64,000 bases of DNA from Streptomyces sp. L2 (GTDB lineage: Bacteria > Actinomycetota > Actinomycetes > Streptomycetales > Streptomycetaceae): positions 3,844,001 to 3,908,000 of the forward strand of contig NZ_QBDT01000001.1 in assembly GCF_004124325.1 (NCBI RefSeq), read 5' to 3'. The notes beneath the pieces are model-generated. The model had not been told where the DNA came from. It saw only the letters and a program-made list of their open reading frames with translations, and did not search any database. Of the stretch, positions 1 through 64,000 are shown one piece after another. A program made the position numbers and the translations under genes. Position 1 is the stretch's first letter; each line of letters begins with the position of its first letter.

Positions 1-1946
1 GCGACGATGACCGTGTTGTAGAAGGGGGTGCGGGTGTCCTCGTAGGCGTAGAAGGCGCGCAGCACGACGTACTGGACGGAGTAGGGGATCAGGCCGAGGC
101 CGAACGCCATCAGCATGTAGCCCATGTTGGTGGCGTCGCCGATGCCCGAGGAGCCGAAGATCAGCGTGCACATCGGGATGCCGAGCGAGACGAAACCGAA
201 GGCGATGGGGACGATGGCGACCGCGGTGGTCCGCAGCCCCTGGGAGATGTCCTCGCGGACGGCGCCTCCGTCGCCCTCGGCCGCCGAGCGCGAGATGCGC
301 GGCAGCAGCGCGGCCATCAGCGACACCGTGATGATGGCCTGCGGCAGGCCCCAGATCAGCTGGGCGCTGGCGTACGAGGCGAGACCGGTGCCCTTGACGG
401 GGGAGTGCCTTCCGGCGGCGGTGGACAGCTGGGTCACGATCATCGCGCCGGCCTGGTTGGCGAGGACGAACAGGACCGTCCACTTGGCGAGCATCGCGGC
501 CTTGCCCAGCCCGTGGCCACGCCAGTCGAAGCGCAGCCGCATCCGGAAACCGGTCTCGCGCAGGTACGGGATCATCGCGAGGGCCTGGACGACCAGGCCG
601 AGCAGCACGCCGATGCCGAGCAGCCGCTGGCCCTGCACCGGGATGTTCGTGACCTGCATGCCGGAGTGGGAAGCGGTGCCGTAAACCCAGATGAACGTCG
701 AGAGCGTCACGATGATGACGATGTTGTTCAGGACCGGCGTCCACATCATCGCGCCGAACTTGCCGCGTGCGTTGAGGACCTGACCCATCACCACGTGGAT
801 GCCCATGAAGAAGATCGAGGGCAGGAAGTAACGGGTGAAGGTGACCGCGACGTGGTTGGCATGCGCGTCGCTGGCGACCGGGTTGGACAGCATCCGCACC
901 AGCAGCGGCGCCGCGAACATCGCGAGCGCGGTGAGCGCGGCCAGGGCCACCATCACCAGAGTCAGCAGACGGTTGGCGAACGCCTCACCGCCGTCGTCGT
1001 CCTCCTTCATGGCGCGCACCAGCTGTGGGACGAACACGGAGTTCAGCCCGCCGCCGACGGTCAGGATGTAGATCATCGTCGGCAGCTGATAGGCGACCTG
1101 GAAGGAGTCACCGAGGAAACCGAGGCCGAGGGCCGAGACGATCAGCGCGGAGCGGACGAAACCGGTGAGCCGGGAGACCAGCGTGCCTGCCGCCATGACG
1201 GCGCTGGACTTCAGCAGTCCGCCGGCCCGCCCGCCCTTGGGTGCGGCGGGCGCTGGGGGGGTGGTCTCGGCGGGACCGGCGGGGTTCGCCGGACCGGGCA
1301 CGGTGGCCGAGCCCGGGACCGGAGCCTGTGCCGGGTTCCCGACGGCGGGCGAGGGGGCCTGGTACGGCGTCTGGGCGTACGGGTGGTGCTGCGGTCCCGG
1401 GGCCGCCGGGTACTGCTGCGGGTGCCCCTCCCCGACGCCCGGCGCCGCGGCGGGGCCGGGGACGGCTTGCGGATCCATCGGCCCGGGCTCGCCGCCCTGC
1501 TGCTGGTCCCGGAAGAGGTGCGCGAACGCGTCCGGCTCGTGGTACTCCTCGCCGGAGTGCGTGACCAGGTCGTCGACCCCCACGAACCGCGTCGTACGGG
1601 GGTCGTCGCCGTAGGGCAGGTGAGGGGCCCGGCCGTCCGGCTCCGGCGCCGGTGGCTGCGCCCAGACGCGCGGGTCGGGGGCGTACGGCGACGGGGCCGG
1701 CGGCCCGTACAGCGACTGGTCGCCGTTGCCCGGGGGCGGCGGATGCGCGGCGCGGTCGTAGAGCGCCTCGGCGACCGGGTCCTGGGCGGCGAGGTCGTGC
1801 GCCCGGTAGGGGTCCTGGTCGTAGGCGTCCTGGAGGTACATGTCCGCCGCGGGCTGCGGCGGCACCTGGCCGGGCTCGGGCGGGGTCTCGGGGTAGCCCG
1901 AGCCGGCCGCGCCCTGGCCTCGGTCACCGTCGTACGGCGAGTTCAT
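1..1946 (-). CDS. murJ: Lipid II flippase MurJ (MviN family), 3' end cut by window edge
   Basis: This protein flips lipid-linked peptidoglycan precursor across the membrane. The start ATG is at 1944-1946, and the C-terminus runs off the left edge. The first about 243 residues are a Pro/Gly/Gln/Tyr-rich, low-complexity cytoplasmic extension. The MurJ membrane core then begins at LLKSSAVMAAGTLVSRLTGF. Many hydrophobic helices follow, with the MOP-superfamily pattern (NSVFVPQLVRAM, RYFLPSIFFMG, GLPQAI). Long disordered N-termini are common in actinobacterial MurJ-like proteins. The gene lies 46 bp downstream of the DUF6049 gene on the same strand, so the two are probably co-transcribed. The family call is firm, but flippase activity in this strain is inferred from the family. 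Confidence 0.93.
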   Translation of the reverse strand, partial: MNSPYDGDRGQGAAGSGYPETPPEPGQVPPQPAADMYLQDAYDQDPYRAHDLAAQDPVAEALYDRAAHPPPPGNGDQSLYGPPAPSPYAPDPRVWAQPPAPEPDGRAPHLPYGDDPRTTRFVGVDDLVTHSGEEYHEPDAFAHLFRDQQQGGEPGPMDPQAVPGPAAAPGVGEGHPQQYPAAPGPQHHPYAQTPYQAPSPAVGNPAQAPVPGSATVPGPANPAGPAETTPPAPAAPKGGRAGGLLKSSAVMAAGTLVSRLTGFVRSALIVSALGLGFLGDSFQVAYQLPTMIYILTVGGGLNSVFVPQLVRAMKEDDDGGEAFANRLLTLVMVALAALTALAMFAAPLLVRMLSNPVASDAHANHVAVTFTRYFLPSIFFMGIHVVMGQVLNARGKFGAMMWTPVLNNIVIIVTLSTFIWVYGTASHSGMQVTNIPVQGQRLLGIGVLLGLVVQALAMIPYLRETGFRMRLRFDWRGHGLGKAAMLAKWTVLFVLANQAGAMIVTQLSTAAGRHSPVKGTGLASYASAQLIWGLPQAIITVSLMAALLPRISRSAAEGDGGAVREDISQGLRTTAVAIVPIAFGFVSLGIPMCTLIFGSSGIGDATNMGYMLMAFGLGLIPYSVQYVVLRAFYAYEDTRTPFYNTVIV

Positions 1947-1992
1947 GCCTACCCCACCTCATCGTCCCGGGCCGCACCGGCCACGACATCGC

Positions 1993-4359
1993 TCAACGGT
2001 CCACTCTCTCACCCGTCCCGGACGGGTCGGCGCTTTCCGGTGCGGTGTCCGGCGCAGGGTCACTCGGCTGCTCCGGGTCGTCTGCCCCGGCGCCTGCATC
2101 GGACTCCTCTGGGAGACGGTCCGCCGGCCCGTCGGGGTTCCCGGGCCCGTCGGTGTCGTCCCCGCCCGCCGTATCCGGGCCGTCGCCGCCGGCCCGGCGG
2201 GCCGCCGCGCGCTTGCGCTGGGTGTACATCCGGAAGCCGGCGAGCACCAGAAGCAGCACGCCGCCGCCGATGACCAGCATCACCGTCGGCGTGACCTCGG
2301 TGACCTTGACGTCGAAGCTGACGGGGTCGCCGTACTTCTGGCCGTCCTCGGTGTAGAGCTGGGCGACGACCGCGACCCTGCCGTTGGCGTTGGCCGACGT
2401 GCTGAACTTCACGGACTGGCTGTGGCCGCCGGAGACCTCGACGGGCTGCTCGTAGTAGGCCTGGCCGCCGATCTTCAGGCGGGTCGGCATCGTCGAGGTG
2501 AGCCGCAGCACGAGGTGGCCGACGGGCTGCACGAGGTTGTTCTGGACGGTGACCGGGATGGTGGCGCTGCGGCCGGAGAGCTTCGTCTCGGACTTGTCGA
2601 TCAGCTTGACCTGGTCGGCGAGATCGTCGAGCCAGTTCTCCACGCCGGTCCGGAAGCCCTGTGCCTCGGTGCTCCGGCCCCGCCACGACGTGGACATCTC
2701 ACGGTTTATGGCCCGTCCGAACGGGGTGACCACGCGGGACTGGTTCTCCAGGATGGCCTGGAAGTTCGCCAGCTTGTCCTGGGTGCGCGCGATCTGCTGG
2801 AAGGCCTCCTTCGGCAGCTCCTTCCTGCGCAGCGCGGAGGGATAGGAGGACGACGAGGGGATGCGCGTGGTCGCGTTGGGGTCGGGCTTGGCTTTGGCCG
2901 CGGCGGTGAGGTCCTGCGACTGGGACCAGGTGCCGCCCTGGAGGGCCCGCAGGGCCGTCGCCATCGTCTGGGCCTGGCTCGGCGAGGGCATGCGCTGCGG
3001 AGCGATGACGATGTTGCGCTGGTCGTCCGTCTGCGCGGTGACTTCCAGGCTCTGTGCCAGGAACTGCTGGACGGCCAGCGTCGCCGACTGCGCCTTGGTG
3101 AGATCGCCCTCGAAGGCCGTGGACAGCCGCGAGTCGGCGACCACCGCCGTCGTGCCGCCGCCGATCGGGCGGGCGGCGGACGGCGTGTAGGACAGCCCGG
3201 CGGTCTCCTGGAGGCTGTCGCTGCGCGCGATCACGTTGTCCGCGCCCGCGGAGGTGGCCACCTTGATGATCGACGGGTCGACGGCGCCTGCCACGGGCCA
3301 GGCGAAGTCCGTGCTCGGCGTGACGTGCAGCACCGTCTTCACGGTGAGCGCGGCCACGTCGGTGGCGTCCTTGAGGTGGCTCAGCGAGCCGGTGACGCTG
3401 GTGCCGTTGTGGGCGAGGGAGGCGAGGTCCGGGTCGGCGAAGGGCAGCGCGACGACCTCCTTGCCCGTCACGGCCTTCTGCAGGCCGGCGAGCCACTGCT
3501 TGGCCACCGCCTGGTGCGTGCCCGTGGTGGTGGTGTCGCCCGGGCCGCGGATCTTGTAGCCCTTCGCCATGGCGTCCACGGACGCCAGCAGATCCGGATC
3601 GACCACCCAGGTGACGTCCAGGTCCTTGCCGAGCTGGAGCATCTGGGCGAGCCTGCCCCCCGGGGCGATCTCCTTGGCCAGGTCGTCGTTGAGGAAGACC
3701 GGCGTCTGCAGCTCACCGGCGCCCGTCTTGGCGGTCATGTGGACGTCGGAGATCAGGGGCCACAGGAACGTCGTCTTCGTCTTCGTGTCGGCGTCGGACG
3801 GCTGCCACGGCAGGAACGTCCGCTGAATCCCCAGCATCTGCTCCCAGGGCTGTGCGGCCGTCTGGCCCGAGAGGGAGACCCCCAGCTGGTAGACGCCGTC
3901 CGCGCTGAGGTCGAGCTTGTCCACCGGCACCGAGATGCTGAAGGGCTGCGCGACATGGGGGGCCAGCTTGGTGAACTTCTCGACGTACTTTCCGCCCACC
4001 TCGGCGCCGGCGCCCAGCTGGAGGTCGTCGGAGTGCCGGGCGGTGTTGTCGATCGAGGAGCGGGTGTTCAACTGAGGGCCCACCCTCAGATCGACATGGG
4101 CCTGGGTGACGGGCTGCTTGCCGTTGTTGGTCACCGTTCCCGACACGGTCAGCGTGTCGCCGTCGCCGGGGGCGCCGGGGCTGAGTGTGTCCAGGGACAC
4201 GGTCACCGGGTCGGACGAGGCGGCCTGGGCGGGCGTCGCCGCGGGCAGCTGAAGGAGTCCGGCCAGCAGGGGCGCCCCCGCGAGCAGTGCTCCGGTGCGC
4301 CGCAGCCAGCGGCGGGCAGGTGAGGCACTGGTCCCCTGGAAGTCTGCCGCCTCGGCCAC
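1993..4359 (-). CDS. DUF6049-type secreted/membrane-anchored protein
   Basis: A 788-residue protein with an Arg-rich N-terminal signal sequence (RRWLRR, then a hydrophobic stretch ending near AQAA, about residue 46). It has a large extracytoplasmic region and one C-terminal transmembrane helix (VMLVIGGGVLLLVLAGF) followed by RKR and an acidic, Pro-rich tail of about 65 residues. The N-terminal part reads like an Ig-type beta domain (VTVSLDTLSP, LTVSGTVTNNGKQPV). The family is known from actinobacteria as the neighbour of murJ and has no established reaction. The gene position suggests an envelope role. It reads divergently from cca across a 257-bp promoter region. Confidence 0.88.
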   Translation of the reverse strand: MAEAADFQGTSASPARRWLRRTGALLAGAPLLAGLLQLPAATPAQAASSDPVTVSLDTLSPGAPGDGDTLTVSGTVTNNGKQPVTQAHVDLRVGPQLNTRSSIDNTARHSDDLQLGAGAEVGGKYVEKFTKLAPHVAQPFSISVPVDKLDLSADGVYQLGVSLSGQTAAQPWEQMLGIQRTFLPWQPSDADTKTKTTFLWPLISDVHMTAKTGAGELQTPVFLNDDLAKEIAPGGRLAQMLQLGKDLDVTWVVDPDLLASVDAMAKGYKIRGPGDTTTTGTHQAVAKQWLAGLQKAVTGKEVVALPFADPDLASLAHNGTSVTGSLSHLKDATDVAALTVKTVLHVTPSTDFAWPVAGAVDPSIIKVATSAGADNVIARSDSLQETAGLSYTPSAARPIGGGTTAVVADSRLSTAFEGDLTKAQSATLAVQQFLAQSLEVTAQTDDQRNIVIAPQRMPSPSQAQTMATALRALQGGTWSQSQDLTAAAKAKPDPNATTRIPSSSSYPSALRRKELPKEAFQQIARTQDKLANFQAILENQSRVVTPFGRAINREMSTSWRGRSTEAQGFRTGVENWLDDLADQVKLIDKSETKLSGRSATIPVTVQNNLVQPVGHLVLRLTSTMPTRLKIGGQAYYEQPVEVSGGHSQSVKFSTSANANGRVAVVAQLYTEDGQKYGDPVSFDVKVTEVTPTVMLVIGGGVLLLVLAGFRMYTQRKRAAARRAGGDGPDTAGGDDTDGPGNPDGPADRLPEESDAGAGADDPEQPSDPAPDTAPESADPSGTGERVDR

Positions 4360-4602
4360 GCGCTCGCCCGTCCCTCGTCGTCGTCAGTGGTCGTCGGAAT
4401 GTGCGTCCACGCATGGTAACGATGCGCGCTGAGGGGAAGTGCCGCGGTCTGCTCCACAAGATCGGCGGACAGCGGCATCCCGTCCGCTATGTCCCGTATA
4501 AGGCTGAGAGTGGATCTGCGCCCCGAGGGTGGCCCCTGTACCGGTATCGGCAGACCTGTCCGTCCCCTCTTTATGAGGGAGCCTACGGCCGCCCGGGGCA
4601 CG

Positions 4603-4608
4603 TACCCT
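4603..4608 (+). promoter_or_regulatory. -10 element for a leaderless cca transcript
   Basis: TACCCT (TANNNT pattern) ends 8 nt before the GTG at 4617, and no Shine-Dalgarno sequence precedes that codon. This spacing puts the transcription start at or next to the start codon. It supports GTG 4617 as a leaderless start rather than any of the upstream in-frame codons. Confidence 0.5.
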
Positions 4609-4616
4609 CTTCTGTT

Positions 4617-6083
4617 GTGCCGAACGCCAACGATGACACTCCTTCCGCCCTCAGCCAGGCGCAGCAGCGCGCAGTGAGCGAGCTGCTACGGGTGGCCCCC
4701 GTCGCCGACGACCTCGCCCGCCGCTTCCAGGAGGCCGGGTTCTCCCTCGCCCTGGTGGGCGGGTCGGTCCGGGACGCACTGCTCGGCCGGCTCGGCAATG
4801 ATCTGGACTTCACCACCGACGCCCGCCCCGAGGACGTACTGAAGATCATGCGCCCCTGGGCGGACGCCGTCTGGGAGGTCGGGATCGCCTTCGGCACGGT
4901 CGGCGCGCAGAAGGACGCCCGCGTCGAAGACGCCGACCGGCGCTTCCAGATCGAGGTCACCACCTACCGGTCGGAGGCCTACGACCGGACCTCGCGCAAG
5001 CCCGAGGTGTCGTACGGCGACTCCATCGAGGAGGATCTGGTTCGCCGGGACTTCACGGTCAACGCGATGGCCGTGGCCCTTCCCGAGAAGGAGTTCATCG
5101 ACCCGCACGGTGGCCTGGAGGATCTCGCGGCACGGGTGCTGCGCACTCCGGGTACGCCCGAGGAGTCGTTCTCGGACGACCCGCTGCGGATGATGAGGGC
5201 CGCCCGGTTCGCCGCCCAGCTGGACTTCACGGTCGCCCCGGAGGTCGTCACCGCCATGCGGGAGATGGCGGGACGGATCGAGATCGTCTCCGCCGAGCGA
5301 GTCCGGGACGAGCTGAACAAGCTGATCCTCTCCGCTCACCCGCGCGAGGGACTGACGCTGCTGGTCGACACCGGCCTCGCCGGTCATGTGCTGCCCGAGC
5401 TGCCGGCCCTGCGCCTGGAGAGCGACGAGCATCACCGGCACAAGGACGTGTACGAGCACACACTGATCGTTCTGGAGCAGGCGATCGCCCTGGAGCAGGA
5501 CGGTCCCGACCTCGCCCTGCGGCTGGCCGCGCTGCTGCACGACATCGGCAAGCCCCGCACGCGCCGCTTCGAGAAGGACGGCAGGGTCTCGTTCCACCAC
5601 CACGAGGTGGTCGGCGCGAAGATGACCAAGAAGCGCATGACGGCTCTGAAGTACTCCAACGAGCTGGTCAAGGACGTCTCCCGGCTGGTCGAACTCCATC
5701 TGCGCTTCCACGGCTACGGCACCGGCGAGTGGACGGATTCGGCGGTGCGCCGCTACGTCCGTGACGCCGGTCCGCTTCTCGGGCGCCTGCACAAGCTCAC
5801 GCGCTCGGACTGCACAACGCGCAACAAGCGCAAGGCGGCCACGCTCTCCCGGGCCTACGACGGGCTGGAGGAGCGCATCGGCCAGCTCCAGGAGCAGGAG
5901 GAGCTGGACGCGATCCGCCCGGATCTCGACGGCAACCAGATCATGGAGATCCTCGGCGTCGGCCCCGGGCCGGCTGTCGGCAAGGCGTACAAGCACATGC
6001 TGGAGCTGCGCCTGGAGAACGGGCCCATGGAGTACGACGCCGCGGTGGCCGCGCTCAAGGAGTGGTGGGCCGAACAGAGCTGA
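4617..6083 (+). CDS. cca: CCA-adding tRNA nucleotidyltransferase
   Basis: Adds or repairs the 3'-CCA end of tRNAs using CTP and ATP, with no nucleic-acid template. The 488-residue product has the class II nucleotidyltransferase head: GGSVRD at about residues 48-53 and DLD at 62-64, the metal-binding carboxylates. RRDFTVNAMA and the RRAARFAAQL-like segment (MMRAARFAAQL) follow. The C-terminal half carries an HD phosphohydrolase-type domain (HRHKDVYEHT, LLHDIGKPR, HHHE). GTG 4617 was chosen because the conserved region begins shortly after it and a TANNNT element lies just upstream. It is convergent with the MFS gene, with two parS sites between them. Confidence 0.95.
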   Translation: MPNANDDTPSALSQAQQRAVSELLRVAPVADDLARRFQEAGFSLALVGGSVRDALLGRLGNDLDFTTDARPEDVLKIMRPWADAVWEVGIAFGTVGAQKDARVEDADRRFQIEVTTYRSEAYDRTSRKPEVSYGDSIEEDLVRRDFTVNAMAVALPEKEFIDPHGGLEDLAARVLRTPGTPEESFSDDPLRMMRAARFAAQLDFTVAPEVVTAMREMAGRIEIVSAERVRDELNKLILSAHPREGLTLLVDTGLAGHVLPELPALRLESDEHHRHKDVYEHTLIVLEQAIALEQDGPDLALRLAALLHDIGKPRTRRFEKDGRVSFHHHEVVGAKMTKKRMTALKYSNELVKDVSRLVELHLRFHGYGTGEWTDSAVRRYVRDAGPLLGRLHKLTRSDCTTRNKRKAATLSRAYDGLEERIGQLQEQEELDAIRPDLDGNQIMEILGVGPGPAVGKAYKHMLELRLENGPMEYDAAVAALKEWWAEQS

Positions 6084-6099
6084 GTCGGAGCTGAGTCAT

Positions 6100-6113
6100 G
6101 TTTCACGTGAAAC
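6100..6113. other. parS site 1 (ParB-binding centromere element)
   Basis: Perfect GTTTCACGTGAAAC, inside a 20-bp palindrome (6097-6116), 16 bp after the cca stop codon. The 14-mer is the known Streptomyces parS to which ParB binds for origin segregation. Confidence 0.95.
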
Positions 6114-6145
6114 ATGACCGGGGGTGAGCCGGAGTACCGCATGAG

Positions 6146-6173
6146 GGGCGATGTTTCACGTGAAACATCGCCC
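6146..6173. other. parS site 2 within a 28-bp palindrome; probable bidirectional terminator
   Basis: Perfect parS at 6153-6166, extended on both sides into a perfect 28-bp palindrome starting GGGCGATG. It lies between the convergent cca and MFS genes. The stop codon of the MFS gene (TGA, complement of 6156-6158) falls inside the parS core. A GC-rich palindrome at a convergent junction could also act as a terminator. That second role is inferred. Confidence 0.92.
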
Positions 6174-7448
6174 TTCTTCTCGGCCTCGCCGCTGCTCGAA
6201 GCAGGTCATTCCCGCTGCGACTGCGCCGTAGATCACGGCGACCAGGATCACCAGGACCGCCGAGCGCCCGTCCGGCGGGAGCATCAGGGCAGCCACCCCC
6301 GCCGCGCCGACGAAGGCGACGTTGAAGAGCACGTCGTACACGGAGAAGATCCGGCCGCGGAACCCGTCCTCCACGGCGGCCTGGACGACCGTGTCCGTGG
6401 CGATCTTGGCGCCCTGGGTGATCAGACCCAGAACGAAGGCGGCCACCAGCAGCGGGCCGGTGGCGAAGAAGAGCCCCAGAGCCGGCACCAGCACCGTGGC
6501 CACACCGGCGCACACCGCGATCCAGCGCCAGGGGCCCAGGCGCCCCGCCGCCCACGGGGTCACGACGGCCGCCGCGAAGAAGCCCGCACCGGACACCGCG
6601 AGCGCCAGTCCCAGCAGCCTGAGGCCCTCGTCGGGGGTGGTGGAGAGGGCGTACCGGCACAGCATCAGCAGCAGGACGAGGAGTGCGCCGTAGCAGAAGC
6701 GCATGAGGGTCATCGCGGCCAGCGCCCAGGCCGCCTCCCTGCGTCTCGGTGCGGCGAGGTGCCGGACGGCGGCGAGAAGGTCGCGTGCCGTGTCGGCGAC
6801 CGCGGTCCGCAGGTGCGGCCGGGCTGGCGTGCGGTCAGGACCGAGAAGAGTTGGGGCCAGAGTCAGTGAGGTGAGGCTCGCGCACAGGTAGAGGAAGGCG
6901 CCGAGCAGGACCACCGCGGCATCGGAGTGCGACGTCACGAGTCGTACGCCGAAGGCGAGGCCCCCGCCCGCGGTCGCGGCAAGCGTTCCGGCCGTGGGGG
7001 AAAGGGAGTTGGCCAGCACCAGACGGCCGGTGTCGACCACACGCGGCAGCGCGGCGGACAGTCCGGCGAGGACGAACCGGTTGACGGCCGTGACACACAG
7101 CGCGGAGACGTAGAAGAGCCAGTCGGGTACCTGGCCGGCCATCAGAACCGCGGTGACCGCGGCCAGCAGGGCGCGCAGCAGGTTCCCGAAGACGAAGACC
7201 TGACGGCGCCGCCAGCGGTCCAGCAGCACACCGGCGAAAGGCCCGATCAGCGAGTAGGGCAGCAGCAGGACTGCCATCGCCGAGGCGATCGCGGCGGCCG
7301 AGGTCTGCTTCTCCGGGGAGAAGACGACGTAGGCGGCGAGCGCGACCTGGTAGACGCCGTCGGCACCCTGCGAGAGGAGACGGACGTACAGCAGACGCCG
7401 GAAGTCCCGCAGGCGCAGCAGGACGCGCAGGTCACGGACGACGGACAT
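6156..7448 (-). CDS. MFS-family membrane transporter
   Basis: A 430-residue protein with about 12 predicted transmembrane segments, similar in layout to the multidrug or macrolide exporters of the major facilitator superfamily. Visible features include an N-terminal LRDFRRLLYVRLLSQGADGVYQVALAAYV, a first-loop motif GVLLDRWRRRQVFV (MFS motif A-like), and a charged central loop (GPDRTPARPHL). The start ATG at 7446-7448 (MSVVRDLRV) is preferred over upstream in-frame codons, since the additional N-terminus is not hydrophobic. The last residues, GRCFT, are encoded by the parS palindrome, which also supplies the stop codon. The substrate cannot be predicted. Confidence 0.85.
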   Translation of the reverse strand: MSVVRDLRVLLRLRDFRRLLYVRLLSQGADGVYQVALAAYVVFSPEKQTSAAAIASAMAVLLLPYSLIGPFAGVLLDRWRRRQVFVFGNLLRALLAAVTAVLMAGQVPDWLFYVSALCVTAVNRFVLAGLSAALPRVVDTGRLVLANSLSPTAGTLAATAGGGLAFGVRLVTSHSDAAVVLLGAFLYLCASLTSLTLAPTLLGPDRTPARPHLRTAVADTARDLLAAVRHLAAPRRREAAWALAAMTLMRFCYGALLVLLLMLCRYALSTTPDEGLRLLGLALAVSGAGFFAAAVVTPWAAGRLGPWRWIAVCAGVATVLVPALGLFFATGPLLVAAFVLGLITQGAKIATDTVVQAAVEDGFRGRIFSVYDVLFNVAFVGAAGVAALMLPPDGRSAVLVILVAVIYGAVAAGMTCFEQRRGREEGRCFT

Positions 7449-7472
7449 GGGGCACAGCCTCACACATGCCGT

Positions 7473-7501
7473 GGGTCCCCGGGTCATGGACCCGGGGACC
7501 C
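7473..7501 (-). terminator. Hairpin terminator downstream of ino1
   Basis: Perfect 13-bp stem (GGGTCCCCGGGTC / GACCCGGGGACCC) with a 3-nt ATG loop. It sits between the ino1 stop codon and the MFS start codon, both on the minus strand. Confidence 0.75.
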
Positions 7502-7555
7502 TCACCGCCCTGGCAGGAGCGTTCTGGACGGACGCGCGCCGCGCGCCCTGTCTTT

Positions 7556-8638
7556 CTAGCGCTCGACGTCGCCGCGGATGAACTTCTCGACGTTCTCGCG
7601 GGCCTCGTCGTCGAAGTACTGGACCGGCGGGGACTTCATGAAGTACGAGGACGCCGACAGGATCGGGCCGCCGATGCCGCGGTCCTTGGCGATCTTCGCG
7701 GCGCGCAGCGCGTCGATGATGACACCGGCGGAGTTCGGGGAGTCCCAGACCTCCAGCTTGTACTCCAGGTTCAGCGGGACGTCACCGAAGGCACGGCCCT
7801 CGAGGCGGACGTAGGCCCACTTGCGGTCGTCCAGCCAGGCCACGTAGTCGGACGGGCCGATGTGGACGTTCTTCTCGCCGAGGTCCCGGTCCGGGATCTG
7901 GGAGGTGACGGCCTGGGTCTTGGAGATCTTCTTGGACTCCAGGCGCTCGCGTTCGAGCATGTTCTTGAAGTCCATGTTGCCGCCGACGTTCAGCTGCATC
8001 GTGCGGTCCAGGATGACACCCCGGTCCTCGAACAGCTTCGCCATGACGCGGTGCGTGATGGTGGCGCCGACCTGGGACTTGATGTCGTCACCGACGATCG
8101 GGACGCCCGCCTCGGTGAACTTGTCCGCCCACTCCTTGGTGCCGGCGATGAAGACCGGGAGGGCGTTGACGAAGGCGACCTTGGCGTCGATGGCGCACTG
8201 GGCGTAGAACTTCGCCGCGTCCTCGGAGCCGACCGGCAGGTAGCAGACCAGGACGTCGACCTGCTTGTCCTTCAGGATCTGGACAACGTCGACCGGCTGG
8301 GCCTCGGACTCCTCGATGGTCTGGCGGTAGTACTTGCCGAGGCCGTCGAGGGTGTGGCCGCGCTGGACGGTGACGCCGGTGTTGGGCACGTCGCAGATCT
8401 TGATGGTGTTGTTCTCGGAGGCGCCGATCGCGTCCGCGAGGTCGAGGCCGACCTTCTTGGCGTCGACGTCGAACGCGGCAACGAACTCGACGTCACGCAC
8501 GTGGTAGTCGCCGAACTGCACGTGCATCAGGCCGGGGACCTTCGACGCCGGGTCGGCGTCCTTGTAGTACTCGACGCCCTGCACCAGCGACGCGGCGCAG
8601 TTGCCCACGCCGACGATGGCTACGCGAACCGAACCCAT
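7556..8638 (-). CDS. ino1: Inositol-3-phosphate synthase
   Basis: Converts D-glucose 6-phosphate to 1D-myo-inositol 3-phosphate with NAD+. This is the entry to phosphatidylinositol and mycothiol. The 360-residue length equals that of the actinobacterial short form. The N-terminal Rossmann motif [12 protein letters not shown] begins near residue 9. The family segments [28 protein letters not shown] and [12 protein letters not shown] are intact. Start ATG 8636-8638 ([10 protein letters not shown]) is supported by the family N-terminus. The gene lies 41 bp downstream of the PadR gene on the same strand, so the pair may be co-transcribed and PadR-controlled. Confidence 0.95.
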
Positions 8639-8679
8639 TCCGGTTGCTCCCTGTGTGTACGAGTGAGGCCCTGCGGGTC

Positions 8680-9363
8680 TCACATGGCGGTGTCGTCGGA
8701 CGTATCCGGCCGGGAGGTCGTCCCGGGCCGGGGCAGGCCGTCCGTCGATCCATTGGTGGTGTCCTGCTGAGCGGACCCCCCGGACGCGGAACCTCTCAGG
8801 TCCCGCCCGGCCCGCTCGCTCTCGATGAGCTCGTTCAGCCAGCGCACTTCGCGCTCCACGGACTCCATTCCGTGGCGCTGGAGCTCAAGCGTGTAGTCGT
8901 CGAGGCGCTCCCGCGTGCGCACCAGGGAGGCGCGCATCTTCTCCAGGCGCTCCTCCAGGCGGCTGCGCCGGCCCTCCAGCACGCGCATGCGCACATCACG
9001 CGACGTCTGCCCGAAAAAGGCGAAACGTGCGGCGAAATGTTCGTCCTCATACGCGTCCGGACCGGTCTGCGAAAGCAACTCCTCGAAGTGCTCCTTACCT
9101 TCTGCCGTCAATCGGTACACGATCTTCGCGCGGCGTCCGGCGAGGGGAGCGGCGAGGGCTTCCTCATGGGTGCTGCCCGGTTCCTCGATCAACCAGCCGT
9201 TGAGGACGAGCGTCTTGAGGCAGGGGTACAGCGTTCCGTAGCTGAACGCCCGGAACACACCCAGTGAGGTGTTGAGTCGTTTGCGCAGCTCATAGCCGTG
9301 CATCGGGGACTCGCGCAGCAGGCCGAGTACGGCGAACTCCAGGATGCCGGAACGCCGGCTCAT
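8680..9363 (-). CDS. PadR-family transcriptional regulator
   Basis: A 227-residue winged-helix regulator. The N-terminus [30 protein letters not shown] is the PadR winged-helix signature. The C-terminal half is rich in Arg, Glu and Leu ([20 protein letters not shown]) and is likely the helical dimerisation domain. ATG 9361-9363 is preceded by a strong GGAGG. A 23-bp perfect inverted repeat lies 40 bp upstream and probably mediates autoregulation. PadR proteins usually repress and are released by ligands or phosphorylation. The signal here is unknown. The nearest targets would be itself, ino1 and possibly the divergent PBP gene. Confidence 0.9.
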
Positions 9364-9402
9364 GAACGCCTCCTCTCGGTCCGCAGCGTCTTTATCTCGC
9401 AC

Positions 9403-9425
9403 TGATGTATCGACTCGATACATCA
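9403..9425. promoter_or_regulatory. Inverted-repeat operator, probably for PadR
   Basis: Perfect inverted repeat of TGATGTATCGA around a single central C. It contains the ATGT...ACAT arms typical of PadR-family operators and lies directly upstream of the padR start codon. Direct binding is inferred. Confidence 0.7.
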
Positions 9426-9566
9426 CGACGATAGAACGACCTTCCCCGTGCGACAAGTGGGAAGACGGTGAACGGGATCACATCACCGATTCGCAGGAGG
9501 CAAGTTGCCTGTTTTGGGGTGAACTTCGGAGCTCGGAGGGTTTTGACGGTGCGTAGTCTGTGCGGC

Positions 9567-9719
9567 ATGCACACCACCGGGAACCACGCGACGCATGGGG
9601 ACGTCGTTGTCCCCGGTGCAGTACGGGTGAATGCCGAACCGACCGCATCCGTACTTCGGGGGGACCGGAAACCAGCCGCCGTTTCCAGGCGCGCACGGGT
9701 GCGCCTGCCCGAGGAGTAA
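9567..9719 (+). CDS. Possible 50-residue leader ORF upstream of the PBP gene
   Basis: ATG 9567 lies 7 nt after TAGTCT, the spacing expected for a leaderless message. The frame closes with TAA immediately before the GAGGAG of the PBP gene. The product (MHTTGNHATHGDVVV...) has no recognised domain, and its third-codon-position GC is lower than in neighbouring genes. It could be a translated leader coupled to PBP translation, or chance. Confidence is low. Confidence 0.25.
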   Translation: MHTTGNHATHGDVVVPGAVRVNAEPTASVLRGDRKPAAVSRRARVRLPEE

Positions 9720-9726
9720 TCGTTCG

Positions 9727-12381
9727 ATGAGCGAGCACCGTCGCAAACCGCCGCAGTCGCAGGAAGGCGGACGGGCCGCGGCCAGACGCGGCCAGTCCGG
9801 CCCGTCCTCCGGCCGCCGGGCGGCACCGCGAGGCGCCACCGGGTCTCCCGCCGACTCCTACGGATCCACTGGGTCCGGTTCTCCCGGGGCGGGGGGTGCG
9901 GAGCGTCCCTACGGCGGCCGTGCCGAGGCCCGCCGGGCGGCGCAGAGAGGCGGGCGGCGCAGAGGCGCGGACATCCCCGGTCCGGGCCGGCGCGGCGGCG
10001 CGGGCGGACCGGCCGGCCCCAGCCGCGGCAGGGGCCGTGCGACGACGGCACCCGGCAAGAAGCGGCTCATCGACTATCCCCGTGCGGGGAAGTACGGCTG
10101 GCGCCGCTGGGTGCCGTCCTGGAAGCTCGTCTCCGGGCTGTCCATCGGCTTCCTCGGATGCCTGGTCGCGCTGGTCGGCATCGGCTTCGCGATGGTGCGG
10201 ATCCCCAGTGAGAACGTCGCCGCGGAGTCGCAGAACAACGTCTACTACTGGGCCGACGGCAGTCAGATGGTGGCCACCGGCACCGGCGTGAACCGCCAGA
10301 ACATCACCATCGACAAGATCCCGCAGGCCATGCAGAACGCGGTGATCTCGGCCGAGAACAAGAGCTTCTACCAGGACTCGGGCGTCGACCCCATGGGTAT
10401 CGCGCGAGCCCTGGCCAACATGGCGCGCGGTGGCCAGACGCAGGGTGGTTCGACGATCACCCAGCAGTTCGTCAAGAACACCTACCTCAGCCAGGACCAG
10501 ACGGTCACCCGTAAGTTCAAGGAACTGTTCATCTCGGTCAAGGTGGGCACGAAGCTCAAGAAGCCGCAGATCCTGCAGGGCTACCTCAACACCTCGTACT
10601 ACGGACGGGGCGCCTACGGCATCCAGGCCGCCGCGCGGACCTACTTCGGCAAGGACGCGGTCGACCTCAAGCCGACCGAGTGCGCGCTCCTCGCGTCCCT
10701 GCTGAAGGGACCGACGTACTACGACCCGGCCGGCAACCCGGACTTCGACAAGAACGCGACGCGGGAGGCCAACCTCAAGCGCTCGCACGACCGCTGGTCC
10801 TGGATCCTCGGCGAGATGCACAAGGACGGGCACCTCACGGACGCCCAGTACCAGACGGCCATCAGCCACTACCCCACGACCAAGGGCCGCAAGGCGACCA
10901 AGGGCATGACGGGGCAGATCAGCTACCTGGTCGACACGGCCAAGAAGTACGTGCTGGACCACTCCGACATCACGCGGACGCAGTTCGACCGGGGCGGCTA
11001 CCAGATCTACACGACCTTCGACAAGAAGAAGGTCAACGCCCTGAGCGCGTCCGTGAAGAAGATCCAGAAGACGCGCCTGCACCCCCAGACGGACCCGCAC
11101 GACACGTACGTGCAGTTCGGCGCCGCGTCGGTGAAGCCCAACGACGGCGCGATCGTCGCGCTCTACGGTGGCCCCGGTTACGAGAACGGCCACTTCACCA
11201 ACAACGCCGATAGCCAGGGCGTGCCCGTCGGTTCGACATGGAAGCCGTTCGTCCTGGCCGCGGCCATGGAGTACGGCACCTACCGGGACCCCGGTGTCCC
11301 CGTCTCGCCGCTGAGCAAATACAACGGCAACGACCTGATCAAGATCAAGAAACAGGACGGCAGTTACTTCCTGAACAAGGACAACACGGTCTTCCGGCAG
11401 AAGAACGAGGGGACCAAGGACTGGGGCTACATCACCCTGCGCAAGGCGATGGAGCAGTCCATCAACTCGCCGTTCGTGCAGTTGGGCGTCGACGTGGGGA
11501 TGACACACGTCCGCGACGTCGCGGAATCGGCCGGCATCCCCGCGAAGAGCATGGCGAAGGACCTCAACCCGTCGTTCGCCATCGGTACCTCCACGCCCAG
11601 CGCGATCAGCATGGCGGACGCGTACGGCACGTTCGCCGCCTCCGGCAAGCAGGTGGACCCCTATTCGGTGACCGCCGTCAAGCACAACGGTGAGGAACTG
11701 CAGGGCTTCAGCAAGCCGAAGGTCAAGCAGGCGATGGACGCGAACATCGCCAACAACGTGACGGACGTCCTGGAGAACGTCATCCAGAACGGTACGGCGA
11801 CCAAAGCACAGGCTTTGGGGCGTACGGCGGCGGGCAAGACCGGCACCACCGACGACAACAAGTCGGCCTGGTTCGTCGGCTACACCCCGCAGCTGTCCAC
11901 AGCGGTGACGATGTTCCGGGAGAACCCCAAGAAGCCCGGGCTGATGTCCATGAACGGAACGGCCGGCGTACCTTCCATCCACGGTGGTGACATTCCGACG
12001 CTGGTCTGGACCGAGTACATGAAGGACGCGCTGAAGGGCGCCTCCGACACCGGCTTCCCGGAGGCCACCAAGATCGGCGAGCCGCAGAACGAGCCGGGCG
12101 CTCTGTCTCCGAGTCCCACGCCCTCGCCGACACCCACGCCGAGCGAAACGCAGAGCAACACGCCGAGCCCGACGCCCAGCGACACGGGGCCGTCCCCGAC
12201 CCCGACGCCGTCCGACACCTGCCAGTTCGGCTGGGGCAACAACTGCAACGGCAACGGCGGCACCGGGCCGGGTGGCACGGACGGTGGGACCAGTCCGTCA
12301 CCCACTGCCACGGAGACCACAGGGAACGGCAACACCAGAGGCAATGGCAACGGAGGCATCTTCGCGGGCCCGACCGGCTGA
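9727..12381 (+). CDS. Class A penicillin-binding protein (glycosyltransferase/transpeptidase)
   Basis: Polymerises lipid II into glycan strands and cross-links the peptides at the outer face of the membrane. The 884-residue protein has a basic, Gly/Ser/Arg-rich cytoplasmic N-terminus of about 130 residues. One transmembrane helix (about 133-158) follows, then a GT51 domain (AENKSFYQDSGVD, GGSTITQQFVKN, GRGAYGIQAAARTYFGK). The transpeptidase domain contains S503-T-W-K, S578-I-N and K704-T-G. The tail after about residue 790 is low-complexity Pro/Ser/Thr, then Gly/Asn, and probably threads into the wall. ATG 9727 has a GAGGAG upstream. A parS site and a strong terminator follow. Confidence 0.95.
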   Translation: MSEHRRKPPQSQEGGRAAARRGQSGPSSGRRAAPRGATGSPADSYGSTGSGSPGAGGAERPYGGRAEARRAAQRGGRRRGADIPGPGRRGGAGGPAGPSRGRGRATTAPGKKRLIDYPRAGKYGWRRWVPSWKLVSGLSIGFLGCLVALVGIGFAMVRIPSENVAAESQNNVYYWADGSQMVATGTGVNRQNITIDKIPQAMQNAVISAENKSFYQDSGVDPMGIARALANMARGGQTQGGSTITQQFVKNTYLSQDQTVTRKFKELFISVKVGTKLKKPQILQGYLNTSYYGRGAYGIQAAARTYFGKDAVDLKPTECALLASLLKGPTYYDPAGNPDFDKNATREANLKRSHDRWSWILGEMHKDGHLTDAQYQTAISHYPTTKGRKATKGMTGQISYLVDTAKKYVLDHSDITRTQFDRGGYQIYTTFDKKKVNALSASVKKIQKTRLHPQTDPHDTYVQFGAASVKPNDGAIVALYGGPGYENGHFTNNADSQGVPVGSTWKPFVLAAAMEYGTYRDPGVPVSPLSKYNGNDLIKIKKQDGSYFLNKDNTVFRQKNEGTKDWGYITLRKAMEQSINSPFVQLGVDVGMTHVRDVAESAGIPAKSMAKDLNPSFAIGTSTPSAISMADAYGTFAASGKQVDPYSVTAVKHNGEELQGFSKPKVKQAMDANIANNVTDVLENVIQNGTATKAQALGRTAAGKTGTTDDNKSAWFVGYTPQLSTAVTMFRENPKKPGLMSMNGTAGVPSIHGGDIPTLVWTEYMKDALKGASDTGFPEATKIGEPQNEPGALSPSPTPSPTPTPSETQSNTPSPTPSDTGPSPTPTPSDTCQFGWGNNCNGNGGTGPGGTDGGTSPSPTATETTGNGNTRGNGNGGIFAGPTG

Positions 12382-12426
12382 CGGAACGGTCCGGACCCGC
12401 TGACGCCGCCATGGACCGCCAGGGCT

Positions 12427-12440
12427 GTTTCACGTGAAAC
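12427..12440. other. parS site 3
   Basis: Perfect GTTTCACGTGAAAC between the PBP gene and its downstream hairpin. Confidence 0.95.
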
Positions 12441-12442
12441 AT

Positions 12443-12473
12443 GGGCCGCCGCACCCTCGAGGTGCGGCGGCCC
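12443..12473 (+). terminator. Hairpin terminator after the PBP gene
   Basis: Perfect 13-bp stem, GGGCCGCCGCACC / GGTGCGGCGGCCC, with loop CTCGA, starting 2 bp after parS site 3. There is no U-tract, as is usual in Streptomyces. Confidence 0.75.
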
Positions 12474-12511
12474 TCGGCGTATTCCCCGAGACGTACGGCA
12501 GGATGTGCCCC

Positions 12512-14044
12512 ATGGCCAGTGCAGAGATGACGCCGGCGAGCAGCAGCGAGCCCGGCCCCGGGCGGCCCGTCGACGCGGAGCCGGTGCGGCCGACCCGGGA
12601 GGACGAGGTCGCCGCGGCCGGGAGCGAACTGATCGGCGGTCCCATCGGGCGGTGGGCCCTGCTCGGGACGTCCTGGCGGACTCCGGTCCGGGTGATCGCG
12701 CTGGTGGCGATCGGCATGTTCGCCCTCGGTCTCGTCCAGAAGGCGCCTTGCTACCACAGCGCCTGGTTCTTCGGCGCCAGCTCGCAGTACACGCATGCCT
12801 GCTACTCGGACATCCCCCACCTCTACGACGGCCGTGGTTTCGCCGCCCACCTCGTGCCCTACTTCGACAAGCTCCCCGGCGACATGGACTACCTCGAATA
12901 CCCGGTGCTGACCGGTGTGTTCATGGAGGTGGCCTCCTGGCTGACACCGCACAGCGGCACCCTCCAGCACCAGGAGCAGTGGTACTGGTTCGTCAACGCC
13001 GGAATGCTGATGGCGTGCACGGCCGTGATCGCGGTCTGTGTGACCCGCACCCAGCGGCGACGCCCCTGGGACGGCCTGATGGTCGCCCTGGCGCCGGCCT
13101 TCGCGCTGACCGCCACGATCAACTGGGACCTTTTCGCTGTGGCCCTGACCGCCGCGGCGATGCTGATGTGGTCGCGGGGACGCGCCCTGGCCTTCGGCGT
13201 CCTCCTGGGACTCGCCACGGCCGCCAAGCTCTACCCGGTGCTGCTGCTGGGCCCGCTGCTCGTGCTGTGCTGGCGCGCCGGCAAATGGCGGGAGTTCTTC
13301 CAGGCCGCGGGCGGCGCGGTGGTCGCCTGGGTCGTCGTCAACCTGCCGGTGATGTACTTCGCCTTCGACGGGTGGTCGAAGTTCTACACGTTCAGCCAGG
13401 AACGCGGAGTGGACTTCGGGTCCTTCTGGCTGATCTGGTCGCAGAACACCACCAGCCCGCCCACCACCACGTTCGTGAACACGGTGGCGACGATCCTGGT
13501 GGTCCTGTGCTTCCTCGGCATCACGGCCCTGACGCTCACCGCTCCGCGCCGGCCGCGCTTCGCCCAGCTGGCCTTCCTGATCGTGGCGGCGTTCATCCTC
13601 ACCAACAAGGTGTACTCACCGCAGTACGTCCTGTGGCTCGTGCCGCTCGTGGTGCTCGCCCGGCCCAGGTGGCGGGACTTCCTGATCTGGCAGGCCTGCG
13701 AGGTCGCGTACTTCCTGGGCATCTGGATGTACCTCGCGTACACGACCAGCGGGGATGCCCACAAGGGCCTGCCGACGCACGGCTACCACTGGGCGATCCT
13801 GCTGCACCTGCTCGGGACGCTGTACCTGTGCGTCGTGGTCGTACGGGACATCCTGATGCCGGAGCGGGACACGGTGCGCCGGTCCGGTGACGACGACCCC
13901 TCGGGCGGGGTGCTCGACGGCGCGAAGGACCGCTTCGTGTTCGGGGCGGCCGCCCGTCCGCCGCGGCACGCCGCCCCCTTCGAGGGGCCCCAGGTGGACT
14001 GGGGCAGGGCGGAAGTGCTGTCCGACCGGGAGGGTTCGCTCTGA
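12512..14044 (+). CDS. GT87-type (DUF2029) polyprenyl-phosphate-dependent membrane glycosyltransferase
   Basis: A 510-residue polytopic membrane protein. After a hydrophilic N-terminus of about 55 residues there are about 10-12 hydrophobic segments. The first extracytoplasmic loop contains CYSDIPHLYDGRGF and YLEYPVLTG, the acidic/aromatic pattern of GT-C enzymes related to mycobacterial polyprenyl-phosphomannose transferases. The RGRALAFGVLLGLATAAKLYPVLL segment and NKVYSPQYVLWLVPL are also typical of the family. ATG 12512 has AGGA 8 nt upstream. ATG 12503 is an alternative. A mannosyl- or arabinosyl-transfer role in cell-envelope glycans is inferred from the family, and the acceptor is unknown. 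Confidence 0.82.
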   Translation: MASAEMTPASSSEPGPGRPVDAEPVRPTREDEVAAAGSELIGGPIGRWALLGTSWRTPVRVIALVAIGMFALGLVQKAPCYHSAWFFGASSQYTHACYSDIPHLYDGRGFAAHLVPYFDKLPGDMDYLEYPVLTGVFMEVASWLTPHSGTLQHQEQWYWFVNAGMLMACTAVIAVCVTRTQRRRPWDGLMVALAPAFALTATINWDLFAVALTAAAMLMWSRGRALAFGVLLGLATAAKLYPVLLLGPLLVLCWRAGKWREFFQAAGGAVVAWVVVNLPVMYFAFDGWSKFYTFSQERGVDFGSFWLIWSQNTTSPPTTTFVNTVATILVVLCFLGITALTLTAPRRPRFAQLAFLIVAAFILTNKVYSPQYVLWLVPLVVLARPRWRDFLIWQACEVAYFLGIWMYLAYTTSGDAHKGLPTHGYHWAILLHLLGTLYLCVVVVRDILMPERDTVRRSGDDDPSGGVLDGAKDRFVFGAAARPPRHAAPFEGPQVDWGRAEVLSDREGSL

Positions 14045-14071
14045 GCGAACAGGGCGTCGGCCCGCCATGCG

Positions 14072-14105
14072 GAAGGCCGTACACGGAGCTCCGTGTACGG
14101 CCTTC
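14072..14105. terminator. 34-bp perfect palindrome, bidirectional terminator
   Basis: GAAGGCCGTACACGGAG followed directly by its reverse complement. It lies between the convergent GT87 gene and the alanine-racemase-like gene. Confidence 0.8.
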
Positions 14106-14123
14106 GCTGCGCCTCCGGCCGGG

Positions 14124-15155
14124 TCAGCGGTCCATGAGCCGGTCGAACTGCGTGGTGGTGTGCCGCAGATGGGCCACCAGCTCGTCCCCGACCTTCGGCT
14201 CGGGGGCGTCCGAGGGAACGAAGAGGATCGACACCTGCATGTGCGGCGGCTCCGCGAACCAGCGCTGCTTGCCGCCCCAGACGAACGGAGAAAGGTTCCG
14301 GTTGACCGTGGCGAGCCCAGCCCGTGCGACGCCCTTGGCGCGCGGCATGACGCCGTGCAGCGCCTTCGGCGCCTCCAGGCCCACACCGTGCGACGTACCG
14401 CCCGCCACGACCACGAGGAAGCCGTCCGAGGCCGCCTTCTGCTGGCGGTAGCCGAACCGGTCGCCCTTGGCCACGCGGGTGACGTCCAGGACGGCTCCGT
14501 GGTACTCGGTGGCCTCGTGGTCACCGAGCCACAGCCGGGTGCCGATCCGGGCCCGGAACCGGGTCTGCGGGAACTGCTGCTGGAGCCGGGCCAGTTCGTC
14601 GGCCTTGAGGTGGCTGACGAACATGGTGTGCAGCGGCAGCCGGGCGGCGCGGAGCCGGTCCATCCAGCCGATGACCTCCTCGACGGCGTCCGAGCCGTCG
14701 GTGCGGTCCAGTGGCAGGTGGATGGCGAAGCCCTCCAGCCGGACGTTCTCTATGGCGGCGTGCAGCTGCGGCAGGTCCTGCTCGCTGATGCCGTGCCGCT
14801 TCATCGAGGACATCACCTCGATGACCACACGGGCACCCACGAGGCCGTAGACGCCGTCGATGGACGACACGGAACGGATGACCCGGTCGGGCAGTGGCAC
14901 GGGCTCCTCGCCGCGACGGTACGGCGTCAGCACCAGGAGGTCGCCGCCGAACCAGTCCTTGATGCGCGCGGCCTCGTAGGTCGTCCCGACGGCGAGGACG
15001 TCCGCGCCCAGGCGCGTGGCCTCCTCGGCGAGCCGTTCGTGTCCGAAGCCGTAGCCGTTGCCCTTGCAGACCGGCACGAGACCGGGGAACTGCTCCTGCA
15101 CGTGCTTGTGATGCGCCCGCCAGCGCGCGGTGTCGACGTAGAGCGTGAGCGCCAT
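14124..15155 (-). CDS. PLP-dependent alanine racemase-like protein
   Basis: A 343-residue protein with the fold-type III PLP N-terminal domain of alanine racemase. The lysine expected to bind PLP is K31, in CKGNGYGFG. SSMKRHG and the RIGTRLWLG segment also match the family. It is shorter than true Alr and lacks an obvious complete C-terminal beta domain, so amino-acid racemisation is not certain. The gene lies 82 bp downstream of femX in the same direction, which links it to supply or modification of amino acids for peptidoglycan. The name rests on the fold and context. Confidence 0.8.
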   Translation of the reverse strand: MALTLYVDTARWRAHHKHVQEQFPGLVPVCKGNGYGFGHERLAEEATRLGADVLAVGTTYEAARIKDWFGGDLLVLTPYRRGEEPVPLPDRVIRSVSSIDGVYGLVGARVVIEVMSSMKRHGISEQDLPQLHAAIENVRLEGFAIHLPLDRTDGSDAVEEVIGWMDRLRAARLPLHTMFVSHLKADELARLQQQFPQTRFRARIGTRLWLGDHEATEYHGAVLDVTRVAKGDRFGYRQQKAASDGFLVVVAGGTSHGVGLEAPKALHGVMPRAKGVARAGLATVNRNLSPFVWGGKQRWFAEPPHMQVSILFVPSDAPEPKVGDELVAHLRHTTTQFDRLMDR

Positions 15156-15237
15156 GGCCGGACCGGAACCTTTCTCGTCGCTGCGGTGTGTCAGAGGTGT
15201 GGAGGCTGTGGAGCCTATGGAATCAAACGCCGGGCGC

Positions 15238-16359
15238 TCAGCGGCGCGACATGTAGATGTCGAGCGCCTTGTGGAGCAGCTTGTTCAGCGGGAAGTCCCA
15301 CTCGCCGAGGTACTCGGCGGCCTGCCCGCCGGTGCCGACCTTGAACTGGATCAGGCCGAAGAGGTGGTCGGTCTCGTCCAGCGAGTCGGAGATGCCGCGC
15401 AGGTCGTAGGCGGTGGCGCCGAGCGCGTAGGCGTCGCGCAGCATGCGCCACTGCATGGCGTTCGACGGCCGGACCTCACGGCCGATGTTGTCGGAGGCGC
15501 CGTAGGAGTACCAGACGTGCCCGCCGACGATCAGCATGGTGGCCGCCGACAGGTTCACCCCGTTGTGCCGGGCGAAGTACAGCCGCATGCGGTTGGGGTC
15601 CTCGGTGTTGAGGGCCGTCCACATGCGCTGGAAGTAGGACAGCGGGCGCGGCCGGAAGTGGTCGCGGACGGCGGTGATCTCGTACAGCCGCTGCCACTCC
15701 GGCAGGTCCTGGTAGCCGCCCTGGACGACCTCGACGCCGGCCTTCTCCGCCTTCTTGATGTTGCGGCGCCACAGCTGGTTGAAGTTCTTGTGGACCTCTT
15801 CCAGGGAGCGGTTCGCGAGCGGCACCTGGAAGACGTAGCGGGGCTGCACGTCACCGAAGCCGGCACCGCCGTCCTCGCCCTGCTGCCAGCCCATGCGACG
15901 CAGCTTGTCGGCGACCTCGAACGCGCGCGGCTCGATGAAGTCGGCCTCCATGTCGCGCAGCCGCTTCACGTCCGGGCTCTGGATGCCCCTCTTGATCGTC
16001 TCCGCGTTCCAGCGGCGGATGATCACCGGCGGGCCCATCTTGACGGAGAACGCGCCCTGCTGCTTCAGGTGCGCCAGCATCGGCTGGATCCAGTCGTCCA
16101 GGTTCGGCGCGAACCAGTTGATGACCGGTCCCTCGGGGAGGTAGGCGAGGTAGCGCTTGATCTTGGGCAGCTGGCGGTAGAGCACCAGACCCGCGCCGAC
16201 CATCTCGCCCGTGCGCTCGTCGAACCAGCCGAGGTTCTCCGAACGCCACTCAGCCTTCACGTCGGCCCAGGCCGGGACCTGCATGTGACTCGCCGACGGC
16301 AGGCTCTGGATGTAGGCCAGGTGTTGCTCGCGGCTGATGGTCCTCAGGGTCAGGCTCAT
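15238..16359 (-). CDS. femX: FemX-type lipid II aminoacyltransferase
   Basis: A 373-residue Fem/FemABX-family protein with duplicated GNAT-like folds that transfers an amino acid from aminoacyl-tRNA onto the stem peptide of lipid II. In Streptomyces, which has glycine bridges on LL-diaminopimelate, FemX adds the glycine. Family segments seen include HMQVPAWADVKAEW near residue 25, NFNQLWRRNIKKAEKAGVEV, and the C-terminal SNAMQWRMLRDAYALGATAYDLRGI and GLIQFKVGTGG. ATG 16357-16359 has GAGGAG upstream. The gene is followed by the alanine-racemase-like gene. Confidence 0.9.
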   Translation of the reverse strand: MSLTLRTISREQHLAYIQSLPSASHMQVPAWADVKAEWRSENLGWFDERTGEMVGAGLVLYRQLPKIKRYLAYLPEGPVINWFAPNLDDWIQPMLAHLKQQGAFSVKMGPPVIIRRWNAETIKRGIQSPDVKRLRDMEADFIEPRAFEVADKLRRMGWQQGEDGGAGFGDVQPRYVFQVPLANRSLEEVHKNFNQLWRRNIKKAEKAGVEVVQGGYQDLPEWQRLYEITAVRDHFRPRPLSYFQRMWTALNTEDPNRMRLYFARHNGVNLSAATMLIVGGHVWYSYGASDNIGREVRPSNAMQWRMLRDAYALGATAYDLRGISDSLDETDHLFGLIQFKVGTGGQAAEYLGEWDFPLNKLLHKALDIYMSRR

Positions 16360-16538
16360 GTCGGGGCGCTCCTCGGGCTGGTGTGTCCCCATGGGGTCAG
16401 GGGCTCCGGCTCTCGCGCCGAAGCCTACTGCCCCGTGTGCGCGCCCCGACTGGGCGTACGGCACCTTCGTCCCGGCCTCGGGGCGGCCGGGACGAAGCGC
16501 GCTGTTCGAAAAGGGTTCGGGCGGGGGTGCCGCGTGCG

Positions 16539-16853
16539 TCAGCCGATGAGGCCGCCGAACAGTCCGCCGTGTGCCATGCCGATCAGGAATCCGATTCCCG
16601 AGGCACCGAGACCCAGGATCAGTCCGAAGCGTTCCCGTGTGGTCACCGAGACCCACTGTCCGAACGCGCCGATGAGCAGGCCCAGCAGGCCGGTCCATGA
16701 GGTGAGCAGATGCAGGCCGTCGATGAAGCAGGTGATGAAGGACGTCAGCCCCAGGGCCAGCGTGGTGGCCATCAACGAGTCCTGGAGCGGATGGCGCTTG
16801 CCGTCCGTGGCGAACAGAGATCCGGCGGTGTTGGGTCGCAATGCCTGTGCCAT
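16539..16853 (-). CDS. Small conserved membrane protein
   Basis: A 104-residue protein with about three hydrophobic segments ([53 protein letters not shown]) and a hydrophilic N-terminus. ATG 16851-16853 is preceded by GGAGG. A TACGAT -10-like element lies about 25 bp further upstream on the same strand. It reads divergently from rpsF. No function is recognised. Confidence 0.78.
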
Positions 16854-17126
16854 GGGCACCTCCTGCGGAAGGCGGCGCATCGTAGCGCCGTACACACCCG
16901 ATGTGTACAGACTGACGGGCCTCACCGCCGGATTTCAACCGGAAGCCGGTGTGCAGGTAGTCTGTACCGTCTGCACCGGTGTCTGCCCAGGCATGCCCAG
17001 GTCATTCCGCGGGATACCCGGCGGAGCCCTCGATTGTCAGTGGGGGCCGATACCGTTGCGCACGCATCACAACCCTCCTGCCACGGAACGACCGTGGCCG
17101 CTGAGTCCGAAGGAGGTGGGTTCCAC
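16854..17126. promoter_or_regulatory. Divergent promoter region and rpsF leader
   Basis: 273 bp between the small membrane-protein gene and rpsF. It contains a possible -10 (TAGTCT, 16958-16963) reading toward rpsF and a hairpin CCACGG/CCGTGG at 17081-17097 in the rpsF leader. In other bacteria the rpsF leader carries an S6:S18 autoregulatory site. A match to that motif was not verified here. Confidence 0.45.
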
Positions 17127-17417
17127 ATGCGTCACTACGAGGTGATGGTCATCCTCGACCCCGATCTCGAGGAGCGCTCTGTCTCCCCGCTGATCGAGAA
17201 CTTCCTGTCCGTCGTCCGTGATGGCGGCGGCAAGGTGGAGAAGGTCGACACCTGGGGCCGTCGTCGTCTCGCGTACGAGATCAAGAAGAAGCCCGAGGGC
17301 ATCTACTCGGTCATCGACCTGCAGGCCGAGCCTGCGGTCGTGAAGGAGCTCGACCGCCAGATGAACCTGAACGAGTCGGTCCTCCGGACCAAGGTCCTCC
17401 GTCCCGAGACCCACTGA
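17127..17417 (+). CDS. rpsF: 30S ribosomal protein S6
   Basis: The 96-residue product ([17 protein letters not shown]...) is a full-length S6, which pairs with S18 on the 30S platform. ATG 17127 follows AAGGAGG with good spacing. It is the first gene of the rpsF-ssb-rpsR-rplI operon, which ends at the hairpin near 18.9 kb. Confidence 0.97.
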
Positions 17418-17491
17418 GCCTCCCGCTCAGCTGATCTCGGGTTTCGAGTAGCAGCAAGCAGCCAGCAGCAAACCCGCCGAGAGGTTCCCCC

Positions 17492-18085
17492 ATGGCAGGC
17501 GAGACCGTCATCACGGTCATCGGCAATCTTGTCGACGACCCCGAGCTGCGCTTCACCCCGTCCGGTGCGGCGGTCGCGAAGTTCCGCGTCGCGTCCACTC
17601 CCCGCACCTTCGACCGCCAGACGAACGAGTGGAAGGACGGCGAAAGCCTGTTCCTGACCTGCTCGGTCTGGCGTCAGGCGGCGGAGAACGTCGCCGAGTC
17701 GCTCCAGCGAGGCATGCGCGTCATCGTGCAGGGCCGGCTGAAGCAGCGGTCCTACGAGGACCGTGAGGGCGTCAAGCGCACGGTCTACGAACTGGACGTC
17801 GACGAGGTCGGCGCGAGCCTGCGCAGTGCCACCGCCAAGGTCACCAAGACCGCCGGCGGCGCGCGCGGGGGCCAGGGTGGTTACGGCGGCGGCGGCGGTG
17901 GCGGCGGCCAGGGTGGCGGCGGCTGGGGCGGTGGCCCCGGTGGCGGCCAGCAGGGCGGCGGCGCTCCGGCCGACGACCCGTGGGCGACCGGCGCTCCCGC
18001 CGGTGGCAACCAGGGTGGCGGCGGCTGGGGCGGCGGTTCCGGCTCCGGCGGCGGTGGCGGCTACTCGGACGAGCCCCCCTTCTAG
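17492..18085 (+). CDS. ssb: Single-stranded DNA-binding protein
   Basis: A 197-residue SSB. The OB-fold covers residues 1-110 ([51 protein letters not shown]). A Gly-rich linker of about 65 residues with repeated [12 protein letters not shown] units follows. The acidic C-terminal tip, YSDEPPF, recruits replication and repair proteins. Its position in the ribosomal-protein cluster makes it the housekeeping SSB. RBS GAGAGG precedes the ATG. Confidence 0.97.
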
Positions 18086-18142
18086 GCCCTCGGGCCGAGG
18101 GTGGGGCGTACCCCAACTTCTTGATCACACAGGAGAAACACC

Positions 18143-18379
18143 ATGGCGAAGCCGCCTGTGCGCAAGCCGAAGAAGAAGGTCTGCGCATTCTGCAAGGACA
18201 AGGTCACGTACGTGGACTACAAGGACACGAACATGCTGCGGAAGTTCATTTCCGACCGCGGCAAGATCCGTGCCCGCCGCGTGACCGGCAACTGCACGCA
18301 GCACCAGCGTGACGTCGCCACGGCCGTCAAGAACAGCCGTGAGATGGCGCTGCTGCCCTACACGTCCACCGCGCGCTAA
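18143..18379 (+). CDS. rpsR: 30S ribosomal protein S18
   Basis: A 78-residue S18 with the conserved core [23 protein letters not shown]. It has the Cys-containing form: CAFC near the N-terminus and NCTQH further on, a possible zinc site. Many actinobacteria also have a cysteine-free, zinc-repressed paralogue elsewhere. This copy would be the zinc-replete one. RBS AGGAG precedes ATG 18143. Confidence 0.97.
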
Positions 18380-18397
18380 GGGAAGGGTGACCGACAC

Positions 18398-18844
18398 ATG
18401 AAGATCATCCTCACCCACGAGGTGTCCGGCCTCGGTGCCGCGGGCGACGTCGTCGACGTCAAGGACGGTTACGCTCGCAACTACCTCATCCCGCGGAAGT
18501 TCGCTATCCGCTGGACCAAGGGTGGCGAGAAGGACGTCGAGCAGATCCGCCGCGCTCGCAAGATCCACGAGATCCAGACCATCGAGCAGGCCAACCAGGT
18601 CAAGGCCCAGCTGGAAGGCGTGAAGGTCCGTCTGGCCGTCCGCTCCGGCGACGCCGGCCGTCTCTTCGGTTCCGTCACCCCGGCCGACATCGCTTCCGCG
18701 ATCAAGGCTTCCGGTGGTCCCGAGGTCGACAAGCGCCGCATCGAGCTGGGTTCCCCGATCAAGACCCTGGGCGCCCACGAGACGTCCGTGCGTCTGCACC
18801 CCGAGGTTGCCGCGAAGGTCAACATCGAGGTCGTCTCGGCCTGA
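18398..18844 (+). CDS. rplI: 50S ribosomal protein L9
   Basis: A 148-residue L9. The N-terminal rRNA-binding domain includes [20 protein letters not shown], followed by the long connecting helix and the C-terminal domain ([24 protein letters not shown]). It lies 18 bp after rpsR with AGGG upstream and is the last gene of the operon. Confidence 0.97.
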
Positions 18845-18880
18845 TCGCCGAGTGATCGCTGAGCTCGTCCGAGCCGGTGA

Positions 18881-18909
18881 AGGGGCCGCACCTTTGAGGT
18901 GCGGCCCCT
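18881..18909 (+). terminator. Terminator of the ribosomal protein operon
   Basis: A 12-bp stem, AGGGGCCGCACC / GGTGCGGCCCCT, with loop TTTGA. It is followed by TTTCCC, 36 bp after the rplI stop. Confidence 0.82.
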
Positions 18910-18967
18910 TTCCCATGGCCGGGCGGAGGCAGGGGACTCGGTGGGCCGGAGGCCGGCGAGTGATCAC

Positions 18968-19039
18968 GTTTCACGTGAAACAGGGCGGCACCTGCGGTTT
19001 CACGTGAAACATGGCGGCACGCGCGGTTTCACGTGAAAC
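18968..19039. repeat. Triple parS array, 29-bp tandem repeat (parS sites 4-6)
   Basis: Three perfect parS cores at 18968-18981, 18997-19010 and 19026-19039, exactly 29 bp apart. The spacers of copies 1 and 2 are near-identical (AGGGCGGCACCTGCG versus ATGGCGGCACGCGCG), so the array is a tandem duplication of a 29-bp unit. It ends 3 bp before the MATE gene stop codon. Confidence 0.95.
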
Positions 19040-19042
19040 GGA

Positions 19043-20380
19043 TCAGCGGGTCGCACCCGTGACGATCCAGCGCCCCGACCTCGTGCGCAGCCACAACGTC
19101 AGCATGCGTACCGCCATCATCAGCGTCATGGCCGCCCACAGCGCCGTGAGACCCCCGCCCAGCGTCGGGACGAGCAGCGCCACCGGCGCGAAGACCACCA
19201 GGGTGACGACCATCGCGCCCGCCAGGTACGGGCCGTCACCGGCACCCATCAGCACGCCGTCCAGGACGAAGACGATCCCGCAGACGGGCTGCGACAACGC
19301 CACCATGAGCAGGGCCGGCAGCGCCGCGTCCTTGACCACCGAGTCACTGGTGAACAGCGGAAGGAAGAGCGGCCGGGCGGCCACGACGAGGAGGCCGAGT
19401 ACGACGCCGGTCGCGATGCCCCACTGGACCATGCGGCGGCACGCCTCGCGGGCACCCTGGGGGTCGTCCGCTCCCAGGTAGCGGCCGATGATGGCCTGTC
19501 CTGCGATGGCGATGGCGTCCAGCGCGAAGGCCAGCAGGCTCCAAAGCGACAGGATGATCTGGTGGGCGGCGACGTCGGCGTCGCCGAGCCGGGCCGCCAC
19601 CGCCGTGGCGATCATCAGGATCGCGCGCAGCGACAGGGTGCGGACCAGCAAGGGCACGCCGGCCTGCGCCGAGGCGCGTATCCCGGCGGCGTCCGGCCGC
19701 AGGGACGCGCCGTGCCGACGGGCTCCCCGGACGACCACGGTCAGATAGACCGCCGCCATGCCGCACTGGGCGATGACGGTGCCCCAGGCGGAACCAGCGA
19801 TGCCCAGCCCCGCACCGTAGACGAGCCCCGCGTTGAGCACGGCGTTGGCGATGAAGCCCGCGACGGCGACGTAGAGCGGAGTCCGCGTGTTCTGCAGCCC
19901 GCGCAGTACGCCGGTCGAGGCGAGGACGATCAGCATCGCCGGGATGCCGAGAGCGGAGATACGGAGGTAGGTCGTGGCGTAGGGGGCCGCCGTGGCCGAG
20001 GCGCCGAAGAGGTCGACGATGGCGGGCGCCAGCGGAAGTACGGCGGCGATCACGGCGACACCGAGGAGCAGCGCCAGCCAGATGCCGTCCATGCCCTGGC
20101 GGATGGCCGCCTGGAGATCACCCGCGCCGACGCGTCGGGCGACGGCGGCCGTGGTGGCGTAGGCGAGGAAGACGAACACGCTCACGGCGGTGGTGAGCAG
20201 CGCGGAGGCGATGCCGAGACCGGCGAGTTGCGCGGTTCCCAGATGGCCGACGATCGCGCTGTCCGCCATCACGAAGAGAGGCTCCGCGACGAGTGCGCCG
20301 AAGGCCGGAACGGCCAGCGCGACGATCTCGCGGTCGTGCCGCCGTCGGGTGGCCTCGGGTATCGCGGGAGCCGGTGTCAT
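19043..20380 (-). CDS. MATE-family efflux transporter (DinF-like)
   Basis: A 445-residue protein with 12 predicted transmembrane helices in two homologous halves, as in Na+- or H+-driven MATE exporters. The N-terminal EIVALAVPAFGALVAEPLFVMADSAIVGHLG is the DinF/MATE signature. ATG 20378-20380 is preceded 7 nt upstream by TAGATT (complement of 20388-20393). This suggests a leaderless transcript and favours this start over GTG 20389. A DnaA box lies directly next to that -10. The substrate is unknown. Confidence 0.88.
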   Translation of the reverse strand: MTPAPAIPEATRRRHDREIVALAVPAFGALVAEPLFVMADSAIVGHLGTAQLAGLGIASALLTTAVSVFVFLAYATTAAVARRVGAGDLQAAIRQGMDGIWLALLLGVAVIAAVLPLAPAIVDLFGASATAAPYATTYLRISALGIPAMLIVLASTGVLRGLQNTRTPLYVAVAGFIANAVLNAGLVYGAGLGIAGSAWGTVIAQCGMAAVYLTVVVRGARRHGASLRPDAAGIRASAQAGVPLLVRTLSLRAILMIATAVAARLGDADVAAHQIILSLWSLLAFALDAIAIAGQAIIGRYLGADDPQGAREACRRMVQWGIATGVVLGLLVVAARPLFLPLFTSDSVVKDAALPALLMVALSQPVCGIVFVLDGVLMGAGDGPYLAGAMVVTLVVFAPVALLVPTLGGGLTALWAAMTLMMAVRMLTLWLRTRSGRWIVTGATR

Positions 20381-20839
20381 GAGCACCAATCTAATCGTCC
20401 ACAGGTAACAGATGCAATTGTATAGTGACCCTTACCTCGACGCTCCGCCCGTGTCCATTCGCGCACCGTTCGACGTGATCTTGGTCCGACTGGGGAAGTT
20501 TTTCTTCTGCACAGGCCGTGGACGGCAACAGTGCAGGTCAGGCGGCATCTCCTGATCAAAGGGAGGGCTTGTTCACAGCGCTGTCCACCGGGTCGTGCAC
20601 AGGTTTCGGCAAGTTCTCCACAGCATCTGGGCCGTCGTCCACATGGCCTGTGGATAACCAGATTGGCTGACGGTGCCGAGGGGCCTACCGTTGTGCGGCG
20701 CCCACTCCCCGCCCGCGGTCCGGGAACCGCCACAATTCCGACGCGCCACTACGGGAGTTGGGCCTCTCATTTGTCAGTGTCGTGCCGTACAACAGAGGGC
20801 ACGGCGAGGTCCGCCCTGCGGACGGGAGGAGGTGTCTCG
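20381..20839. promoter_or_regulatory. dnaB upstream region with DnaA boxes
   Basis: A 459-bp divergent region. DnaA-box-like 9-mers: TCGTCCACA 20395-20403, TTGTTCACA 20569-20577 (one mismatch), TTCTCCACA 20614-20622, TCGTCCACA 20635-20643, and TTATCCACA on the minus strand at 20649-20657. The last is a perfect consensus box. The MATE promoter element TAGATT is at its left end. No gene is seen. DnaA control of dnaB is inferred. Confidence 0.65.
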
Positions 20840-22321
20840 GTGAGCATTTCCGAGCCCTTGGACGATCCGTGGGCCGACAGCGGGCCCAGCGATCGTCTGC
20901 CGGCCTCCCGTCGGCGCGGTGACGGTGGCCGGGGTCGTGACGAACAGCACGACCGGGGCCGGGACAACGGCTCCTGGGACGGCGGCGGCAGTACAGCCTT
21001 CGAGCGGGTGCCCCCGCAGGACCTCGACGCCGAGCAGTCCGTTCTGGGCGGCATGCTGCTCTCCAAGGACGCCATCGCCGACGTCGTGGAAGTGCTCAAG
21101 GGCCACGACTTCTACAAGCCCGCCCACGAGACGATCTACCAGGCCATCCTCGACATCTACGCCAAGGGCGAGCCGGCCGACCCCATCACCATCGCCGCCG
21201 AACTCACCAAACGCGGTGAGATCAACAAGGTGGGCGGTGCCGCGTACCTGCACAGCCTGGTGCAGACCGTGCCGACGGCGGCGAACGCCGAGTACTACGC
21301 GGAGATCGTGCACGAGCGGGCCGTACTGCGCCGGCTGGTCGAGGCGGGCACCCGCATCACCCAGATGGGATACGCCGCCGACGGGGACGTCGACGAGATC
21401 GTCAACAGCGCCCAGGCGGAGATCTACGCGGTCACCGAACAGCGCACCAGCGAGGACTACCTGCCCCTCGGCGACATCATGGAGGGCGCCCTCGACGAGA
21501 TCGAGGCGATCGGCTCGCGCAGTGGCGAGATGACCGGTGTGCCCACCGGGTTCACCGACTTCGACTCCCTGACGAACGGGCTGCACCCGGGCCAGATGAT
21601 CGTCATCGCGGCCCGTCCCGCCATGGGCAAGTCCACGCTCGCGCTGGACTTCGCACGGGCCGCCTCCATCAAGAACAACCTGCCGAGCGTCATCTTCTCC
21701 CTGGAAATGGGCCGCAACGAGATCGCGATGCGTCTGCTGTCCGCCGAGGCCCGGGTGGCCCTGCACCACATGCGGTCCGGCACGATGACCGACGAGGACT
21801 GGACCCGGCTCGCGCGCCGCATGCCGGACGTCTCGGCCGCCCCGCTCTACATCGACGACTCCCCAAACCTGTCGATGATGGAGATCCGCGCCAAGTGCCG
21901 GCGCCTGAAGCAGCGCAACGACCTCAAGCTGGTGGTCATCGACTACCTGCAGCTGATGCAGTCCGGTGGCTCCAAGCGTGCCGAGAGCCGTCAGCAGGAG
22001 GTCTCGGACATGTCCCGTAACCTCAAACTGCTCGCCAAGGAGCTGGAGATCCCGGTCATCGCGCTGTCCCAGCTCAACCGTGGCCCCGAGCAGCGCACCG
22101 ACAAGAAGCCGATGGTCTCCGACCTGCGTGAGTCCGGCTCCATCGAGCAGGACGCCGACATGGTCATCCTGCTGCACCGTGAGGACGCGTACGAGAAGGA
22201 GTCCCCGCGCGCGGGCGAGGCCGACCTGATCGTCGCCAAGCACCGAAACGGCCCCACGGCCACGATCACCGTGGCGTTCCAGGGCCACTACTCGCGTTTC
22301 GTCGACATGGCCCAGACCTGA
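20840..22321 (+). CDS. dnaB: Replicative DNA helicase DnaB
   Basis: The hexameric 5'-3' helicase of the replication fork, 493 residues. The N-terminal domain (VPPQDLDAEQSVLGGMLLS) is followed by the RecA-like motor. Walker A is ARPAMGKST with K264. Walker B is KLVVIDYLQLMQ, and the arginine-finger region HRNGPTATI lies near the end. GTG 20840 (MSISEPLDDPW) has GGGAGGAGG upstream. The long upstream open frame has no RBS. There is no intein, and the length is normal. DnaA boxes lie upstream. Confidence 0.97.
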   Translation: MSISEPLDDPWADSGPSDRLPASRRRGDGGRGRDEQHDRGRDNGSWDGGGSTAFERVPPQDLDAEQSVLGGMLLSKDAIADVVEVLKGHDFYKPAHETIYQAILDIYAKGEPADPITIAAELTKRGEINKVGGAAYLHSLVQTVPTAANAEYYAEIVHERAVLRRLVEAGTRITQMGYAADGDVDEIVNSAQAEIYAVTEQRTSEDYLPLGDIMEGALDEIEAIGSRSGEMTGVPTGFTDFDSLTNGLHPGQMIVIAARPAMGKSTLALDFARAASIKNNLPSVIFSLEMGRNEIAMRLLSAEARVALHHMRSGTMTDEDWTRLARRMPDVSAAPLYIDDSPNLSMMEIRAKCRRLKQRNDLKLVVIDYLQLMQSGGSKRAESRQQEVSDMSRNLKLLAKELEIPVIALSQLNRGPEQRTDKKPMVSDLRESGSIEQDADMVILLHREDAYEKESPRAGEADLIVAKHRNGPTATITVAFQGHYSRFVDMAQT

Positions 22322-22375
22322 TCACACCGCCGAAATGAACTCGACGCGGGCCCAGGCACGGGATGCACTGGGAGC

Positions 22376-23761
22376 ATGACGACATCTGAGGAAGAGCTGC
22401 TCCCTTCGACCCGGCGGGCCCTGGTGCACCGGATCGCCGTGGCGCAGGCGGAGGGCAGGGCGCCGTCGCTGGTCGCGGCGGTGGTCCGGGGCGGCCGGAC
22501 GGTGTGGCACGGGGCGCGTAGCTCAGTGGACGGGCACGGCCCGGACGAGAACGTGCAGTACCGGATCGGGTCGATCACCAAGACGTTCACCGCGGTGCTG
22601 GTGCTCCGCCTGCGCGACGAGGGGCTGCTCGATCTCGGTGACGCCCTGGAGAAGCACCTGCCGGGCACGGGCGCGGGCGAGGCGACGATCGCCGAACTGC
22701 TGGCGCACACCGCGGGACTGGCGGCCGAGTCGCCCGGGCCCTGGTGGGAGCGGACGCCCGGCTCGCTGCGGCCCGAGCTGAGCGATGTGCTGGGCGAGCA
22801 GCCCTTCCTGCACCCCGTCGGACGGACGCACCACTACTCCAACCCCGGCTACACCCTGCTCGGCGCGCTGGTGGAGGAACTGCGCGGTGCTCCCTGGGAG
22901 GACGTGCTGCGCCGGGAGGTGCTTGACCCGCTGGGCCTGCGCCGTACGAGCGCCCAGCCGCTGGCGCCGCACGCGGGCGGCTGGGCGGTGCACCCGTGGG
23001 CGGACGCGCTGCTGCCGGAGCCGCTGGAGGACCTGGGCCGGATGACGCCTGCCGGCCAGCTGTGGTCCACCAGCGGCGACCTCGCCCGCTTCGCCGCGTT
23101 CCTGGCCGAAGGAGACGAGCGGGTGCTGAGCGCGGAATCGGTGCGTGAGATGCGGACGCCTTCCGCGCCCGCGGCCGCCGCGGAGGTGGCGGATGGGGTC
23201 ACCTATGGGCTCGGTATGCAGATCCAGCACCGCGACGGCAGGCTTCTCGTCGGGCACTCCGGTTCGTTGCCTGGTTTTCTGGCGAACCTCGTCATTAGCG
23301 TGGAGGACGACGTGGCCGCGGTGGTGCTGACCAACTGCACCAGCGGCCCGCTGGTCGGTGCGGTGGGTGCCGACCTCGTCCGCATCGTCGCCGAGGCGGA
23401 ACCACGCATCCCGGATCCCTGGCGCCCGCTGCGTGACGTGGAACCGGAGGTCCTGGAACTGGCCGGGCCCTGGTACTGGGGGACGAACGCTTTCGCGCTG
23501 CGCGTGACGGCCGACAGGCTCCTCAGCCTGGGGCCGTTGTCCGGTCCCGGCAGGCGCGCCCGCTTCCGGGCGAACCCGGACGGCACCTTGACGGGTCTGG
23601 AGGGGTACTACGCCGGGGAGCCGTTGCGGCCGGTGCGGCGCTCTGACGGGTCCCTGAGCCATCTCGACCTGGGGTCGTTCATCTTCACCCGGGAGCCGTA
23701 CGACACGGAGGCTCCCGTGCCGGGTGGAGTGGATCCCGAGGGGTGGCGGGGCATCGGTTGA
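22376..23761 (+). CDS. Serine hydrolase, beta-lactamase/class C PBP fold
   Basis: A 461-residue protein. The active-site motif is S66-I-T-K69, followed by YSN (second motif) and HSG (KTG-equivalent). HTAGLAAESPGPWW and YSNPGYTLLGALVEE are typical of the family that includes esterases, D-aminopeptidases and class C beta-lactamases. The last about 120 residues form a separate beta domain (YYAGEPLRPVRRSDGSLSHL). No signal peptide is evident, so it is likely cytoplasmic. It starts 54 bp after dnaB. The substrate is unknown, and true beta-lactamase activity is not implied. Confidence 0.85.
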   Translation: MTTSEEELLPSTRRALVHRIAVAQAEGRAPSLVAAVVRGGRTVWHGARSSVDGHGPDENVQYRIGSITKTFTAVLVLRLRDEGLLDLGDALEKHLPGTGAGEATIAELLAHTAGLAAESPGPWWERTPGSLRPELSDVLGEQPFLHPVGRTHHYSNPGYTLLGALVEELRGAPWEDVLRREVLDPLGLRRTSAQPLAPHAGGWAVHPWADALLPEPLEDLGRMTPAGQLWSTSGDLARFAAFLAEGDERVLSAESVREMRTPSAPAAAAEVADGVTYGLGMQIQHRDGRLLVGHSGSLPGFLANLVISVEDDVAAVVLTNCTSGPLVGAVGADLVRIVAEAEPRIPDPWRPLRDVEPEVLELAGPWYWGTNAFALRVTADRLLSLGPLSGPGRRARFRANPDGTLTGLEGYYAGEPLRPVRRSDGSLSHLDLGSFIFTREPYDTEAPVPGGVDPEGWRGIG

Positions 23762-23782
23762 CCCGGTTCGGCTTCTTCGTCG

Positions 23783-23818
23783 CCGGGGGGCCTGTTTCAC
23801 GTGAAACAGGCCCCCCGG
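23783..23818. other. parS site 7 inside a 36-bp perfect palindrome; likely bidirectional terminator
   Basis: The parS core is at 23794-23807. Flanks CCGGGGGGCCT and their complement extend it to a perfect 36-bp palindrome between the convergent serine hydrolase and GNAT genes. Its GC-rich arms are terminator-like. ParB binding follows from the perfect core. Confidence 0.93.
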
Positions 23819-23840
23819 TCGCGTACGGTCGTCCGGCGTC

Positions 23841-24293
23841 TCAGAGTCGTAGCTTGAAGCCCTCGTGGGAGGCGGTGAAGCCGAGCCGCTCGTAGAAGCG
23901 GTGGGCGTCGGTGCGGGTCTTGTCGGACGTCAGCTGCACCATGCTGCAGCGGAGGTCGCGGGAGGTGTCGATGGCCCACTCGACGAGCCGGGTGCCCAGT
24001 CCGGTGCCGCGTTCGTCGGCGTGCACCCGGACGGCCTCGACGAGCGCGCGGGTCGCCCCCTTGCGGGAGAGCCCCGGGATGATCGTGAGCTGCAGGGTCC
24101 CGACGACGCGTCCCTCCCGGACGGCTACGACGAGATGCTGGTTCGCGTCCGCGTTCAGGCGTTCCAGCGCCGCCCTGTAGGGGCTCAGGTCCTCGGGTGA
24201 CTCACGCTGGGCGCCCAGCGGATCGTCGGCGAGCAGGGCGACGATCGCCGGGAGGTCGTCCGCGGTCGCCCGCCGTATTTCAAGATCTCCCAT
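23841..24293 (-). CDS. GNAT-family N-acetyltransferase
   Basis: A 150-residue single GNAT domain. It has MGDLEIRRATADDLPAIVALL at the start, the acetyl-CoA pyrophosphate loop VHADERGTGLGTRLVEWA, and the C-terminal HRFYERLGFTASHEGFKLRL. It lies 9 bp downstream of the MarR gene on the same strand, so the two probably form an operon. The acceptor substrate is unknown. Confidence 0.88.
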   Translation of the reverse strand: MGDLEIRRATADDLPAIVALLADDPLGAQRESPEDLSPYRAALERLNADANQHLVVAVREGRVVGTLQLTIIPGLSRKGATRALVEAVRVHADERGTGLGTRLVEWAIDTSRDLRCSMVQLTSDKTRTDAHRFYERLGFTASHEGFKLRL

Positions 24294-24302
24294 GCCCGCA
24301 CC

Positions 24303-24761
24303 CTACGCGGGCGTCTTCAGCGACTCCACGGCACGGACCAGGGGCGCCAGTTCGGGGTTCACGGCGGCCTCGTCCAGCGCCTCGCGCAGGGCGGCGTCAT
24401 GGGTGGGCCGCGCCGTCTCCAGCAGCCGCCGTCCCGCGTCGGTGACGTCGGTGTAGATGCCGCGCCGGTCGGTGGGGCAGAGATAGCGCTCCAGCAGGTC
24501 ACGGTCCTCCAGCCGGGTGACCAGCCGCGTGGTGGCGCTCTGGCTGAGGACGACCGCGTCGGCGACCTGCTTCATCTGGAGATGCCCGCCCTCGCCGGCG
24601 TGCTGCCGGCTGAGCACGTCGAGCAGCGAGTACTCACGCACGCTCAGGTCGTGCCGCGTCTGCAGGGCGCGCTCGATGTGCGTCTCGATCCTCCCGTGCA
24701 GGGCGGAGAGGGCACACCAGCCCTGAGCGAGAGCGGTGAGCGCGGGATCCGTCGCCGTCAT
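24303..24761 (-). CDS. MarR-family transcriptional regulator
   Basis: A 152-residue winged-helix protein. The DNA-binding region is LSVREYSLLDVLSRQ...LQMKQVADAVVLSQSATTRLVTRLEDRDLLER, and the wing is CPTDRRGIYTDVTDAG. Start ATG 24759-24761 (MTATDPALTALAQGW) fits the family length, while the upstream extension is not conserved in type. It is divergent from the MFS gene at 24904 across 142 bp. This is the classic arrangement in which MarR represses a drug exporter. Confidence 0.9.
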   Translation of the reverse strand: MTATDPALTALAQGWCALSALHGRIETHIERALQTRHDLSVREYSLLDVLSRQHAGEGGHLQMKQVADAVVLSQSATTRLVTRLEDRDLLERYLCPTDRRGIYTDVTDAGRRLLETARPTHDAALREALDEAAVNPELAPLVRAVESLKTPA

Positions 24762-24903
24762 TGGTCTTCCCCTCCGTCCTTGAGCTGCTGAGAACAGGGT
24801 AGGGCACTCCCGCAATAGCCTGCGGTTGCAAGTAGTCCGCGTGTGCAATTATTGTGTACGCGTTCAATGTGTTCCTGCAACCGTTTGGAAGGTGCCTTTC
24901 CCT
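24762..24903. promoter_or_regulatory. MarR/MFS divergent promoter region
   Basis: 142 bp, locally AT-richer than its surroundings. TTGCAAGTAG and TGCAATTATTGTG lie close together, and CAAT-T-ATTG is a short palindrome. These are candidate MarR contacts. No long perfect inverted repeat is present. Confidence 0.4.
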
Positions 24904-26130
24904 ATGCCGCTCGCGCTTCTGGCTCTCGCGATCGGGGCCTTCGGCATCGGTACGACCGAGTTCGTGATCATGGGTCTGCTGCCCGAGGTCGCCGGTGACT
25001 TCGGGGTCTCGATCCCCACGGCGGGCCTGCTCGTGACCGGATACGCCCTGGGGGTGCTCATCGGGGCCCCGCTGATGACCGTGCTCGGCACCAAGGTCTC
25101 GCGCAAACGCATGCTCATGCTGCTGATGGGCCTGTTCATCGCCGGCAACCTGCTCTCCGCCGTCGCTCCGACCTTCGTGGTCATGCTGGCCGGGCGGGTG
25201 ATCGCCTCCCTGGCCCACGGAGCCTTCTTCGGTATCGGCTCCGTCGTCGCGGCGGACGTGGTCGCACCCCACAAGAAGGCCGGCGCCATCGCGATGATGT
25301 TCACCGGTCTGACCGTCGCCAACGTGATCGGCGTGCCGCTGGGCACACTGGTCGGCCAGCACCTCGGCTGGCGGGTCACGTTCGCCGTCGTCGCGGCGCT
25401 CGGTGTCATCGGCCTGGCCGGCATCGCCCGGTTGGTGCCCGAGATGCCCCGGCCGGCGGGAGTGTCCCTGCGTCACGAAGTGGCCGCCCTCAAGAACGTC
25501 CAGGTGCTGCTCGCCATGGCGATGACTGTGCTGGGCTTCGGCGGCGTCTTCGCGGCCGTCACCTACATCGCGCCGATGATGACCCGTATCACCGGCTTCG
25601 CCGACGGTTCCGTCACCTGGCTGCTCGTCCTGTTCGGCCTCGGCATGGTCGGCGGCAACCTCGTCGGCGGCCGGTTCGCCGACCGTGCCCTGATGCCGAT
25701 GCTCTACGTCTCCCTGGGCGCCCTGGCCGTCGTCCTCGCCCTTTTCACGTTCACCGCGCACGACAAGGTCGCGGCCGCTGTGACCATCACCCTGATCGGC
25801 GCCCTGGGCTTCGCGACCGTGCCGCCGCTGCAGAAGCGTGTCCTCGACCAGGCGCACGGCGCTCCGACCCTCGCGTCGGCGGTCAACATCGGCGCCTTCA
25901 ACCTGGGCAACGCCCTCTCAGCCTGGCTCGGCGGCATGGTGATCGCGGCCGGCTTCGGCTACACCGCCCCCAACTGGGTCGGCGCCGCACTCGCCGGTTC
26001 CGCCCTGCTCCTCGCCGCGCTGTCGGCCGGTCTGGAACGCCGCACCGCGCCGGTGACCGCTCAGCCCGCGGCCACCGTCAGGGGAGCGAACCGGCGCGTC
26101 CAGTCACCCGGCAACTCCGTGATGCCGTAG
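24904..26130 (+). CDS. MFS drug exporter of the AraJ/Cmx type
   Basis: A 408-residue 12-helix transporter. Family signatures are LALAIGAFGIGTTEFVIMGLLPEVAGDFGVS at the N-terminus, GAPLMTVLGTKVSRKR (motif A) and HGAFFGIGSVVAADVV. This is the group that includes chloramphenicol-resistance exporters and AraJ. ATG 24904 has GGAAGG upstream. The last 70 bp overlap the convergent double-GNAT gene. Regulation by the divergent MarR protein is likely. The substrate is not known. Confidence 0.9.
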   Translation: MPLALLALAIGAFGIGTTEFVIMGLLPEVAGDFGVSIPTAGLLVTGYALGVLIGAPLMTVLGTKVSRKRMLMLLMGLFIAGNLLSAVAPTFVVMLAGRVIASLAHGAFFGIGSVVAADVVAPHKKAGAIAMMFTGLTVANVIGVPLGTLVGQHLGWRVTFAVVAALGVIGLAGIARLVPEMPRPAGVSLRHEVAALKNVQVLLAMAMTVLGFGGVFAAVTYIAPMMTRITGFADGSVTWLLVLFGLGMVGGNLVGGRFADRALMPMLYVSLGALAVVLALFTFTAHDKVAAAVTITLIGALGFATVPPLQKRVLDQAHGAPTLASAVNIGAFNLGNALSAWLGGMVIAAGFGYTAPNWVGAALAGSALLLAALSAGLERRTAPVTAQPAATVRGANRRVQSPGNSVMP

Positions 26131-26927
26131 GTCATGACGTCGTTGAAGGCGACCGACGCCAGCCCGTGCTCCTTCGCCCACGCCAGCAGTTCCTCGTGCC
26201 GTACGTCGATGTCGGTGCGCAGCGGCCGGTCGGTGTGGGCGGCGAGCGCGGCGATCAGGGCCCGGGCGGTCTCGGTGTCGCGGGCGATCAGCGGCCCGAC
26301 GACATGGGTGTCCATGTTGGGCCAGGCGGCCGTGTAGCCGATGAGCCGGCCGTCTTCCTCGGCGACGCGCAACTGGTCCGCGAAGGCGGGCAGGCGCGTG
26401 ATCAGAGGCGTGCGATCGGTGCCGAACACCTCCTCGTCGAGGCGGAGGATCGCCGGAAGGTCCTCGGCGTTCGCGGCCCGCGTCGCCACCCGGGACTCCG
26501 CTCGACCCGGGACGAAGCGGCCTCTCACCATCTCCGCCCGGCCCGTGACCTTGAAGCCCAGTTCCTCGTAGAGGGGGCGGCCGTTCGCCGTGGCGTGCAG
26601 GGTCAGCGGAGTCGCCCCCATGCCCGAGACGACATGACGCAGCAATCGGCGTCCGACGCCCTGCCGGGCGTGCCGTTCGGCGACCAGGACCATGCCGACG
26701 GCGCCGAGTTCCGGATGCCCTGGTGAGCCGTACTCGGTGATGACGCACGCGGCGACGAGACCACCCTGAGGATCGTCGATGCCGTAGCCCTGGCCGGCGG
26801 TGAGCAGGAACCCCCACTTCCGTTCCTCGCGTGGCCACCCCCGGTCTTCGGACAAGTCGGCACAGGCGGACAGATCGCGTGGCGTCAGGGGACGGATGGG
26901 CAGAGCGGCGAGGGAAGGAGTCGGCAC
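26061..26927 (-). CDS. Tandem-GNAT acetyltransferase
   Basis: A 288-residue protein starting at GTG 26925-26927 (PTPSLAALPIRPLTPRDL). The N-terminal GNAT domain has the CoA loop ERHARQGVGRRLLRHV, then LHATANGRPLYEELGFKVTGRAEMVRG. The second half (RVATRAANAEDLPAILRLDEEVFGTDRTPLI) is a degenerate GNAT-like domain (Acetyltransf_18 type). Its C-terminal 23 codons overlap the MFS gene on the other strand. Longer in-frame starts exist, up to 26999, but they add non-conserved sequence. Confidence 0.82.
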   Translation of the reverse strand: MPTPSLAALPIRPLTPRDLSACADLSEDRGWPREERKWGFLLTAGQGYGIDDPQGGLVAACVITEYGSPGHPELGAVGMVLVAERHARQGVGRRLLRHVVSGMGATPLTLHATANGRPLYEELGFKVTGRAEMVRGRFVPGRAESRVATRAANAEDLPAILRLDEEVFGTDRTPLITRLPAFADQLRVAEEDGRLIGYTAAWPNMDTHVVGPLIARDTETARALIAALAAHTDRPLRTDIDVRHEELLAWAKEHGLASVAFNDVMTYGITELPGDWTRRFAPLTVAAG

Positions 26928-27033
26928 GCAGGTCAGGCTGTCCGACCAGCACCCCCGCCGTCCACCGGTTTCGATGCGGACACACGTGCTTTTGGCCACG
27001 CCGTGGACTTGCGCGCGACCTGGGCGGTGGGCG

Positions 27034-27047
27034 GTTTCACGTGAAAC
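27034..27047. other. parS site 8
   Basis: Perfect GTTTCACGTGAAAC in the gap between the tandem-GNAT and Nudix genes. Confidence 0.95.
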
Positions 27048-27128
27048 ATCGGGGGCGGACGAGATCCCGGTTCAGGTGCGTGCCCGTGGACCGGTGGCCG
27101 ACCGTCGGCTCGGTCCGGGCCCGGATGC

Positions 27129-27614
27129 CTACTTCCCTAGGTCGGGTGCGTGCATGGCGCGCACACCCTCGATGTTGCCGTCCAGGTAGTGCCGCAAGGA
27201 CAGCGGGACGAGATGGACCGAGGCGATGCCGACCCGGGTGAACGGGATGCGGACGATCTCGTACTCCCCGGCCGGCTCGTCCACCTCGGGGCCGTGTCGG
27301 AGGGCAGGGTCCATGGACTCCAGCCGGCAGACGAAGAAGTGCTGGACCTTCACACCCGTCGCGCCACCGTCCTCGCCAATGTGCTCCACGGTGTCCACGA
27401 AGCAGGGCACCACGTCGGAGATCTTGGCCCCCAGCTCTTCGTAGACCTCGCGGTGCAGGGCATCGACGACGGTCGGGTCCTCGCGTTCGACCCCGCCACC
27501 GGGGGTGACCCAGTAGGGATCGACGCCGGGCTTGGTGCGTTTGATCAGGACCAGATCGTCACCGTCCAGGAGGACGGCACGGGCGGTGCGCTTGACCACG
27601 GGTCGGACGGTCAT
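27129..27614 (-). CDS. Nudix hydrolase
   Basis: A 161-residue protein. The Nudix box region GGGVEREDPTVVDALHREVYEELG is present, with the REVYEELG metal-binding core intact but a spacing about one residue longer than the textbook pattern. The N-terminus is MTVRPVVKRTARAVLLDGDD. ATG 27612-27614 has no good RBS and may be leaderless. A degenerate parS lies 22 bp upstream. It cleaves nucleoside diphosphate-linked substrates in general. The specific substrate is unknown. Confidence 0.85.
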   Translation of the reverse strand: MTVRPVVKRTARAVLLDGDDLVLIKRTKPGVDPYWVTPGGGVEREDPTVVDALHREVYEELGAKISDVVPCFVDTVEHIGEDGGATGVKVQHFFVCRLESMDPALRHGPEVDEPAGEYEIVRIPFTRVGIASVHLVPLSLRHYLDGNIEGVRAMHAPDLGK

Positions 27615-27635
27615 GGGAGAAATGTGGCCCAGCTT

Positions 27636-27649
27636 GTTCCACGTGAAAC
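27636..27649. other. Degenerate parS (one mismatch)
   Basis: GTTCCACGTGAAAC differs from parS at one position (T4 to C). It lies just upstream of the Nudix gene start. Weaker ParB binding is possible. Confidence 0.5.
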
Positions 27650-27709
27650 ATCGCGAGTCGCTGCGCCGCGGGCCGTGAGCGACAGCCCTTGAGCGGCGGG
27701 CCGAGGGGC

Positions 27710-28615
27710 TCAGCCCCAGTGGGAGGCTGCCCGGAGAAGCCACTCGTGCGCCCGCGCGACGTGGGGCAGGGCGAGGGTCCCGGTGCGCACGGTCAGGAAG
27801 TACGTGCGCAGCGGCGGCACAGCCGGGCTGTGCAGCCTGGTGATCTCGCCCCGGCGGAGGGCGTGGGCGCAGAGGTAGCGGGGCAGCACGGCGAGGCCGG
27901 CGCCGGCGACGACGCAGGTGAGCACGGCGCGCAGATCCGGCACGATGACCGTGCCCGAGGCGGTCGGGTGCGCGTCGAAGACGGAGGCCCAGTACCGCGT
28001 GACGAAGGGCAATGACTCGTGGACCTCGACCACCGGCAGTCTCTCCAGCGCGGCCGCCTCCGTGCGCTGCGCCTGCGGTGTTCCGATGCGGTCGGTCCAG
28101 CGAGGGGAGGCGACCAGGACATGCTCCTCGTCGCAGAGCGGGGTCGCGGTGAGCAGGGCGCCGCGCGGCCGGGTGGTGCTGATGGCCAGGTCGTGTCGGC
28201 CGGCGGCGAGGCCGTCCAGGGCTTCCTCCGCCGTGCCGAAGGAGGCGCGCAGGGCAAGGACCCCGCCGTCGTCGCCCGGCAGTTCCGTCAGCGCGGGCAG
28301 GGCCCGTTCCGCGGTGAACTCGGGGGGACCGGCGAGGTGCAGCGTCCGTGGAGAGGAGTCTTCGTCCAGCCCGGTACCGGCTATCTCCACCAGGGCGTCG
28401 AGATGGGGCGCGGCCTTGTGGGCGAGTTCGTCACCGATGGTCGTCGGCGTCACACCGCGGGCCTGCCGGAGGAACAGGGGCCGTCCCAGCTGGCGTTCCA
28501 GGGTGCGGATCTGGGAGGTGACGGCCGGCTGGGACAGCCCGAGCAGCGCGGCCGCGCGGGTGAAGGAGCCGGCCCGGTGCACGGTGACGAAGGTGCGCAG
28601 CAATGCCAGATCCAT
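27710..28615 (-). CDS. LysR-family transcriptional regulator
   Basis: A 301-residue protein with an N-terminal helix-turn-helix (MDLALLRTFVTVHRAGSFTRAAALLGLSQPAVTSQIRTLE) and a periplasmic-binding-like effector domain. ATG 28613-28615 matches the family start. There is no divergent partner gene: the next gene upstream, the cystathionine lyase, is on the same strand and ends 199 bp away. The target is therefore unclear. An AT-rich stretch (ACTATAAATAAGTCGATA, from about 28665) lies upstream and may be its promoter. Confidence 0.9.
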   Translation of the reverse strand: MDLALLRTFVTVHRAGSFTRAAALLGLSQPAVTSQIRTLERQLGRPLFLRQARGVTPTTIGDELAHKAAPHLDALVEIAGTGLDEDSSPRTLHLAGPPEFTAERALPALTELPGDDGGVLALRASFGTAEEALDGLAAGRHDLAISTTRPRGALLTATPLCDEEHVLVASPRWTDRIGTPQAQRTEAAALERLPVVEVHESLPFVTRYWASVFDAHPTASGTVIVPDLRAVLTCVVAGAGLAVLPRYLCAHALRRGEITRLHSPAVPPLRTYFLTVRTGTLALPHVARAHEWLLRAASHWG

Positions 28616-28766
28616 GGCAGGACGACCCCTCTCCCTGCCCTCCTCCGGCCCCCAGGCAGGCATCAACTATAAATAAGTCGATAGGTCTCTGTCGTTACCG
28701 TGATTGGACACTGACGGAGAGTCAATTAGCCTTGTTCGCGCGGTCCTTCGCGCGCGGGACCGCACG

Positions 28767-28801
28767 GCGGTCCGAGCCACGAGGGGGGAGGCTCGGACCG
28801 C
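28767..28801 (-). terminator. Hairpin terminator after the cystathionine lyase gene
   Basis: Perfect 12-bp stem, GCGGTCCGAGCC / GGCTCGGACCGC, with an 11-nt loop, just beyond the stop codon of the minus-strand gene. Confidence 0.75.
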
Positions 28802-28814
28802 TCTCACTGCCCGA

Positions 28815-29963
28815 TCAGCCCGCGGACTCGTCCAGGGCCCGCAGGACGTCCGCCACCAGGTCCTCGGGGTCCTCGGCCCCGACGGACATGCGGATGAAGC
28901 CCTCCGCGACCGCGTCGCCGCCCCAGCGCCCGCGCCGTTCGGCCGTGGAGCGGACCCCGCCGAAGCTCGTCGCGTCCTCCACCAGGCGCAGCGCCTGGAG
29001 GAACCGCTCGGCACGCGCGCGCGTGGGAAGCGTGAAGGAGACGACGCAGCCGAAGCGGCGCATCTGCTGTGAGGCGATCTTGTGGGAGGGGTCGTCGGGC
29101 AGTCCGGGATAGCGCAGTCCGGACACCTCCGGCCGGGTGCGCAACGCCTCGGCGACCGCGAGAGCGGTGGCGTTCTGCCGGTCGACGCGCAACTGCAGGG
29201 TGGCGATGGAGCGGTGCGCCAGCCAGGCCTCCATGGGCCCGGAGATCGCGCCGACGATCTTGCGCCAGCGCCGTACGGCGGTCATGGCCCCGGCGTCGCG
29301 GCCGGCGACGTAGCCGAGGAGGACGTCCCCGTGTCCGGTGAGCTGCTTGGTGCCGCTGGCCACGGAGAAGTCGGCGCCCAGCTCCAGGGGGCGCTGTCCG
29401 AGCGGACTGGCCAGGGTGTTGTCGACGGCCACGAGGGCGCCCCGCGCGTGGGCCGCCTCCACCAGCCGGCGGATGTCACACACGTCGAGCCCGGGGTTCG
29501 ACGGGGACTCGATCCACAGCAGCCGCGCTCCGTCGAGGACCTCCAGCTGGGCGTCCCCGCCGGTCGGCGCGGTGCGCACCTCGATGCTGTACGCCTCCAG
29601 CTGCTCGCGGACGAGCGGCAGCACCTGGTAGCCGTCGGAGGGCAGGACGACCGTGTCGCCGGAGTGCAGCTGGGAGAACAGCACCGACGAGATCGCGGCC
29701 ATGCCGGACGCGAACACCAGCGTCTCGACGTCGTCCCGCCCGGGTGCCTCCAGCTCGCCGATGGCGCGCTCCAGCAGGGTCCAGGTCGGATTGTCGTCGC
29801 GGCCGTAGGCGTAGGGGCCCGTCACCTCCCCGGGCAGGTGGAAGTGCGCGGCGAACACCGGTCCGGGCAGCGTGGGTTCGTGCTTGACGGCCTCCGGCAG
29901 CCCGGCCCGTACCGCGCGTGTGCCGTCGCCGGTGCCGCTCTCATCCTTGGTGGCGTCGCTCAT
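28815..29963 (-). CDS. Cystathionine gamma-lyase/synthase-family PLP enzyme
   Basis: A 382-residue Cys/Met-metabolism PLP enzyme (fold type I). It shows PAYAYGRDDNPTWTLLE-like substrate sequence (PYAYGRDDNPTWTLLE), FASGMAAISSVL, VDNTLASPLGQRPL and the PLP-lysine motif SGTKQLTGHGD. The family cleaves or forms cystathionine or related thioethers. Lyase is the usual annotation, but substrate choice cannot be read from the sequence. Its ATG overlaps the stop of ptpA by 4 bp (ATGA), so the two are translationally coupled. Confidence 0.9.
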   Translation of the reverse strand: MSDATKDESGTGDGTRAVRAGLPEAVKHEPTLPGPVFAAHFHLPGEVTGPYAYGRDDNPTWTLLERAIGELEAPGRDDVETLVFASGMAAISSVLFSQLHSGDTVVLPSDGYQVLPLVREQLEAYSIEVRTAPTGGDAQLEVLDGARLLWIESPSNPGLDVCDIRRLVEAAHARGALVAVDNTLASPLGQRPLELGADFSVASGTKQLTGHGDVLLGYVAGRDAGAMTAVRRWRKIVGAISGPMEAWLAHRSIATLQLRVDRQNATALAVAEALRTRPEVSGLRYPGLPDDPSHKIASQQMRRFGCVVSFTLPTRARAERFLQALRLVEDATSFGGVRSTAERRGRWGGDAVAEGFIRMSVGAEDPEDLVADVLRALDESAG

Positions 29964-30451
29964 GCGGCCCGTCCCTCCAGTCGTTCTCGTACGGCGGCCA
30001 GCAGACCCTCGCTCGCCCCCTCCACCATCTCAAGGCACTCCGCGAAGCCGTCCCGGGCCCCGTAGTAGGGGTCCGGGACGTCCAGGTCGGCGCCGGCGGC
30101 GGGGTCGTAGGAGCGCAGCAGACGTACCTTTCGGGCGTCCTCCTCGGTGGTGGCGAGGCGACGCAGGGCCTTGAGGTGGCCGGTGTCGAGGGCGATCACC
30201 AGGTCGAGACGGCCGAACCAGGACGGCTCGAACCGGCGTGCGACGTGATCGCTGCCGTAGCCGTGCTCGTCCAGCACCGCCACGGTCCGTGGGTCGGCGC
30301 CCTCCCCCTCGTGCCAGTCGCCGGTGCCCGCGCTGTCGACCTCGACCAAGCCTTCCAGCCCGGCCTCCGCCACGCGCGCGCGGAAGACGGACTCGGCCAT
30401 CGGGGAGCGGCAGATGTTGCCGGTGCAGACGAAACAGACGCGGAAGGTCAT
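29960..30451 (-). CDS. ptpA: Low-molecular-weight protein tyrosine phosphatase
   Basis: A 163-residue LMW-PTP. The catalytic P-loop is C9-TGNIC-R15-S, and the general-acid loop is DPYYG near residue 125. It dephosphorylates tyrosine-phosphorylated proteins. The S. coelicolor homologue PtpA is known to act on phosphotyrosine and to influence antibiotic production. It is the middle gene of a three-gene operon: 7 bp after the small membrane protein and overlapping the lyase gene by 4 bp. Confidence 0.92.
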   Translation of the reverse strand: MTFRVCFVCTGNICRSPMAESVFRARVAEAGLEGLVEVDSAGTGDWHEGEGADPRTVAVLDEHGYGSDHVARRFEPSWFGRLDLVIALDTGHLKALRRLATTEEDARKVRLLRSYDPAAGADLDVPDPYYGARDGFAECLEMVEGASEGLLAAVRERLEGRAA

Positions 30452-30458
30452 GGCGGGT

Positions 30459-30836
30459 TCAGTCCTCGTCGGGCAGGACGACGTGCAGTGCCCAGGACAC
30501 GATCGCGACGATCAGGCCGCCGACGACCGCCGTCCAGAACCCCTCCACGTGGAAACTCAGGTCGAGCTTGCCGCTCACCCAGGAGGTGAGCAGCAGCATG
30601 CACGCGTTCACGACCAGCGTGATCAGGCCCAGGGTCAGGATGAACAGCGGGAAAGTGAGCACCTTCACTACCGGCTTGACCAGGAAGTTCACCAGGCCGA
30701 AGATCAGCGCGACGACGATCAGCGTGCCGGCCTTCCGGGCCGTGCTGCCCCCCGTCAGGGTGATCTTGTCGAGCAGCCACACGGCGACCGCCAGGGCGCC
30801 CGCGTTCGCGATCGTCTTGACTACGAAATTCTTCAT
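30459..30836 (-). CDS. Phage_holin_4_2/YvlD-type small membrane protein
   Basis: A 125-residue protein with four hydrophobic helices. The pattern MKNFVVKTIANAGALAVAVWLL, GLVNFLVKPVVKVLTFPLFILTLG and NACMLLLTSWVSG is diagnostic of the YvlD/holin_4 family. Despite the name, these are host proteins with no known lytic role. It begins the operon with ptpA and is divergent from the cupin gene, 57 bp away. Confidence 0.88.
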   Translation of the reverse strand: MKNFVVKTIANAGALAVAVWLLDKITLTGGSTARKAGTLIVVALIFGLVNFLVKPVVKVLTFPLFILTLGLITLVVNACMLLLTSWVSGKLDLSFHVEGFWTAVVGGLIVAIVSWALHVVLPDED

Positions 30837-30893
30837 GTGTCTGATCGTGGCAGACCAGGACGACCGTGAGCAGAGGCGAGGGCGACAAGGGCG

Positions 30894-31211
30894 ATGAAGG
30901 CATTCCGGCTGGACGACCTGGAGGCGGAGCGCGCCGCCAACGAGGGGGCCTATCTTCAGTTCCTGCGGGAGCGGAACATGTCGGTCGGCCTCTACGCCCT
31001 CGACGCGGGCGAGTCCGATCCGCAGCGGCCGCACCGGCAGGACGAGGTCTACTTCGTCGTCAGCGGCCGGGCGTCGATCACGGTCGGCCAGGAGACCACC
31101 CAGGTGGCCCGGGGCAGCGTCGTGTACGTGCCGGCCGGCGCCGTCCACAAGTTCCACCACATCAGCGAGGACCTGAGGGTTCTGGTCGTGTTCTCTCCCC
31201 CAGAGGCCTGA
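30894..31211 (+). CDS. Small cupin-domain protein
   Basis: A single cupin barrel of 105 residues. Motif 1, PHRQDEVYFVVSGRASITVG, has His and Glu metal ligands. Motif 2 is GSVVYVPAGAVHKFHHI. It probably binds a metal ion. The reaction is unknown. ATG 30894 follows a GAGGGCGACAAGGG purine tract. Confidence 0.87.
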   Translation: MKAFRLDDLEAERAANEGAYLQFLRERNMSVGLYALDAGESDPQRPHRQDEVYFVVSGRASITVGQETTQVARGSVVYVPAGAVHKFHHISEDLRVLVVFSPPEA

Positions 31212-31343
31212 GCCCGCGTCTCGGGGTTCCCTAGGGGGCGGTTCAGGGGAGGACAAGGGATGCGCGGCCTCCGTGAGCCCTGCGGCCGCCCTAGCATCGA
31301 GAGCGGAACATCGACAACGCACGAGACGCAAAGGACGAGGGCG

Positions 31344-31556
31344 ATGCGAGAGATCTTCGCGGGACTGCCGTGGTGGGTGAAGTGGGTCGCGGTGCCGGTC
31401 ATCGCCCTGGTCGTGTTCAGCAGCCTGATAGCGACGGTAGTGGTCTTTGTGATCGGCCTGCTCTTCAAGGCGCTGCTCTTCGTCGCGCTGGTCGGCGGAC
31501 TGATCTACGTGGTGCGGAAGTTCATGGGCAACTCCTCGTCACGCAGCGACTGGTGA
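31344..31556 (+). CDS. DUF5326 small membrane protein
   Basis: A 70-residue protein, MREIFAGLPWWVKWVAVPVIALVVF..., with two hydrophobic helices and the tail RKFMGNSSSRSDW. The family is restricted to Streptomyces and relatives and has no known function. ATG 31344 has AAGGACGAGGG upstream. Confidence 0.82.
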   Translation: MREIFAGLPWWVKWVAVPVIALVVFSSLIATVVVFVIGLLFKALLFVALVGGLIYVVRKFMGNSSSRSDW

Positions 31557-31758
31557 GTGCACCGGGAGCCGGCGGCCGGTAACAGGAAACGCCGGTTCCC
31601 TCGGGGGAGGGAAGTTTCCGCCGGAGGCCGCCGACGAGCGGCGGCAGGCGATTAGAGTCCGGAACTCCACGCGGGACCGACCCCCGTGGGCGGCGTACAC
31701 CCACCCGTGTCTCCTCCGCACGGGCTGCCCCCCTCGCGCTCCGGAGTGACCCTTGGCC

Positions 31759-32616
31759 ATGGTTGACACCGCACCGGCGGGCCCCCTCACGCACCCTGCC
31801 GAGCCGCGTGACCGCAGGCCCCCCGTGCAGCGGCCGCCGTCCGGCGCGTCCATTCCCGGGCAGCCGCACTCCGCGACCCTCATCGGATCCGTCCAGCGCG
31901 CGATGCGGCTGCTGGAGACCGTCGCCGCACATGAGCACGGCGCCCCCGCCAAGCAACTCGCCCGCGAGACCGGTCTCGCCCTGCCCACGACCTACCACCT
32001 GCTGCGCACCCTGGTCCACGAGGGCTATCTGCGGCGCGAGAAGGGCCTGTTCTTCCTCGGCGAGGCCGCCGAGCGGCTGAGCAGCAGTGGAGCCCAGCAG
32101 AAACGTCGCAGCGCGGTGGCCGACACCCTGGCACATTGGCGCGATTCGATCGGTGTGCCCGTGTACTACGCGCGCTACCGGGCCGGCGAGATCGAGGTGC
32201 TCTGCGTCTCCGACTCACCGGGGGCACCGGCGGTGCAGGAGTGGGCGGACTTCCGGGAGACGGGCCACGCGCACGCCATCGGGCAGTGTCTGCTCTCCCA
32301 GCTGGACGAGGAGTCCCGCCGCGACCATCTGGCCCGCTACCCCGTGCAGTCGATCACGCCGTACACCGTGCGCGACAACCACACCGTCCTCCGAAAACTG
32401 GAGCGGATGCGGCGGATGGAGCCGGTCGTGGAGCGGCAGGAGTACGCGCTGGGCACGGTGTGCGCCGCCATCCCGATCTCGGTCGGCACCGAGGCGACCA
32501 CGATGGCTCTCTCACTCCCCGCTCACCAGTCCGACCGGCTGCTGCCCGCGGCGCGCCGGCTGCAGGCGGAGATCGGGCGGCATCTCGGATCGCTCACGCT
32601 CTCTATCAGTATCTGA
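31759..32616 (+). CDS. ssgR: IclR-family activator SsgR
   Basis: A 285-residue IclR-type regulator. A Pro-rich N-terminus of about 35 residues precedes the winged helix (IGSVQRAMRLLETVAAHEHGAPAKQLARETGLALPTTYHLL) and the IclR effector domain (VYYARYRAGEIEVLCVSDSPG...). In S. coelicolor, SsgR directly activates ssgA, the adjacent gene, to trigger sporulation-specific division. ATG 31759 was chosen. TTG 31753, with better spacing from GGAG, is an alternative. The identification rests on adjacency to ssgA plus family membership. Confidence 0.9.
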   Translation: MVDTAPAGPLTHPAEPRDRRPPVQRPPSGASIPGQPHSATLIGSVQRAMRLLETVAAHEHGAPAKQLARETGLALPTTYHLLRTLVHEGYLRREKGLFFLGEAAERLSSSGAQQKRRSAVADTLAHWRDSIGVPVYYARYRAGEIEVLCVSDSPGAPAVQEWADFRETGHAHAIGQCLLSQLDEESRRDHLARYPVQSITPYTVRDNHTVLRKLERMRRMEPVVERQEYALGTVCAAIPISVGTEATTMALSLPAHQSDRLLPAARRLQAEIGRHLGSLTLSISI

Positions 32617-32741
32617 AAACTCACTCCTTGTAATCTGTTGTGTACGTTCAGCAAGATTTGACCATTGTCAAAGGGATCAATCCCGGCCAGTCGGCGTCAT
32701 TAGACGGGGTGCGCATGCGTGAGTCCGTACAGGCAGAGGTC

Positions 32742-33152
32742 ATGATGAGCTTTCTCGTGTCCGAGGAGCTCTCCTTCCGTATTCCGGTGGAGTTGCGCTA
32801 CGAGTCCAGTGATCCCTATGCCGTACGGCTCACTTTTCACTTGCCCGGGGACGCCCCGGTGACCTGGGCCTTCGGGCGGGAACTGCTGATCGACGGGGTC
32901 GGCCGGCCGTGCGGGGAGGGGGATGTGCACATCGCTCCCGCCGATTCCGAACTGCTCGGCGAGGTGCTGATCCGGCTTCAGGTCGGCAGCGACCAGGCCC
33001 TGTTCCGGTCCTCGGCACCGCCGCTCGTGGCCTTCCTCGACCGTACGGACAAGCTGGTGCCTCTCGGACAGGAAGGCGCACTCGCCGACTTCGACGCCCA
33101 TCTCGACGAGGCCCTGGACCGCATCCTGGCCGAGGAACAGAGCGCCGGCTGA
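32742..33152 (+). CDS. ssgA: Cell-division activator SsgA (SALP family)
   Basis: A 136-residue SsgA-like protein. ATG 32742 (MMSFLVSEELSFRIPVELRYE) gives exactly the length of known SsgA. SsgA recruits SsgB and so FtsZ to sporulation septum sites, and it occurs only in morphologically complex actinomycetes. The conserved core PVTWAFGRELLIDGVGRPCGEGDVH is clear. An AGAGG lies upstream. The open frame extends back to 32640 and would include a TTA (bldA-dependent) codon, but only upstream of the chosen start. Confidence 0.95.
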   Translation: MMSFLVSEELSFRIPVELRYESSDPYAVRLTFHLPGDAPVTWAFGRELLIDGVGRPCGEGDVHIAPADSELLGEVLIRLQVGSDQALFRSSAPPLVAFLDRTDKLVPLGQEGALADFDAHLDEALDRILAEEQSAG

Positions 33153-33225
33153 AGCGTTACGGCACCGGGGGCGCTGTGCGACGGCCTGGGACGACGGCAT
33201 GCAGGAACGCTTCTGCAGAGGCCGT

Positions 33226-33270
33226 GGCGGGGCCGGCGCCCGGCTCCGCCTCACGTCTTCCGGCCCCGCC
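33226..33270. terminator. Possible terminator between ssgA and the YibE/F gene
   Basis: An 11-bp stem, GGCGGGGCCGG / CCGGCCCCGCC, with a 23-nt loop, abuts the YibE/F stop codon at the convergent junction. Confidence 0.5.
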
Positions 33271-34662
33271 TCACCGCTTCCGGCGCCGTCCCCTTCCGCC
33301 GCGCGCCGGGGTGCGTTGCCGGCCCACCGGCGCCCCGGCCTCGCCGGGCCGGTCGGCCGCCACAACCAAGGCGGCGAGCGCGGTGGTCACCGGCACCGAG
33401 GCGACCAGACCGATCGAGCCCACCAGGGTGCGCACGATCTCCTCGGCCACCAACTCGCTGTTCGCCACGGTGCCCACGCTGCTCTGCGCGATCGAGAACA
33501 GCAGCAGCAAGGGCAGCGCGGCACCGGCGTAGGCGAGGACGAGGGTGTTGACCACCGACGCGATGTGGTCGCGCCCGATGCGGATGGCCGCCCGGTACAG
33601 ACCGCGCCGGCCCAGCGAGGGATTGGCCTCGTGCAACTCCCAGACGGCCGAGGTCTGGGTCACCGTCACGTCGTCCAGGACGCCGAGCGAGCCGATGATG
33701 ACGCCGGCCAGCAGCAGGCCGCTCATGTCGATCGACGGGTACAGGCCGTGGATGAGGCCCGTGTTGTCGTCCGTGTTGCCGGTGAGCGCGGCCCAGCCGA
33801 TGAAGAGGGAGCCGAGCACACCGATCAGCGTGAGGGAGACCAGGGTGCCGAGCACCGCGACCGACGTACGCGCCGACAAGCCGTGGCACATGTAGAGGGC
33901 GATCAGCATGATGGCGCTCGACCCGATGACCGCCACGAGCAGGGGGTTCGAGCCCTGCAGGATCGCGGGCAGGATGAACAGGGTCAGCACGAGGAAGCTC
34001 ACGGCCAGCGCGACCAGCGCCATGACGCCCCGCATCCGGCCCACCACCACGACGGCCAGGGCGAAGACCCCGGCCAGCAGCGTCATGGGGAACTTGCGGT
34101 CGACGTCCGTGACCGAGTACTGCAGGTCCTTCGGTGCCGAGGGCTCGTAGGCGACGACGACCTTCTGGCCCTGGTGCAGTTGGCGTGGCTGGTCCGGCTG
34201 CACGATCTCGGTGAACGTGCGGCCTTTGTCCTTGCCGCTGTCGACGCGGACCGTCGCCTTCTTGCAGGTTCCCTTCGCGTGCTGAGACGCCGAGTCGCCA
34301 CCGGTGGCGGGGTTGTCACCGGTCGGCGTGCCGCCGCCGGAGGCGTTCACCGACGCACAGCTGACCTCGGCCACTTTGGCGACCGTGGCCTGCTGCGTCT
34401 GGCGGTCGAAGCCGACGCCGGTGCGCTCGTGCGGCGGGGCGCCGCCCGGCCAGAGCACCACCAGGCCGACCACGACCGCCGCGGTGAACGGGATCAGGAT
34501 CGCCGCGATGACCCTGCGCAGATGTGCCGAGACGGGAGCAGCGGGGCCGTGGCTGTGGCTGTGGCTGTGACCGTGCGCGTGGCCGTGTCCGTCGTGCTGC
34601 GCCGCGTGGCCGCCGCGAGGCGGTTCCGGGGGCGGTGGCGGGGACTGCTCCATCGTCGTCAC
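33271..34662 (-). CDS. YibE/F-like membrane protein with His-rich N-terminus
   Basis: A 463-residue polytopic protein of the YibE/F family (about 8 transmembrane helices). Its extracytoplasmic domain is near residues 75-180, and the membrane core is marked by GVIIGSLGVLDDVTVTQTSAVWELHEANP. The N-terminal 40 residues are Pro-rich and then carry a GHGHAHGHSHSHSHG tract, a likely metal-binding segment. The family is reported as essential or transport-related in some Gram-positives, with unknown substrate. The start is GTG 34660-34662. ATG three codons later is an alternative. Confidence 0.85.
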   Translation of the reverse strand: MTTMEQSPPPPPEPPRGGHAAQHDGHGHAHGHSHSHSHGPAAPVSAHLRRVIAAILIPFTAAVVVGLVVLWPGGAPPHERTGVGFDRQTQQATVAKVAEVSCASVNASGGGTPTGDNPATGGDSASQHAKGTCKKATVRVDSGKDKGRTFTEIVQPDQPRQLHQGQKVVVAYEPSAPKDLQYSVTDVDRKFPMTLLAGVFALAVVVVGRMRGVMALVALAVSFLVLTLFILPAILQGSNPLLVAVIGSSAIMLIALYMCHGLSARTSVAVLGTLVSLTLIGVLGSLFIGWAALTGNTDDNTGLIHGLYPSIDMSGLLLAGVIIGSLGVLDDVTVTQTSAVWELHEANPSLGRRGLYRAAIRIGRDHIASVVNTLVLAYAGAALPLLLLFSIAQSSVGTVANSELVAEEIVRTLVGSIGLVASVPVTTALAALVVAADRPGEAGAPVGRQRTPARGGRGRRRKR

Positions 34663-34697
34663 CGACCGATCATCGCAAGAACGCTGGGGGCCCCCTG

Positions 34698-34725
34698 TTC
34701 ACCGCGCCCGAAATGACGCTAGCGT
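34698..34725 (+). promoter_or_regulatory. Putative thiC promoter
   Basis: TTCACC (34698-34703) and TAGCGT (34720-34725) are separated by 16 bp and sit just upstream of the TPP riboswitch. Confidence 0.4.
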
Positions 34726-34795
34726 GGGGGCACCTTTGCACACGCGGGAGCTCGGAGCACCGGGCTGAGAGGGCGCTGACCTCCGTACAGGCGAT

Positions 34796-34809
34796 GTTTC
34801 ACGTGGAAC
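34796..34809. other. Degenerate parS in riboswitch arm (copy 1)
   Basis: GTTTCACGTGGAAC, one mismatch from parS. Confidence 0.5.
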
Positions 34810-34816
34810 GACCGAC

Positions 34817-34830
34817 GTTTCACGGGAAAC
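34817..34830. other. Degenerate parS in riboswitch arm (copy 2)
   Basis: GTTTCACGGGAAAC, one mismatch from parS, 21 bp after copy 1. Confidence 0.5.
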
Positions 34831-34891
34831 ACCGACCGACGGAAGCCGCTGCGTCGACCGCCGAACCTGTTACCGGGTAATGCCGGCGTAG

Positions 34892-36688
<1,797 letters not shown>

Positions 36689-36707
36689 GCGTGCGGTGGG
36701 GCCTGCG

Positions 36708-36734
36708 GTGTGCGCCCCCGGTGGGGGCGCACAC
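36708..36734. terminator. Terminator after thiC
   Basis: Perfect 12-bp stem, GTGTGCGCCCCC / GGGGGCGCACAC, with loop GGT, at the convergent junction with the next minus-strand gene. Confidence 0.82.
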
Positions 36735-36740
36735 CGGGGG

Positions 36741-37613
36741 CTAGTCGGGCTGGTGTTCGGGGCCGCCGAAGTCCGGGCTGGTGTAGTCGGGGCTGCTGAA
36801 GCTCGGGCGGGGGCCGGGGGCGGTGCCGTCGTCGGGGCTGCTGAAGCCCGGGCGGTCGTAGCCGAGGCGGGGCATGCGGCCGGTCGGGGACGAGGGCGTG
36901 GTGCGGTGCAGGGCGGCGGTGCCGGGTTCGGCGAGCGCGTCCCGGAGGAACGGGAGGATGCCGCGTTCCAGGACCGCCTCCCGCCAGGCCGCTCTGGCCG
37001 AGGTGACTTCCTGGCCGGCGTCGCCGTCGGGGCCGGGTTCCGCGGAGGTGTTGTTGCGCAGCGCGGTGAGCAGCAGACCGACGGCGGCGACGAGCACCGC
37101 GGCCGCGGTCACGGCGCCGAACACCCAGCCGGCGGTGAGCATGGTCTGCGCGAAGGCCTGGCCCGGGTCGAGCATCTTCACGATGTAGCCGACGAGCAGG
37201 AAGATCGCGGCGGCGGTGCCGGAGAGGACGGGTGCCAGCACGGCTATCACCGCGACGGCGCCCGCGCCGGCGGTCTCGGCGTCCCCGCCGAGAGCGGTGG
37301 CGAGTCCCATGCCGCCCTCGGCCGGTTCCGCGGAAGCGGAATCGGAACCGGAATCCCGGGTTGCGGCGGGGATGGGTGGCGCCGGATGGCGCAGTTCCTC
37401 ACGGACCTTCACGTAGTGCTGGTACTCGGACGCCGCGGCCGCGGTGATCAGGGCGGTGGCGTTGAGCGCCATGGTGCGCAGTTGTTCGGGGTTGAGCCGC
37501 TGTCCGACAGCGGCCAGTTCCGGGCGGTTCGGTGCGGAGCGCAGCGCCTCATCGAGGATCCGCTCGAACTCCTGGCGGTCCTCGTTCAGCAGGTGCTGCG
37601 GAACGCTGTTCAT
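36741..37613 (-). CDS. Membrane protein of unknown function
   Basis: A 290-residue protein. Residues 1-65 are helical and soluble (MNSVPQHLLNEDRQEFERILDEALRSAPNRPELAAVG). Two hydrophobic segments follow in the middle (GAVAVIAVLAPVLSGTAAAIFLLVGYIV and WVFGAVTAAAVLVAAVGLLLTA). The cytoplasmic C-terminus ends in repeated FSSPD/YTSPDFGGPE motifs. Start ATG 37611-37613 is likely, with ATG 37617-37619 close by. No family could be assigned. Confidence 0.75.
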   Translation of the reverse strand: MNSVPQHLLNEDRQEFERILDEALRSAPNRPELAAVGQRLNPEQLRTMALNATALITAAAASEYQHYVKVREELRHPAPPIPAATRDSGSDSASAEPAEGGMGLATALGGDAETAGAGAVAVIAVLAPVLSGTAAAIFLLVGYIVKMLDPGQAFAQTMLTAGWVFGAVTAAAVLVAAVGLLLTALRNNTSAEPGPDGDAGQEVTSARAAWREAVLERGILPFLRDALAEPGTAALHRTTPSSPTGRMPRLGYDRPGFSSPDDGTAPGPRPSFSSPDYTSPDFGGPEHQPD

Positions 37614-37800
37614 GTGCATCCCCCGATGCTCCGTAGGGCTTGGGGCTCGCACGCCGGCGAGCCGTCGGGCAGAAACGGAGGGGAGCCTGCTACGGATAAG
37701 GCGATGGTAGAGCCGTGACGGCACACGGTGACAGGGGGTTGCCGGAATTGGGTGCCGACCTGCGACGACCCGGCCGCGGGTACGCCTTCCCCGGGAACGC

Positions 37801-38877
37801 TCAGATATCCAGGGGAAGTTGCTGGACCAGTAGCTTTCCGGCCATGGTCACTCCGCCGTCCATGGCGATGGCGAGTCCCTCGGCGTAGACGTGCGGACCC
37901 TCGACGACGGGCCCGGTGCTGTCCTCGCCGTCTTCGGAGCCGACCTCGCCGAGCAGGTAGGGAATGGGGCTGTGACCGTGCACGACGCGCGTGCCGCCGT
38001 AGGTGTCGAGGAGTGAGCGCACGGCGTCGGTGCCCTCGTCGCGGAAGGCGAACCGCTTGGTGAACTTGCGGAACAGGTCCCAGCACTCGTCCGCGTCGTT
38101 GCGGGTGAGGGTCTCCCGGACGGTGTCGTTGACGGCCTCGATCGAGTCGCCGTAGTCGAGGTAGGCGGTGGTGTCGGAGTGGAGCAGCAGATGGCCGTCG
38201 ACCTCCTCGACCGCGTCCAGGCGGGCCATCCACTGCAGATGGTGGTCCTGCAGGCGGTCCATGTCGGTCTTCTGGCCGCCGTTGAGCAGCCAGGCCGCCT
38301 GGAAGGTGGCGGTGCCCGCGCCGGAGTTGACGGGGGTGTCGCCGAACCGCTTGGCGCCGAGGAGGAGCAGCTCGTGGTTGCCCATGAGGGCCTTGCAGTA
38401 GCCGCCGGCGGCGGCCGCTTCGGCGGACAGCCGCATCACCAGGTCGATGACGCCGATGCCGTCGGGGCCGCGGTCGGTGAAGTCGCCGAGGAACCACAGC
38501 CGGGCGGTGCCCGCGGACCACTGGCCCGCCGCGTCGATCAGCCCCTTCTCCCGCAGGGCGGCCATCAGTTCGTCGAGGTAGCCGTGGACGTCGCCGACGA
38601 CGAACAGCGGGCCGGGGCCGTTCTCGGGCTCGGGGGCGGACACGGCGGCGGGGGCGGGGTCGACGGGGACCTGCATGGTGTCACCTCGGTTGATGACGGG
38701 CAGGTCGCGCCGGGTCGGCGTGTAGCCCTCGGGATAGCTATCGTCGACGGGCGGGGCGGTGTCGCCGGGGGGCGTGGAGGCGTAGGGACCGGTCTCGTGG
38801 ACGTACGCGGGCACCCGGAAGTCGCGCAACGTCGCCGTCCGTTCCGCCTCGGGTCCCAGACCGGCCCCCTGAGTCAT
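37801..38877 (-). CDS. Calcineurin-like metallophosphoesterase
   Basis: A 358-residue protein. After a Pro-rich N-terminus of about 85 residues come the dinuclear-metal motifs in order: VVGDVHG, FLGDFTDRGPDG, LMGNHE and VVHGHSPIPY, a PPP-type serine/threonine phosphatase-like arrangement. It may act on phosphoproteins or nucleotides such as ApppA. The specific substrate is not visible. It is soluble and monocistronic. Confidence 0.9.
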   Translation of the reverse strand: MTQGAGLGPEAERTATLRDFRVPAYVHETGPYASTPPGDTAPPVDDSYPEGYTPTRRDLPVINRGDTMQVPVDPAPAAVSAPEPENGPGPLFVVGDVHGYLDELMAALREKGLIDAAGQWSAGTARLWFLGDFTDRGPDGIGVIDLVMRLSAEAAAAGGYCKALMGNHELLLLGAKRFGDTPVNSGAGTATFQAAWLLNGGQKTDMDRLQDHHLQWMARLDAVEEVDGHLLLHSDTTAYLDYGDSIEAVNDTVRETLTRNDADECWDLFRKFTKRFAFRDEGTDAVRSLLDTYGGTRVVHGHSPIPYLLGEVGSEDGEDSTGPVVEGPHVYAEGLAIAMDGGVTMAGKLLVQQLPLDI

Positions 38878-39115
38878 CAGACCCCTCCACCATCGCGCCG
38901 CAGCTGCACCGCTTCGGACTGCCTGGTCGCAGCGGCCCGCGGTGTCGTGGGCCCATCATAGGAATGAGCGTCGCTCCGTGTGATGACCCAGGGGTGGTGA
39001 ATCGGAGCAAGACTCCAGTTCACCGCGGCTTTCGCCCCGTTTGGGCCGGGGTTCGACCGGATACCGGCGGCCGGGCTCCCGCTGACCGGATCCGGCCGGA
39101 TCCGGCCGGAAGCCG

Positions 39116-40228
39116 CTAGCGGCCCTCCGGTGCCCTCGGCGGGCTGACCGTCGTACGGGGCGGGCGTCGCTGGGACGAGGTACGCACGATCATCTCGGTC
39201 GGTATCACCTGCTCGACCGGGTGGTCCGACTCCACGCCCTCGATGGCGTCGATGAGGAGCTGGACCACCGCCGTGCCGATGCGGCGCGGTTTCAGGGAGA
39301 GCGTGGTGATGGGCGGCTCGGTGTTGGCGTACACCGTCGACTCGCTGCAGCACACCAGCAGCAGGTCCTCGGGTACCCGCAGCCCGTAGCGGCGGGCGGC
39401 GGCGAGCAGGTCGGTGCCGTTGGGGTCGAACAGGCCGTAGACCGCGTCGGGCCGGTCGGGGCGGGCCAGCAGGCGGTCGGCGGCGACGGCGCCCGCGCAG
39501 GGGTCGTGCGCCGGGTAGGACTCGTACACCGGGTCCTGGCCGACGCGTTCGCACCAGCGCAGGTAGGCGGTGGTGGACAGGTGGGTGTAGGTGTCGGTCG
39601 TGGTGCCCGTGAGGAGGCCGATGCGGCGGGCGCCGGCGTCGGCGAGGTGGTCGAGGATGCCGAGTACGGCGGCCTCGTGGTCGTTGTCGACCCAGGCGGT
39701 GACGGGCAGGGCACCCGCCGGACGGCCGTCGGAGACGACGGGCAGGCCCTGCCGGACCAGCTCGCTGACCACCGGGTCCTGGTCGGAGGGGTCGATGACG
39801 ACCGTGCCGTCGAGGGCGACGTTGGACCAGACGTCGTGACGGGAGGTCGCGGGCAGGATGACCAGCGCGTATCCGCGGGCGAGCGCGGCGGAGGTGGCGG
39901 CGCGCGCCATCTCGGCGAAGTACGCGAACTCCGTGAAGGTGAAAGGTTCATCCCCGTACGTCGTCACGGTCAGGCCGATCAGTCCCGACTTGCCGGTACG
40001 GAGGGTGCGTGCGGCGGCCGAGGGCCGGTAGCCCAGCCGGTCGGCGACCTCGCGGACATGGCGCCGGGTGGCGTCCGGGAGCCGGCCCTTGCCGTTGAGG
40101 GCGTCGGAGACGGTCGTGATGGACACTCCGGCGGCGGCGGCGACGTCTCTGATGCCCGCCCGGCCCGGCCGACTGCCTCGACGTGAGGTTTCCGCGCGGC
40201 TCACCTGGTGCTTCCCTGCTGCTGTCAT
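39116..40228 (-). CDS. LacI-family transcriptional regulator
   Basis: A 370-residue repressor. A basic extension of about 24 residues precedes the LacI helix-turn-helix and hinge (GIRDVAAAAGVSITTVSDALNGKGRLPDATRRHVREVADRLGY). A periplasmic-binding-type effector domain follows, with a short variable tail. ATG 40226-40228 was chosen, and the upstream in-frame sequence is not family-like. It is divergent from hisC across 428 bp. No sugar genes are adjacent, so the ligand and regulon are unknown. Confidence 0.9.
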   Translation of the reverse strand: MTAAGKHQVSRAETSRRGSRPGRAGIRDVAAAAGVSITTVSDALNGKGRLPDATRRHVREVADRLGYRPSAAARTLRTGKSGLIGLTVTTYGDEPFTFTEFAYFAEMARAATSAALARGYALVILPATSRHDVWSNVALDGTVVIDPSDQDPVVSELVRQGLPVVSDGRPAGALPVTAWVDNDHEAAVLGILDHLADAGARRIGLLTGTTTDTYTHLSTTAYLRWCERVGQDPVYESYPAHDPCAGAVAADRLLARPDRPDAVYGLFDPNGTDLLAAARRYGLRVPEDLLLVCCSESTVYANTEPPITTLSLKPRRIGTAVVQLLIDAIEGVESDHPVEQVIPTEMIVRTSSQRRPPRTTVSPPRAPEGR

Positions 40229-40656
40229 GGCGAGCCGATAGTAGGGCTCATGCGGTGGGGTAGTGCGGACGCATATGCACACGTTGACAGGCACGTTTCT
40301 GCATGGTCGAGGTGGGTCAACTACATTAGAAACCAAGGCAGTTGCTGGACGTGGCGCTAGGACCTGACTTGTCGAGGCGTGGGTGCCTGTCGACCGTCTG
40401 ATGTCTCGAAGAGGTCTCAACTCACCTTCACGAGGGATGCGCGCCACGGCGCAAGCTACCGGCGCATAGATATATGTAGGGCGCGCCCCCTGATACGTAC
40501 GCCTTCGGGTGCCGATGCCCCTGATGTACTTGATGACAGTGGGGCTGGTGAGGTTTGCCGCGCACCTGTTCGCAGCGGGGCCGAATCCTCATAAGGTGAG
40601 CAGTATTGGAAGCCGGCGGCGTCGACGGGCCGCCGGTGGTCACGAGGAGGACTGCG
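40229..40656. other. LacI/hisC intergenic region
   Basis: 428 bp between divergent genes, with lower GC than its surroundings in places (GCATAGATATATGTAGGG near 40464). A TTGACA (40284-40289) is present with no convincing -10 at the usual spacing. No ORF with coding character, tRNA or operator was recognised. Confidence 0.4.
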
Positions 40657-41736
40657 GTGAGCGAGACGAGCCCCAAGCTGCGCGCCGAGCTGGAGGGGAT
40701 CCCCACCTACAAGCCGGGCAAGCCGGCCGCGGCCGGTGGCCCGGTCGCGTACAAGCTGTCCTCCAACGAGAACCCGTACCCGCCGCTGCCGGGCGTGATG
40801 GAGAGCGTGACCGCGGCGGCCCACGACTTCAACCGGTACCCCGACATGGCCTGCACCGGGCTGATGAACGAGCTGTCGGAGCGCTTCGGTGTGCCGGCTT
40901 CCCACGTGGCGACCGGTACCGGTTCGGTGGGCGTCGCCCAGCAGCTGCTCCAGGCAACCAGCGGCCCCGGCGACGAGGTCATCTACGCCTGGCGGTCCTT
41001 CGAGGCGTACCCGATCATCACGCAGATCAGCGGCGCCCGGTCCGTGCGGGTCCCGCTCACGCCGGGCGATGTGCACGACCTGGACGCCATGGCGGCGGCC
41101 ATCACCGACCGGACGCGGCTGATCTTCGTCTGCAACCCCAACAACCCGACCGGCACGGTGGTGCAGAGGGCGGAGCTGGAGCGGTTCCTGGACCGGGTCC
41201 CCGGCGATGTGCTGGTGGTCCTGGACGAGGCCTACCGGGAGTTCATCCGTGACCCCGAGGTGCCCGACGGTGTCGAGCTGTACCGGGAGCGGCCCAACGT
41301 CTGTGTGCTGCGCACCTTCTCCAAGGCGTACGGCCTCGCCGGGCTCCGCGTCGGTTTCGCGATCGCCCACGAACCGGTCGCCGCGGCGCTGCGCAAGACG
41401 GCTGTGCCGTTCGGCGTGAGCCAGCTCGCGCAGGACGCGGCCGTCGCCTCGCTGCGTGCCGAGGACGAACTGCTGGGCCGGGTGGGCTCACTGGTGTGCG
41501 AGCGCACGCGCGTGGTCGACGCGCTGCGCGCCCAGGGCTGGACCGTGCCGGAGACCCAGGCGAACTTCGTGTGGCTGCGACTGGGGGAGCGCACGGCGGC
41601 GTTCGCGACTGCCTGCGAGGAGCACGGTGTGGTGGTCCGGCCGTTCCCGGGCGAGGGTGTGCGGGTGACGGTCGGCGAGACCGAGGCGAACGACATCTTC
41701 CTGAAGGTGGCGGAGGCGTTCCGCAAGGAGTTCTGA
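40657..41736 (+). CDS. hisC: Histidinol-phosphate/aromatic aminotransferase
   Basis: A 359-residue class I/II PLP aminotransferase. It shows [13 protein letters not shown] at the start, [21 protein letters not shown], and the PLP-lysine segment [16 protein letters not shown]. It interconverts histidinol phosphate and imidazole-acetol phosphate, or transaminates aromatic amino acids. It lies outside the his operon, so it is the second HisC-type copy commonly seen in Streptomyces, and the aromatic role is possible. GTG 40657 has GAGGAGG upstream. Confidence 0.92.
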
Positions 41737-41797
41737 GCGCGCCGTCAGGCCTTCAGCGAGGGCTTGCAAGGCTTTCTGGCAGGCGGTTTTCCGCCGA

Positions 41798-41824
41798 CTG
41801 AGCCCCGCCCTGTGCGGGGCTCAG
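41798..41824. terminator. Bidirectional terminator after hisC
   Basis: An 11-bp stem, CTGAGCCCCGC / GCGGGGCTCAG, with loop CCTGT. It overlaps the stop codon of the convergent minus-strand gene. Confidence 0.8.
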
Positions 41825-42195
41825 TCGTTGACGGCCTCTACGCGTACGGGGTCTCCGTCCCGCACGGTCGCCAGGACCCTGGGGTCGCCGTCCAGGTGTC
41901 CGAGGACGTTGCAGGGGCTCGCGAGGCGGCATTCCTCGCCCCGGGAGATGGGCGTGGGGCCGTAGGGGAGGGCGAGGGCGTCGCCGTCCGTCCAGAACGC
42001 CACCGTGCCCGGCTCGACGACCTGCCGGGCGTCTGTTTCACGTGAAACAGACACACCTGTGTCGAAGTAGACCTCCTCTCCCCAGGTGTGTGCCGAGGAG
42101 ATGAGCGGCAGTGCCTTCTGCAGGGCCTGCGTGGTGGGTGTGTCGTCGAGCGTCGCGGTGAGCTGGCCGGCGGGCCAGGAGATTCGTATCTGCAT
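41821..42195 (-). CDS. Cyclophilin-like-fold protein with an internal parS
   Basis: A 124-residue protein, MQIRISWPAGQLTATLDDTPTT..., with HTWGEEVYFDTGV and YGPTPISRGEECRLASPCNVLG. These resemble the bacterial/archaeal cyclophilin-like (DUF369-type) small beta-barrel family. A perfect parS lies in frame and encodes the VSRET segment. ATG 42193-42195 fits the family start, and longer frames add non-conserved residues. The function is unknown. Confidence 0.75.
   Translation of the reverse strand: MQIRISWPAGQLTATLDDTPTTQALQKALPLISSAHTWGEEVYFDTGVSVSRETDARQVVEPGTVAFWTDGDALALPYGPTPISRGEECRLASPCNVLGHLDGDPRVLATVRDGDPVRVEAVND
42035..42048. other. parS site 9 (intragenic)
   Basis: Perfect GTTTCACGTGAAAC at the centre of a 22-bp palindrome (42031-42052), wholly within a reading frame. 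Confidence 0.95.
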
Positions 42196-42289
42196 GAGAC
42201 GCAATTCAACAAGCTGTTGAATTTCTTGCCAAGGGGTTGACGCTGAGGTCAAGGGGGACCCCCCTGCCTCGCGTCGAAAATCGGTACGT

Positions 42290-42295
42290 CATAAT
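42290..42295 (+). promoter_or_regulatory. Putative cydA -10 element
   Basis: CATAAT, 10 bp before the Rex site. This places transcription start at about 42302, next to the operator. Confidence 0.4.
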
Positions 42296-42305
42296 AGCTT
42301 GTGAA

Positions 42306-42321
42306 TGTGAACGCGTTCACA
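42306..42321. promoter_or_regulatory. Rex operator (ROP) of the cyd operon
   Basis: TGTGAACGCGTTCACA is the exact consensus palindrome bound by the NADH/NAD+ sensor Rex, known to repress cydABCD in S. coelicolor when NADH is low. It lies 84 bp upstream of the cydA start codon, just downstream of the probable transcription start. Confidence 0.93.
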
Positions 42322-42405
42322 AGCGCGTTCCGCTTGCTCCCTTATGTACCTGACAAAAGGGGGCATCACGCCGCTGTACCACGGCGAAGTAAGGAGAGTG
42401 ACGAC

Positions 42406-43914
42406 GTGGACCTGGCTCTGGCGCCGGAAACACTGGCGCGCTGGCAGTTCGGCATCACCACCGTCTACCACTTCCTGTTCGTCCCCCTGACGATCTCTCT
42501 GGCCGCCCTCACGGCCGGACTGCAGACCGCCTGGGTGCGCACGGAGAAGGAGAAGTACCTCAGGGCCACCAAGTTCTGGGGCAAGCTCTTCCTGATCAAC
42601 ATCGCGATGGGCGTCGTCACCGGCATCGTGCAGGAGTTCCAGTTCGGCATGAACTGGTCGGACTACTCGCGCTTCGTCGGAGACATCTTCGGCGCCCCGC
42701 TCGCCTTCGAGGCCCTGATCGCCTTCTTCTTCGAGTCCACCTTCATCGGACTGTGGATCTTCGGCTGGGACAAGCTGCCCAAGAAGATCCATCTGGCCTG
42801 CATCTGGATGGTCTCCGTCGGCACGATCCTGTCGGCCTACTTCATCCTCGCGGCCAACTCCTGGATGCAGCACCCCGTCGGCTACAAGATCGACAAGGTG
42901 CGGGGACGCGCCCAGCTGACCGACTTCTGGGCCGTGCTGACCCAGAACACCGCGCTCAGCCAGGCCTTCCACACCCTCTCGGCGGCCTTCCTGACCGGCG
43001 GCGCCTTCATGGTGGGCATCTCGGCCTACCACCTGGCCCGCAAGAAGCACATCCGCACGATGAAGACCTCGCTGCGACTCGGCCTGGTCACCGTGGTCGT
43101 CGCCGGACTGCTCACCGCGGTCAGCGGTGACGTGCTCGGCAAGGTCATGTTCAAGCAGCAGCCCATGAAGATGGCGGCGGCGGAGGCGCTGTGGGACGGG
43201 CAGAAGCCCGCACCGTTCTCGATCTTCGCCTACGGCGACGTGGAGAAGGGCCACAACACCGTGGCCATCGAGATCCCGGGCCTGCTGTCCTTCCTCGCCA
43301 ACGACGACTTCACCTCCGAAGTCCCCGGCATCAACGACGTCAACAAGGCCGAACAGCAGAAGTTCGGGCCCGGCGACTACCGGCCCAACATCCCGGTCGC
43401 GTTCTGGGGATTTCGCTGGATGATCGGCTTCGGCATGGCCTCCTTCGCCATCGGCCTGGCCGGGCTCTGGCTGACCCGCAAGAAGTTCCTGCTGCCACAG
43501 CACCTGCGGGTCGGGGACGACGAGGTGCCGAACCTCGTGCTGTTCCGGAACAAGGCGCTCAGCCCGAGGCTCACCCCCTGGTACTGGCGCATCGCCACCT
43601 GGACCCTGGCCTTCCCGCTGATCGCCAACTCCTGGGGCTGGATCTTCACCGAGATGGGCCGGCAGCCGTGGGTCGTCTACGGCGTCCTGCAGACCCGGGA
43701 CGCGGTCTCCCCCGGTGTCTCCCAGGGCGAGGTCCTCACCTCGATGATCGTCCTCACGTCGCTCTACGCCATCCTGGCCGTCGTCGAGGTCAGGCTGCTC
43801 ACCAAGTACGTCAAGGCCGGTCCGCCCGAGCTGACCGACGCCGACCTCAACCCGCCCACGAAGATCGGCGGCACCGGCCAGGACGCCGACAAGCCGATGG
43901 CCTTCTCGTACTAG
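42406..43914 (+). CDS. cydA: Cytochrome bd oxidase subunit I
   Basis: The quinol-oxidising, haem-bearing subunit of the high-affinity bd terminal oxidase, with 502 residues and 9 predicted helices. It contains LARWQFGITTVYHFLFVPL with the haem-ligand histidine at residue 22, the conserved GRQPWVVYG loop and the short Q-loop typical of Gram-positive enzymes. GTG 42406 is preceded by AAGGAGAG. It is the first gene of cydA-cydB-cydCD. The upstream Rex site makes it redox-responsive. Confidence 0.95.
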   Translation: MDLALAPETLARWQFGITTVYHFLFVPLTISLAALTAGLQTAWVRTEKEKYLRATKFWGKLFLINIAMGVVTGIVQEFQFGMNWSDYSRFVGDIFGAPLAFEALIAFFFESTFIGLWIFGWDKLPKKIHLACIWMVSVGTILSAYFILAANSWMQHPVGYKIDKVRGRAQLTDFWAVLTQNTALSQAFHTLSAAFLTGGAFMVGISAYHLARKKHIRTMKTSLRLGLVTVVVAGLLTAVSGDVLGKVMFKQQPMKMAAAEALWDGQKPAPFSIFAYGDVEKGHNTVAIEIPGLLSFLANDDFTSEVPGINDVNKAEQQKFGPGDYRPNIPVAFWGFRWMIGFGMASFAIGLAGLWLTRKKFLLPQHLRVGDDEVPNLVLFRNKALSPRLTPWYWRIATWTLAFPLIANSWGWIFTEMGRQPWVVYGVLQTRDAVSPGVSQGEVLTSMIVLTSLYAILAVVEVRLLTKYVKAGPPELTDADLNPPTKIGGTGQDADKPMAFSY

Positions 43915-43929
43915 GCGGAGGGAACAGTC

Positions 43930-44940
43930 ATGCAACTTCACGACGTCTGGTTCGTCCTGATCGCCGTCCTGTGGACCGGCTACTTCTTCCTGGAGGGATT
44001 CGACTTCGGTGTCGGCATCCTCACCAAGCTGCTCGCCCGGAACCGGCCCGAGCGCCGGGTACTGATCAACACCATCGGACCCGTCTGGGACGGCAACGAG
44101 GTCTGGCTGCTGACGGCGGGCGGCGCGACCTTCGCGGCCTTCCCCGACTGGTACGCCACCCTCTTCTCCGGCTTCTACCTGCCGCTGCTGGTCATCCTGG
44201 TCTGCCTGATCGTCCGGGGCGTGGCCTTCGAGTACCGGGCGAAGCGGCCCGAGGAGAACTGGCAGCGCAACTGGGAGACGGCGATCTTCTGGACCTCGCT
44301 GATCCCGGCCTTCCTCTGGGGCGTGGCCTTCGGGAACATCGTGCGGGGCGTGAAGATCGACCAGCACTTCGAGTACGTCGGCAGCCTCGCCGACCTGCTC
44401 AACCCGTACGCCCTCCTCGGCGGCCTGGTGACGCTCACCCTGTTCACCTTCCACGGGACGGTGTTCACCGCGCTCAAGACCGTCGGCGACATCAGGCTGC
44501 GGGCCCGCGCAATGGCGCTGCGGGTCGGACTCGTCACCGCTGTCCTGGCCCTGGGCTTCCTGCTCTGGACCCAGGCGCACAGCGGGAACGGCAGGAGCCT
44601 GGTGGCCCTGATCGTGGCGGTCGCCGCGCTGGTCGCCGCGCTGGTGGCCAACCAGGCGGGACGTGAGGGCTGGTCGTTCGCGCTGTCCGGCCTCACCATC
44701 GTGGCGGCCGTGGCGATGCTCTTCCTGTCGCTGTTCCCGAACGTGATGCCGTCCACGCTCGACGCGAACTGGAGCCTCACGGTCACCAATGCCTCGTCGA
44801 GCCCGTACACCCTGAAGATCATGACCTGGTTGGCGGCGGTCGCCACACCGCTCGTGCTGCTGTACCAGGGCTGGACCTACTGGGTGTTCCGCAAGCGCAT
44901 CGGGACGCAGCACATCGCGCCGGACGCCTCCGCGCACTGA
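43930..44940 (+). CDS. cydB: Cytochrome bd oxidase subunit II
   Basis: The 336-residue membrane partner of CydA. MQLHDVWFVLIAVLWTGYFFLEGFDFGVGIL at the N-terminus and NTIGPVWDGNEVWLL are signatures of CydB. It is 15 bp after cydA with GGAGGGA upstream. Two parS sites separate it from cydCD. Confidence 0.95.
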   Translation: MQLHDVWFVLIAVLWTGYFFLEGFDFGVGILTKLLARNRPERRVLINTIGPVWDGNEVWLLTAGGATFAAFPDWYATLFSGFYLPLLVILVCLIVRGVAFEYRAKRPEENWQRNWETAIFWTSLIPAFLWGVAFGNIVRGVKIDQHFEYVGSLADLLNPYALLGGLVTLTLFTFHGTVFTALKTVGDIRLRARAMALRVGLVTAVLALGFLLWTQAHSGNGRSLVALIVAVAALVAALVANQAGREGWSFALSGLTIVAAVAMLFLSLFPNVMPSTLDANWSLTVTNASSSPYTLKIMTWLAAVATPLVLLYQGWTYWVFRKRIGTQHIAPDASAH

Positions 44941-44973
44941 GTTTGACGGGGAGGGTGTTTCACGATGACCCGT

Positions 44974-44987
44974 GTTTCACGTGAAAC
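44974..44987. other. parS site 10
   Basis: Perfect GTTTCACGTGAAAC in the cydB-cydCD gap. A decayed relative, GTTTCACGATGACC, lies 17 bp upstream (44957-44970). Confidence 0.95.
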
Positions 44988-45010
44988 ACCATCCCTGGAC
45001 CGAAGGGCGT

Positions 45011-45024
45011 GTTTCACGTGAAAC
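45011..45024. other. parS site 11, overlapping the cydCD start
   Basis: Perfect parS. It spans the probable GTG start codon of cydCD (45018-45020). Confidence 0.95.
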
Positions 45025-48000
45025 CGATCGATCCGCGACTCCTCCGCTACGCCCGGGCCACCCGGCTCTTCCTGGTGGCCCTCGTGGTCCTGGGCGCGAT
45101 CGGGGCCGTGCTGATCATCGGCCAGGCAATGCTCATCGCCGAGGTCGTGGTCGGTGCCTTCCAGCACGGCCGAACGGCCGCTGAACTGGCGAGGCCCCTG
45201 CTGCTGTTGACGGCTGTGGCGGGCGGCCGGGCGCTGGTCTCCTGGCTCACCGAGCTCGCGGCCCACCGGGCGAGCGCCGCGGTGAAGTCAGAACTGCGCG
45301 GGCGGCTGCTCGACCGGACGGCTGCGCTGGGCCCCGGATGGCTGAGCGGTCAGCGGACCGGCTCGCTGGTCACCCTGGCCACGCGCGGGGTCGACGCCCT
45401 CGACGACTACTTCTCGCGCTATCTGCCGCAGTTGGGGCTCGCCGTCGTCGTACCGGTGGCGGTGCTGGCGCGGATCGTCACCGAGGACTGGGTGTCGGCG
45501 GCGATCATCGTCGGCACGCTGCCCCTCATCCCCGTGTTCATGATGCTGATCGGCTGGGCCACGCAGTCACGGATGGACCGGCAGTGGCGGTTGCTCTCCC
45601 GGCTGTCCGGTCACTTCCTGGACGTGGTCGCGGGGCTGCCCACGCTGAAGGTCTTCGGGCGGGCCAAGGCGCAGGCCGACTCCATCCGCCGGATCACCGG
45701 CGAATACCGCCAGGCCACGATGCGGACCCTGCGGATCGCCTTCCTGTCCTCGTTCGCGCTGGAGTTGCTCGCCACCCTGTCCGTCGCGCTCGTCGCCGTG
45801 ACGATCGGCATGCGGCTCGTCCATGGGGACATGGACCTGTACGTCGGTCTCGTCATCCTGGTGCTGGCACCCGAGGCCTATCTGCCGCTGCGGCAGGTGG
45901 GCGCGCAGTTCCACGCGGCGGCGGAGGGGCTGGCCGCCGCCGAGGAGATCTTCGCGGTGCTGGAGACGCCGGTGCCGACGTCGGGGTGTGGGCCTGTGCT
46001 CTCGGGGGCGGTGGCGTTCGACGGCGTGACGGTGCGCTACCCCGGGCGGTCGGCCGACGCCGTCACCGATGTGTCCTTCAGCGTGGAACCCGGTGAGACG
46101 GTGGCGCTGGTCGGGCCGAGTGGTGCGGGCAAGTCGACGCTGCTCAACGTTCTTCTGGGGTTCGTACGGCCCACCGGGGGCCGGATGCGGATCGGCGGCA
46201 CCGATCTCTCGGGTGTCGACCTGGAGGAGTGGCGGTCGCGGATCGCCTGGGTTCCGCAGCGGCCGCATCTGTATGCCGGGACCATCGCGGAGAACGTACG
46301 GCTCGCTCGGGCCGACGCGGACGATGCCGCCGTACGGCAGGCGCTGCGGGACGCGGGCGCGCTGGAGTTCGTGGACGCGCTGCCCGAGGGTGTCGAGACG
46401 GTGCTCGGGGAGGACGGGGGCGGGCTGTCCGCGGGACAGCGGCAGCGCTTGGCGCTGGCGCGGGCGTTTCTCGCCGACCGGCCTCTGTTGTTGCTGGACG
46501 AGCCGACGGCGGCGCTGGACGGGGGGACGGAGGGGGAGGTCGTCGCGGCGGTGCGGAGGCTGGCCGTCGGGCGGACGGTGTTGCTCGTGGTGCACCGGCC
46601 TGCGCTGTTGGGGGTGGCGGACCGGGTTGTACGGCTGGAGGGCGGGGAGTTGTCGGCCGGCCGGGGCGCCGGTGAGCCTCCCAGGGGGCTCCGCCCCCTG
46701 GACCCCCGTCCCCGCCCACCCGCCACCCGACTCGGCACGCTGGAAAGTGAAGCGAGGGGTCGGCTGGGTGAGTTGGAGGGTGACCCGGAGGGTTGGCTCG
46801 GTGAGCTGGATGGTGACCCGGAGGCCCGACTCGGACCGCTGGAAAGTGAAGCGAGGGGTCGGCTGGGTGAGCTGGATGGTGGCCCGGAGGCCCGACTCGG
46901 ACCGCTGGAAAGTGAAGCGAGGGGTCGGCTGGGTGAGCTGGATGGTGACCCGGAGGCCCGACTCGGCACGCTGGAAAGTGAAGCGAGGGGTCGGCTCGGC
47001 GCGTTGGAAGGTGACGCGAGGGGTCGGCTCGGCGCGTTGGAGGGTGACCCGGGGGCGCGGCTCGGCGCGTTGGAGGGTGACTCGGAGAACCGGCTCGGCG
47101 CGCTGGAAGGTGAGCCGGGGGCCCGGCTCGGTGAGGCGGGGGGTGGCTCGGGGGCGCGGCAGCGTGGTGTGTTCCGGCGGGTTCGGGGGATGAGTGGGTC
47201 TTGGCGGGGGCGGTTGGGGCTGGCCTTGGTGCTCGGGGGGCTGGCGCTGGGGAGTGCTGTGGGATTGATGGCGACCTCGGGGTGGCTCATCTCGCGGGCC
47301 TCCCAGCAGCCGCCGGTGCTGTACCTGATGGTGGCCGTGACGGCGACGCGAGCCTTCGGTATCGGACGGGCCGTGTTCCGGTACGCCGAGCGGCTGGTGT
47401 CGCACGACGCCGTGCTGCGGATGCTGGCCGACACCAGGGTCTCCGTGTACCGGCGGCTGGAGCGGCTGGCACCCGCCGGACTGCGGTCGGCCCGCCGGGG
47501 CGACCTGCTCACCCGGCTGGTCGCGGACGTGGACGCGCTGCAGGACTACTGGCTGCGCTGGCTGCTGCCGGCCGGCGTCGCGGTCGGCGTCTCCGCCGCC
47601 TCCGTCGCCTTCACGGCCTGGCTGCTGCCCGCGGCCGGGGCCGGGCTCGCGGTGGGCCTCCTGGCGGCCGGGGCCGGTGTTCCAGTGATCACCGCCGCCG
47701 TGGCCAGGCGCGCGGAACGGCGACTGGCGCCTGCCCGCGGGGAACTCGCCGTCCGGGTCGCGGAACTGCTCACCGGTACCGCCGAACTGACCGTCGCCGG
47801 TGCGCTGGCCGACCGTACGCGGCGGGCCCGGCGGGCTGATGGCGTCCTCACGCGCATTGCCTCGCGCGCCGCCACCGCCACCGCGCTCGGTGACGGGCTC
47901 ACCGCGCTGATCTCCGGCCTGACCGTGGCCGCCACGGCGCTGCTGGGTGCCCAGGCGGTGGTGGAGGGACGGCTCCACGGGGTCGCCATGGCCGTGGTGG

Positions 48001-48911
48001 TGCTCACCCCGCTGGCCGCTTTCGAAGCCGTGCTGGGGATGCCGCTCGCCGTGCGCTACCGGCAGCGGGTGCGCCGCAGCGCCGAGCGGGTTCACGAGGT
48101 GCTGGACGCCCCCGAGCCGGTGCACGAACCCGAGCGGCCCCGGCAGGCGCCCGCCTCTCCCTTCCCGGTCGTGGTCAGGGACCTGGCCGCCCGGCACCCG
48201 GGCGGGCACAGGGACGCCCTCGCCGGCCTGGATCTCACGCTGGGACGGGGCCGCCGGATCGCGGTGGTCGGACCGTCCGGCTCGGGCAAGACGACACTCG
48301 CCCAGGTCCTGCTCAGGTTCCTGGACCCGCAGGCGGGCTCGTACACCCTCGCCGGTGTGGACGCCCGCGCGCTGAGCGGCGACGACGTACGGCGGCTGGT
48401 CGGGCTGTGCGCCCAGGACGCCCACCTCTTCGACAGCTCCGTGCGCGAGAACCTGCTGCTCGCCCGGAAGGACGCCACGGAGGACGACCTGCGCGACGCG
48501 CTGGCCCGGGCCCGGCTGCTGGACTGGGTGGACGCGCTGACCGACGGAATCGACACCCTCGTCGGCGAGCACGGGGCCCGGCTGTCCGGCGGGCAGCGGC
48601 AGCGGCTCGCGCTGGCCCGCGCGCTCCTCGCCGACTTCCCCGTCCTCGTCCTCGACGAGCCCGCCGAACACCTCGACCTGCCGACCGCCGACGCGCTCAC
48701 CGCCGACCTGCTGGCCGCCACCGAGGGCCGTACGACCCTGCTGATCACCCACCGGCTGGCCGGACTCGACGCGGTGGACGAGGTGATCGTGCTCGACGAG
48801 GGCCGGGTGGTGCAGCGGGGACGGTACTCCGAGTTGGCGGCGGTGCCGGGTCCGTTGCGCCGGATGGTGCGGCGGGAGGAGGCGGCGGAGTCGCTGGTGG
48901 GGGCGGGCTGA
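45018..48911 (+). CDS. cydCD: Fused CydD-CydC ABC transporter required for cytochrome bd assembly
   Basis: A 1297-residue fusion of two half-transporters that exports thiols and enables haem insertion into cytochrome bd. The CydD half has six helices, Walker A GPSGAGKST near residue 365, signature LSAGQRQRLALARAFL and Walker B LLLLDEPTAALD. The CydC half has its own helices, GPSGSGKTT near 1085, LSGGQRQRLALARALL and VLVLDEPAEHLD. Between them, residues 571-713 are tandem 11-residue repeats (see separate entry). GTG 45018 lies 10 nt after GAAGGG. GTG 45009 is too close to it. The start codon is inside parS 11. Confidence 0.93.
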   Translation: MKPIDPRLLRYARATRLFLVALVVLGAIGAVLIIGQAMLIAEVVVGAFQHGRTAAELARPLLLLTAVAGGRALVSWLTELAAHRASAAVKSELRGRLLDRTAALGPGWLSGQRTGSLVTLATRGVDALDDYFSRYLPQLGLAVVVPVAVLARIVTEDWVSAAIIVGTLPLIPVFMMLIGWATQSRMDRQWRLLSRLSGHFLDVVAGLPTLKVFGRAKAQADSIRRITGEYRQATMRTLRIAFLSSFALELLATLSVALVAVTIGMRLVHGDMDLYVGLVILVLAPEAYLPLRQVGAQFHAAAEGLAAAEEIFAVLETPVPTSGCGPVLSGAVAFDGVTVRYPGRSADAVTDVSFSVEPGETVALVGPSGAGKSTLLNVLLGFVRPTGGRMRIGGTDLSGVDLEEWRSRIAWVPQRPHLYAGTIAENVRLARADADDAAVRQALRDAGALEFVDALPEGVETVLGEDGGGLSAGQRQRLALARAFLADRPLLLLDEPTAALDGGTEGEVVAAVRRLAVGRTVLLVVHRPALLGVADRVVRLEGGELSAGRGAGEPPRGLRPLDPRPRPPATRLGTLESEARGRLGELEGDPEGWLGELDGDPEARLGPLESEARGRLGELDGGPEARLGPLESEARGRLGELDGDPEARLGTLESEARGRLGALEGDARGRLGALEGDPGARLGALEGDSENRLGALEGEPGARLGEAGGGSGARQRGVFRRVRGMSGSWRGRLGLALVLGGLALGSAVGLMATSGWLISRASQQPPVLYLMVAVTATRAFGIGRAVFRYAERLVSHDAVLRMLADTRVSVYRRLERLAPAGLRSARRGDLLTRLVADVDALQDYWLRWLLPAGVAVGVSAASVAFTAWLLPAAGAGLAVGLLAAGAGVPVITAAVARRAERRLAPARGELAVRVAELLTGTAELTVAGALADRTRRARRADGVLTRIASRAATATALGDGLTALISGLTVAATALLGAQAVVEGRLHGVAMAVVVLTPLAAFEAVLGMPLAVRYRQRVRRSAERVHEVLDAPEPVHEPERPRQAPASPFPVVVRDLAARHPGGHRDALAGLDLTLGRGRRIAVVGPSGSGKTTLAQVLLRFLDPQAGSYTLAGVDARALSGDDVRRLVGLCAQDAHLFDSSVRENLLLARKDATEDDLRDALARARLLDWVDALTDGIDTLVGEHGARLSGGQRQRLALARALLADFPVLVLDEPAEHLDLPTADALTADLLAATEGRTTLLITHRLAGLDAVDEVIVLDEGRVVQRGRYSELAAVPGPLRRMVRREEAAESLVGAG
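46682..46700. repeat. Hairpin element inside the cydCD linker
   Basis: CAGGGGGC-TCC-GCCCCCTG, followed by GACCCCCGTCCCCGCC. This resembles the hairpin commonly seen in Streptomyces intergenic regions. Here it is translated in frame (PPRGLRPLDPRPRPP). Confidence 0.6.
46728..47156 (+). repeat. 33-bp tandem repeat (about 13 copies) in cydCD
   Basis: Encodes about thirteen 11-residue units of the form RLGxLEGDPEA. The first eight largely alternate between RLGTLESEARG-type and RLGELDGDPEA-type units, giving a 66-bp higher-order period with near-identical DNA. Codons such as AGT, AGG and GGT are unusual for the neighbourhood. No stop codon interrupts the frame. Confidence 0.93.
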
Positions 48912-48957
48912 GCGGCATCCCGGTCGGCTGGTTCGGTGGCCGGCTCGGACGTCGAGT

Positions 48958-49030
48958 TCGTCTGCGGGCACGTCGTGGGGCTGGTCGCGCAGTTCCCCGC
49001 GCCCCTGGCGGGGCGCTCCTGCCGAGCGCG
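48958..49030. repeat. Interspersed Streptomyces intergenic element with hairpin; terminator for cydCD
   Basis: CTGGTCGCGCAGTTCCCCGC, then a 7-bp stem GCGCCCC/GGGGCGC (48999-49016). This is the familiar Streptomyces 'GCGCAGTTCCCCGCGCCCC' intergenic element. It lies at the convergent junction of cydCD and the HAD gene and probably terminates both. Confidence 0.65.
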
Positions 49031-49043
49031 CTCTGTGCGGGGG

Positions 49044-49931
49044 CTAGACCCGTTGGGCCAGCATTCGTTCGATGATCAGGGCCACGCCGTCCTCGTTGTT
49101 GGCGACCGTGCGGCCGGAGGCGGCGGCGAGGACGTCCGGGTGGGCGTTTCCCATCGCGTACGACTGTCCGGCCCAGGTCAGCATCTCCACGTCGTTGGGC
49201 ATGTCCCCGAAGGCGACGACCTCCTCGTGGGAGATGCCGCGCTCGGCGCAGCACAGGGCGAGCGTGCTGGCCTTGGAGACGCCGGGACCGCTGAGTTCCA
49301 GCAGGGCGCTGGGGCTGGAGCGGGTGACGTTGGCGCGCTCGCCGATGGCCAGGCGGGCGAGGGTGAGGAAGGCGTCCGGGTCCAGGTCGGGGTGGTACGC
49401 GAGGATCTTCAGCACGGGCTCGTCGGCGCCCGGACCGCCGGCCGCGAGGAGGTCCTCGGCGGGCAGCAGGGTGTCGGGTATCTCCATGTGCAGCTTGGGA
49501 TAGTCCGGCTCCTGGTGGAAGCCGTACGTCTGCTCGACCGCGAACACCGTGCCGGGCGCCGCGTCGCGCAGCAGTCGTACGGCGTCCCGCGCGTTGTCCC
49601 GGGCCAGCTCGCGGACCTTCACGAACCGGTGGGTGCCGGCGCCGCCGCGCAGGTCGACCACGGCCGCGCCGTTGCCGCAGATGGCCAGGCCGTGCCCGTG
49701 GACGTGGTCGCTGACGACGTTCATCCAGCGGGCCGGGCGGCCGGTGACGAAGAAGACCTCGATGCCGGCCGCCTCGGCGGCGGCCAGCGCGGCGATCGTC
49801 CTCGGGGAGACCGACTTGTCGTCGCGCAGCAGGGTGCCGTCGAGATCGGTGGCGATCAGCCGCGCGGGTGTGGCCGCGGCCGGGGTCTCGGGCTGTCGCG
49901 TCGCTGAGGTCACCCGGTCATTCTCGCGCAT
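49044..49931 (-). CDS. HAD-superfamily (Cof-type) phosphatase
   Basis: A 295-residue class IIB HAD hydrolase. Motif I is [14 protein letters not shown], motif II is FFVTGRP, motif III is the Lys of GVSKAS, and motif IV is [14 protein letters not shown]. It dephosphorylates small phosphometabolites. The substrate is unknown. ATG 49929-49931 was chosen, with a GTG five codons later also possible. It is paralogous to the HAD gene at 60716-61516. Confidence 0.9.
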   Translation of the reverse strand: MRENDRVTSATRQPETPAAATPARLIATDLDGTLLRDDKSVSPRTIAALAAAEAAGIEVFFVTGRPARWMNVVSDHVHGHGLAICGNGAAVVDLRGGAGTHRFVKVRELARDNARDAVRLLRDAAPGTVFAVEQTYGFHQEPDYPKLHMEIPDTLLPAEDLLAAGGPGADEPVLKILAYHPDLDPDAFLTLARLAIGERANVTRSSPSALLELSGPGVSKASTLALCCAERGISHEEVVAFGDMPNDVEMLTWAGQSYAMGNAHPDVLAAASGRTVANNEDGVALIIERMLAQRV

Positions 49932-50046
49932 ATGCACGCACGGCCGTGCGGTACTCCGCACAGATGAGACACAGATGACGTCCGTCCCGCCTCGGCAACG
50001 CAGGTCCGCGGGTCCGTAGTGCCGCGGCCGCCCGGTTCTCGGCTGC

Positions 50047-50949
50047 TCAGTTCAGCTGGGCGGGTGCCTCCAGGGCGATCTGCTCGAACACCTTGTGGTC
50101 GGCGGCGAAGTCCGAGTCGGGGATCGGCCAGTGGATCACGATCTCGGTGAAGCCCAGGTCGCGGTGGCGGCCGGCGAAGTCCACGAAGGCGTCCAGGGAG
50201 GTGAGCGGGTCGCCGCGGTCCGGGGTGAAGCCGGTCAGCAGGACCTTGTCCAGCTCGGACACGTCCCGGCCGGCCGTCGCGCACGCGTCGGTCAGCTTGC
50301 GCAGCTGGCCGCGCAGCGCCTCGACCGACTGCTCCGGGGTGCCGTACTCGTACAGCTTGGGGTCGCCGGTGGTCACCCAGGCCTGGCCGTGCCGCGCGGC
50401 GAGCGCCAGCCCGCGCGGGCCGGTGGCCGCGACCGCGAACGGCAGCCGGGGGCGCTGCACGCAGCCGGGGATGTTCCGCGCCTCGTCCGCCGAGTAGAAC
50501 CGGCCCTCGTACGTCACCGCGTCCTGGGTGAGCAGGCGGTCCAGCAGCGGCACGAACTCGGCGAACCGGTCCGCGCGCTCGCGGGGGGTCCAGGGCTCCT
50601 GACCGAGCGCGGTGGCGTCGAACCCGGTGCCGCCGGCGCCGATGCCGAGGGTGACACGGCCGCCGGAGACGTCGTCGAGGGAGATCAGCTCCTTGGCCAG
50701 GGTCACCGGGTGCCGGAAGTTCGGCGAGGTGACCAGTGTGCCGAGCCGCAGCCGGTCGGTGACGCCGGCGGCGGCGGTCAGGGTCGGAACGGCACCGAAC
50801 CAGGGTCCGTCGCGGAAGGTGCGCCAGGACAGGTGGTCGTAGGTGTACGCGGTGTGGAAGCCGAGCTGCTCGGCCCGCACCCAGGTCGAGCGGCCGCCCT
50901 CGCTCCAGCGGCGGTGGGGCAGGATCACGGTGCTCAGACGCAGACTCAT
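50047..50949 (-). CDS. LLM-class (luciferase-like, probably F420-dependent) oxidoreductase
   Basis: A 300-residue TIM-barrel protein of the bacterial luciferase-like family: [67 protein letters not shown]. In actinobacteria, members of this kind usually use reduced F420. The substrate cannot be inferred. ATG 50947-50949 fits the family start. Confidence 0.87.
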
Positions 50950-50991
50950 GCGTCCGAGACTAAGCGGCTCCACCGCGGGGAGACGAGGCGG

Positions 50992-51504
50992 TCACCGCAC
51001 GCGGCCGCTCAGCCACGGGGTGAGCAGGACCCCCGGGACGTGCTCCTTGTGGGCGCGGTCGCCGGGCAGCGGGACGACGAGGCGGTAGCCGGGCGGGAAG
51101 AGGCGCGCGGTGACGTGCGCGAGACCGCCGAAGACGGAGCGGAGGAAGGCCGGCACGTCCTCGCGCGGGATGTCGGGGCACTCGACGCCCTCGACGGTGA
51201 TCAGCGCGTCGTCCTCCGGATAGAGCCGGACGCTCACCCGCGGCAGACCGCCGAACTCGGCGTACGCCTCGTGCGGCAGCGAACCGTCCGGGTCCGTGGT
51301 GACGCCGATGCCGGCGGAGCTGCGGCGGGAGGTCCGGTCGGCGCCGATGTCGTGCGTCACCTCGATCTCGCGCGCGTACTCGGTCGCGAGGGCCCGGAGT
51401 GCGGCGACGGCGGCTTCGGTCGTCGGCAGGGGGCTCGCGAAGGGCGGCGGTGCCGGCGTCTGGCCGGACGCGGGGTCCGATGAGTGGTCCATACCAGTGA
51501 TCAT
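50992..51504 (-). CDS. Hypothetical protein
   Basis: A product of up to 170 residues with a Pro/Ala-rich N-terminus, then [23 protein letters not shown] and a mixed alpha/beta region ([48 protein letters not shown]). No transmembrane helix is evident. The start could also be ATG 51490-51492. Neither has an RBS, so it may be leaderless. No family was recognised. It lies between the LLM and kptA genes, all on the minus strand. Confidence 0.7.
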
Positions 51505-51525
51505 GCCGGGCGAGGTGGCCGGATG

Positions 51526-52074
51526 TCAGTGGGGCCCGGGAAACCGCAGGTAGGCGGGCGGGACGGAGGCGGTCAGCCAGACTCCGTTGGCGCTGACGTG
51601 GAAGACGTGGCCGTCTCGGTGCATGGCGCCCGCGTCCACCGCGAGGACGACGGGGCGGCCACGGCGGGCACCGACCCGGGTGGCGGTCTCGCGGTCCGCC
51701 GACAGGTGGACGTCGTGCCGGTTCATGGGCCGCAGCCCTTCGGCACGGATCGCGTCCAGGTTGCGGGCGACCGTCCCGTGGTAGAGGTACGGCGGCGGGG
51801 TCGCCGGGGGCAGGCCGAGGTCGACCTCGACGCTGTGGCCCTGGCTGGCGCGGATGCGGGTGCCCTCGACGGCGAAGCGCTGCTTGTCATTGGCGGCCAC
51901 CACGTGGTCGAGTTCCTCGCGCGTGAAGCGGAAGCCGTGGGCGGCGGCCGCGGCGATCAGGGTGTCGATCTCGACCCAGCCGGCCGGGTCGAGGGTGAGG
52001 CCGATACGGTCGGGCTGGTGGCGCAGGTGCTTCGACAGGTACTTCGAGACCTTGACGGTGCGTCGGTCGTCCAT
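51526..52074 (-). CDS. kptA: RNA 2'-phosphotransferase (Tpt1/KptA)
   Basis: A 182-residue Tpt1/KptA enzyme, which transfers a 2'-phosphate from RNA to NAD+. The N-terminal winged helix has KVSKYLSKHLRHQPDRIGL with the catalytic R-H pair. The ADP-ribosyltransferase-like half has YLYHGTVARNLDAIRAEGL, NRHDVHLS and the conserved RRGRPVVLAVDA. Bacteria lack the yeast tRNA-splicing pathway that makes the usual substrate, so its physiological role is uncertain. ATG 52072-52074 matches the family N-terminus. Confidence 0.92.
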   Translation of the reverse strand: MDDRRTVKVSKYLSKHLRHQPDRIGLTLDPAGWVEIDTLIAAAAAHGFRFTREELDHVVAANDKQRFAVEGTRIRASQGHSVEVDLGLPPATPPPYLYHGTVARNLDAIRAEGLRPMNRHDVHLSADRETATRVGARRGRPVVLAVDAGAMHRDGHVFHVSANGVWLTASVPPAYLRFPGPH

Positions 52075-52115
52075 CGCGCCGGTCCGGTCTGCTCTTCTTT
52101 CTTCTCTCTCTTCCT

Positions 52116-53162
52116 TCACTCCCCCAGCTTGGCGGCGGCGGGCGGCTCACGCAGGTCGTTTTCCCGGGAGGCGGCCGCTGACGCGGTCAGGTCGTCCAAC
52201 GCCCGAGCCCTCGTCTCGCGTTCGGCCGCCAGGGCGATGAACGTGGGCGCGTGGTCCTTGCCGACGAGGTTCTCGACGGCGCGGACCGTCTCGCCGGGGA
52301 GGGTAACCAGGCGGGTGTCCGTGCTCGGCGCCGCGGGTGCTTCGGCGCCGAGGTGCGTTCTGAGGTGCCGGGTGGCCATGTGCCGCATCGCACGGGCCAG
52401 TTCGGCGTCCACCGTCTGCTGGGCGAGGGGGCGCAGACGCCGGATGAGGGTGGCCGCTTCGGCCGCGTGGGCGTCCGTGCGGTGGCCGGGGTCGTCGAGG
52501 TAGCGGGCGAAGACGTACTCGGTGGTGAACTCCAGGAAACGGGCGGCCATGTGCTCGACCTGGACGCGCAACTCCCGCAGGTGCCCGGAGATGGCGGAGA
52601 GGGGGACGCCGGAGGCGTGCAGTTCGGCCGCGACGGCGAGTTCTTGGGGGCTGGGTACGAGGAAGGCGTCGGGGGTGTCTTCGAGGGGCTCCAGGACGCC
52701 GAGGTCGATGGCGTCGGCGACAGCGTCTGCGACGGCTTCTGCGGTGGTGCCCGCGTCTGCGTCCGCGGTAGTGCCCGCGGTGGCCTGCGTGGCCGGGCCG
52801 TCCGCGGGGGTGCCGGCGAAGTGGGCGAGGAGTTCGGCGCGGGTGATGCGGATCGGTTCCTCGTCCGTCCAGGGGCCCTCGACCTCGGTGACCAGGCCGA
52901 GGACGCCGCCCAGGCCGCGGCCGGTGTCCCAGGCGTCGAGGAGTTCCTTGATCGAGGCGAGGGTGTAGCCGCGGTCCAGCAGGTCGGCGATCTGGTGGAG
53001 GCGGGTGATGTGGGCGGTGGAGTAGAGGTTGGCGCGGCCCTGGCGTTCGGGGCGGGGGAGGAGGCCGCGGTCCTGGTAGGCGCGGATGGTTCTGACCGTG
53101 GTGTTCGTGTGGTGCGCCAGGTCCTCGATGCGGTACGTCTGTTTCGGCGGGGGGTCGGTCAT
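52116..53162 (-). CDS. MerR-family transcriptional regulator
   Basis: A 348-residue protein with an N-terminal MerR helix-turn-helix and wing (TYRIEDLAHHTNTTVRTIRAYQDRGLLPRPERQGRANLY, then HQIADLLDRGYTLASIKELL). A long C-terminal region follows with an Ala/Thr-rich low-complexity stretch near residues 130-160 (ATAGTTADADAGTTAEAVADAV) and a helical domain. ATG 53160-53162 is the family start. The effector is unknown. The adjacent hydrolase-SDR and M24 genes upstream on the same strand are possible targets. Confidence 0.88.
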   Translation of the reverse strand: MTDPPPKQTYRIEDLAHHTNTTVRTIRAYQDRGLLPRPERQGRANLYSTAHITRLHQIADLLDRGYTLASIKELLDAWDTGRGLGGVLGLVTEVEGPWTDEEPIRITRAELLAHFAGTPADGPATQATAGTTADADAGTTAEAVADAVADAIDLGVLEPLEDTPDAFLVPSPQELAVAAELHASGVPLSAISGHLRELRVQVEHMAARFLEFTTEYVFARYLDDPGHRTDAHAAEAATLIRRLRPLAQQTVDAELARAMRHMATRHLRTHLGAEAPAAPSTDTRLVTLPGETVRAVENLVGKDHAPTFIALAAERETRARALDDLTASAAASRENDLREPPAAAKLGE

Positions 53163-53233
53163 GTGGGGGTTCCTTGGGTCGTGCCGGAGCTGCCGCTGGG
53201 CGGGGCGGGTGTCGCTCACCGGCGCTTGCCGGG

Positions 53234-53282
53234 TGCCGCTGCGCCCACCCGTGCCGCCCCTTGCGGCACGCATGCCCGCAGT
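53234..53282. repeat. Interspersed repeat, copy A
   Basis: GTGCCGCTGCGCCCACCCG...GGCACGCATGCCCGC is shared with copy B at 60381-60461. It lies between the MerR and hydrolase-SDR genes. The inverted pair GTGCCGC/GCGGCAC (53251-53270) could form a terminator for the upstream gene. Confidence 0.6.
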
Positions 53283-53298
53283 TCAGTGGGGGCCGCGG

Positions 53299-55053
53299 TC
53301 ACAGCTTTGGTTCGATGCGGGCCAGGCGTCTCAACAGGCGGGGGGCGAAGCGGGAGAGGAGGTGGGAGCCCTTGGCCTCCGGGGTGACGGGGACGACGGC
53401 CTTGTTGGTCGTCACCGCCGTGAGGACGGCCTCGGCGACCTTCTCCGGAGGGTAGTTGCGCAGGCCGTACAGGCGGGCGGAGCGCTTTTGGCGGCGGCGT
53501 TGTTCGGCCTCGTCGACGCCGGTGAAGCGGGCCGTGGAGGTGATGTTGGTGTTGACGATGCCGGGGCAGATCGCGGTCACCCCGATGTCCCGCGCGGCGA
53601 GTTCGGCGCGCAGGCACTCGGAGAGCATCAGGACGGCCGCCTTGGAGGTGCTGTAGGCGGCCAGGGTCCGGGAGGGCTGGAACGCGGCCGCCGACGCGAT
53701 GTTGACGATGTGGCCGCCCTGCCCCCGCTCGGCCATCCGGGCCCCGAACAGCCGGCAGCCGTGGATGACACCCCACAGGTTGACGTCCAGCACCTTGCGC
53801 CAGTCGTCCGGTGTCGTGGTGAAGAAGGAGCCCGCCAGGCCGATGCCGGCGTTGTTGACCAGGACGTCCACCACGCCGTACGCGCGGTGGACCCGCTCCG
53901 CCAGCTTCTCCATGGCCTGTTCGTCGGAGACGTCCGCCGTCTCCGCCCACGCCTCGGGCGCGCCGATCAGCCGGGCCAGTTCGGCGGTGCGGGCGGCGGC
54001 CTCCGTGTCGCGGTCGACGGCCACCACGCGCGCGCCCGCCTCCGCGAACGCGAACGCCGTCGCCCGGCCGATCCCGCTGCCCGCGCCGGTGACCAGCACC
54101 AGCTGTCCGCCGAAGCGGTCGGAATGGCGGGCGGCCGTCTTCGGCGCGGGACGGTTTCCCTCCACAGCGGTCACGAACTCCTCGATCCAGGCGGCCAGTT
54201 GGTCGGGGCGGGTGCGCGGGACCCAGTGCTTGGCCGGGAGCGTGCGCCGGGTCAGCTGCGGCACCCAGCGCTCCAGGTCGTCGTAGAGCCGCTCGGACAG
54301 GAACGCGTCCCCCTGGGGGGTGATGAGCTGCACGGGCGCGTGCGCGTACGCGTCGGGGCGCGGCCTGCGCAGCCGGGCGCGGACGTTGTCCCGGTACAGC
54401 CAGGCCCCGTTCGCCGCGTCGGAGGGCAGTGAGGAGGTCGGGTAGTCGCCGCCGGGCACCTTCTCGACCCGCTGCAGGATGCCCGGCCAGCGCTTGCCGA
54501 GCGGACCGCGCCAGGCCAGTTCCGGCAGCTTGGGCGTGTGCAGCAGGTACACGTACCAGGACTTGGCGCCCTGGCCGAGGAGCTGGCCCACACGGCGGGG
54601 CGTCGGCCGCTTCACGCGCGCGTCGATCCAGTGCCCGAAGTGGTCCAGGGACGGCCCGGACATCGACGTGAAGGAGGCGATACGGCCCTCCGCGCGGGCC
54701 ACCGTCGCGAACTCCCACGACTGCACCGAGCCCCAGTCGTGCCCGACGAGGTGCACCGGCCGGCCGGGGCTGACCGCGTCCGCGACGGCCAGGAAGTCGT
54801 CGGTGAGCTTGGCCAGGGTGAAGCCCCCGCGCAGCGGCCTGGGTGCCGTGGAGCGGCCGTGGCCCCGGACGTCGTAGAGGACGACGTGGAAGCGCTCGGC
54901 GAGGCGGCCGGCGACCTCGGACCACACCTCCTTGCTGTCCGGGTAGCCGTGCACCAGGACCACCGTCGGCTGACCGGGGTCGCCGAGTTCCGCCACGCAC
55001 AGGTCGACGCCACCGGTCGACACCGTGCGCTCGCGCGCGCCCTTGAGACTCAC
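53299..55053 (-). CDS. Alpha/beta-hydrolase - short-chain dehydrogenase fusion
   Basis: A 584-residue two-domain enzyme. Residues about 1-300 are an epoxide-hydrolase-like alpha/beta hydrolase (VLVHGYPDSKEVW, nucleophile elbow VGHDWGS, WVPRTRPDQLAAW for the His). Residues about 315-584 are a classical NAD(P)-dependent SDR (TGAGSGIGRATAF, NNAGIG, catalytic AAYSTSKAA). Separate homologues exist for each half, and actinobacterial fusions of this kind are known. GTG 55051-55053 has GGAGGAGA upstream and overlaps the M24 gene by 4 bp. A hydrolysis-then-oxidation pathway on a lipophilic substrate is inferred only. Confidence 0.9.
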   Translation of the reverse strand: MSLKGARERTVSTGGVDLCVAELGDPGQPTVVLVHGYPDSKEVWSEVAGRLAERFHVVLYDVRGHGRSTAPRPLRGGFTLAKLTDDFLAVADAVSPGRPVHLVGHDWGSVQSWEFATVARAEGRIASFTSMSGPSLDHFGHWIDARVKRPTPRRVGQLLGQGAKSWYVYLLHTPKLPELAWRGPLGKRWPGILQRVEKVPGGDYPTSSLPSDAANGAWLYRDNVRARLRRPRPDAYAHAPVQLITPQGDAFLSERLYDDLERWVPQLTRRTLPAKHWVPRTRPDQLAAWIEEFVTAVEGNRPAPKTAARHSDRFGGQLVLVTGAGSGIGRATAFAFAEAGARVVAVDRDTEAAARTAELARLIGAPEAWAETADVSDEQAMEKLAERVHRAYGVVDVLVNNAGIGLAGSFFTTTPDDWRKVLDVNLWGVIHGCRLFGARMAERGQGGHIVNIASAAAFQPSRTLAAYSTSKAAVLMLSECLRAELAARDIGVTAICPGIVNTNITSTARFTGVDEAEQRRRQKRSARLYGLRNYPPEKVAEAVLTAVTTNKAVVPVTPEAKGSHLLSRFAPRLLRRLARIEPKL

Positions 55054-55895
55054 TTCTCCTCCGCCCAGCGCCGCACGTGCGGCAGATCGTCGTCCAGCCA
55101 GAAGGCGCTCTCCTCGGGGTCCCGGGAGTCGGTGACCACCAGGATCTCCTCGAACTTCGCGCCCGTGCCCCGGAAGCCGAGGTGGGGTTCGACCGCCCAC
55201 AGGCCCGGCTGCGGCGGGTGGTCGGAGAAGCGGTACGGCGACCACAGGGGCGACCAGCCGTCCCGGTGGCCGTGCAGCGCGTCCGCGGCCAGGCCCTTGA
55301 GGGACTGCGTGCCGAAGCCGAAGAGATGCGGCGAGAAGCGGCGTTGCCTCACCCGGTCCACCTTGTGGGCGATCACCCCGAAGGGATACGCGCGGTGCCG
55401 GTTGGCGTAGCCCTGGCGGACCATGAGGCGGTCCACGTCCTCGTAGATCTCGCGCAGCGGGCGCCGCTCGCGCACCTCCCGCAGGATCAGCTCGCGGTGC
55501 GCCTCCAGGTCGGCCATCAGCCGGTCCTGCACGGGGTTGACGCCGAGCGAGCCCGAGTAGCCGATGTCCGCCGTGCACCCCTCGAACACCGGGGCCATGT
55601 CCAGGATGAACGGCATCCCGGGCTCCAGGCGGCGGTCGGTGGGGAAGAACTGCAGCGGGACGCGGAAGTTGACGAACGCCGTGCGGTCGCCGAACCACGC
55701 GAACGGCAGGTGGAACCAGTCCCGCACCCCGCGCTCGCGCAGCCACTCCCGCTGCATGCGGGCCGCCTCGCGCTCGGTCACGCCCGGCTCCAGCCGCGCC
55801 GCGACCGCCTCCGCGCACTCGTAGGCGAGGCGCTGCACCCGCCTGAATCCCCGCAGCTCCATGGAGCGTTCGCCGCGCACTGCCGTAGTCGTCAT
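55050..55895 (-). CDS. M24-family (Xaa-Pro peptidase-like) metallopeptidase homologue
   Basis: A 281-residue pita-bread-fold protein: LEPGVTEREAARMQREWL, the metal-ligand strand FILDMAPVFEGCTADIGYSG, HKVDRVRQRRF, and WAVEPHLGFRGTGAKFEEILVV at the end. Metal ligands D, D, H, E and E appear present in order. Substrate could be a peptide or, as in some family members, creatine-like. It is translationally coupled to the fusion gene. Confidence 0.85.
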   Translation of the reverse strand: MTTTAVRGERSMELRGFRRVQRLAYECAEAVAARLEPGVTEREAARMQREWLRERGVRDWFHLPFAWFGDRTAFVNFRVPLQFFPTDRRLEPGMPFILDMAPVFEGCTADIGYSGSLGVNPVQDRLMADLEAHRELILREVRERRPLREIYEDVDRLMVRQGYANRHRAYPFGVIAHKVDRVRQRRFSPHLFGFGTQSLKGLAADALHGHRDGWSPLWSPYRFSDHPPQPGLWAVEPHLGFRGTGAKFEEILVVTDSRDPEESAFWLDDDLPHVRRWAEEK

Positions 55896-56262
55896 GCCGC
55901 CCCGTCCGTCGACCCGGTACGCATCCGGTACCCAACCGGCACGCACACGGCATGCTCCCGGCATGCACCTGCTGCGTGCCTGTACGTGTCCGTAACTTGA
56001 CACTGGTGAATGTGACAGTTGTTAGAGGCTGCGTCAATAGGGGGGGCTCGGCCTGTGGACAACCCGGGCCCGCCCGCCTCTGGAAACCCACGTCCGCCCG
56101 CCTGTGGACAACCCAGGTCCGCCCGGCGACAGGCCCGCCCCCCGGCACTGTGGATAACTCTCAGGCACGGCCTCCCTCAGGGTCGCGTACTACTGGAGTC
56201 TGACCCCAAGACGGCTCTGAGGTCTGACGCGGGGCGTGGCCGGGGTCACTACGGTCAAAGAC
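55896..56262. promoter_or_regulatory. Intergenic region with DnaA-box group and divergent promoters
   Basis: 367 bp. Three consensus DnaA boxes all face the same way: TGTGGACAA at 56054-56062 and 56103-56111, and TGTGGATAA at 56149-56157. Between them runs GC-rich CCGCCCGCC sequence. The left part holds overlapping short repeats (GGTACGCATCCGGTACC, GGCATGCTCCCGGCATGC). TACGGT (56250-56255) is a -10-like element for the ABC operon. Confidence 0.65.
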
Positions 56263-57261
56263 GTGACTGTGATCGCGACCGAAAGCCTGAGCAAGCGGTT
56301 CCCCCGGGTGACCGCGCTCGACCGGCTGTCCGTGGACATCGGGGCCGGTGTGACCGGACTCGTCGGAGCCAACGGCGCCGGCAAGTCCACCCTGATCAAG
56401 ATCCTGCTGGGTCTGTCCCCCGCCACCGAGGGCAGCGCCGAGGTCCTGGGCCTCGACGTCGCCACGAAGGGCGCCGCCATCCGCGAGCGCGTCGGCTACA
56501 TGCCGGAGCACGACTGCCTGCCGCCCGACGTCTCGGCCACCGAGTTCGTCGTCCACATGGCACGCATGTCGGGCCTGCCGCCGACCGCCGCGCGCGAGCG
56601 CACCGCGGACACGCTGCGCCACGTCGGCCTGTATGAGGAGCGCTACCGCCCCATCGGCGGCTACTCCACGGGCATGAAGCAGCGGGTGAAGCTGGCCCAG
56701 GCCCTCGTCCACGACCCGAAACTGGTCTTCCTGGACGAGCCGACCAACGGCCTCGACCCGGTCGGCCGCGACGAGATGCTGGGCCTGATCCGCCGCATCC
56801 ACACCGACTTCGGCATCTCCGTCCTGGTCACCTCCCACCTCCTGGGCGAACTGGAACGCACCTGCGACCACGTCGTCGTGATCGACGGCGGCAAACTGCT
56901 GCGCTCCAGCTCCACCACGGACTTCACGCAGACCACGACGACCCTCGCGATCGAGGTCACCGACACCGACACCCACCCCGACGGCACCCGCGCGGTCCGC
57001 GACGCGCTCCACGCGCGCGGGATCGACACACACGCCGAGGGCGCGGGCCTGCCGGGCGCCGGACACATCCTGCTGCTCACCGCCCCCGGCGAGGAGACGT
57101 ACGACCTCGTGCGCGACGTCGTCGCCGACCTCGGCCTCGGCCTGGTGCGCATGGAACAACGCCGGCACCACATCGCCGAGGTCTTCACCACCGGCACCGA
57201 CAGCCGCGGGAACAGCGAGCAGGACGAGCAGCGGAAGGAGGCCGTCGGCCATGGCGGTTGA
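56263..57261 (+). CDS. ABC transporter ATP-binding protein 1
   Basis: A 332-residue ATPase with Walker A GANGAGKST near residue 40, signature YSTGMKQRVKLAQALV, Walker B LVFLDEPTNGLD and H-loop VTSHLL. A C-terminal extension of about 110 residues follows. GTG 56263 lies 7 nt after TACGGT with no Shine-Dalgarno, so it is probably leaderless. It is the first of four genes (ATPase, permease, ATPase, permease) that overlap or nearly touch, forming an ABC-2 export system. The substrate is unknown. Confidence 0.92.
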   Translation: MTVIATESLSKRFPRVTALDRLSVDIGAGVTGLVGANGAGKSTLIKILLGLSPATEGSAEVLGLDVATKGAAIRERVGYMPEHDCLPPDVSATEFVVHMARMSGLPPTAARERTADTLRHVGLYEERYRPIGGYSTGMKQRVKLAQALVHDPKLVFLDEPTNGLDPVGRDEMLGLIRRIHTDFGISVLVTSHLLGELERTCDHVVVIDGGKLLRSSSTTDFTQTTTTLAIEVTDTDTHPDGTRAVRDALHARGIDTHAEGAGLPGAGHILLLTAPGEETYDLVRDVVADLGLGLVRMEQRRHHIAEVFTTGTDSRGNSEQDEQRKEAVGHGG

Positions 57262-58165
57262 GCACTCCCCGGCGGCGCCGCCCGGCGACCAGACCCGGAT
57301 CCACGACATCGGCTACCGCGGCTACGACGGCCCACGCCTCGGCCGCTCCTACGCCCGCCGCTCGCTGTACTCGCAGTCCCTGCGCGGCTCCTACGGCCTC
57401 GGCCGCTCGGTGAAGTCCAAGGTGCTGCCGATGCTGCTGTTCGCGGTGATGTGCGTACCCGCCGCGATCATGGTCGCCGTCGCGGTGATGACGAAGGCCC
57501 ACGACCTCCCGCTCGCCCACGCCTACACCCGCTGGGCGATCGTCATGCAGGCCGTGATCAGCCTGTACGTCGCCTCGCAGGCGCCCCAGTCCGTCTCCCG
57601 CGACCTGCGCTTCAAGACCGTACCGCTGTACTTCTCCCGGCCCATCGAGACGGCCGACTACGTGCTCGCCAAGTTCGCGGCGCTGGCCTCGGCCCTGTTC
57701 ATCCTGACCGGCGGCCCCCTGCTGGTCATGTACCTGGGCACGCTGCTCGCCAAGATGGGCTTCGCCCACGAGACCAAGCAATTCGCCCAGGGACTGGTGT
57801 CCGTGGCCCTGCTCTCCCTGCTGTTCGCCGGCATCGGCCTCGTCATCGCCGCGGTCACCCCGCGCCGCGGCTTCGGCATCGCCGCCGTGATCGCCGTGCT
57901 GATCATCTCCTACGGCGCGGTCTCCACCCTCCAGGCCATCGCCTTCCACCAGGACAACACCGGCGCCGTCCCGTGGATCGGCCTGTTCTCGCCCGTCACC
58001 CTGATCGACGGCGTGCAGTCCGCCCTCCTCGGCGGCTCCTCCTCCTTCCCCGGAGGCGTCGGCCCGTCCAGCGGCCAGGGCGTCGCGTACGTGCTGGTCG
58101 CCCTCGGCGTGATCGCCGCGTGCTACGGCCTCCTGGTGCGCCGCTACAAGAAGGTGGGACTGTGA
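57251..58165 (+). CDS. ABC-2 type permease 1
   Basis: A 304-residue membrane protein with six hydrophobic helices. The N-terminal IHDIGYRGYDGPRLGRSYARRSLYSQSLR is cytoplasmic and typical of this family. SRDLRFKTVPLYFSRPIETADYVLAKFAAL is the conserved loop. It overlaps the ATPase 1 gene by 11 bp. Confidence 0.9.
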   Translation: MAVEHSPAAPPGDQTRIHDIGYRGYDGPRLGRSYARRSLYSQSLRGSYGLGRSVKSKVLPMLLFAVMCVPAAIMVAVAVMTKAHDLPLAHAYTRWAIVMQAVISLYVASQAPQSVSRDLRFKTVPLYFSRPIETADYVLAKFAALASALFILTGGPLLVMYLGTLLAKMGFAHETKQFAQGLVSVALLSLLFAGIGLVIAAVTPRRGFGIAAVIAVLIISYGAVSTLQAIAFHQDNTGAVPWIGLFSPVTLIDGVQSALLGGSSSFPGGVGPSSGQGVAYVLVALGVIAACYGLLVRRYKKVGL

Positions 58166-59073
58166 CAACCCTCAGCATCGACCACGTCTCCCGCTGGTTC
58201 GGCAACGTGGTCGCCGTCAACGACATCACGATGACCATCGGCCCCGGTGTCACCGGACTCCTCGGCCCCAACGGCGCCGGGAAGTCCACCCTCATCAACA
58301 TGATGGGCGGCTTCCTCGCCCCCTCCACCGGCTCGATCACCCTCGACGGACAGCCGGTGTGGCGCAACGAGGCCATCTACCGGCACATCGGCATCGTCCC
58401 CGAGCGGGAGGCGATGTACGACTTCCTCACCGGCCGCGAGTTCGTCGTCGCCAACGCCGAACTGCACGGCCTGGGCGCCAAGGCGGCCCAGAAGGCGCTC
58501 GCCACGGTCGAGATGGAGTACGCGCAGGACCGGAAGATCTCCACCTACTCCAAGGGCATGCGGCAGCGCGTGAAGATGGCGAGCGCCCTCGTCCACGACC
58601 CGTCGCTGCTGCTGCTCGACGAACCGTTCAACGGCATGGACCCGCGCCAGCGCATGCAGCTCATGGACCTGCTGCGGCGGATGGGCGACGAGGGCCGCAC
58701 GGTGCTGTTCTCCTCCCACATCCTCGAAGAGGTCGAACAGCTCGCCCGGCACATCGAGGTCGTCGTCGCCGGACGCCACGCGGCCAGCGGTGACTTCCGC
58801 AGGATCCGCCGCCTGATGACCGACCGGCCGCACCGCTACCTGGTCCGCTCCAGCGACGACCGCGCCCTCGCGGCCGCGCTGATCGCCGACCCGTCGACGT
58901 CCGGCATCGAGGTCGACCACGCCGAGGGCGCGCTGCTCGTGCAGGCCGTCGACTTCGGCCGCTTCACCGCCCTGCTGCCGAAGGTCGCCCGGGACCACGG
59001 CATCCGGCTCCTCACGGTCTCGCCGTCCGACGAGTCCCTGGAGTCCGTGTTCTCGTATCTGGTCGCGGCGTAG
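58162..59073 (+). CDS. ABC transporter ATP-binding protein 2
   Basis: A 303-residue ATPase with Walker A GPNGAGKST, signature YSKGMRQRVKMASALV, Walker B LLLLDEPFNGMD, SSHILEE and a C-terminal domain of about 95 residues. GTG 58162 overlaps the stop of permease 1 (GTGA). It is a close paralogue of ATPase 1, so the operon looks like a duplicated pair. Confidence 0.92.
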   Translation: MTTLSIDHVSRWFGNVVAVNDITMTIGPGVTGLLGPNGAGKSTLINMMGGFLAPSTGSITLDGQPVWRNEAIYRHIGIVPEREAMYDFLTGREFVVANAELHGLGAKAAQKALATVEMEYAQDRKISTYSKGMRQRVKMASALVHDPSLLLLDEPFNGMDPRQRMQLMDLLRRMGDEGRTVLFSSHILEEVEQLARHIEVVVAGRHAASGDFRRIRRLMTDRPHRYLVRSSDDRALAAALIADPSTSGIEVDHAEGALLVQAVDFGRFTALLPKVARDHGIRLLTVSPSDESLESVFSYLVAA

Positions 59074-59083
59074 GAGGCCGAAG

Positions 59084-59803
59084 ATGTACGACCCCACCGT
59101 CGCCCGGCTCACCTACCGGGCCCTGCTCGGCCGTCGCCGGGCCCTCATCCTCGGCGCGCTGCCGCTGCTGCTGATCGTGATCTCCGTGGCCGTACGCGGC
59201 CTGACCGGAGCGGACGACCAGACGGCCTCCGACGTCCTCGGCGGATTCGCGCTCGCCACGATGGTGCCGATCATCGGCGTCATCGCGGGCACGGGCGCGA
59301 TCGGCCCCGAGATCGACGACGGCTCTGTCGTCTACCTGCTGTCCAAACCTCTGAAGCGGCCCACGATCATCTTCACCAAGCTGATCGTCGCCATCGCCGT
59401 GACCATGGTGTTCTCCGCCGTGCCGACGATGGTCGCCGGGCTGATCCTGAACGGCAACGGCCAGCAGATCGCCGTCGCCTACACGGTCGCCGCGCTCGTC
59501 TCCTCCATCGCCTACTCGGCGCTGTTCCTGCTGCTGGGCACGGTGTCGCGGCACGCGGTGGTCTTCGGACTCGTCTACGCGCTGGTCTGGGAGGCGCTGT
59601 TCGGGTCCCTGGTGCCGGGTGCGCGCACGCTCAGCGTCCAGCAGTGGTCGCTGGCCGTCGCCCACAAGCTGGCCGGCGGCGACCTGGTCACCTCGGACGT
59701 CGGCCTGCCGACCGCCACTGTGCTGCTGGTGGCGGTCACCGTGCTGGCCACCTGGTACGCCGGGCAGAAGCTGCGGACGCTGAAGCTGGCGGGCGAGGAG
59801 TAG
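59084..59803 (+). CDS. ABC-2 type permease 2
   Basis: A 239-residue protein with six hydrophobic helices: RRRALILGALPLLLIVISVAV, IGPEIDDGSVVYLLSKPLKRPTIIFTKL and AYSALFLLLGTVSRHAVVFGLVYALVWE. ATG 59084 follows AGGAGG. It is the last gene of the operon. A terminator follows. Confidence 0.9.
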   Translation: MYDPTVARLTYRALLGRRRALILGALPLLLIVISVAVRGLTGADDQTASDVLGGFALATMVPIIGVIAGTGAIGPEIDDGSVVYLLSKPLKRPTIIFTKLIVAIAVTMVFSAVPTMVAGLILNGNGQQIAVAYTVAALVSSIAYSALFLLLGTVSRHAVVFGLVYALVWEALFGSLVPGARTLSVQQWSLAVAHKLAGGDLVTSDVGLPTATVLLVAVTVLATWYAGQKLRTLKLAGEE

Positions 59804-59810
59804 GACGCCG

Positions 59811-59834
59811 GGCCCCGTCCTCCTTGACGGGGCC
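59811..59834 (+). terminator. Terminator of the ABC operon
   Basis: Perfect 9-bp stem, GGCCCCGTC / GACGGGGCC, with loop CTCCTT, 8 bp after the permease 2 stop, followed by TTC. Confidence 0.75.
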
Positions 59835-59890
59835 TTCACCCTCGTCCGGTCACACTGGGCGCAGCGGAGGTACGGCTGAGGAGGCCGCGG

Positions 59891-60148
59891 ATGGCAGAGG
59901 AGACGCCGGGGAGCGGCGCGGGCGGTGCGGGCGGCGGGCGTGGGTCCGAGAGCGAACTCTGGGACGACGTCGTGCTGGACGAGGCGTTCATACGGGCAGC
60001 CGAGGCTGCGGAGCCGTCCGGCCGCGCGCGGATGCTGGCCGCGCGGTGGCGTTCCGGATCGCCCGAGCCGCAGCCGTGGCGCTCCGACGAGCCGCCGGCG
60101 GGCTGGTTCTTCAGCAAGGGCCGGCGGCGCAGGTGGCGGCGCCGGTAG
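59891..60148 (+). CDS. Small basic hypothetical protein
   Basis: 85 residues. A Gly-rich N-terminus precedes ESELWDDVVLDEAFIRAAEAAEPSGRARMLAARWR and a very basic end (KGRRRRWRRR). No transmembrane helix is present. The EFIRAA-like amphipathic helix and SGRARML segment give it a protein-like composition. Small proteins of this shape are common in Streptomyces. The function is unknown. Confidence 0.65.
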   Translation: MAEETPGSGAGGAGGGRGSESELWDDVVLDEAFIRAAEAAEPSGRARMLAARWRSGSPEPQPWRSDEPPAGWFFSKGRRRRWRRR

Positions 60149-60715
60149 GGGCCGCTAATTAGGTGGCTTTCGACTCGCCGTCCGGGCACAGTAGTGCTGT
60201 CCGATCCGCCGGGAACCTCCGGTGGGATCCGTTCTGGGATAAGTCGGCCGCTTCGAGCACGCCAGCGTTGCACTGCGCTTGCGTGGGCCGACGAGGGCCC
60301 GGCGCTGGGGCGGACGGGGAGGCCACGCGAACCCGGCGCCGCGAGGCGGGCGGGCAAGCCGCGCGACTCGGCGCTACGAGGTGCCGCCGCGCCCACCCGT
60401 GCCGCCCTGGGGGTCCCCCCCAGGCCCTTAAGGCACTGGGGGAGGCACGATTGCCCGCGGCTGGGTAGGGAAGCGCCCCAAAGGGGCGTGGCGCTGTGCC
60501 GATGTGCGGCTCCGCCGCGTGGGCGCGACGGCCGCAGCCGATGCCGCGGCTGGGTACGCGCGCGCTGGGAACCGACGGCGACTGCAACCCCCTAAGGGGC
60601 GCGGGGCTGTGTCGATATGCGGCTCCGCCGCGTGGGCGCGATCAGCCACGACGGACTCGCACTCGGCGTCGCAGCGCACCACGTGACCCGGAAGCCGCGC
60701 GCAGCGCGCCCGGTG
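60149..60715. repeat. Gene-free region built from interspersed repeats
   Basis: 567 bp without a convincing gene. It contains interspersed repeat copy B (60381-60461). It also holds two copies of a roughly 65-bp unit beginning with a CCCC-AAA-GGGG hairpin and ending GGCTCCGCCGCGTGGGCGCGA (from 60474 and from 60588). A stem near 60404-60446 (CTGGGGG/CCCCCAG-type) is also present. Apparent ORFs here are the repeats read in frame. Confidence 0.6.
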
Positions 60716-61516
60716 TCAGGGTGTCAGCAACCGCTCCAGTACGGCCGCGATGCCGTCCTGCTCGTTGGAGAGGGTGACCTCGTCGGCCACCGAGCGGAGC
60801 TCCTCGTGGGCGTTGGCCATGGCCACACCCCGCGCCGCCCAGGCGAACATCGGGATGTCGTTCGGCATGTCGCCGAAGGCGATCGTGTCGGCGGCCTTCA
60901 GGCCGAGCCGGCGGGCCGCCAGCGACAGCCCCGTCGCCTTGGACAGGCCGAGCGGCAGCAGCTCCACGATGCCGGCGCCCGCCATGGCGACCGTGACGAA
61001 CCCGCCGGCCGCCCGCCGCGCCGCCTCGCACAGCTCGTCGTCGGACAGCGAGGGATGCTGTATGTAGATCTTGTTCAGCGGCGCGGCCCACAGATCGGCC
61101 GCGTCGGTGAACGGCGTCGCCGGCAGCTTGCCGGTGACCGCGTACCCCGGCCCGACCAGCACCTCCCCGTCCAGCCCGTCCCGGCTCGCCGCCAGGTACA
61201 GCGGCCCCACCTCGGCCTCGATCTTGGCCAGCGCGACCCCCGCCAGCTGCCGGTCCAGGGTCACCGAGGTCAGCAGGCGGTGCGACCCAGCGTCGTACAC
61301 CTGCGCGCCCTGGCCGCAGACGGCGAGACCGTCGTAGCCGAGGTCGTCGAGGATGTGCCGGGTCCAGGGCACCGCGCGGCCGGTGACGACGATGCGCGCG
61401 GCGCCCGCCGCGGTGGCCGCGGCGAGCGCTTCACGGGTGCGTGGTGAGATCGACTCGTCGGAGCGCAGCAGCGTGCCGTCGAGATCGGTGGCGACGAGCC
61501 CGTACGGGAAAGTCAC
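60716..61516 (-). CDS. HAD-superfamily (Cof-type) phosphatase, second copy
   Basis: A 266-residue HAD class IIB protein. Motif I is [17 protein letters not shown], followed by [10 protein letters not shown], the Lys of GLSKATGLS, and motif [16 protein letters not shown]. It is paralogous to the HAD gene at 49044. Its GTG start overlaps the serS stop by 4 bp (GTGA), so it is translationally coupled to serS. The substrate is unknown. Confidence 0.9.
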
Positions 61517-62790
61517 CGGGACACCGGCTCCAGGACCTCACGCCCGCCCAGGTACGGCCGCAGCACCTCGGGGACCCGGACGGAGCCGTCGGCCTGCTGG
61601 TGGTTCTCCAGAATCGCCACGATGGTGCGCGGTACGGCGCACAGCGTGCCGTTGAGGGTGGCCAGCGGGCGCACCTTCTTGTCCTCGCGGACCCGGATCG
61701 ACAGCCGGCGGGACTGGAACTCGGTGCAGTCCGACGTCGAGGTCAGCTCGCGGTACTTGCCCTGGGTCGGGATCCACGCCTCGCAGTCGAACTTGCGGGA
61801 GGCCGAGGAGCCGAGGTCGCCGGAGGCGACGTCGATGACGCGGAACGGCAGCTCCAGCGAGGTCAGCCACTGCTTCTCCCAGTCCAGCAGGCGCTGGTGC
61901 TCGGCCTGCGAATCCTCGGGGAGGACGTAGGAGAACATCTCGACCTTGTCGAACTGGTGCACGCGGAAGATGCCGCGGGTGTCCTTGCCGTGCGAGCCGG
62001 CCTCGCGGCGGAAGCACGGGGAGAAGCCCGCGTAGCGCAGCGGCAGCTGTCCCGCGTCGAGGATCTCGTCCATGTGGTACGCCGCGAGCGGCACCTCGGA
62101 CGTGCCGACCAGGTACAGGTCGTCCTTGTCCAGGTGGTAGACGTCCTGGGCGGCCTGGCCGAGGAAGCCGGTGCCGGCCATGGACTGCGGGCGGACCAGC
62201 GCCGGCGTCAGCATGGGCGTGAAGCCGGCCGCGGTGGCCTGGGCGAGCGCCGCGTTGACCAGGGCCAGCTCCAGCAGCGCGCCGACGCCGGTGAGGAAGT
62301 AGAAGCGGGAGCCGGAGACCTTGGCGCCGCGCTCCACGTCGATCGCGCCGAGCAGCTGGCCCAGCTCCAGGTGGTCCTTCGGCTCGAAGCCCTCGGCGCC
62401 GAAGTCGCGGATGGTGCCGTGCTTCTCCAGCGTGACGAAGTCCTCCTCGCCGCCGACGGGCACGTCGGGGTGGACGAGATTGCCGAGCCGGAGCAGCAGT
62501 TCCTGGGTCTCGGCGTCGGCCGCGTCGCGCTCGGCGTCGGCGGTCTTGACGTCGGCGGCGAGCTGGCCGGCCTGCTTCAGCAGTTCGGCCTTCTCGTCGC
62601 CGGAGGCCTTGGGGATCAGCTTGCCGAGCTGCTTCTGCTCGGCGCGCAGCTCATCGAAGCGGACGCCGGAGGACCTGCGCCGCTCGTCGGCAGACAGGAG
62701 GGAGTCGACGAGCGCGACGTCCTCTCCACGGGCGCGCTGGGACGCGCGCACACGGTCGGGGTCCTCACGAAGCAGGCGAAGGTCAATCAC
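61513..62790 (-). CDS. serS: Seryl-tRNA synthetase
   Basis: A 425-residue class II synthetase. The N-terminal coiled-coil arm that holds tRNA-Ser is visible at about residues 25-100 ([29 protein letters not shown]). Motif 2 is [21 protein letters not shown] and motif 3 is near [21 protein letters not shown] 62788-62790 ([18 protein letters not shown]) is the family start. Confidence 0.97.
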
Positions 62791-63352
62791 GCAGCCAAGG
62801 CTACCGGTGCCCGGTCGCCGTCAACGACTCACTATTGCGACTCGCTCCTTGCGTACCGTTATGGGGCAATTGCGCAGAGTGTCGGGATGACTCGGAGGGG
62901 AGTCAATAAAAGCCCTCCCATTCCCCGGAAGGTGGCAGCGCGCGCTCCTGCGGTTGACTGGATTTCCTTGCCCGGAGCGGCACTTGAGTCGCCCGTTGTC
63001 CACAGGGATCCGCCTGGCGAAAGAGTTATCCACAGGCTGTGTGGAAAGTCTGTGGATTTCGGAATTGATCACTCCGGTACTTCGCGCCGGACTGAAGAAT
63101 TCCCCGCTCAAACCGGTGCGACACCCACTTTCGGGTGGAAAGGGGTCGCTCCAAAAGATGAACCAAAGGAAACGAGTGGACGAAGGGTGAGGTGCCGGAC
63201 GGTAGCCGCAACCGGGACGTCCAGGGTGATTTGTCGACCGACCGGCCTTCCCGTGTCGACTTGTCCCCAGGTCGAGAAGCTGACCTGTGGATAACTTCTG
63301 TGGATAACGAAGATATGCAGGTAGGACCGGCTGGCAGCAGTCTACGGCAGTG
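62791..63352. other. serS-pheA intergenic region with a DnaA-box cluster
   Basis: 562 bp without a gene, notably lower in GC than the genes around it. DnaA boxes: TTGTCCACA 62996-63004, TTATCCACA 63026-63034, TGTGGAAAG 63040-63048 (minus, variant), TGTGGATTT 63051-63059 (minus, variant), TTGTCCCCA 63261-63269 (variant), TGTGGATAA 63286-63294 and 63299-63307 (minus). Four are consensus or perfect, and the last two are spaced 13 bp apart. A DnaA titration or regulatory site is inferred. Confidence 0.72.
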
Positions 63353-64000
63353 TCAGAACCGGCCGTCCTGGCAGCGGGCCACCCAGTCGGACGCCGCCGC
63401 GAACTCCTCGTCCGAGGTGCCCTGCCGCGCGGTCGGCGCGTCGTCCACGGTGATGTCCGCCCGGGGGTAGGAGCCGAGGAAGCGCACCTGAAGGCAGATC
63501 CGCTTCAGGCCCATCAGCGTCTCGGCCACCCGCCGGTCGGAGATGTGGCCCTCGGCGTCGATGCAGAAGCAGTAGTTGCCGATGCCCGCGCCGGTCGGCC
63601 GGGACTGGAGCAGCATCAGGTTGATGCCGCGGGAGGCGAACTCGCCCAGCAGGTCGCGCAGGCCACCCGGGTGGTCGTCGCGCTGCCACAGCACGACGGA
63701 GGTCTTGTCCGCGCCGGTCGGAGCGGCGGGCCGGGCGGGCCGGCCGACCAGCACGAACCGGGTCTGCGCGTTCTCCGCGTCGTGGATCCCGGTCTCCAGG
63801 GCCTCCAGGCCGTACCGGGCGGCTGCGAACTCGCCCGCGAAGGCTGCGTCGTACCGCCCGTCCTGGACCAGCCGGGCGGCGTCGGCGTTCGAGGCGGCGG
63901 ACTCCCACAGGGCGTCCGGGAGGTTCTTCTTCAGCCAGTTGCGCACCTGCGGTTGGGCCGCCGGATGGGCGGAGACGGTCTTGATGTCGGAGAGCTTCGT
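63353..64000 (-). CDS. pheA: Prephenate dehydratase PheA, 5' end beyond window
   Basis: The C-terminal 215 or so residues of the enzyme that converts prephenate to phenylpyruvate. Visible parts include AASNADAARLVQDGRYDAAFAGEFAAARYGLE (catalytic half). The regulatory ACT domain has TSVVLWQRDDHPGGLRDLLGEFASRGINLMLLQSRPTGAGIGNYCF. LQSRPT is the phenylalanine-binding ESRP-like motif. The start codon lies right of the window. A DnaA-box-rich gap separates its end from serS. Confidence 0.93.
   Translation of the reverse strand, partial: TKLSDIKTVSAHPAAQPQVRNWLKKNLPDALWESAASNADAARLVQDGRYDAAFAGEFAAARYGLEALETGIHDAENAQTRFVLVGRPARPAAPTGADKTSVVLWQRDDHPGGLRDLLGEFASRGINLMLLQSRPTGAGIGNYCFCIDAEGHISDRRVAETLMGLKRICLQVRFLGSYPRADITVDDAPTARQGTSDEEFAAASDWVARCQDGRF

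What the first reader, a model, noticed from the sequence alone, without database searches (positions are those of the whole stretch)
6100..45024. Eleven perfect parS sites mark this as a centromere segment
GTTTCACGTGAAAC occurs at 6100, 6153, 12427, 18968, 18997, 19026, 23794, 27034, 42035, 44974 and 45011. A 14-bp perfect palindrome is expected by chance far less than once in 64 kb. It is the known Streptomyces ParB site, which is concentrated around oriC. Most copies lie at gene ends. The density falls to zero after 45 kb, which may be the edge of the dense array on this side of the origin.
Basis: partly seen in the sequence, partly recalled or inferred. Interest (0 to 1): 0.75.

Follow-up and report, generated by a model that had tools for sequence, protein, structure and literature searches.

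The report
Centromere sites built into RNA hairpins
This stretch is the ordinary chromosome-segregation (parS) cluster beside the replication origin of a Streptomyces chromosome, but at two gene borders the parS sequence is also the tip of a long hairpin, probably a transcription terminator, whose stem keeps its pairing while its letters change between species.

Summary
Confirmed: 11 exact parS 14-mers in the window, 20 in the 8.07-Mb genome, all within 349 kb around dnaA and parB. This is the known Streptomyces oriC-proximal array. It does not end at 45 kb: another exact site lies 1.5 kb past the window.

New here: some sites are cores of longer perfect palindromes (36 bp at 23794, 28 bp at 6153). 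In 18 Streptomyces arrays an excess appears only in convergent-gene gaps (40 of 104 sites with 4 bp or more per side, shuffled mean 4.5; tandem 6 of 83, shuffled 4.1). 39 of those 40 come from two gaps, after cca and between a beta-lactamase-like and a GNAT gene. In 72 orthologues of the latter, stem letters differ but pairing is kept (244 cells changed on both sides, shuffled 92; 128 double changes inferred on a tree, 13-20 out of register). Gaps with a parS-tipped stem rarely hold another hairpin (2 of 27; 25 of 40 otherwise), though limited free space explains part of this.

Best reading: these parS sites double as terminator tips. The hairpin is shown; termination is inferred.

The parts
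6095..6118 (.). parS at 6100-6113 as core of a 24-bp perfect palindrome; cca (4617-6083 +) / MFS (6156-7448 -) convergent gap
   Evidence: RNA fold of the gap z -5.4 on the plus strand
6146..6173 (.). parS at 6153-6166 as core of a 28-bp perfect palindrome; contains the stop codon of the MFS gene
   Evidence: z -5.1 on the minus strand
12427..12440 (.). parS between a PBP gene and a GT87 gene (tandem), flank pairing 1 bp only
18880..18910 (+). dedicated 14-bp-stem hairpin after rplI, not part of parS (comparison gap)
18968..19039 (.). three parS at exact 29-bp spacing in the rplI-MATE convergent gap; flanks not palindromic
23783..23818 (.). parS at 23794-23807 as core of a 36-bp perfect palindrome in the 79-bp gap between convergent beta-lactamase/DUF7586 (22376-23761 +) and GNAT (23841-24293 -) genes
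   Evidence: z -7.4 plus strand, -6.3 minus strand
27034..27047 (.). parS between GNAT and NUDIX genes (tandem), no extension
27636..27649 (.). 1-mismatch parS GTTCCACGTGAAAC near the 5' end of the NUDIX gene
34796..34830 (.). two 1-mismatch parS-like sites 21 bp apart, upstream of the gene at 34904
42031..42052 (.). parS at 42035-42048 in a 22-bp palindrome, between an aminotransferase gene and cydA (not a convergent gap)
   Evidence: z -2.3
44949..44995 (+). parS at 44974-44987; its right half and flank pair with an upstream parS half-site to form a hairpin after cydB
   Evidence: z -2.9
45011..45024 (.). parS that carries the predicted GTG start codon of fused cydCD (45018)

Best explanation
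The window holds the densest part of the oriC-proximal parS array of a Streptomyces chromosome. ParB-CTP loads at these palindromes, spreads, and forms the segregation complex moved by ParA (established for the genus, not tested here). In two convergent-gene gaps, downstream of cca and between the beta-lactamase-like and GNAT genes, the same 14 bp is also the apex of an RNA hairpin: 5' GUUUC, loop ACGU, GAAAC 3', on a stem of up to 19 further pairs. Stem pairing is conserved while stem sequence is not. I infer that these hairpins are the 3' ends (bidirectional, U-poor terminators or 3'-end stabilisers) of the two converging transcripts. One DNA element would thus serve as a ParB loading site in double-stranded DNA and as a terminator in RNA. 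Shown: array, hairpin, covariation, gap specificity, scarcity of other hairpins in the same gaps. Inferred: ParB binding in this strain, termination activity, any interaction of the two functions.
For: Array. Extension in the own genome: 20 exact sites, summed extension 43 bp, shuffled mean 14, none of 20,000 shuffles as high; 4 of the 5 sites with 4 bp or more lie in convergent gaps. 18 arrays, 228 sites: convergent sites 4.25 bp mean (shuffled 1.03, largest 1.62), tandem 1.01 (1.19), divergent 0.80 (1.04), in-gene 1.84 (1.17, largest 3.16). BLA-GNAT gap in 80 named Streptomyces loci: 72 carry an exact core, 57 of 72 with 4 bp or more per side. cca gap: 30 of 36 sites in 18 genomes with 4 bp or more; 78% of 12 flank pairs complementary in register, 28-35% out of register. 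Covariation. RNA folding of 72 windows with the core held fixed: median z -4.3, 67 of 72 below -2. Scarcity of other hairpins: none with stem of 7 bp or more in 18 of 18 cca gaps and 16 of 17 BLA gaps, while 13 of 16 rplI-MATE gaps, whose parS is not extended, have one; pooled 2 of 27 against 25 of 40, Fisher p 4e-6, and 2 of 22 against 17 of 28 in gaps of 60-130 bp (p 3e-4). parS density in convergent gaps 2.54 per kb, tandem 0.69, divergent 0.11.
Against: No transcript 3'-end data were seen for any of these gaps. No clear U-tract: T fraction in the 10 nt after the stem is 0.23 on the BLA strand and 0.17 on the other (54 loci), although Streptomyces terminators are reported U-poor (PMC8269248, PMC12207403, passages). 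Covariation cannot tell an RNA hairpin from a DNA cruciform. The scarcity of other hairpins is partly a matter of room: gap lengths are alike (median 92 bp in both classes), but the longest stretch left free is 37 against 79.5 (medians); requiring 40 free bases leaves 2 of 12 against 25 of 38 (p 0.006), requiring 50 leaves 2 of 7 against 25 of 37 (p 0.09). The gaps are orthologues of a few loci, so these p-values overstate independence. 15 of 72 BLA-GNAT sites extend under 4 bp; on the tree 104 inferred changes in register break a pair; one measure, pairs with any change on both sides, does not differ from shuffles (11 against 10.1). Other convergent parS gaps (rplI-MATE 26 sites, window -6079/-5386 17 sites) show no clear excess. 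One extended site in the window, 42035, is not in a convergent gap. Mismatch types G-T and A-C were 8 and 4, inconclusive. Context calls rest on my own simple gene finder.
Confidence: 0.76

Rival explanations
1. Plain parS array; the longer palindromes are chance or mere G+C-rich composition.
For: Many sites (138 of 320 in the 80 loci) have no extension at all.
Against: Flank shuffles keep composition and never reach the observed extension (own genome, BLA-GNAT group, convergent sites). Covariation score 0.499 against 0.138 shuffled and 0.066-0.166 slid.
Confidence: 0.02
2. The extension is a longer ParB operator: flanking bases are contacted by ParB.
For: T/A at the first flank position is common (61 of 72 UA). 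Some genomes repeat a 22-bp CGAT...ATCG form up to 10 times (sites of two such genomes read).
Against: Beyond the first pair the flanks in the BLA-GNAT gap have many sequences (38 different 8-mers among 49 stems of 8 bp or more), so a protein reading bases cannot explain them. Tandem and divergent sites show no excess.
Confidence: 0.07
3. DNA-level origin: a cruciform that matters as DNA, or palindrome perfection by template switching during replication, with no RNA role.
For: Perfect symmetry, both G-T and A-C mismatches, and stem covariation are all expected.
Against: A mutational process or a ParB-related cruciform should act at every parS. Here the excess is at certain gene 3' ends, and the comparison gap without it mostly has an ordinary hairpin (13 of 16).
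Confidence: 0.13

Closest known systems
oriC-proximal parS clusters of Streptomyces (S. coelicolor, S. venezuelae) in the ParABS system
   Same: oriC-centred cluster and similar copy number: 20 here, 23 central plus 1 distal in S. coelicolor and 16 in S. venezuelae (PMC4852455, passages). That the published core is this same 14-mer is recalled; the passage seen prints it with one differing letter.
   Different: The passages read do not mention that some sites are tips of co-varying hairpins at gene 3' ends; the words terminator and intergenic do not occur in the main text of PMC12207404 and PMC12511625.
Streptomyces intrinsic / U-poor 'I-shaped' terminators seen by Term-seq
   Same: Stable G+C-rich hairpin, little U-tract, covariation in stems (PMC8269248 and PMC12207403, passages).
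   Different: Here the apex is an invariant protein-binding site, exact in 72 of 80 loci.
DNA uptake sequences of Neisseria and Haemophilus that form terminators (recalled, not looked up)
   Same: A repeated DNA recognition word doubles as part of a terminator hairpin.
   Different: There, two inverted copies form the stem; here a single palindromic site forms the apex and the stem is free to vary. The recognising system is chromosome segregation.

Membership tests
Chromosomal ParABS centromere (parS cluster) | exact or near-exact 14/16-bp parS palindromes | tested here: met
   11 exact in the window, 20 in the genome
Chromosomal ParABS centromere (parS cluster) | clustered around oriC/dnaA, not genome-wide | tested here: met
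   20 of 20 in 349 kb around dnaA
Chromosomal ParABS centromere (parS cluster) | chromosomal ParB encoded nearby | tested here: met
   TIGR00180 match at C1:3836765, 205.7 bits
Chromosomal ParABS centromere (parS cluster) | ParB bound in vivo at the sites | not testable with these tools
   only published for relatives
Intrinsic terminator (Streptomyces type) | stable stem-loop shortly after stop codons | tested here: met
   stems begin 12 nt (6095) and 22 nt (23783) after the upstream stop codon; gap folds z -5.1 to -7.4
Intrinsic terminator (Streptomyces type) | stem kept by compensatory change | tested here: met
Intrinsic terminator (Streptomyces type) | U-rich tract after the stem | tested here: inconclusive
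   T fraction 0.23 and 0.17 over 10 nt; U-poor types are reported in the genus
Intrinsic terminator (Streptomyces type) | transcript 3' end mapped at the hairpin | not testable with these tools

The most novel reading that the evidence does not exclude
parS loading sites of the Streptomyces centromere are built into bidirectional transcription terminators, and the two functions depend on each other: termination from both sides keeps RNA polymerase off the ParB loading site, and ParB bound at or spreading from the site may in turn block or tune read-through. The centromere would be wired into the ends of conserved housekeeping genes.
Probability: 0.3. Interest if true: 0.85.

Novelty: new variant of a known kind. 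Interest (0 to 1): 0.6.

Why it matters
ParB clamps load at parS and slide along DNA that is also transcribed, and how the two processes are kept apart is, as far as I know, an open matter. A centromere site that is at the same time the hairpin at the end of both neighbouring genes gives a concrete, testable arrangement. It also offers one reason why particular parS copies stay at the same gene borders across a genus.

Tried and rejected
Chance or composition as the cause of the long palindromes was rejected by flank shuffles and register controls. 'All parS are extended' was rejected: in the 80 loci the BLA-GNAT group stands far out (7.81 against 1.43), while groups A, B, E and the rest lie near their shuffled means; group C (rplI-MATE) is somewhat above its mean (0.80 against 0.49, largest shuffle 0.90). 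In the 18 arrays one tandem group near window -9636/-8401 has slightly raised in-register pairing (0.44 against 0.26-0.38). A strand preference of the hairpin from mismatch types was inconclusive. A clear U-tract was not found. Outside the family only three genomes were looked at: 13 exact and one 1-mismatch site (9, 2 and 3 per locus), none extended beyond 2 bp, too few to decide. Other genera of the same family do show long parS palindromes, but the 24 loci looked at were fetched with a pattern that already demands 4 bp per side, so they show presence, not frequency. Literature: searches combining parS with terminator, hairpin or stem-loop words listed 20 entries in all; none has a title or abstract start about parS sites as terminators, and I opened none of them. 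Jakimowicz 2002 and Livny 2007 were not held, so prior mention there or in other papers not held cannot be excluded.

Full report
OBSERVATION. The 14-mer occurs exactly at the 11 stated places, plus three places with one mismatch (shuffles expect 0.09 matches with up to two mismatches). The window is C1:3844001-3908000 of an 8,073,926-base genome in two contigs. Genome-wide there are 20 exact sites, all between C1:3717532 and 4066729, and none of the reversed pattern. All five 1-mismatch sites lie between 3.67 and 3.88 Mb, and two of three 2-mismatch sites lie near 3.76 and 3.84 Mb; the third is at 0.906 Mb; the reversed control with two mismatches gives 2. dnaA is at 3829462-3829947 on the minus strand and the chromosomal parB domain at 3836765-3837301. 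So 17 of 20 sites lie on the parB side of dnaA, and the window starts about 14 kb from dnaA. The 'edge' at 45 kb is not the end: exact sites follow at 3909469 and 4066716.

KNOWN FRAME. All 25 same-genus genomes searched, own included, hold 8 to 36 exact copies; the 16 genomes of the same order or class hold 0 to 9. S. coelicolor is reported to have 23 central and one distal parS, and S. venezuelae 16; almost all ParB ChIP-seq peaks in the latter corresponded to parS sites, with complexes over about 40 kb near oriC (PMC4852455, passages).

WHAT WAS MISSED. Five of the 20 exact sites are centres of perfect palindromes of 22-36 bp; four of these five lie in convergent gaps, the fifth (window 42035) does not. 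Pairing left and right flanks of different sites at random gives a summed extension of 14 bp; the observed value is 43, reached in none of 20,000 shuffles. In the 80 Streptomyces loci there are 320 exact sites. They cluster at orthologous gene borders. Only the site between the convergent beta-lactamase/DUF7586 and GNAT genes is strongly extended: 72 loci, mean 7.81 bp per side against 1.43 shuffled (largest 2.56 of 2,000), 57 of 72 with 4 bp or more, up to 19. Of the 8 loci without an exact core there, 5 keep a core with one or two mismatches, 4 of them with a listed stem of 6-14 bp around it; 3 have no parS-like core.

COVARIATION. The 72 sequences align without gaps (alignment A1). The hairpin structure has 89.1% of cells paired (shuffled 68.6%, slid 41-53%), 244 cells with both sides changed (shuffled 91.6, slid 44-70) and a covariation score of 0.499 (shuffled 0.138, slid up to 0.166); the count of pairs with any two-sided change, 11 against 10.1 shuffled, does not discriminate. 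RNAalifold finds 14 of these 16 pairs by itself. Because related sequences inflate shuffle tests, I also placed the changes on a FastTree tree of the neighbouring gene (73 sequences, one parsimony reconstruction): in register, 128 inferred changes go from one Watson-Crick pair to another and 104 break a pair; with partners offset by 1-4, 13-20 go from pair to pair. 683 of 876 cells are Watson-Crick in register, 251-324 offset. In the window itself the 23762-23840 gap folds with z -7.4 on one strand and -6.3 on the other.

WHERE IT HAPPENS. In 18 arrays of 20-100 kb (this genome and 17 relatives; 228 exact sites; genes called by my own codon-score script) the excess is confined to convergent gaps: 104 sites, mean 4.25 (shuffled 1.03). 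Tandem (83), divergent (10) and in-gene (31) sites lie within the shuffled range; the in-gene class is above its mean, 7 sites with 4 bp or more against 2.7, largest shuffle 8. Of the 40 convergent sites with 4 bp or more, 39 come from two gaps: the cca 3' gap, with two parS per genome (30 of 36 sites; each of 18 genomes has at least one, 12 have both), and the BLA-GNAT gap (9 of 15). The rplI-MATE gap (26 sites) and the convergent gap near window -6079/-5386 (17 sites) show none of note. A few cydB-cydCD sites (4 of 23) reach 7-10 bp. parS density per kb of gap is 2.54 in convergent, 0.69 in tandem and 0.11 in divergent gaps (gaps of 10 bp or more; orthologous gaps recur across genomes).

OTHER HAIRPINS IN THE SAME GAPS. 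If the parS hairpin does the work of a terminator, its gap should need no other. In the cca gaps none of 18 has another hairpin of stem 7 bp or more; among 17 BLA gaps one has, in a genome whose parS is not extended; two of the 17 have no exact parS and no other hairpin either. In the rplI-MATE gaps, where parS is not extended, 13 of 16 carry a separate hairpin, 11 of them with stems of 14-20 bp. Pooled over all convergent parS gaps of 10-300 bp: a separate stem of 8 bp or more in 2 of 27 gaps with an extended parS and in 25 of 40 without (Fisher p 4e-6). Gap length does not explain this (median 92 bp in both; 2 of 22 against 17 of 28 at 60-130 bp), but room does in part: with at least 40 free bases in a row it is 2 of 12 against 25 of 38 (p 0.006), with 50 it is 2 of 7 against 25 of 37 (p 0.09). 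In convergent gaps of 30-250 bp without parS, 28 of 97 have a stem of 10 bp or more, none when shuffled, so such hairpins are common in convergent gaps in these genomes.

MECHANISM. Shown by sequence: the array, the hairpin, its conservation, its location. Established for the genus: ParB loading and spreading at parS. Inferred: the hairpin ends transcripts from both sides. Streptomyces 3' ends are often highly structured with few U residues (PMC8269248 and PMC12207403, passages), which fits the weak T enrichment here (0.23 and 0.17). A DNA-only role (cruciform or template-switch product) remains possible but does not explain the gap specificity.

OTHER DUAL USES. The parS at 45011 contains the predicted GTG start codon of cydCD, and the same holds in 15 of 16 genomes listed for that gap (the sixteenth has a different called neighbour). 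The parS at 6153 contains the stop codon of the MFS gene. A hairpin after cydB pairs a parS half-site with the parS at 44974.

VERDICT. The finding as written is correct and already known in kind. The hairpin embedding is well supported here, and I saw no description of it in the searches listed under Tried and rejected; key older papers were not readable. Its function as a terminator is likely but untested.

Noticed in passing
45011-45024: parS supplies the predicted GTG start codon (45018) of fused cydCD; same arrangement in 15 of 16 genomes listed for this gap.
   Followed up: partly
18968-19039: Three parS at exactly 29-bp spacing, the first two units 90% alike over 29 nt, as if tandemly duplicated.
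   Followed up: no
28680-28806: Rfam Scr3920 small RNA, 131 bits, on the + strand.
   Followed up: no
G000:C2:116819-117313 (L018): The second contig, about 295 kb by subtraction, encodes its own ParB-family protein (73 bits), but none of the 20 exact parS lie on it; probably a plasmid with its own partition site.
   Followed up: no
L217-L225 (G271), L226-L231 (G384): Five of 394 family genomes carry a 22-bp CGAT-parS-ATCG form 7-10 times per genome; in G271 several stretches hold two or three parS close together. Perhaps a clade-specific longer ParB site.
   Followed up: partly
L189-L191, L193, L198-L200, L203, L205: In another genus of the family (g22) nine loci have long parS palindromes (8-18 bp per side) between homologues of the window genes 6156-7448 and 7556-8638 (tandem by my calls), so parS-centred palindromes occur at a different gene border there.
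   Followed up: partly
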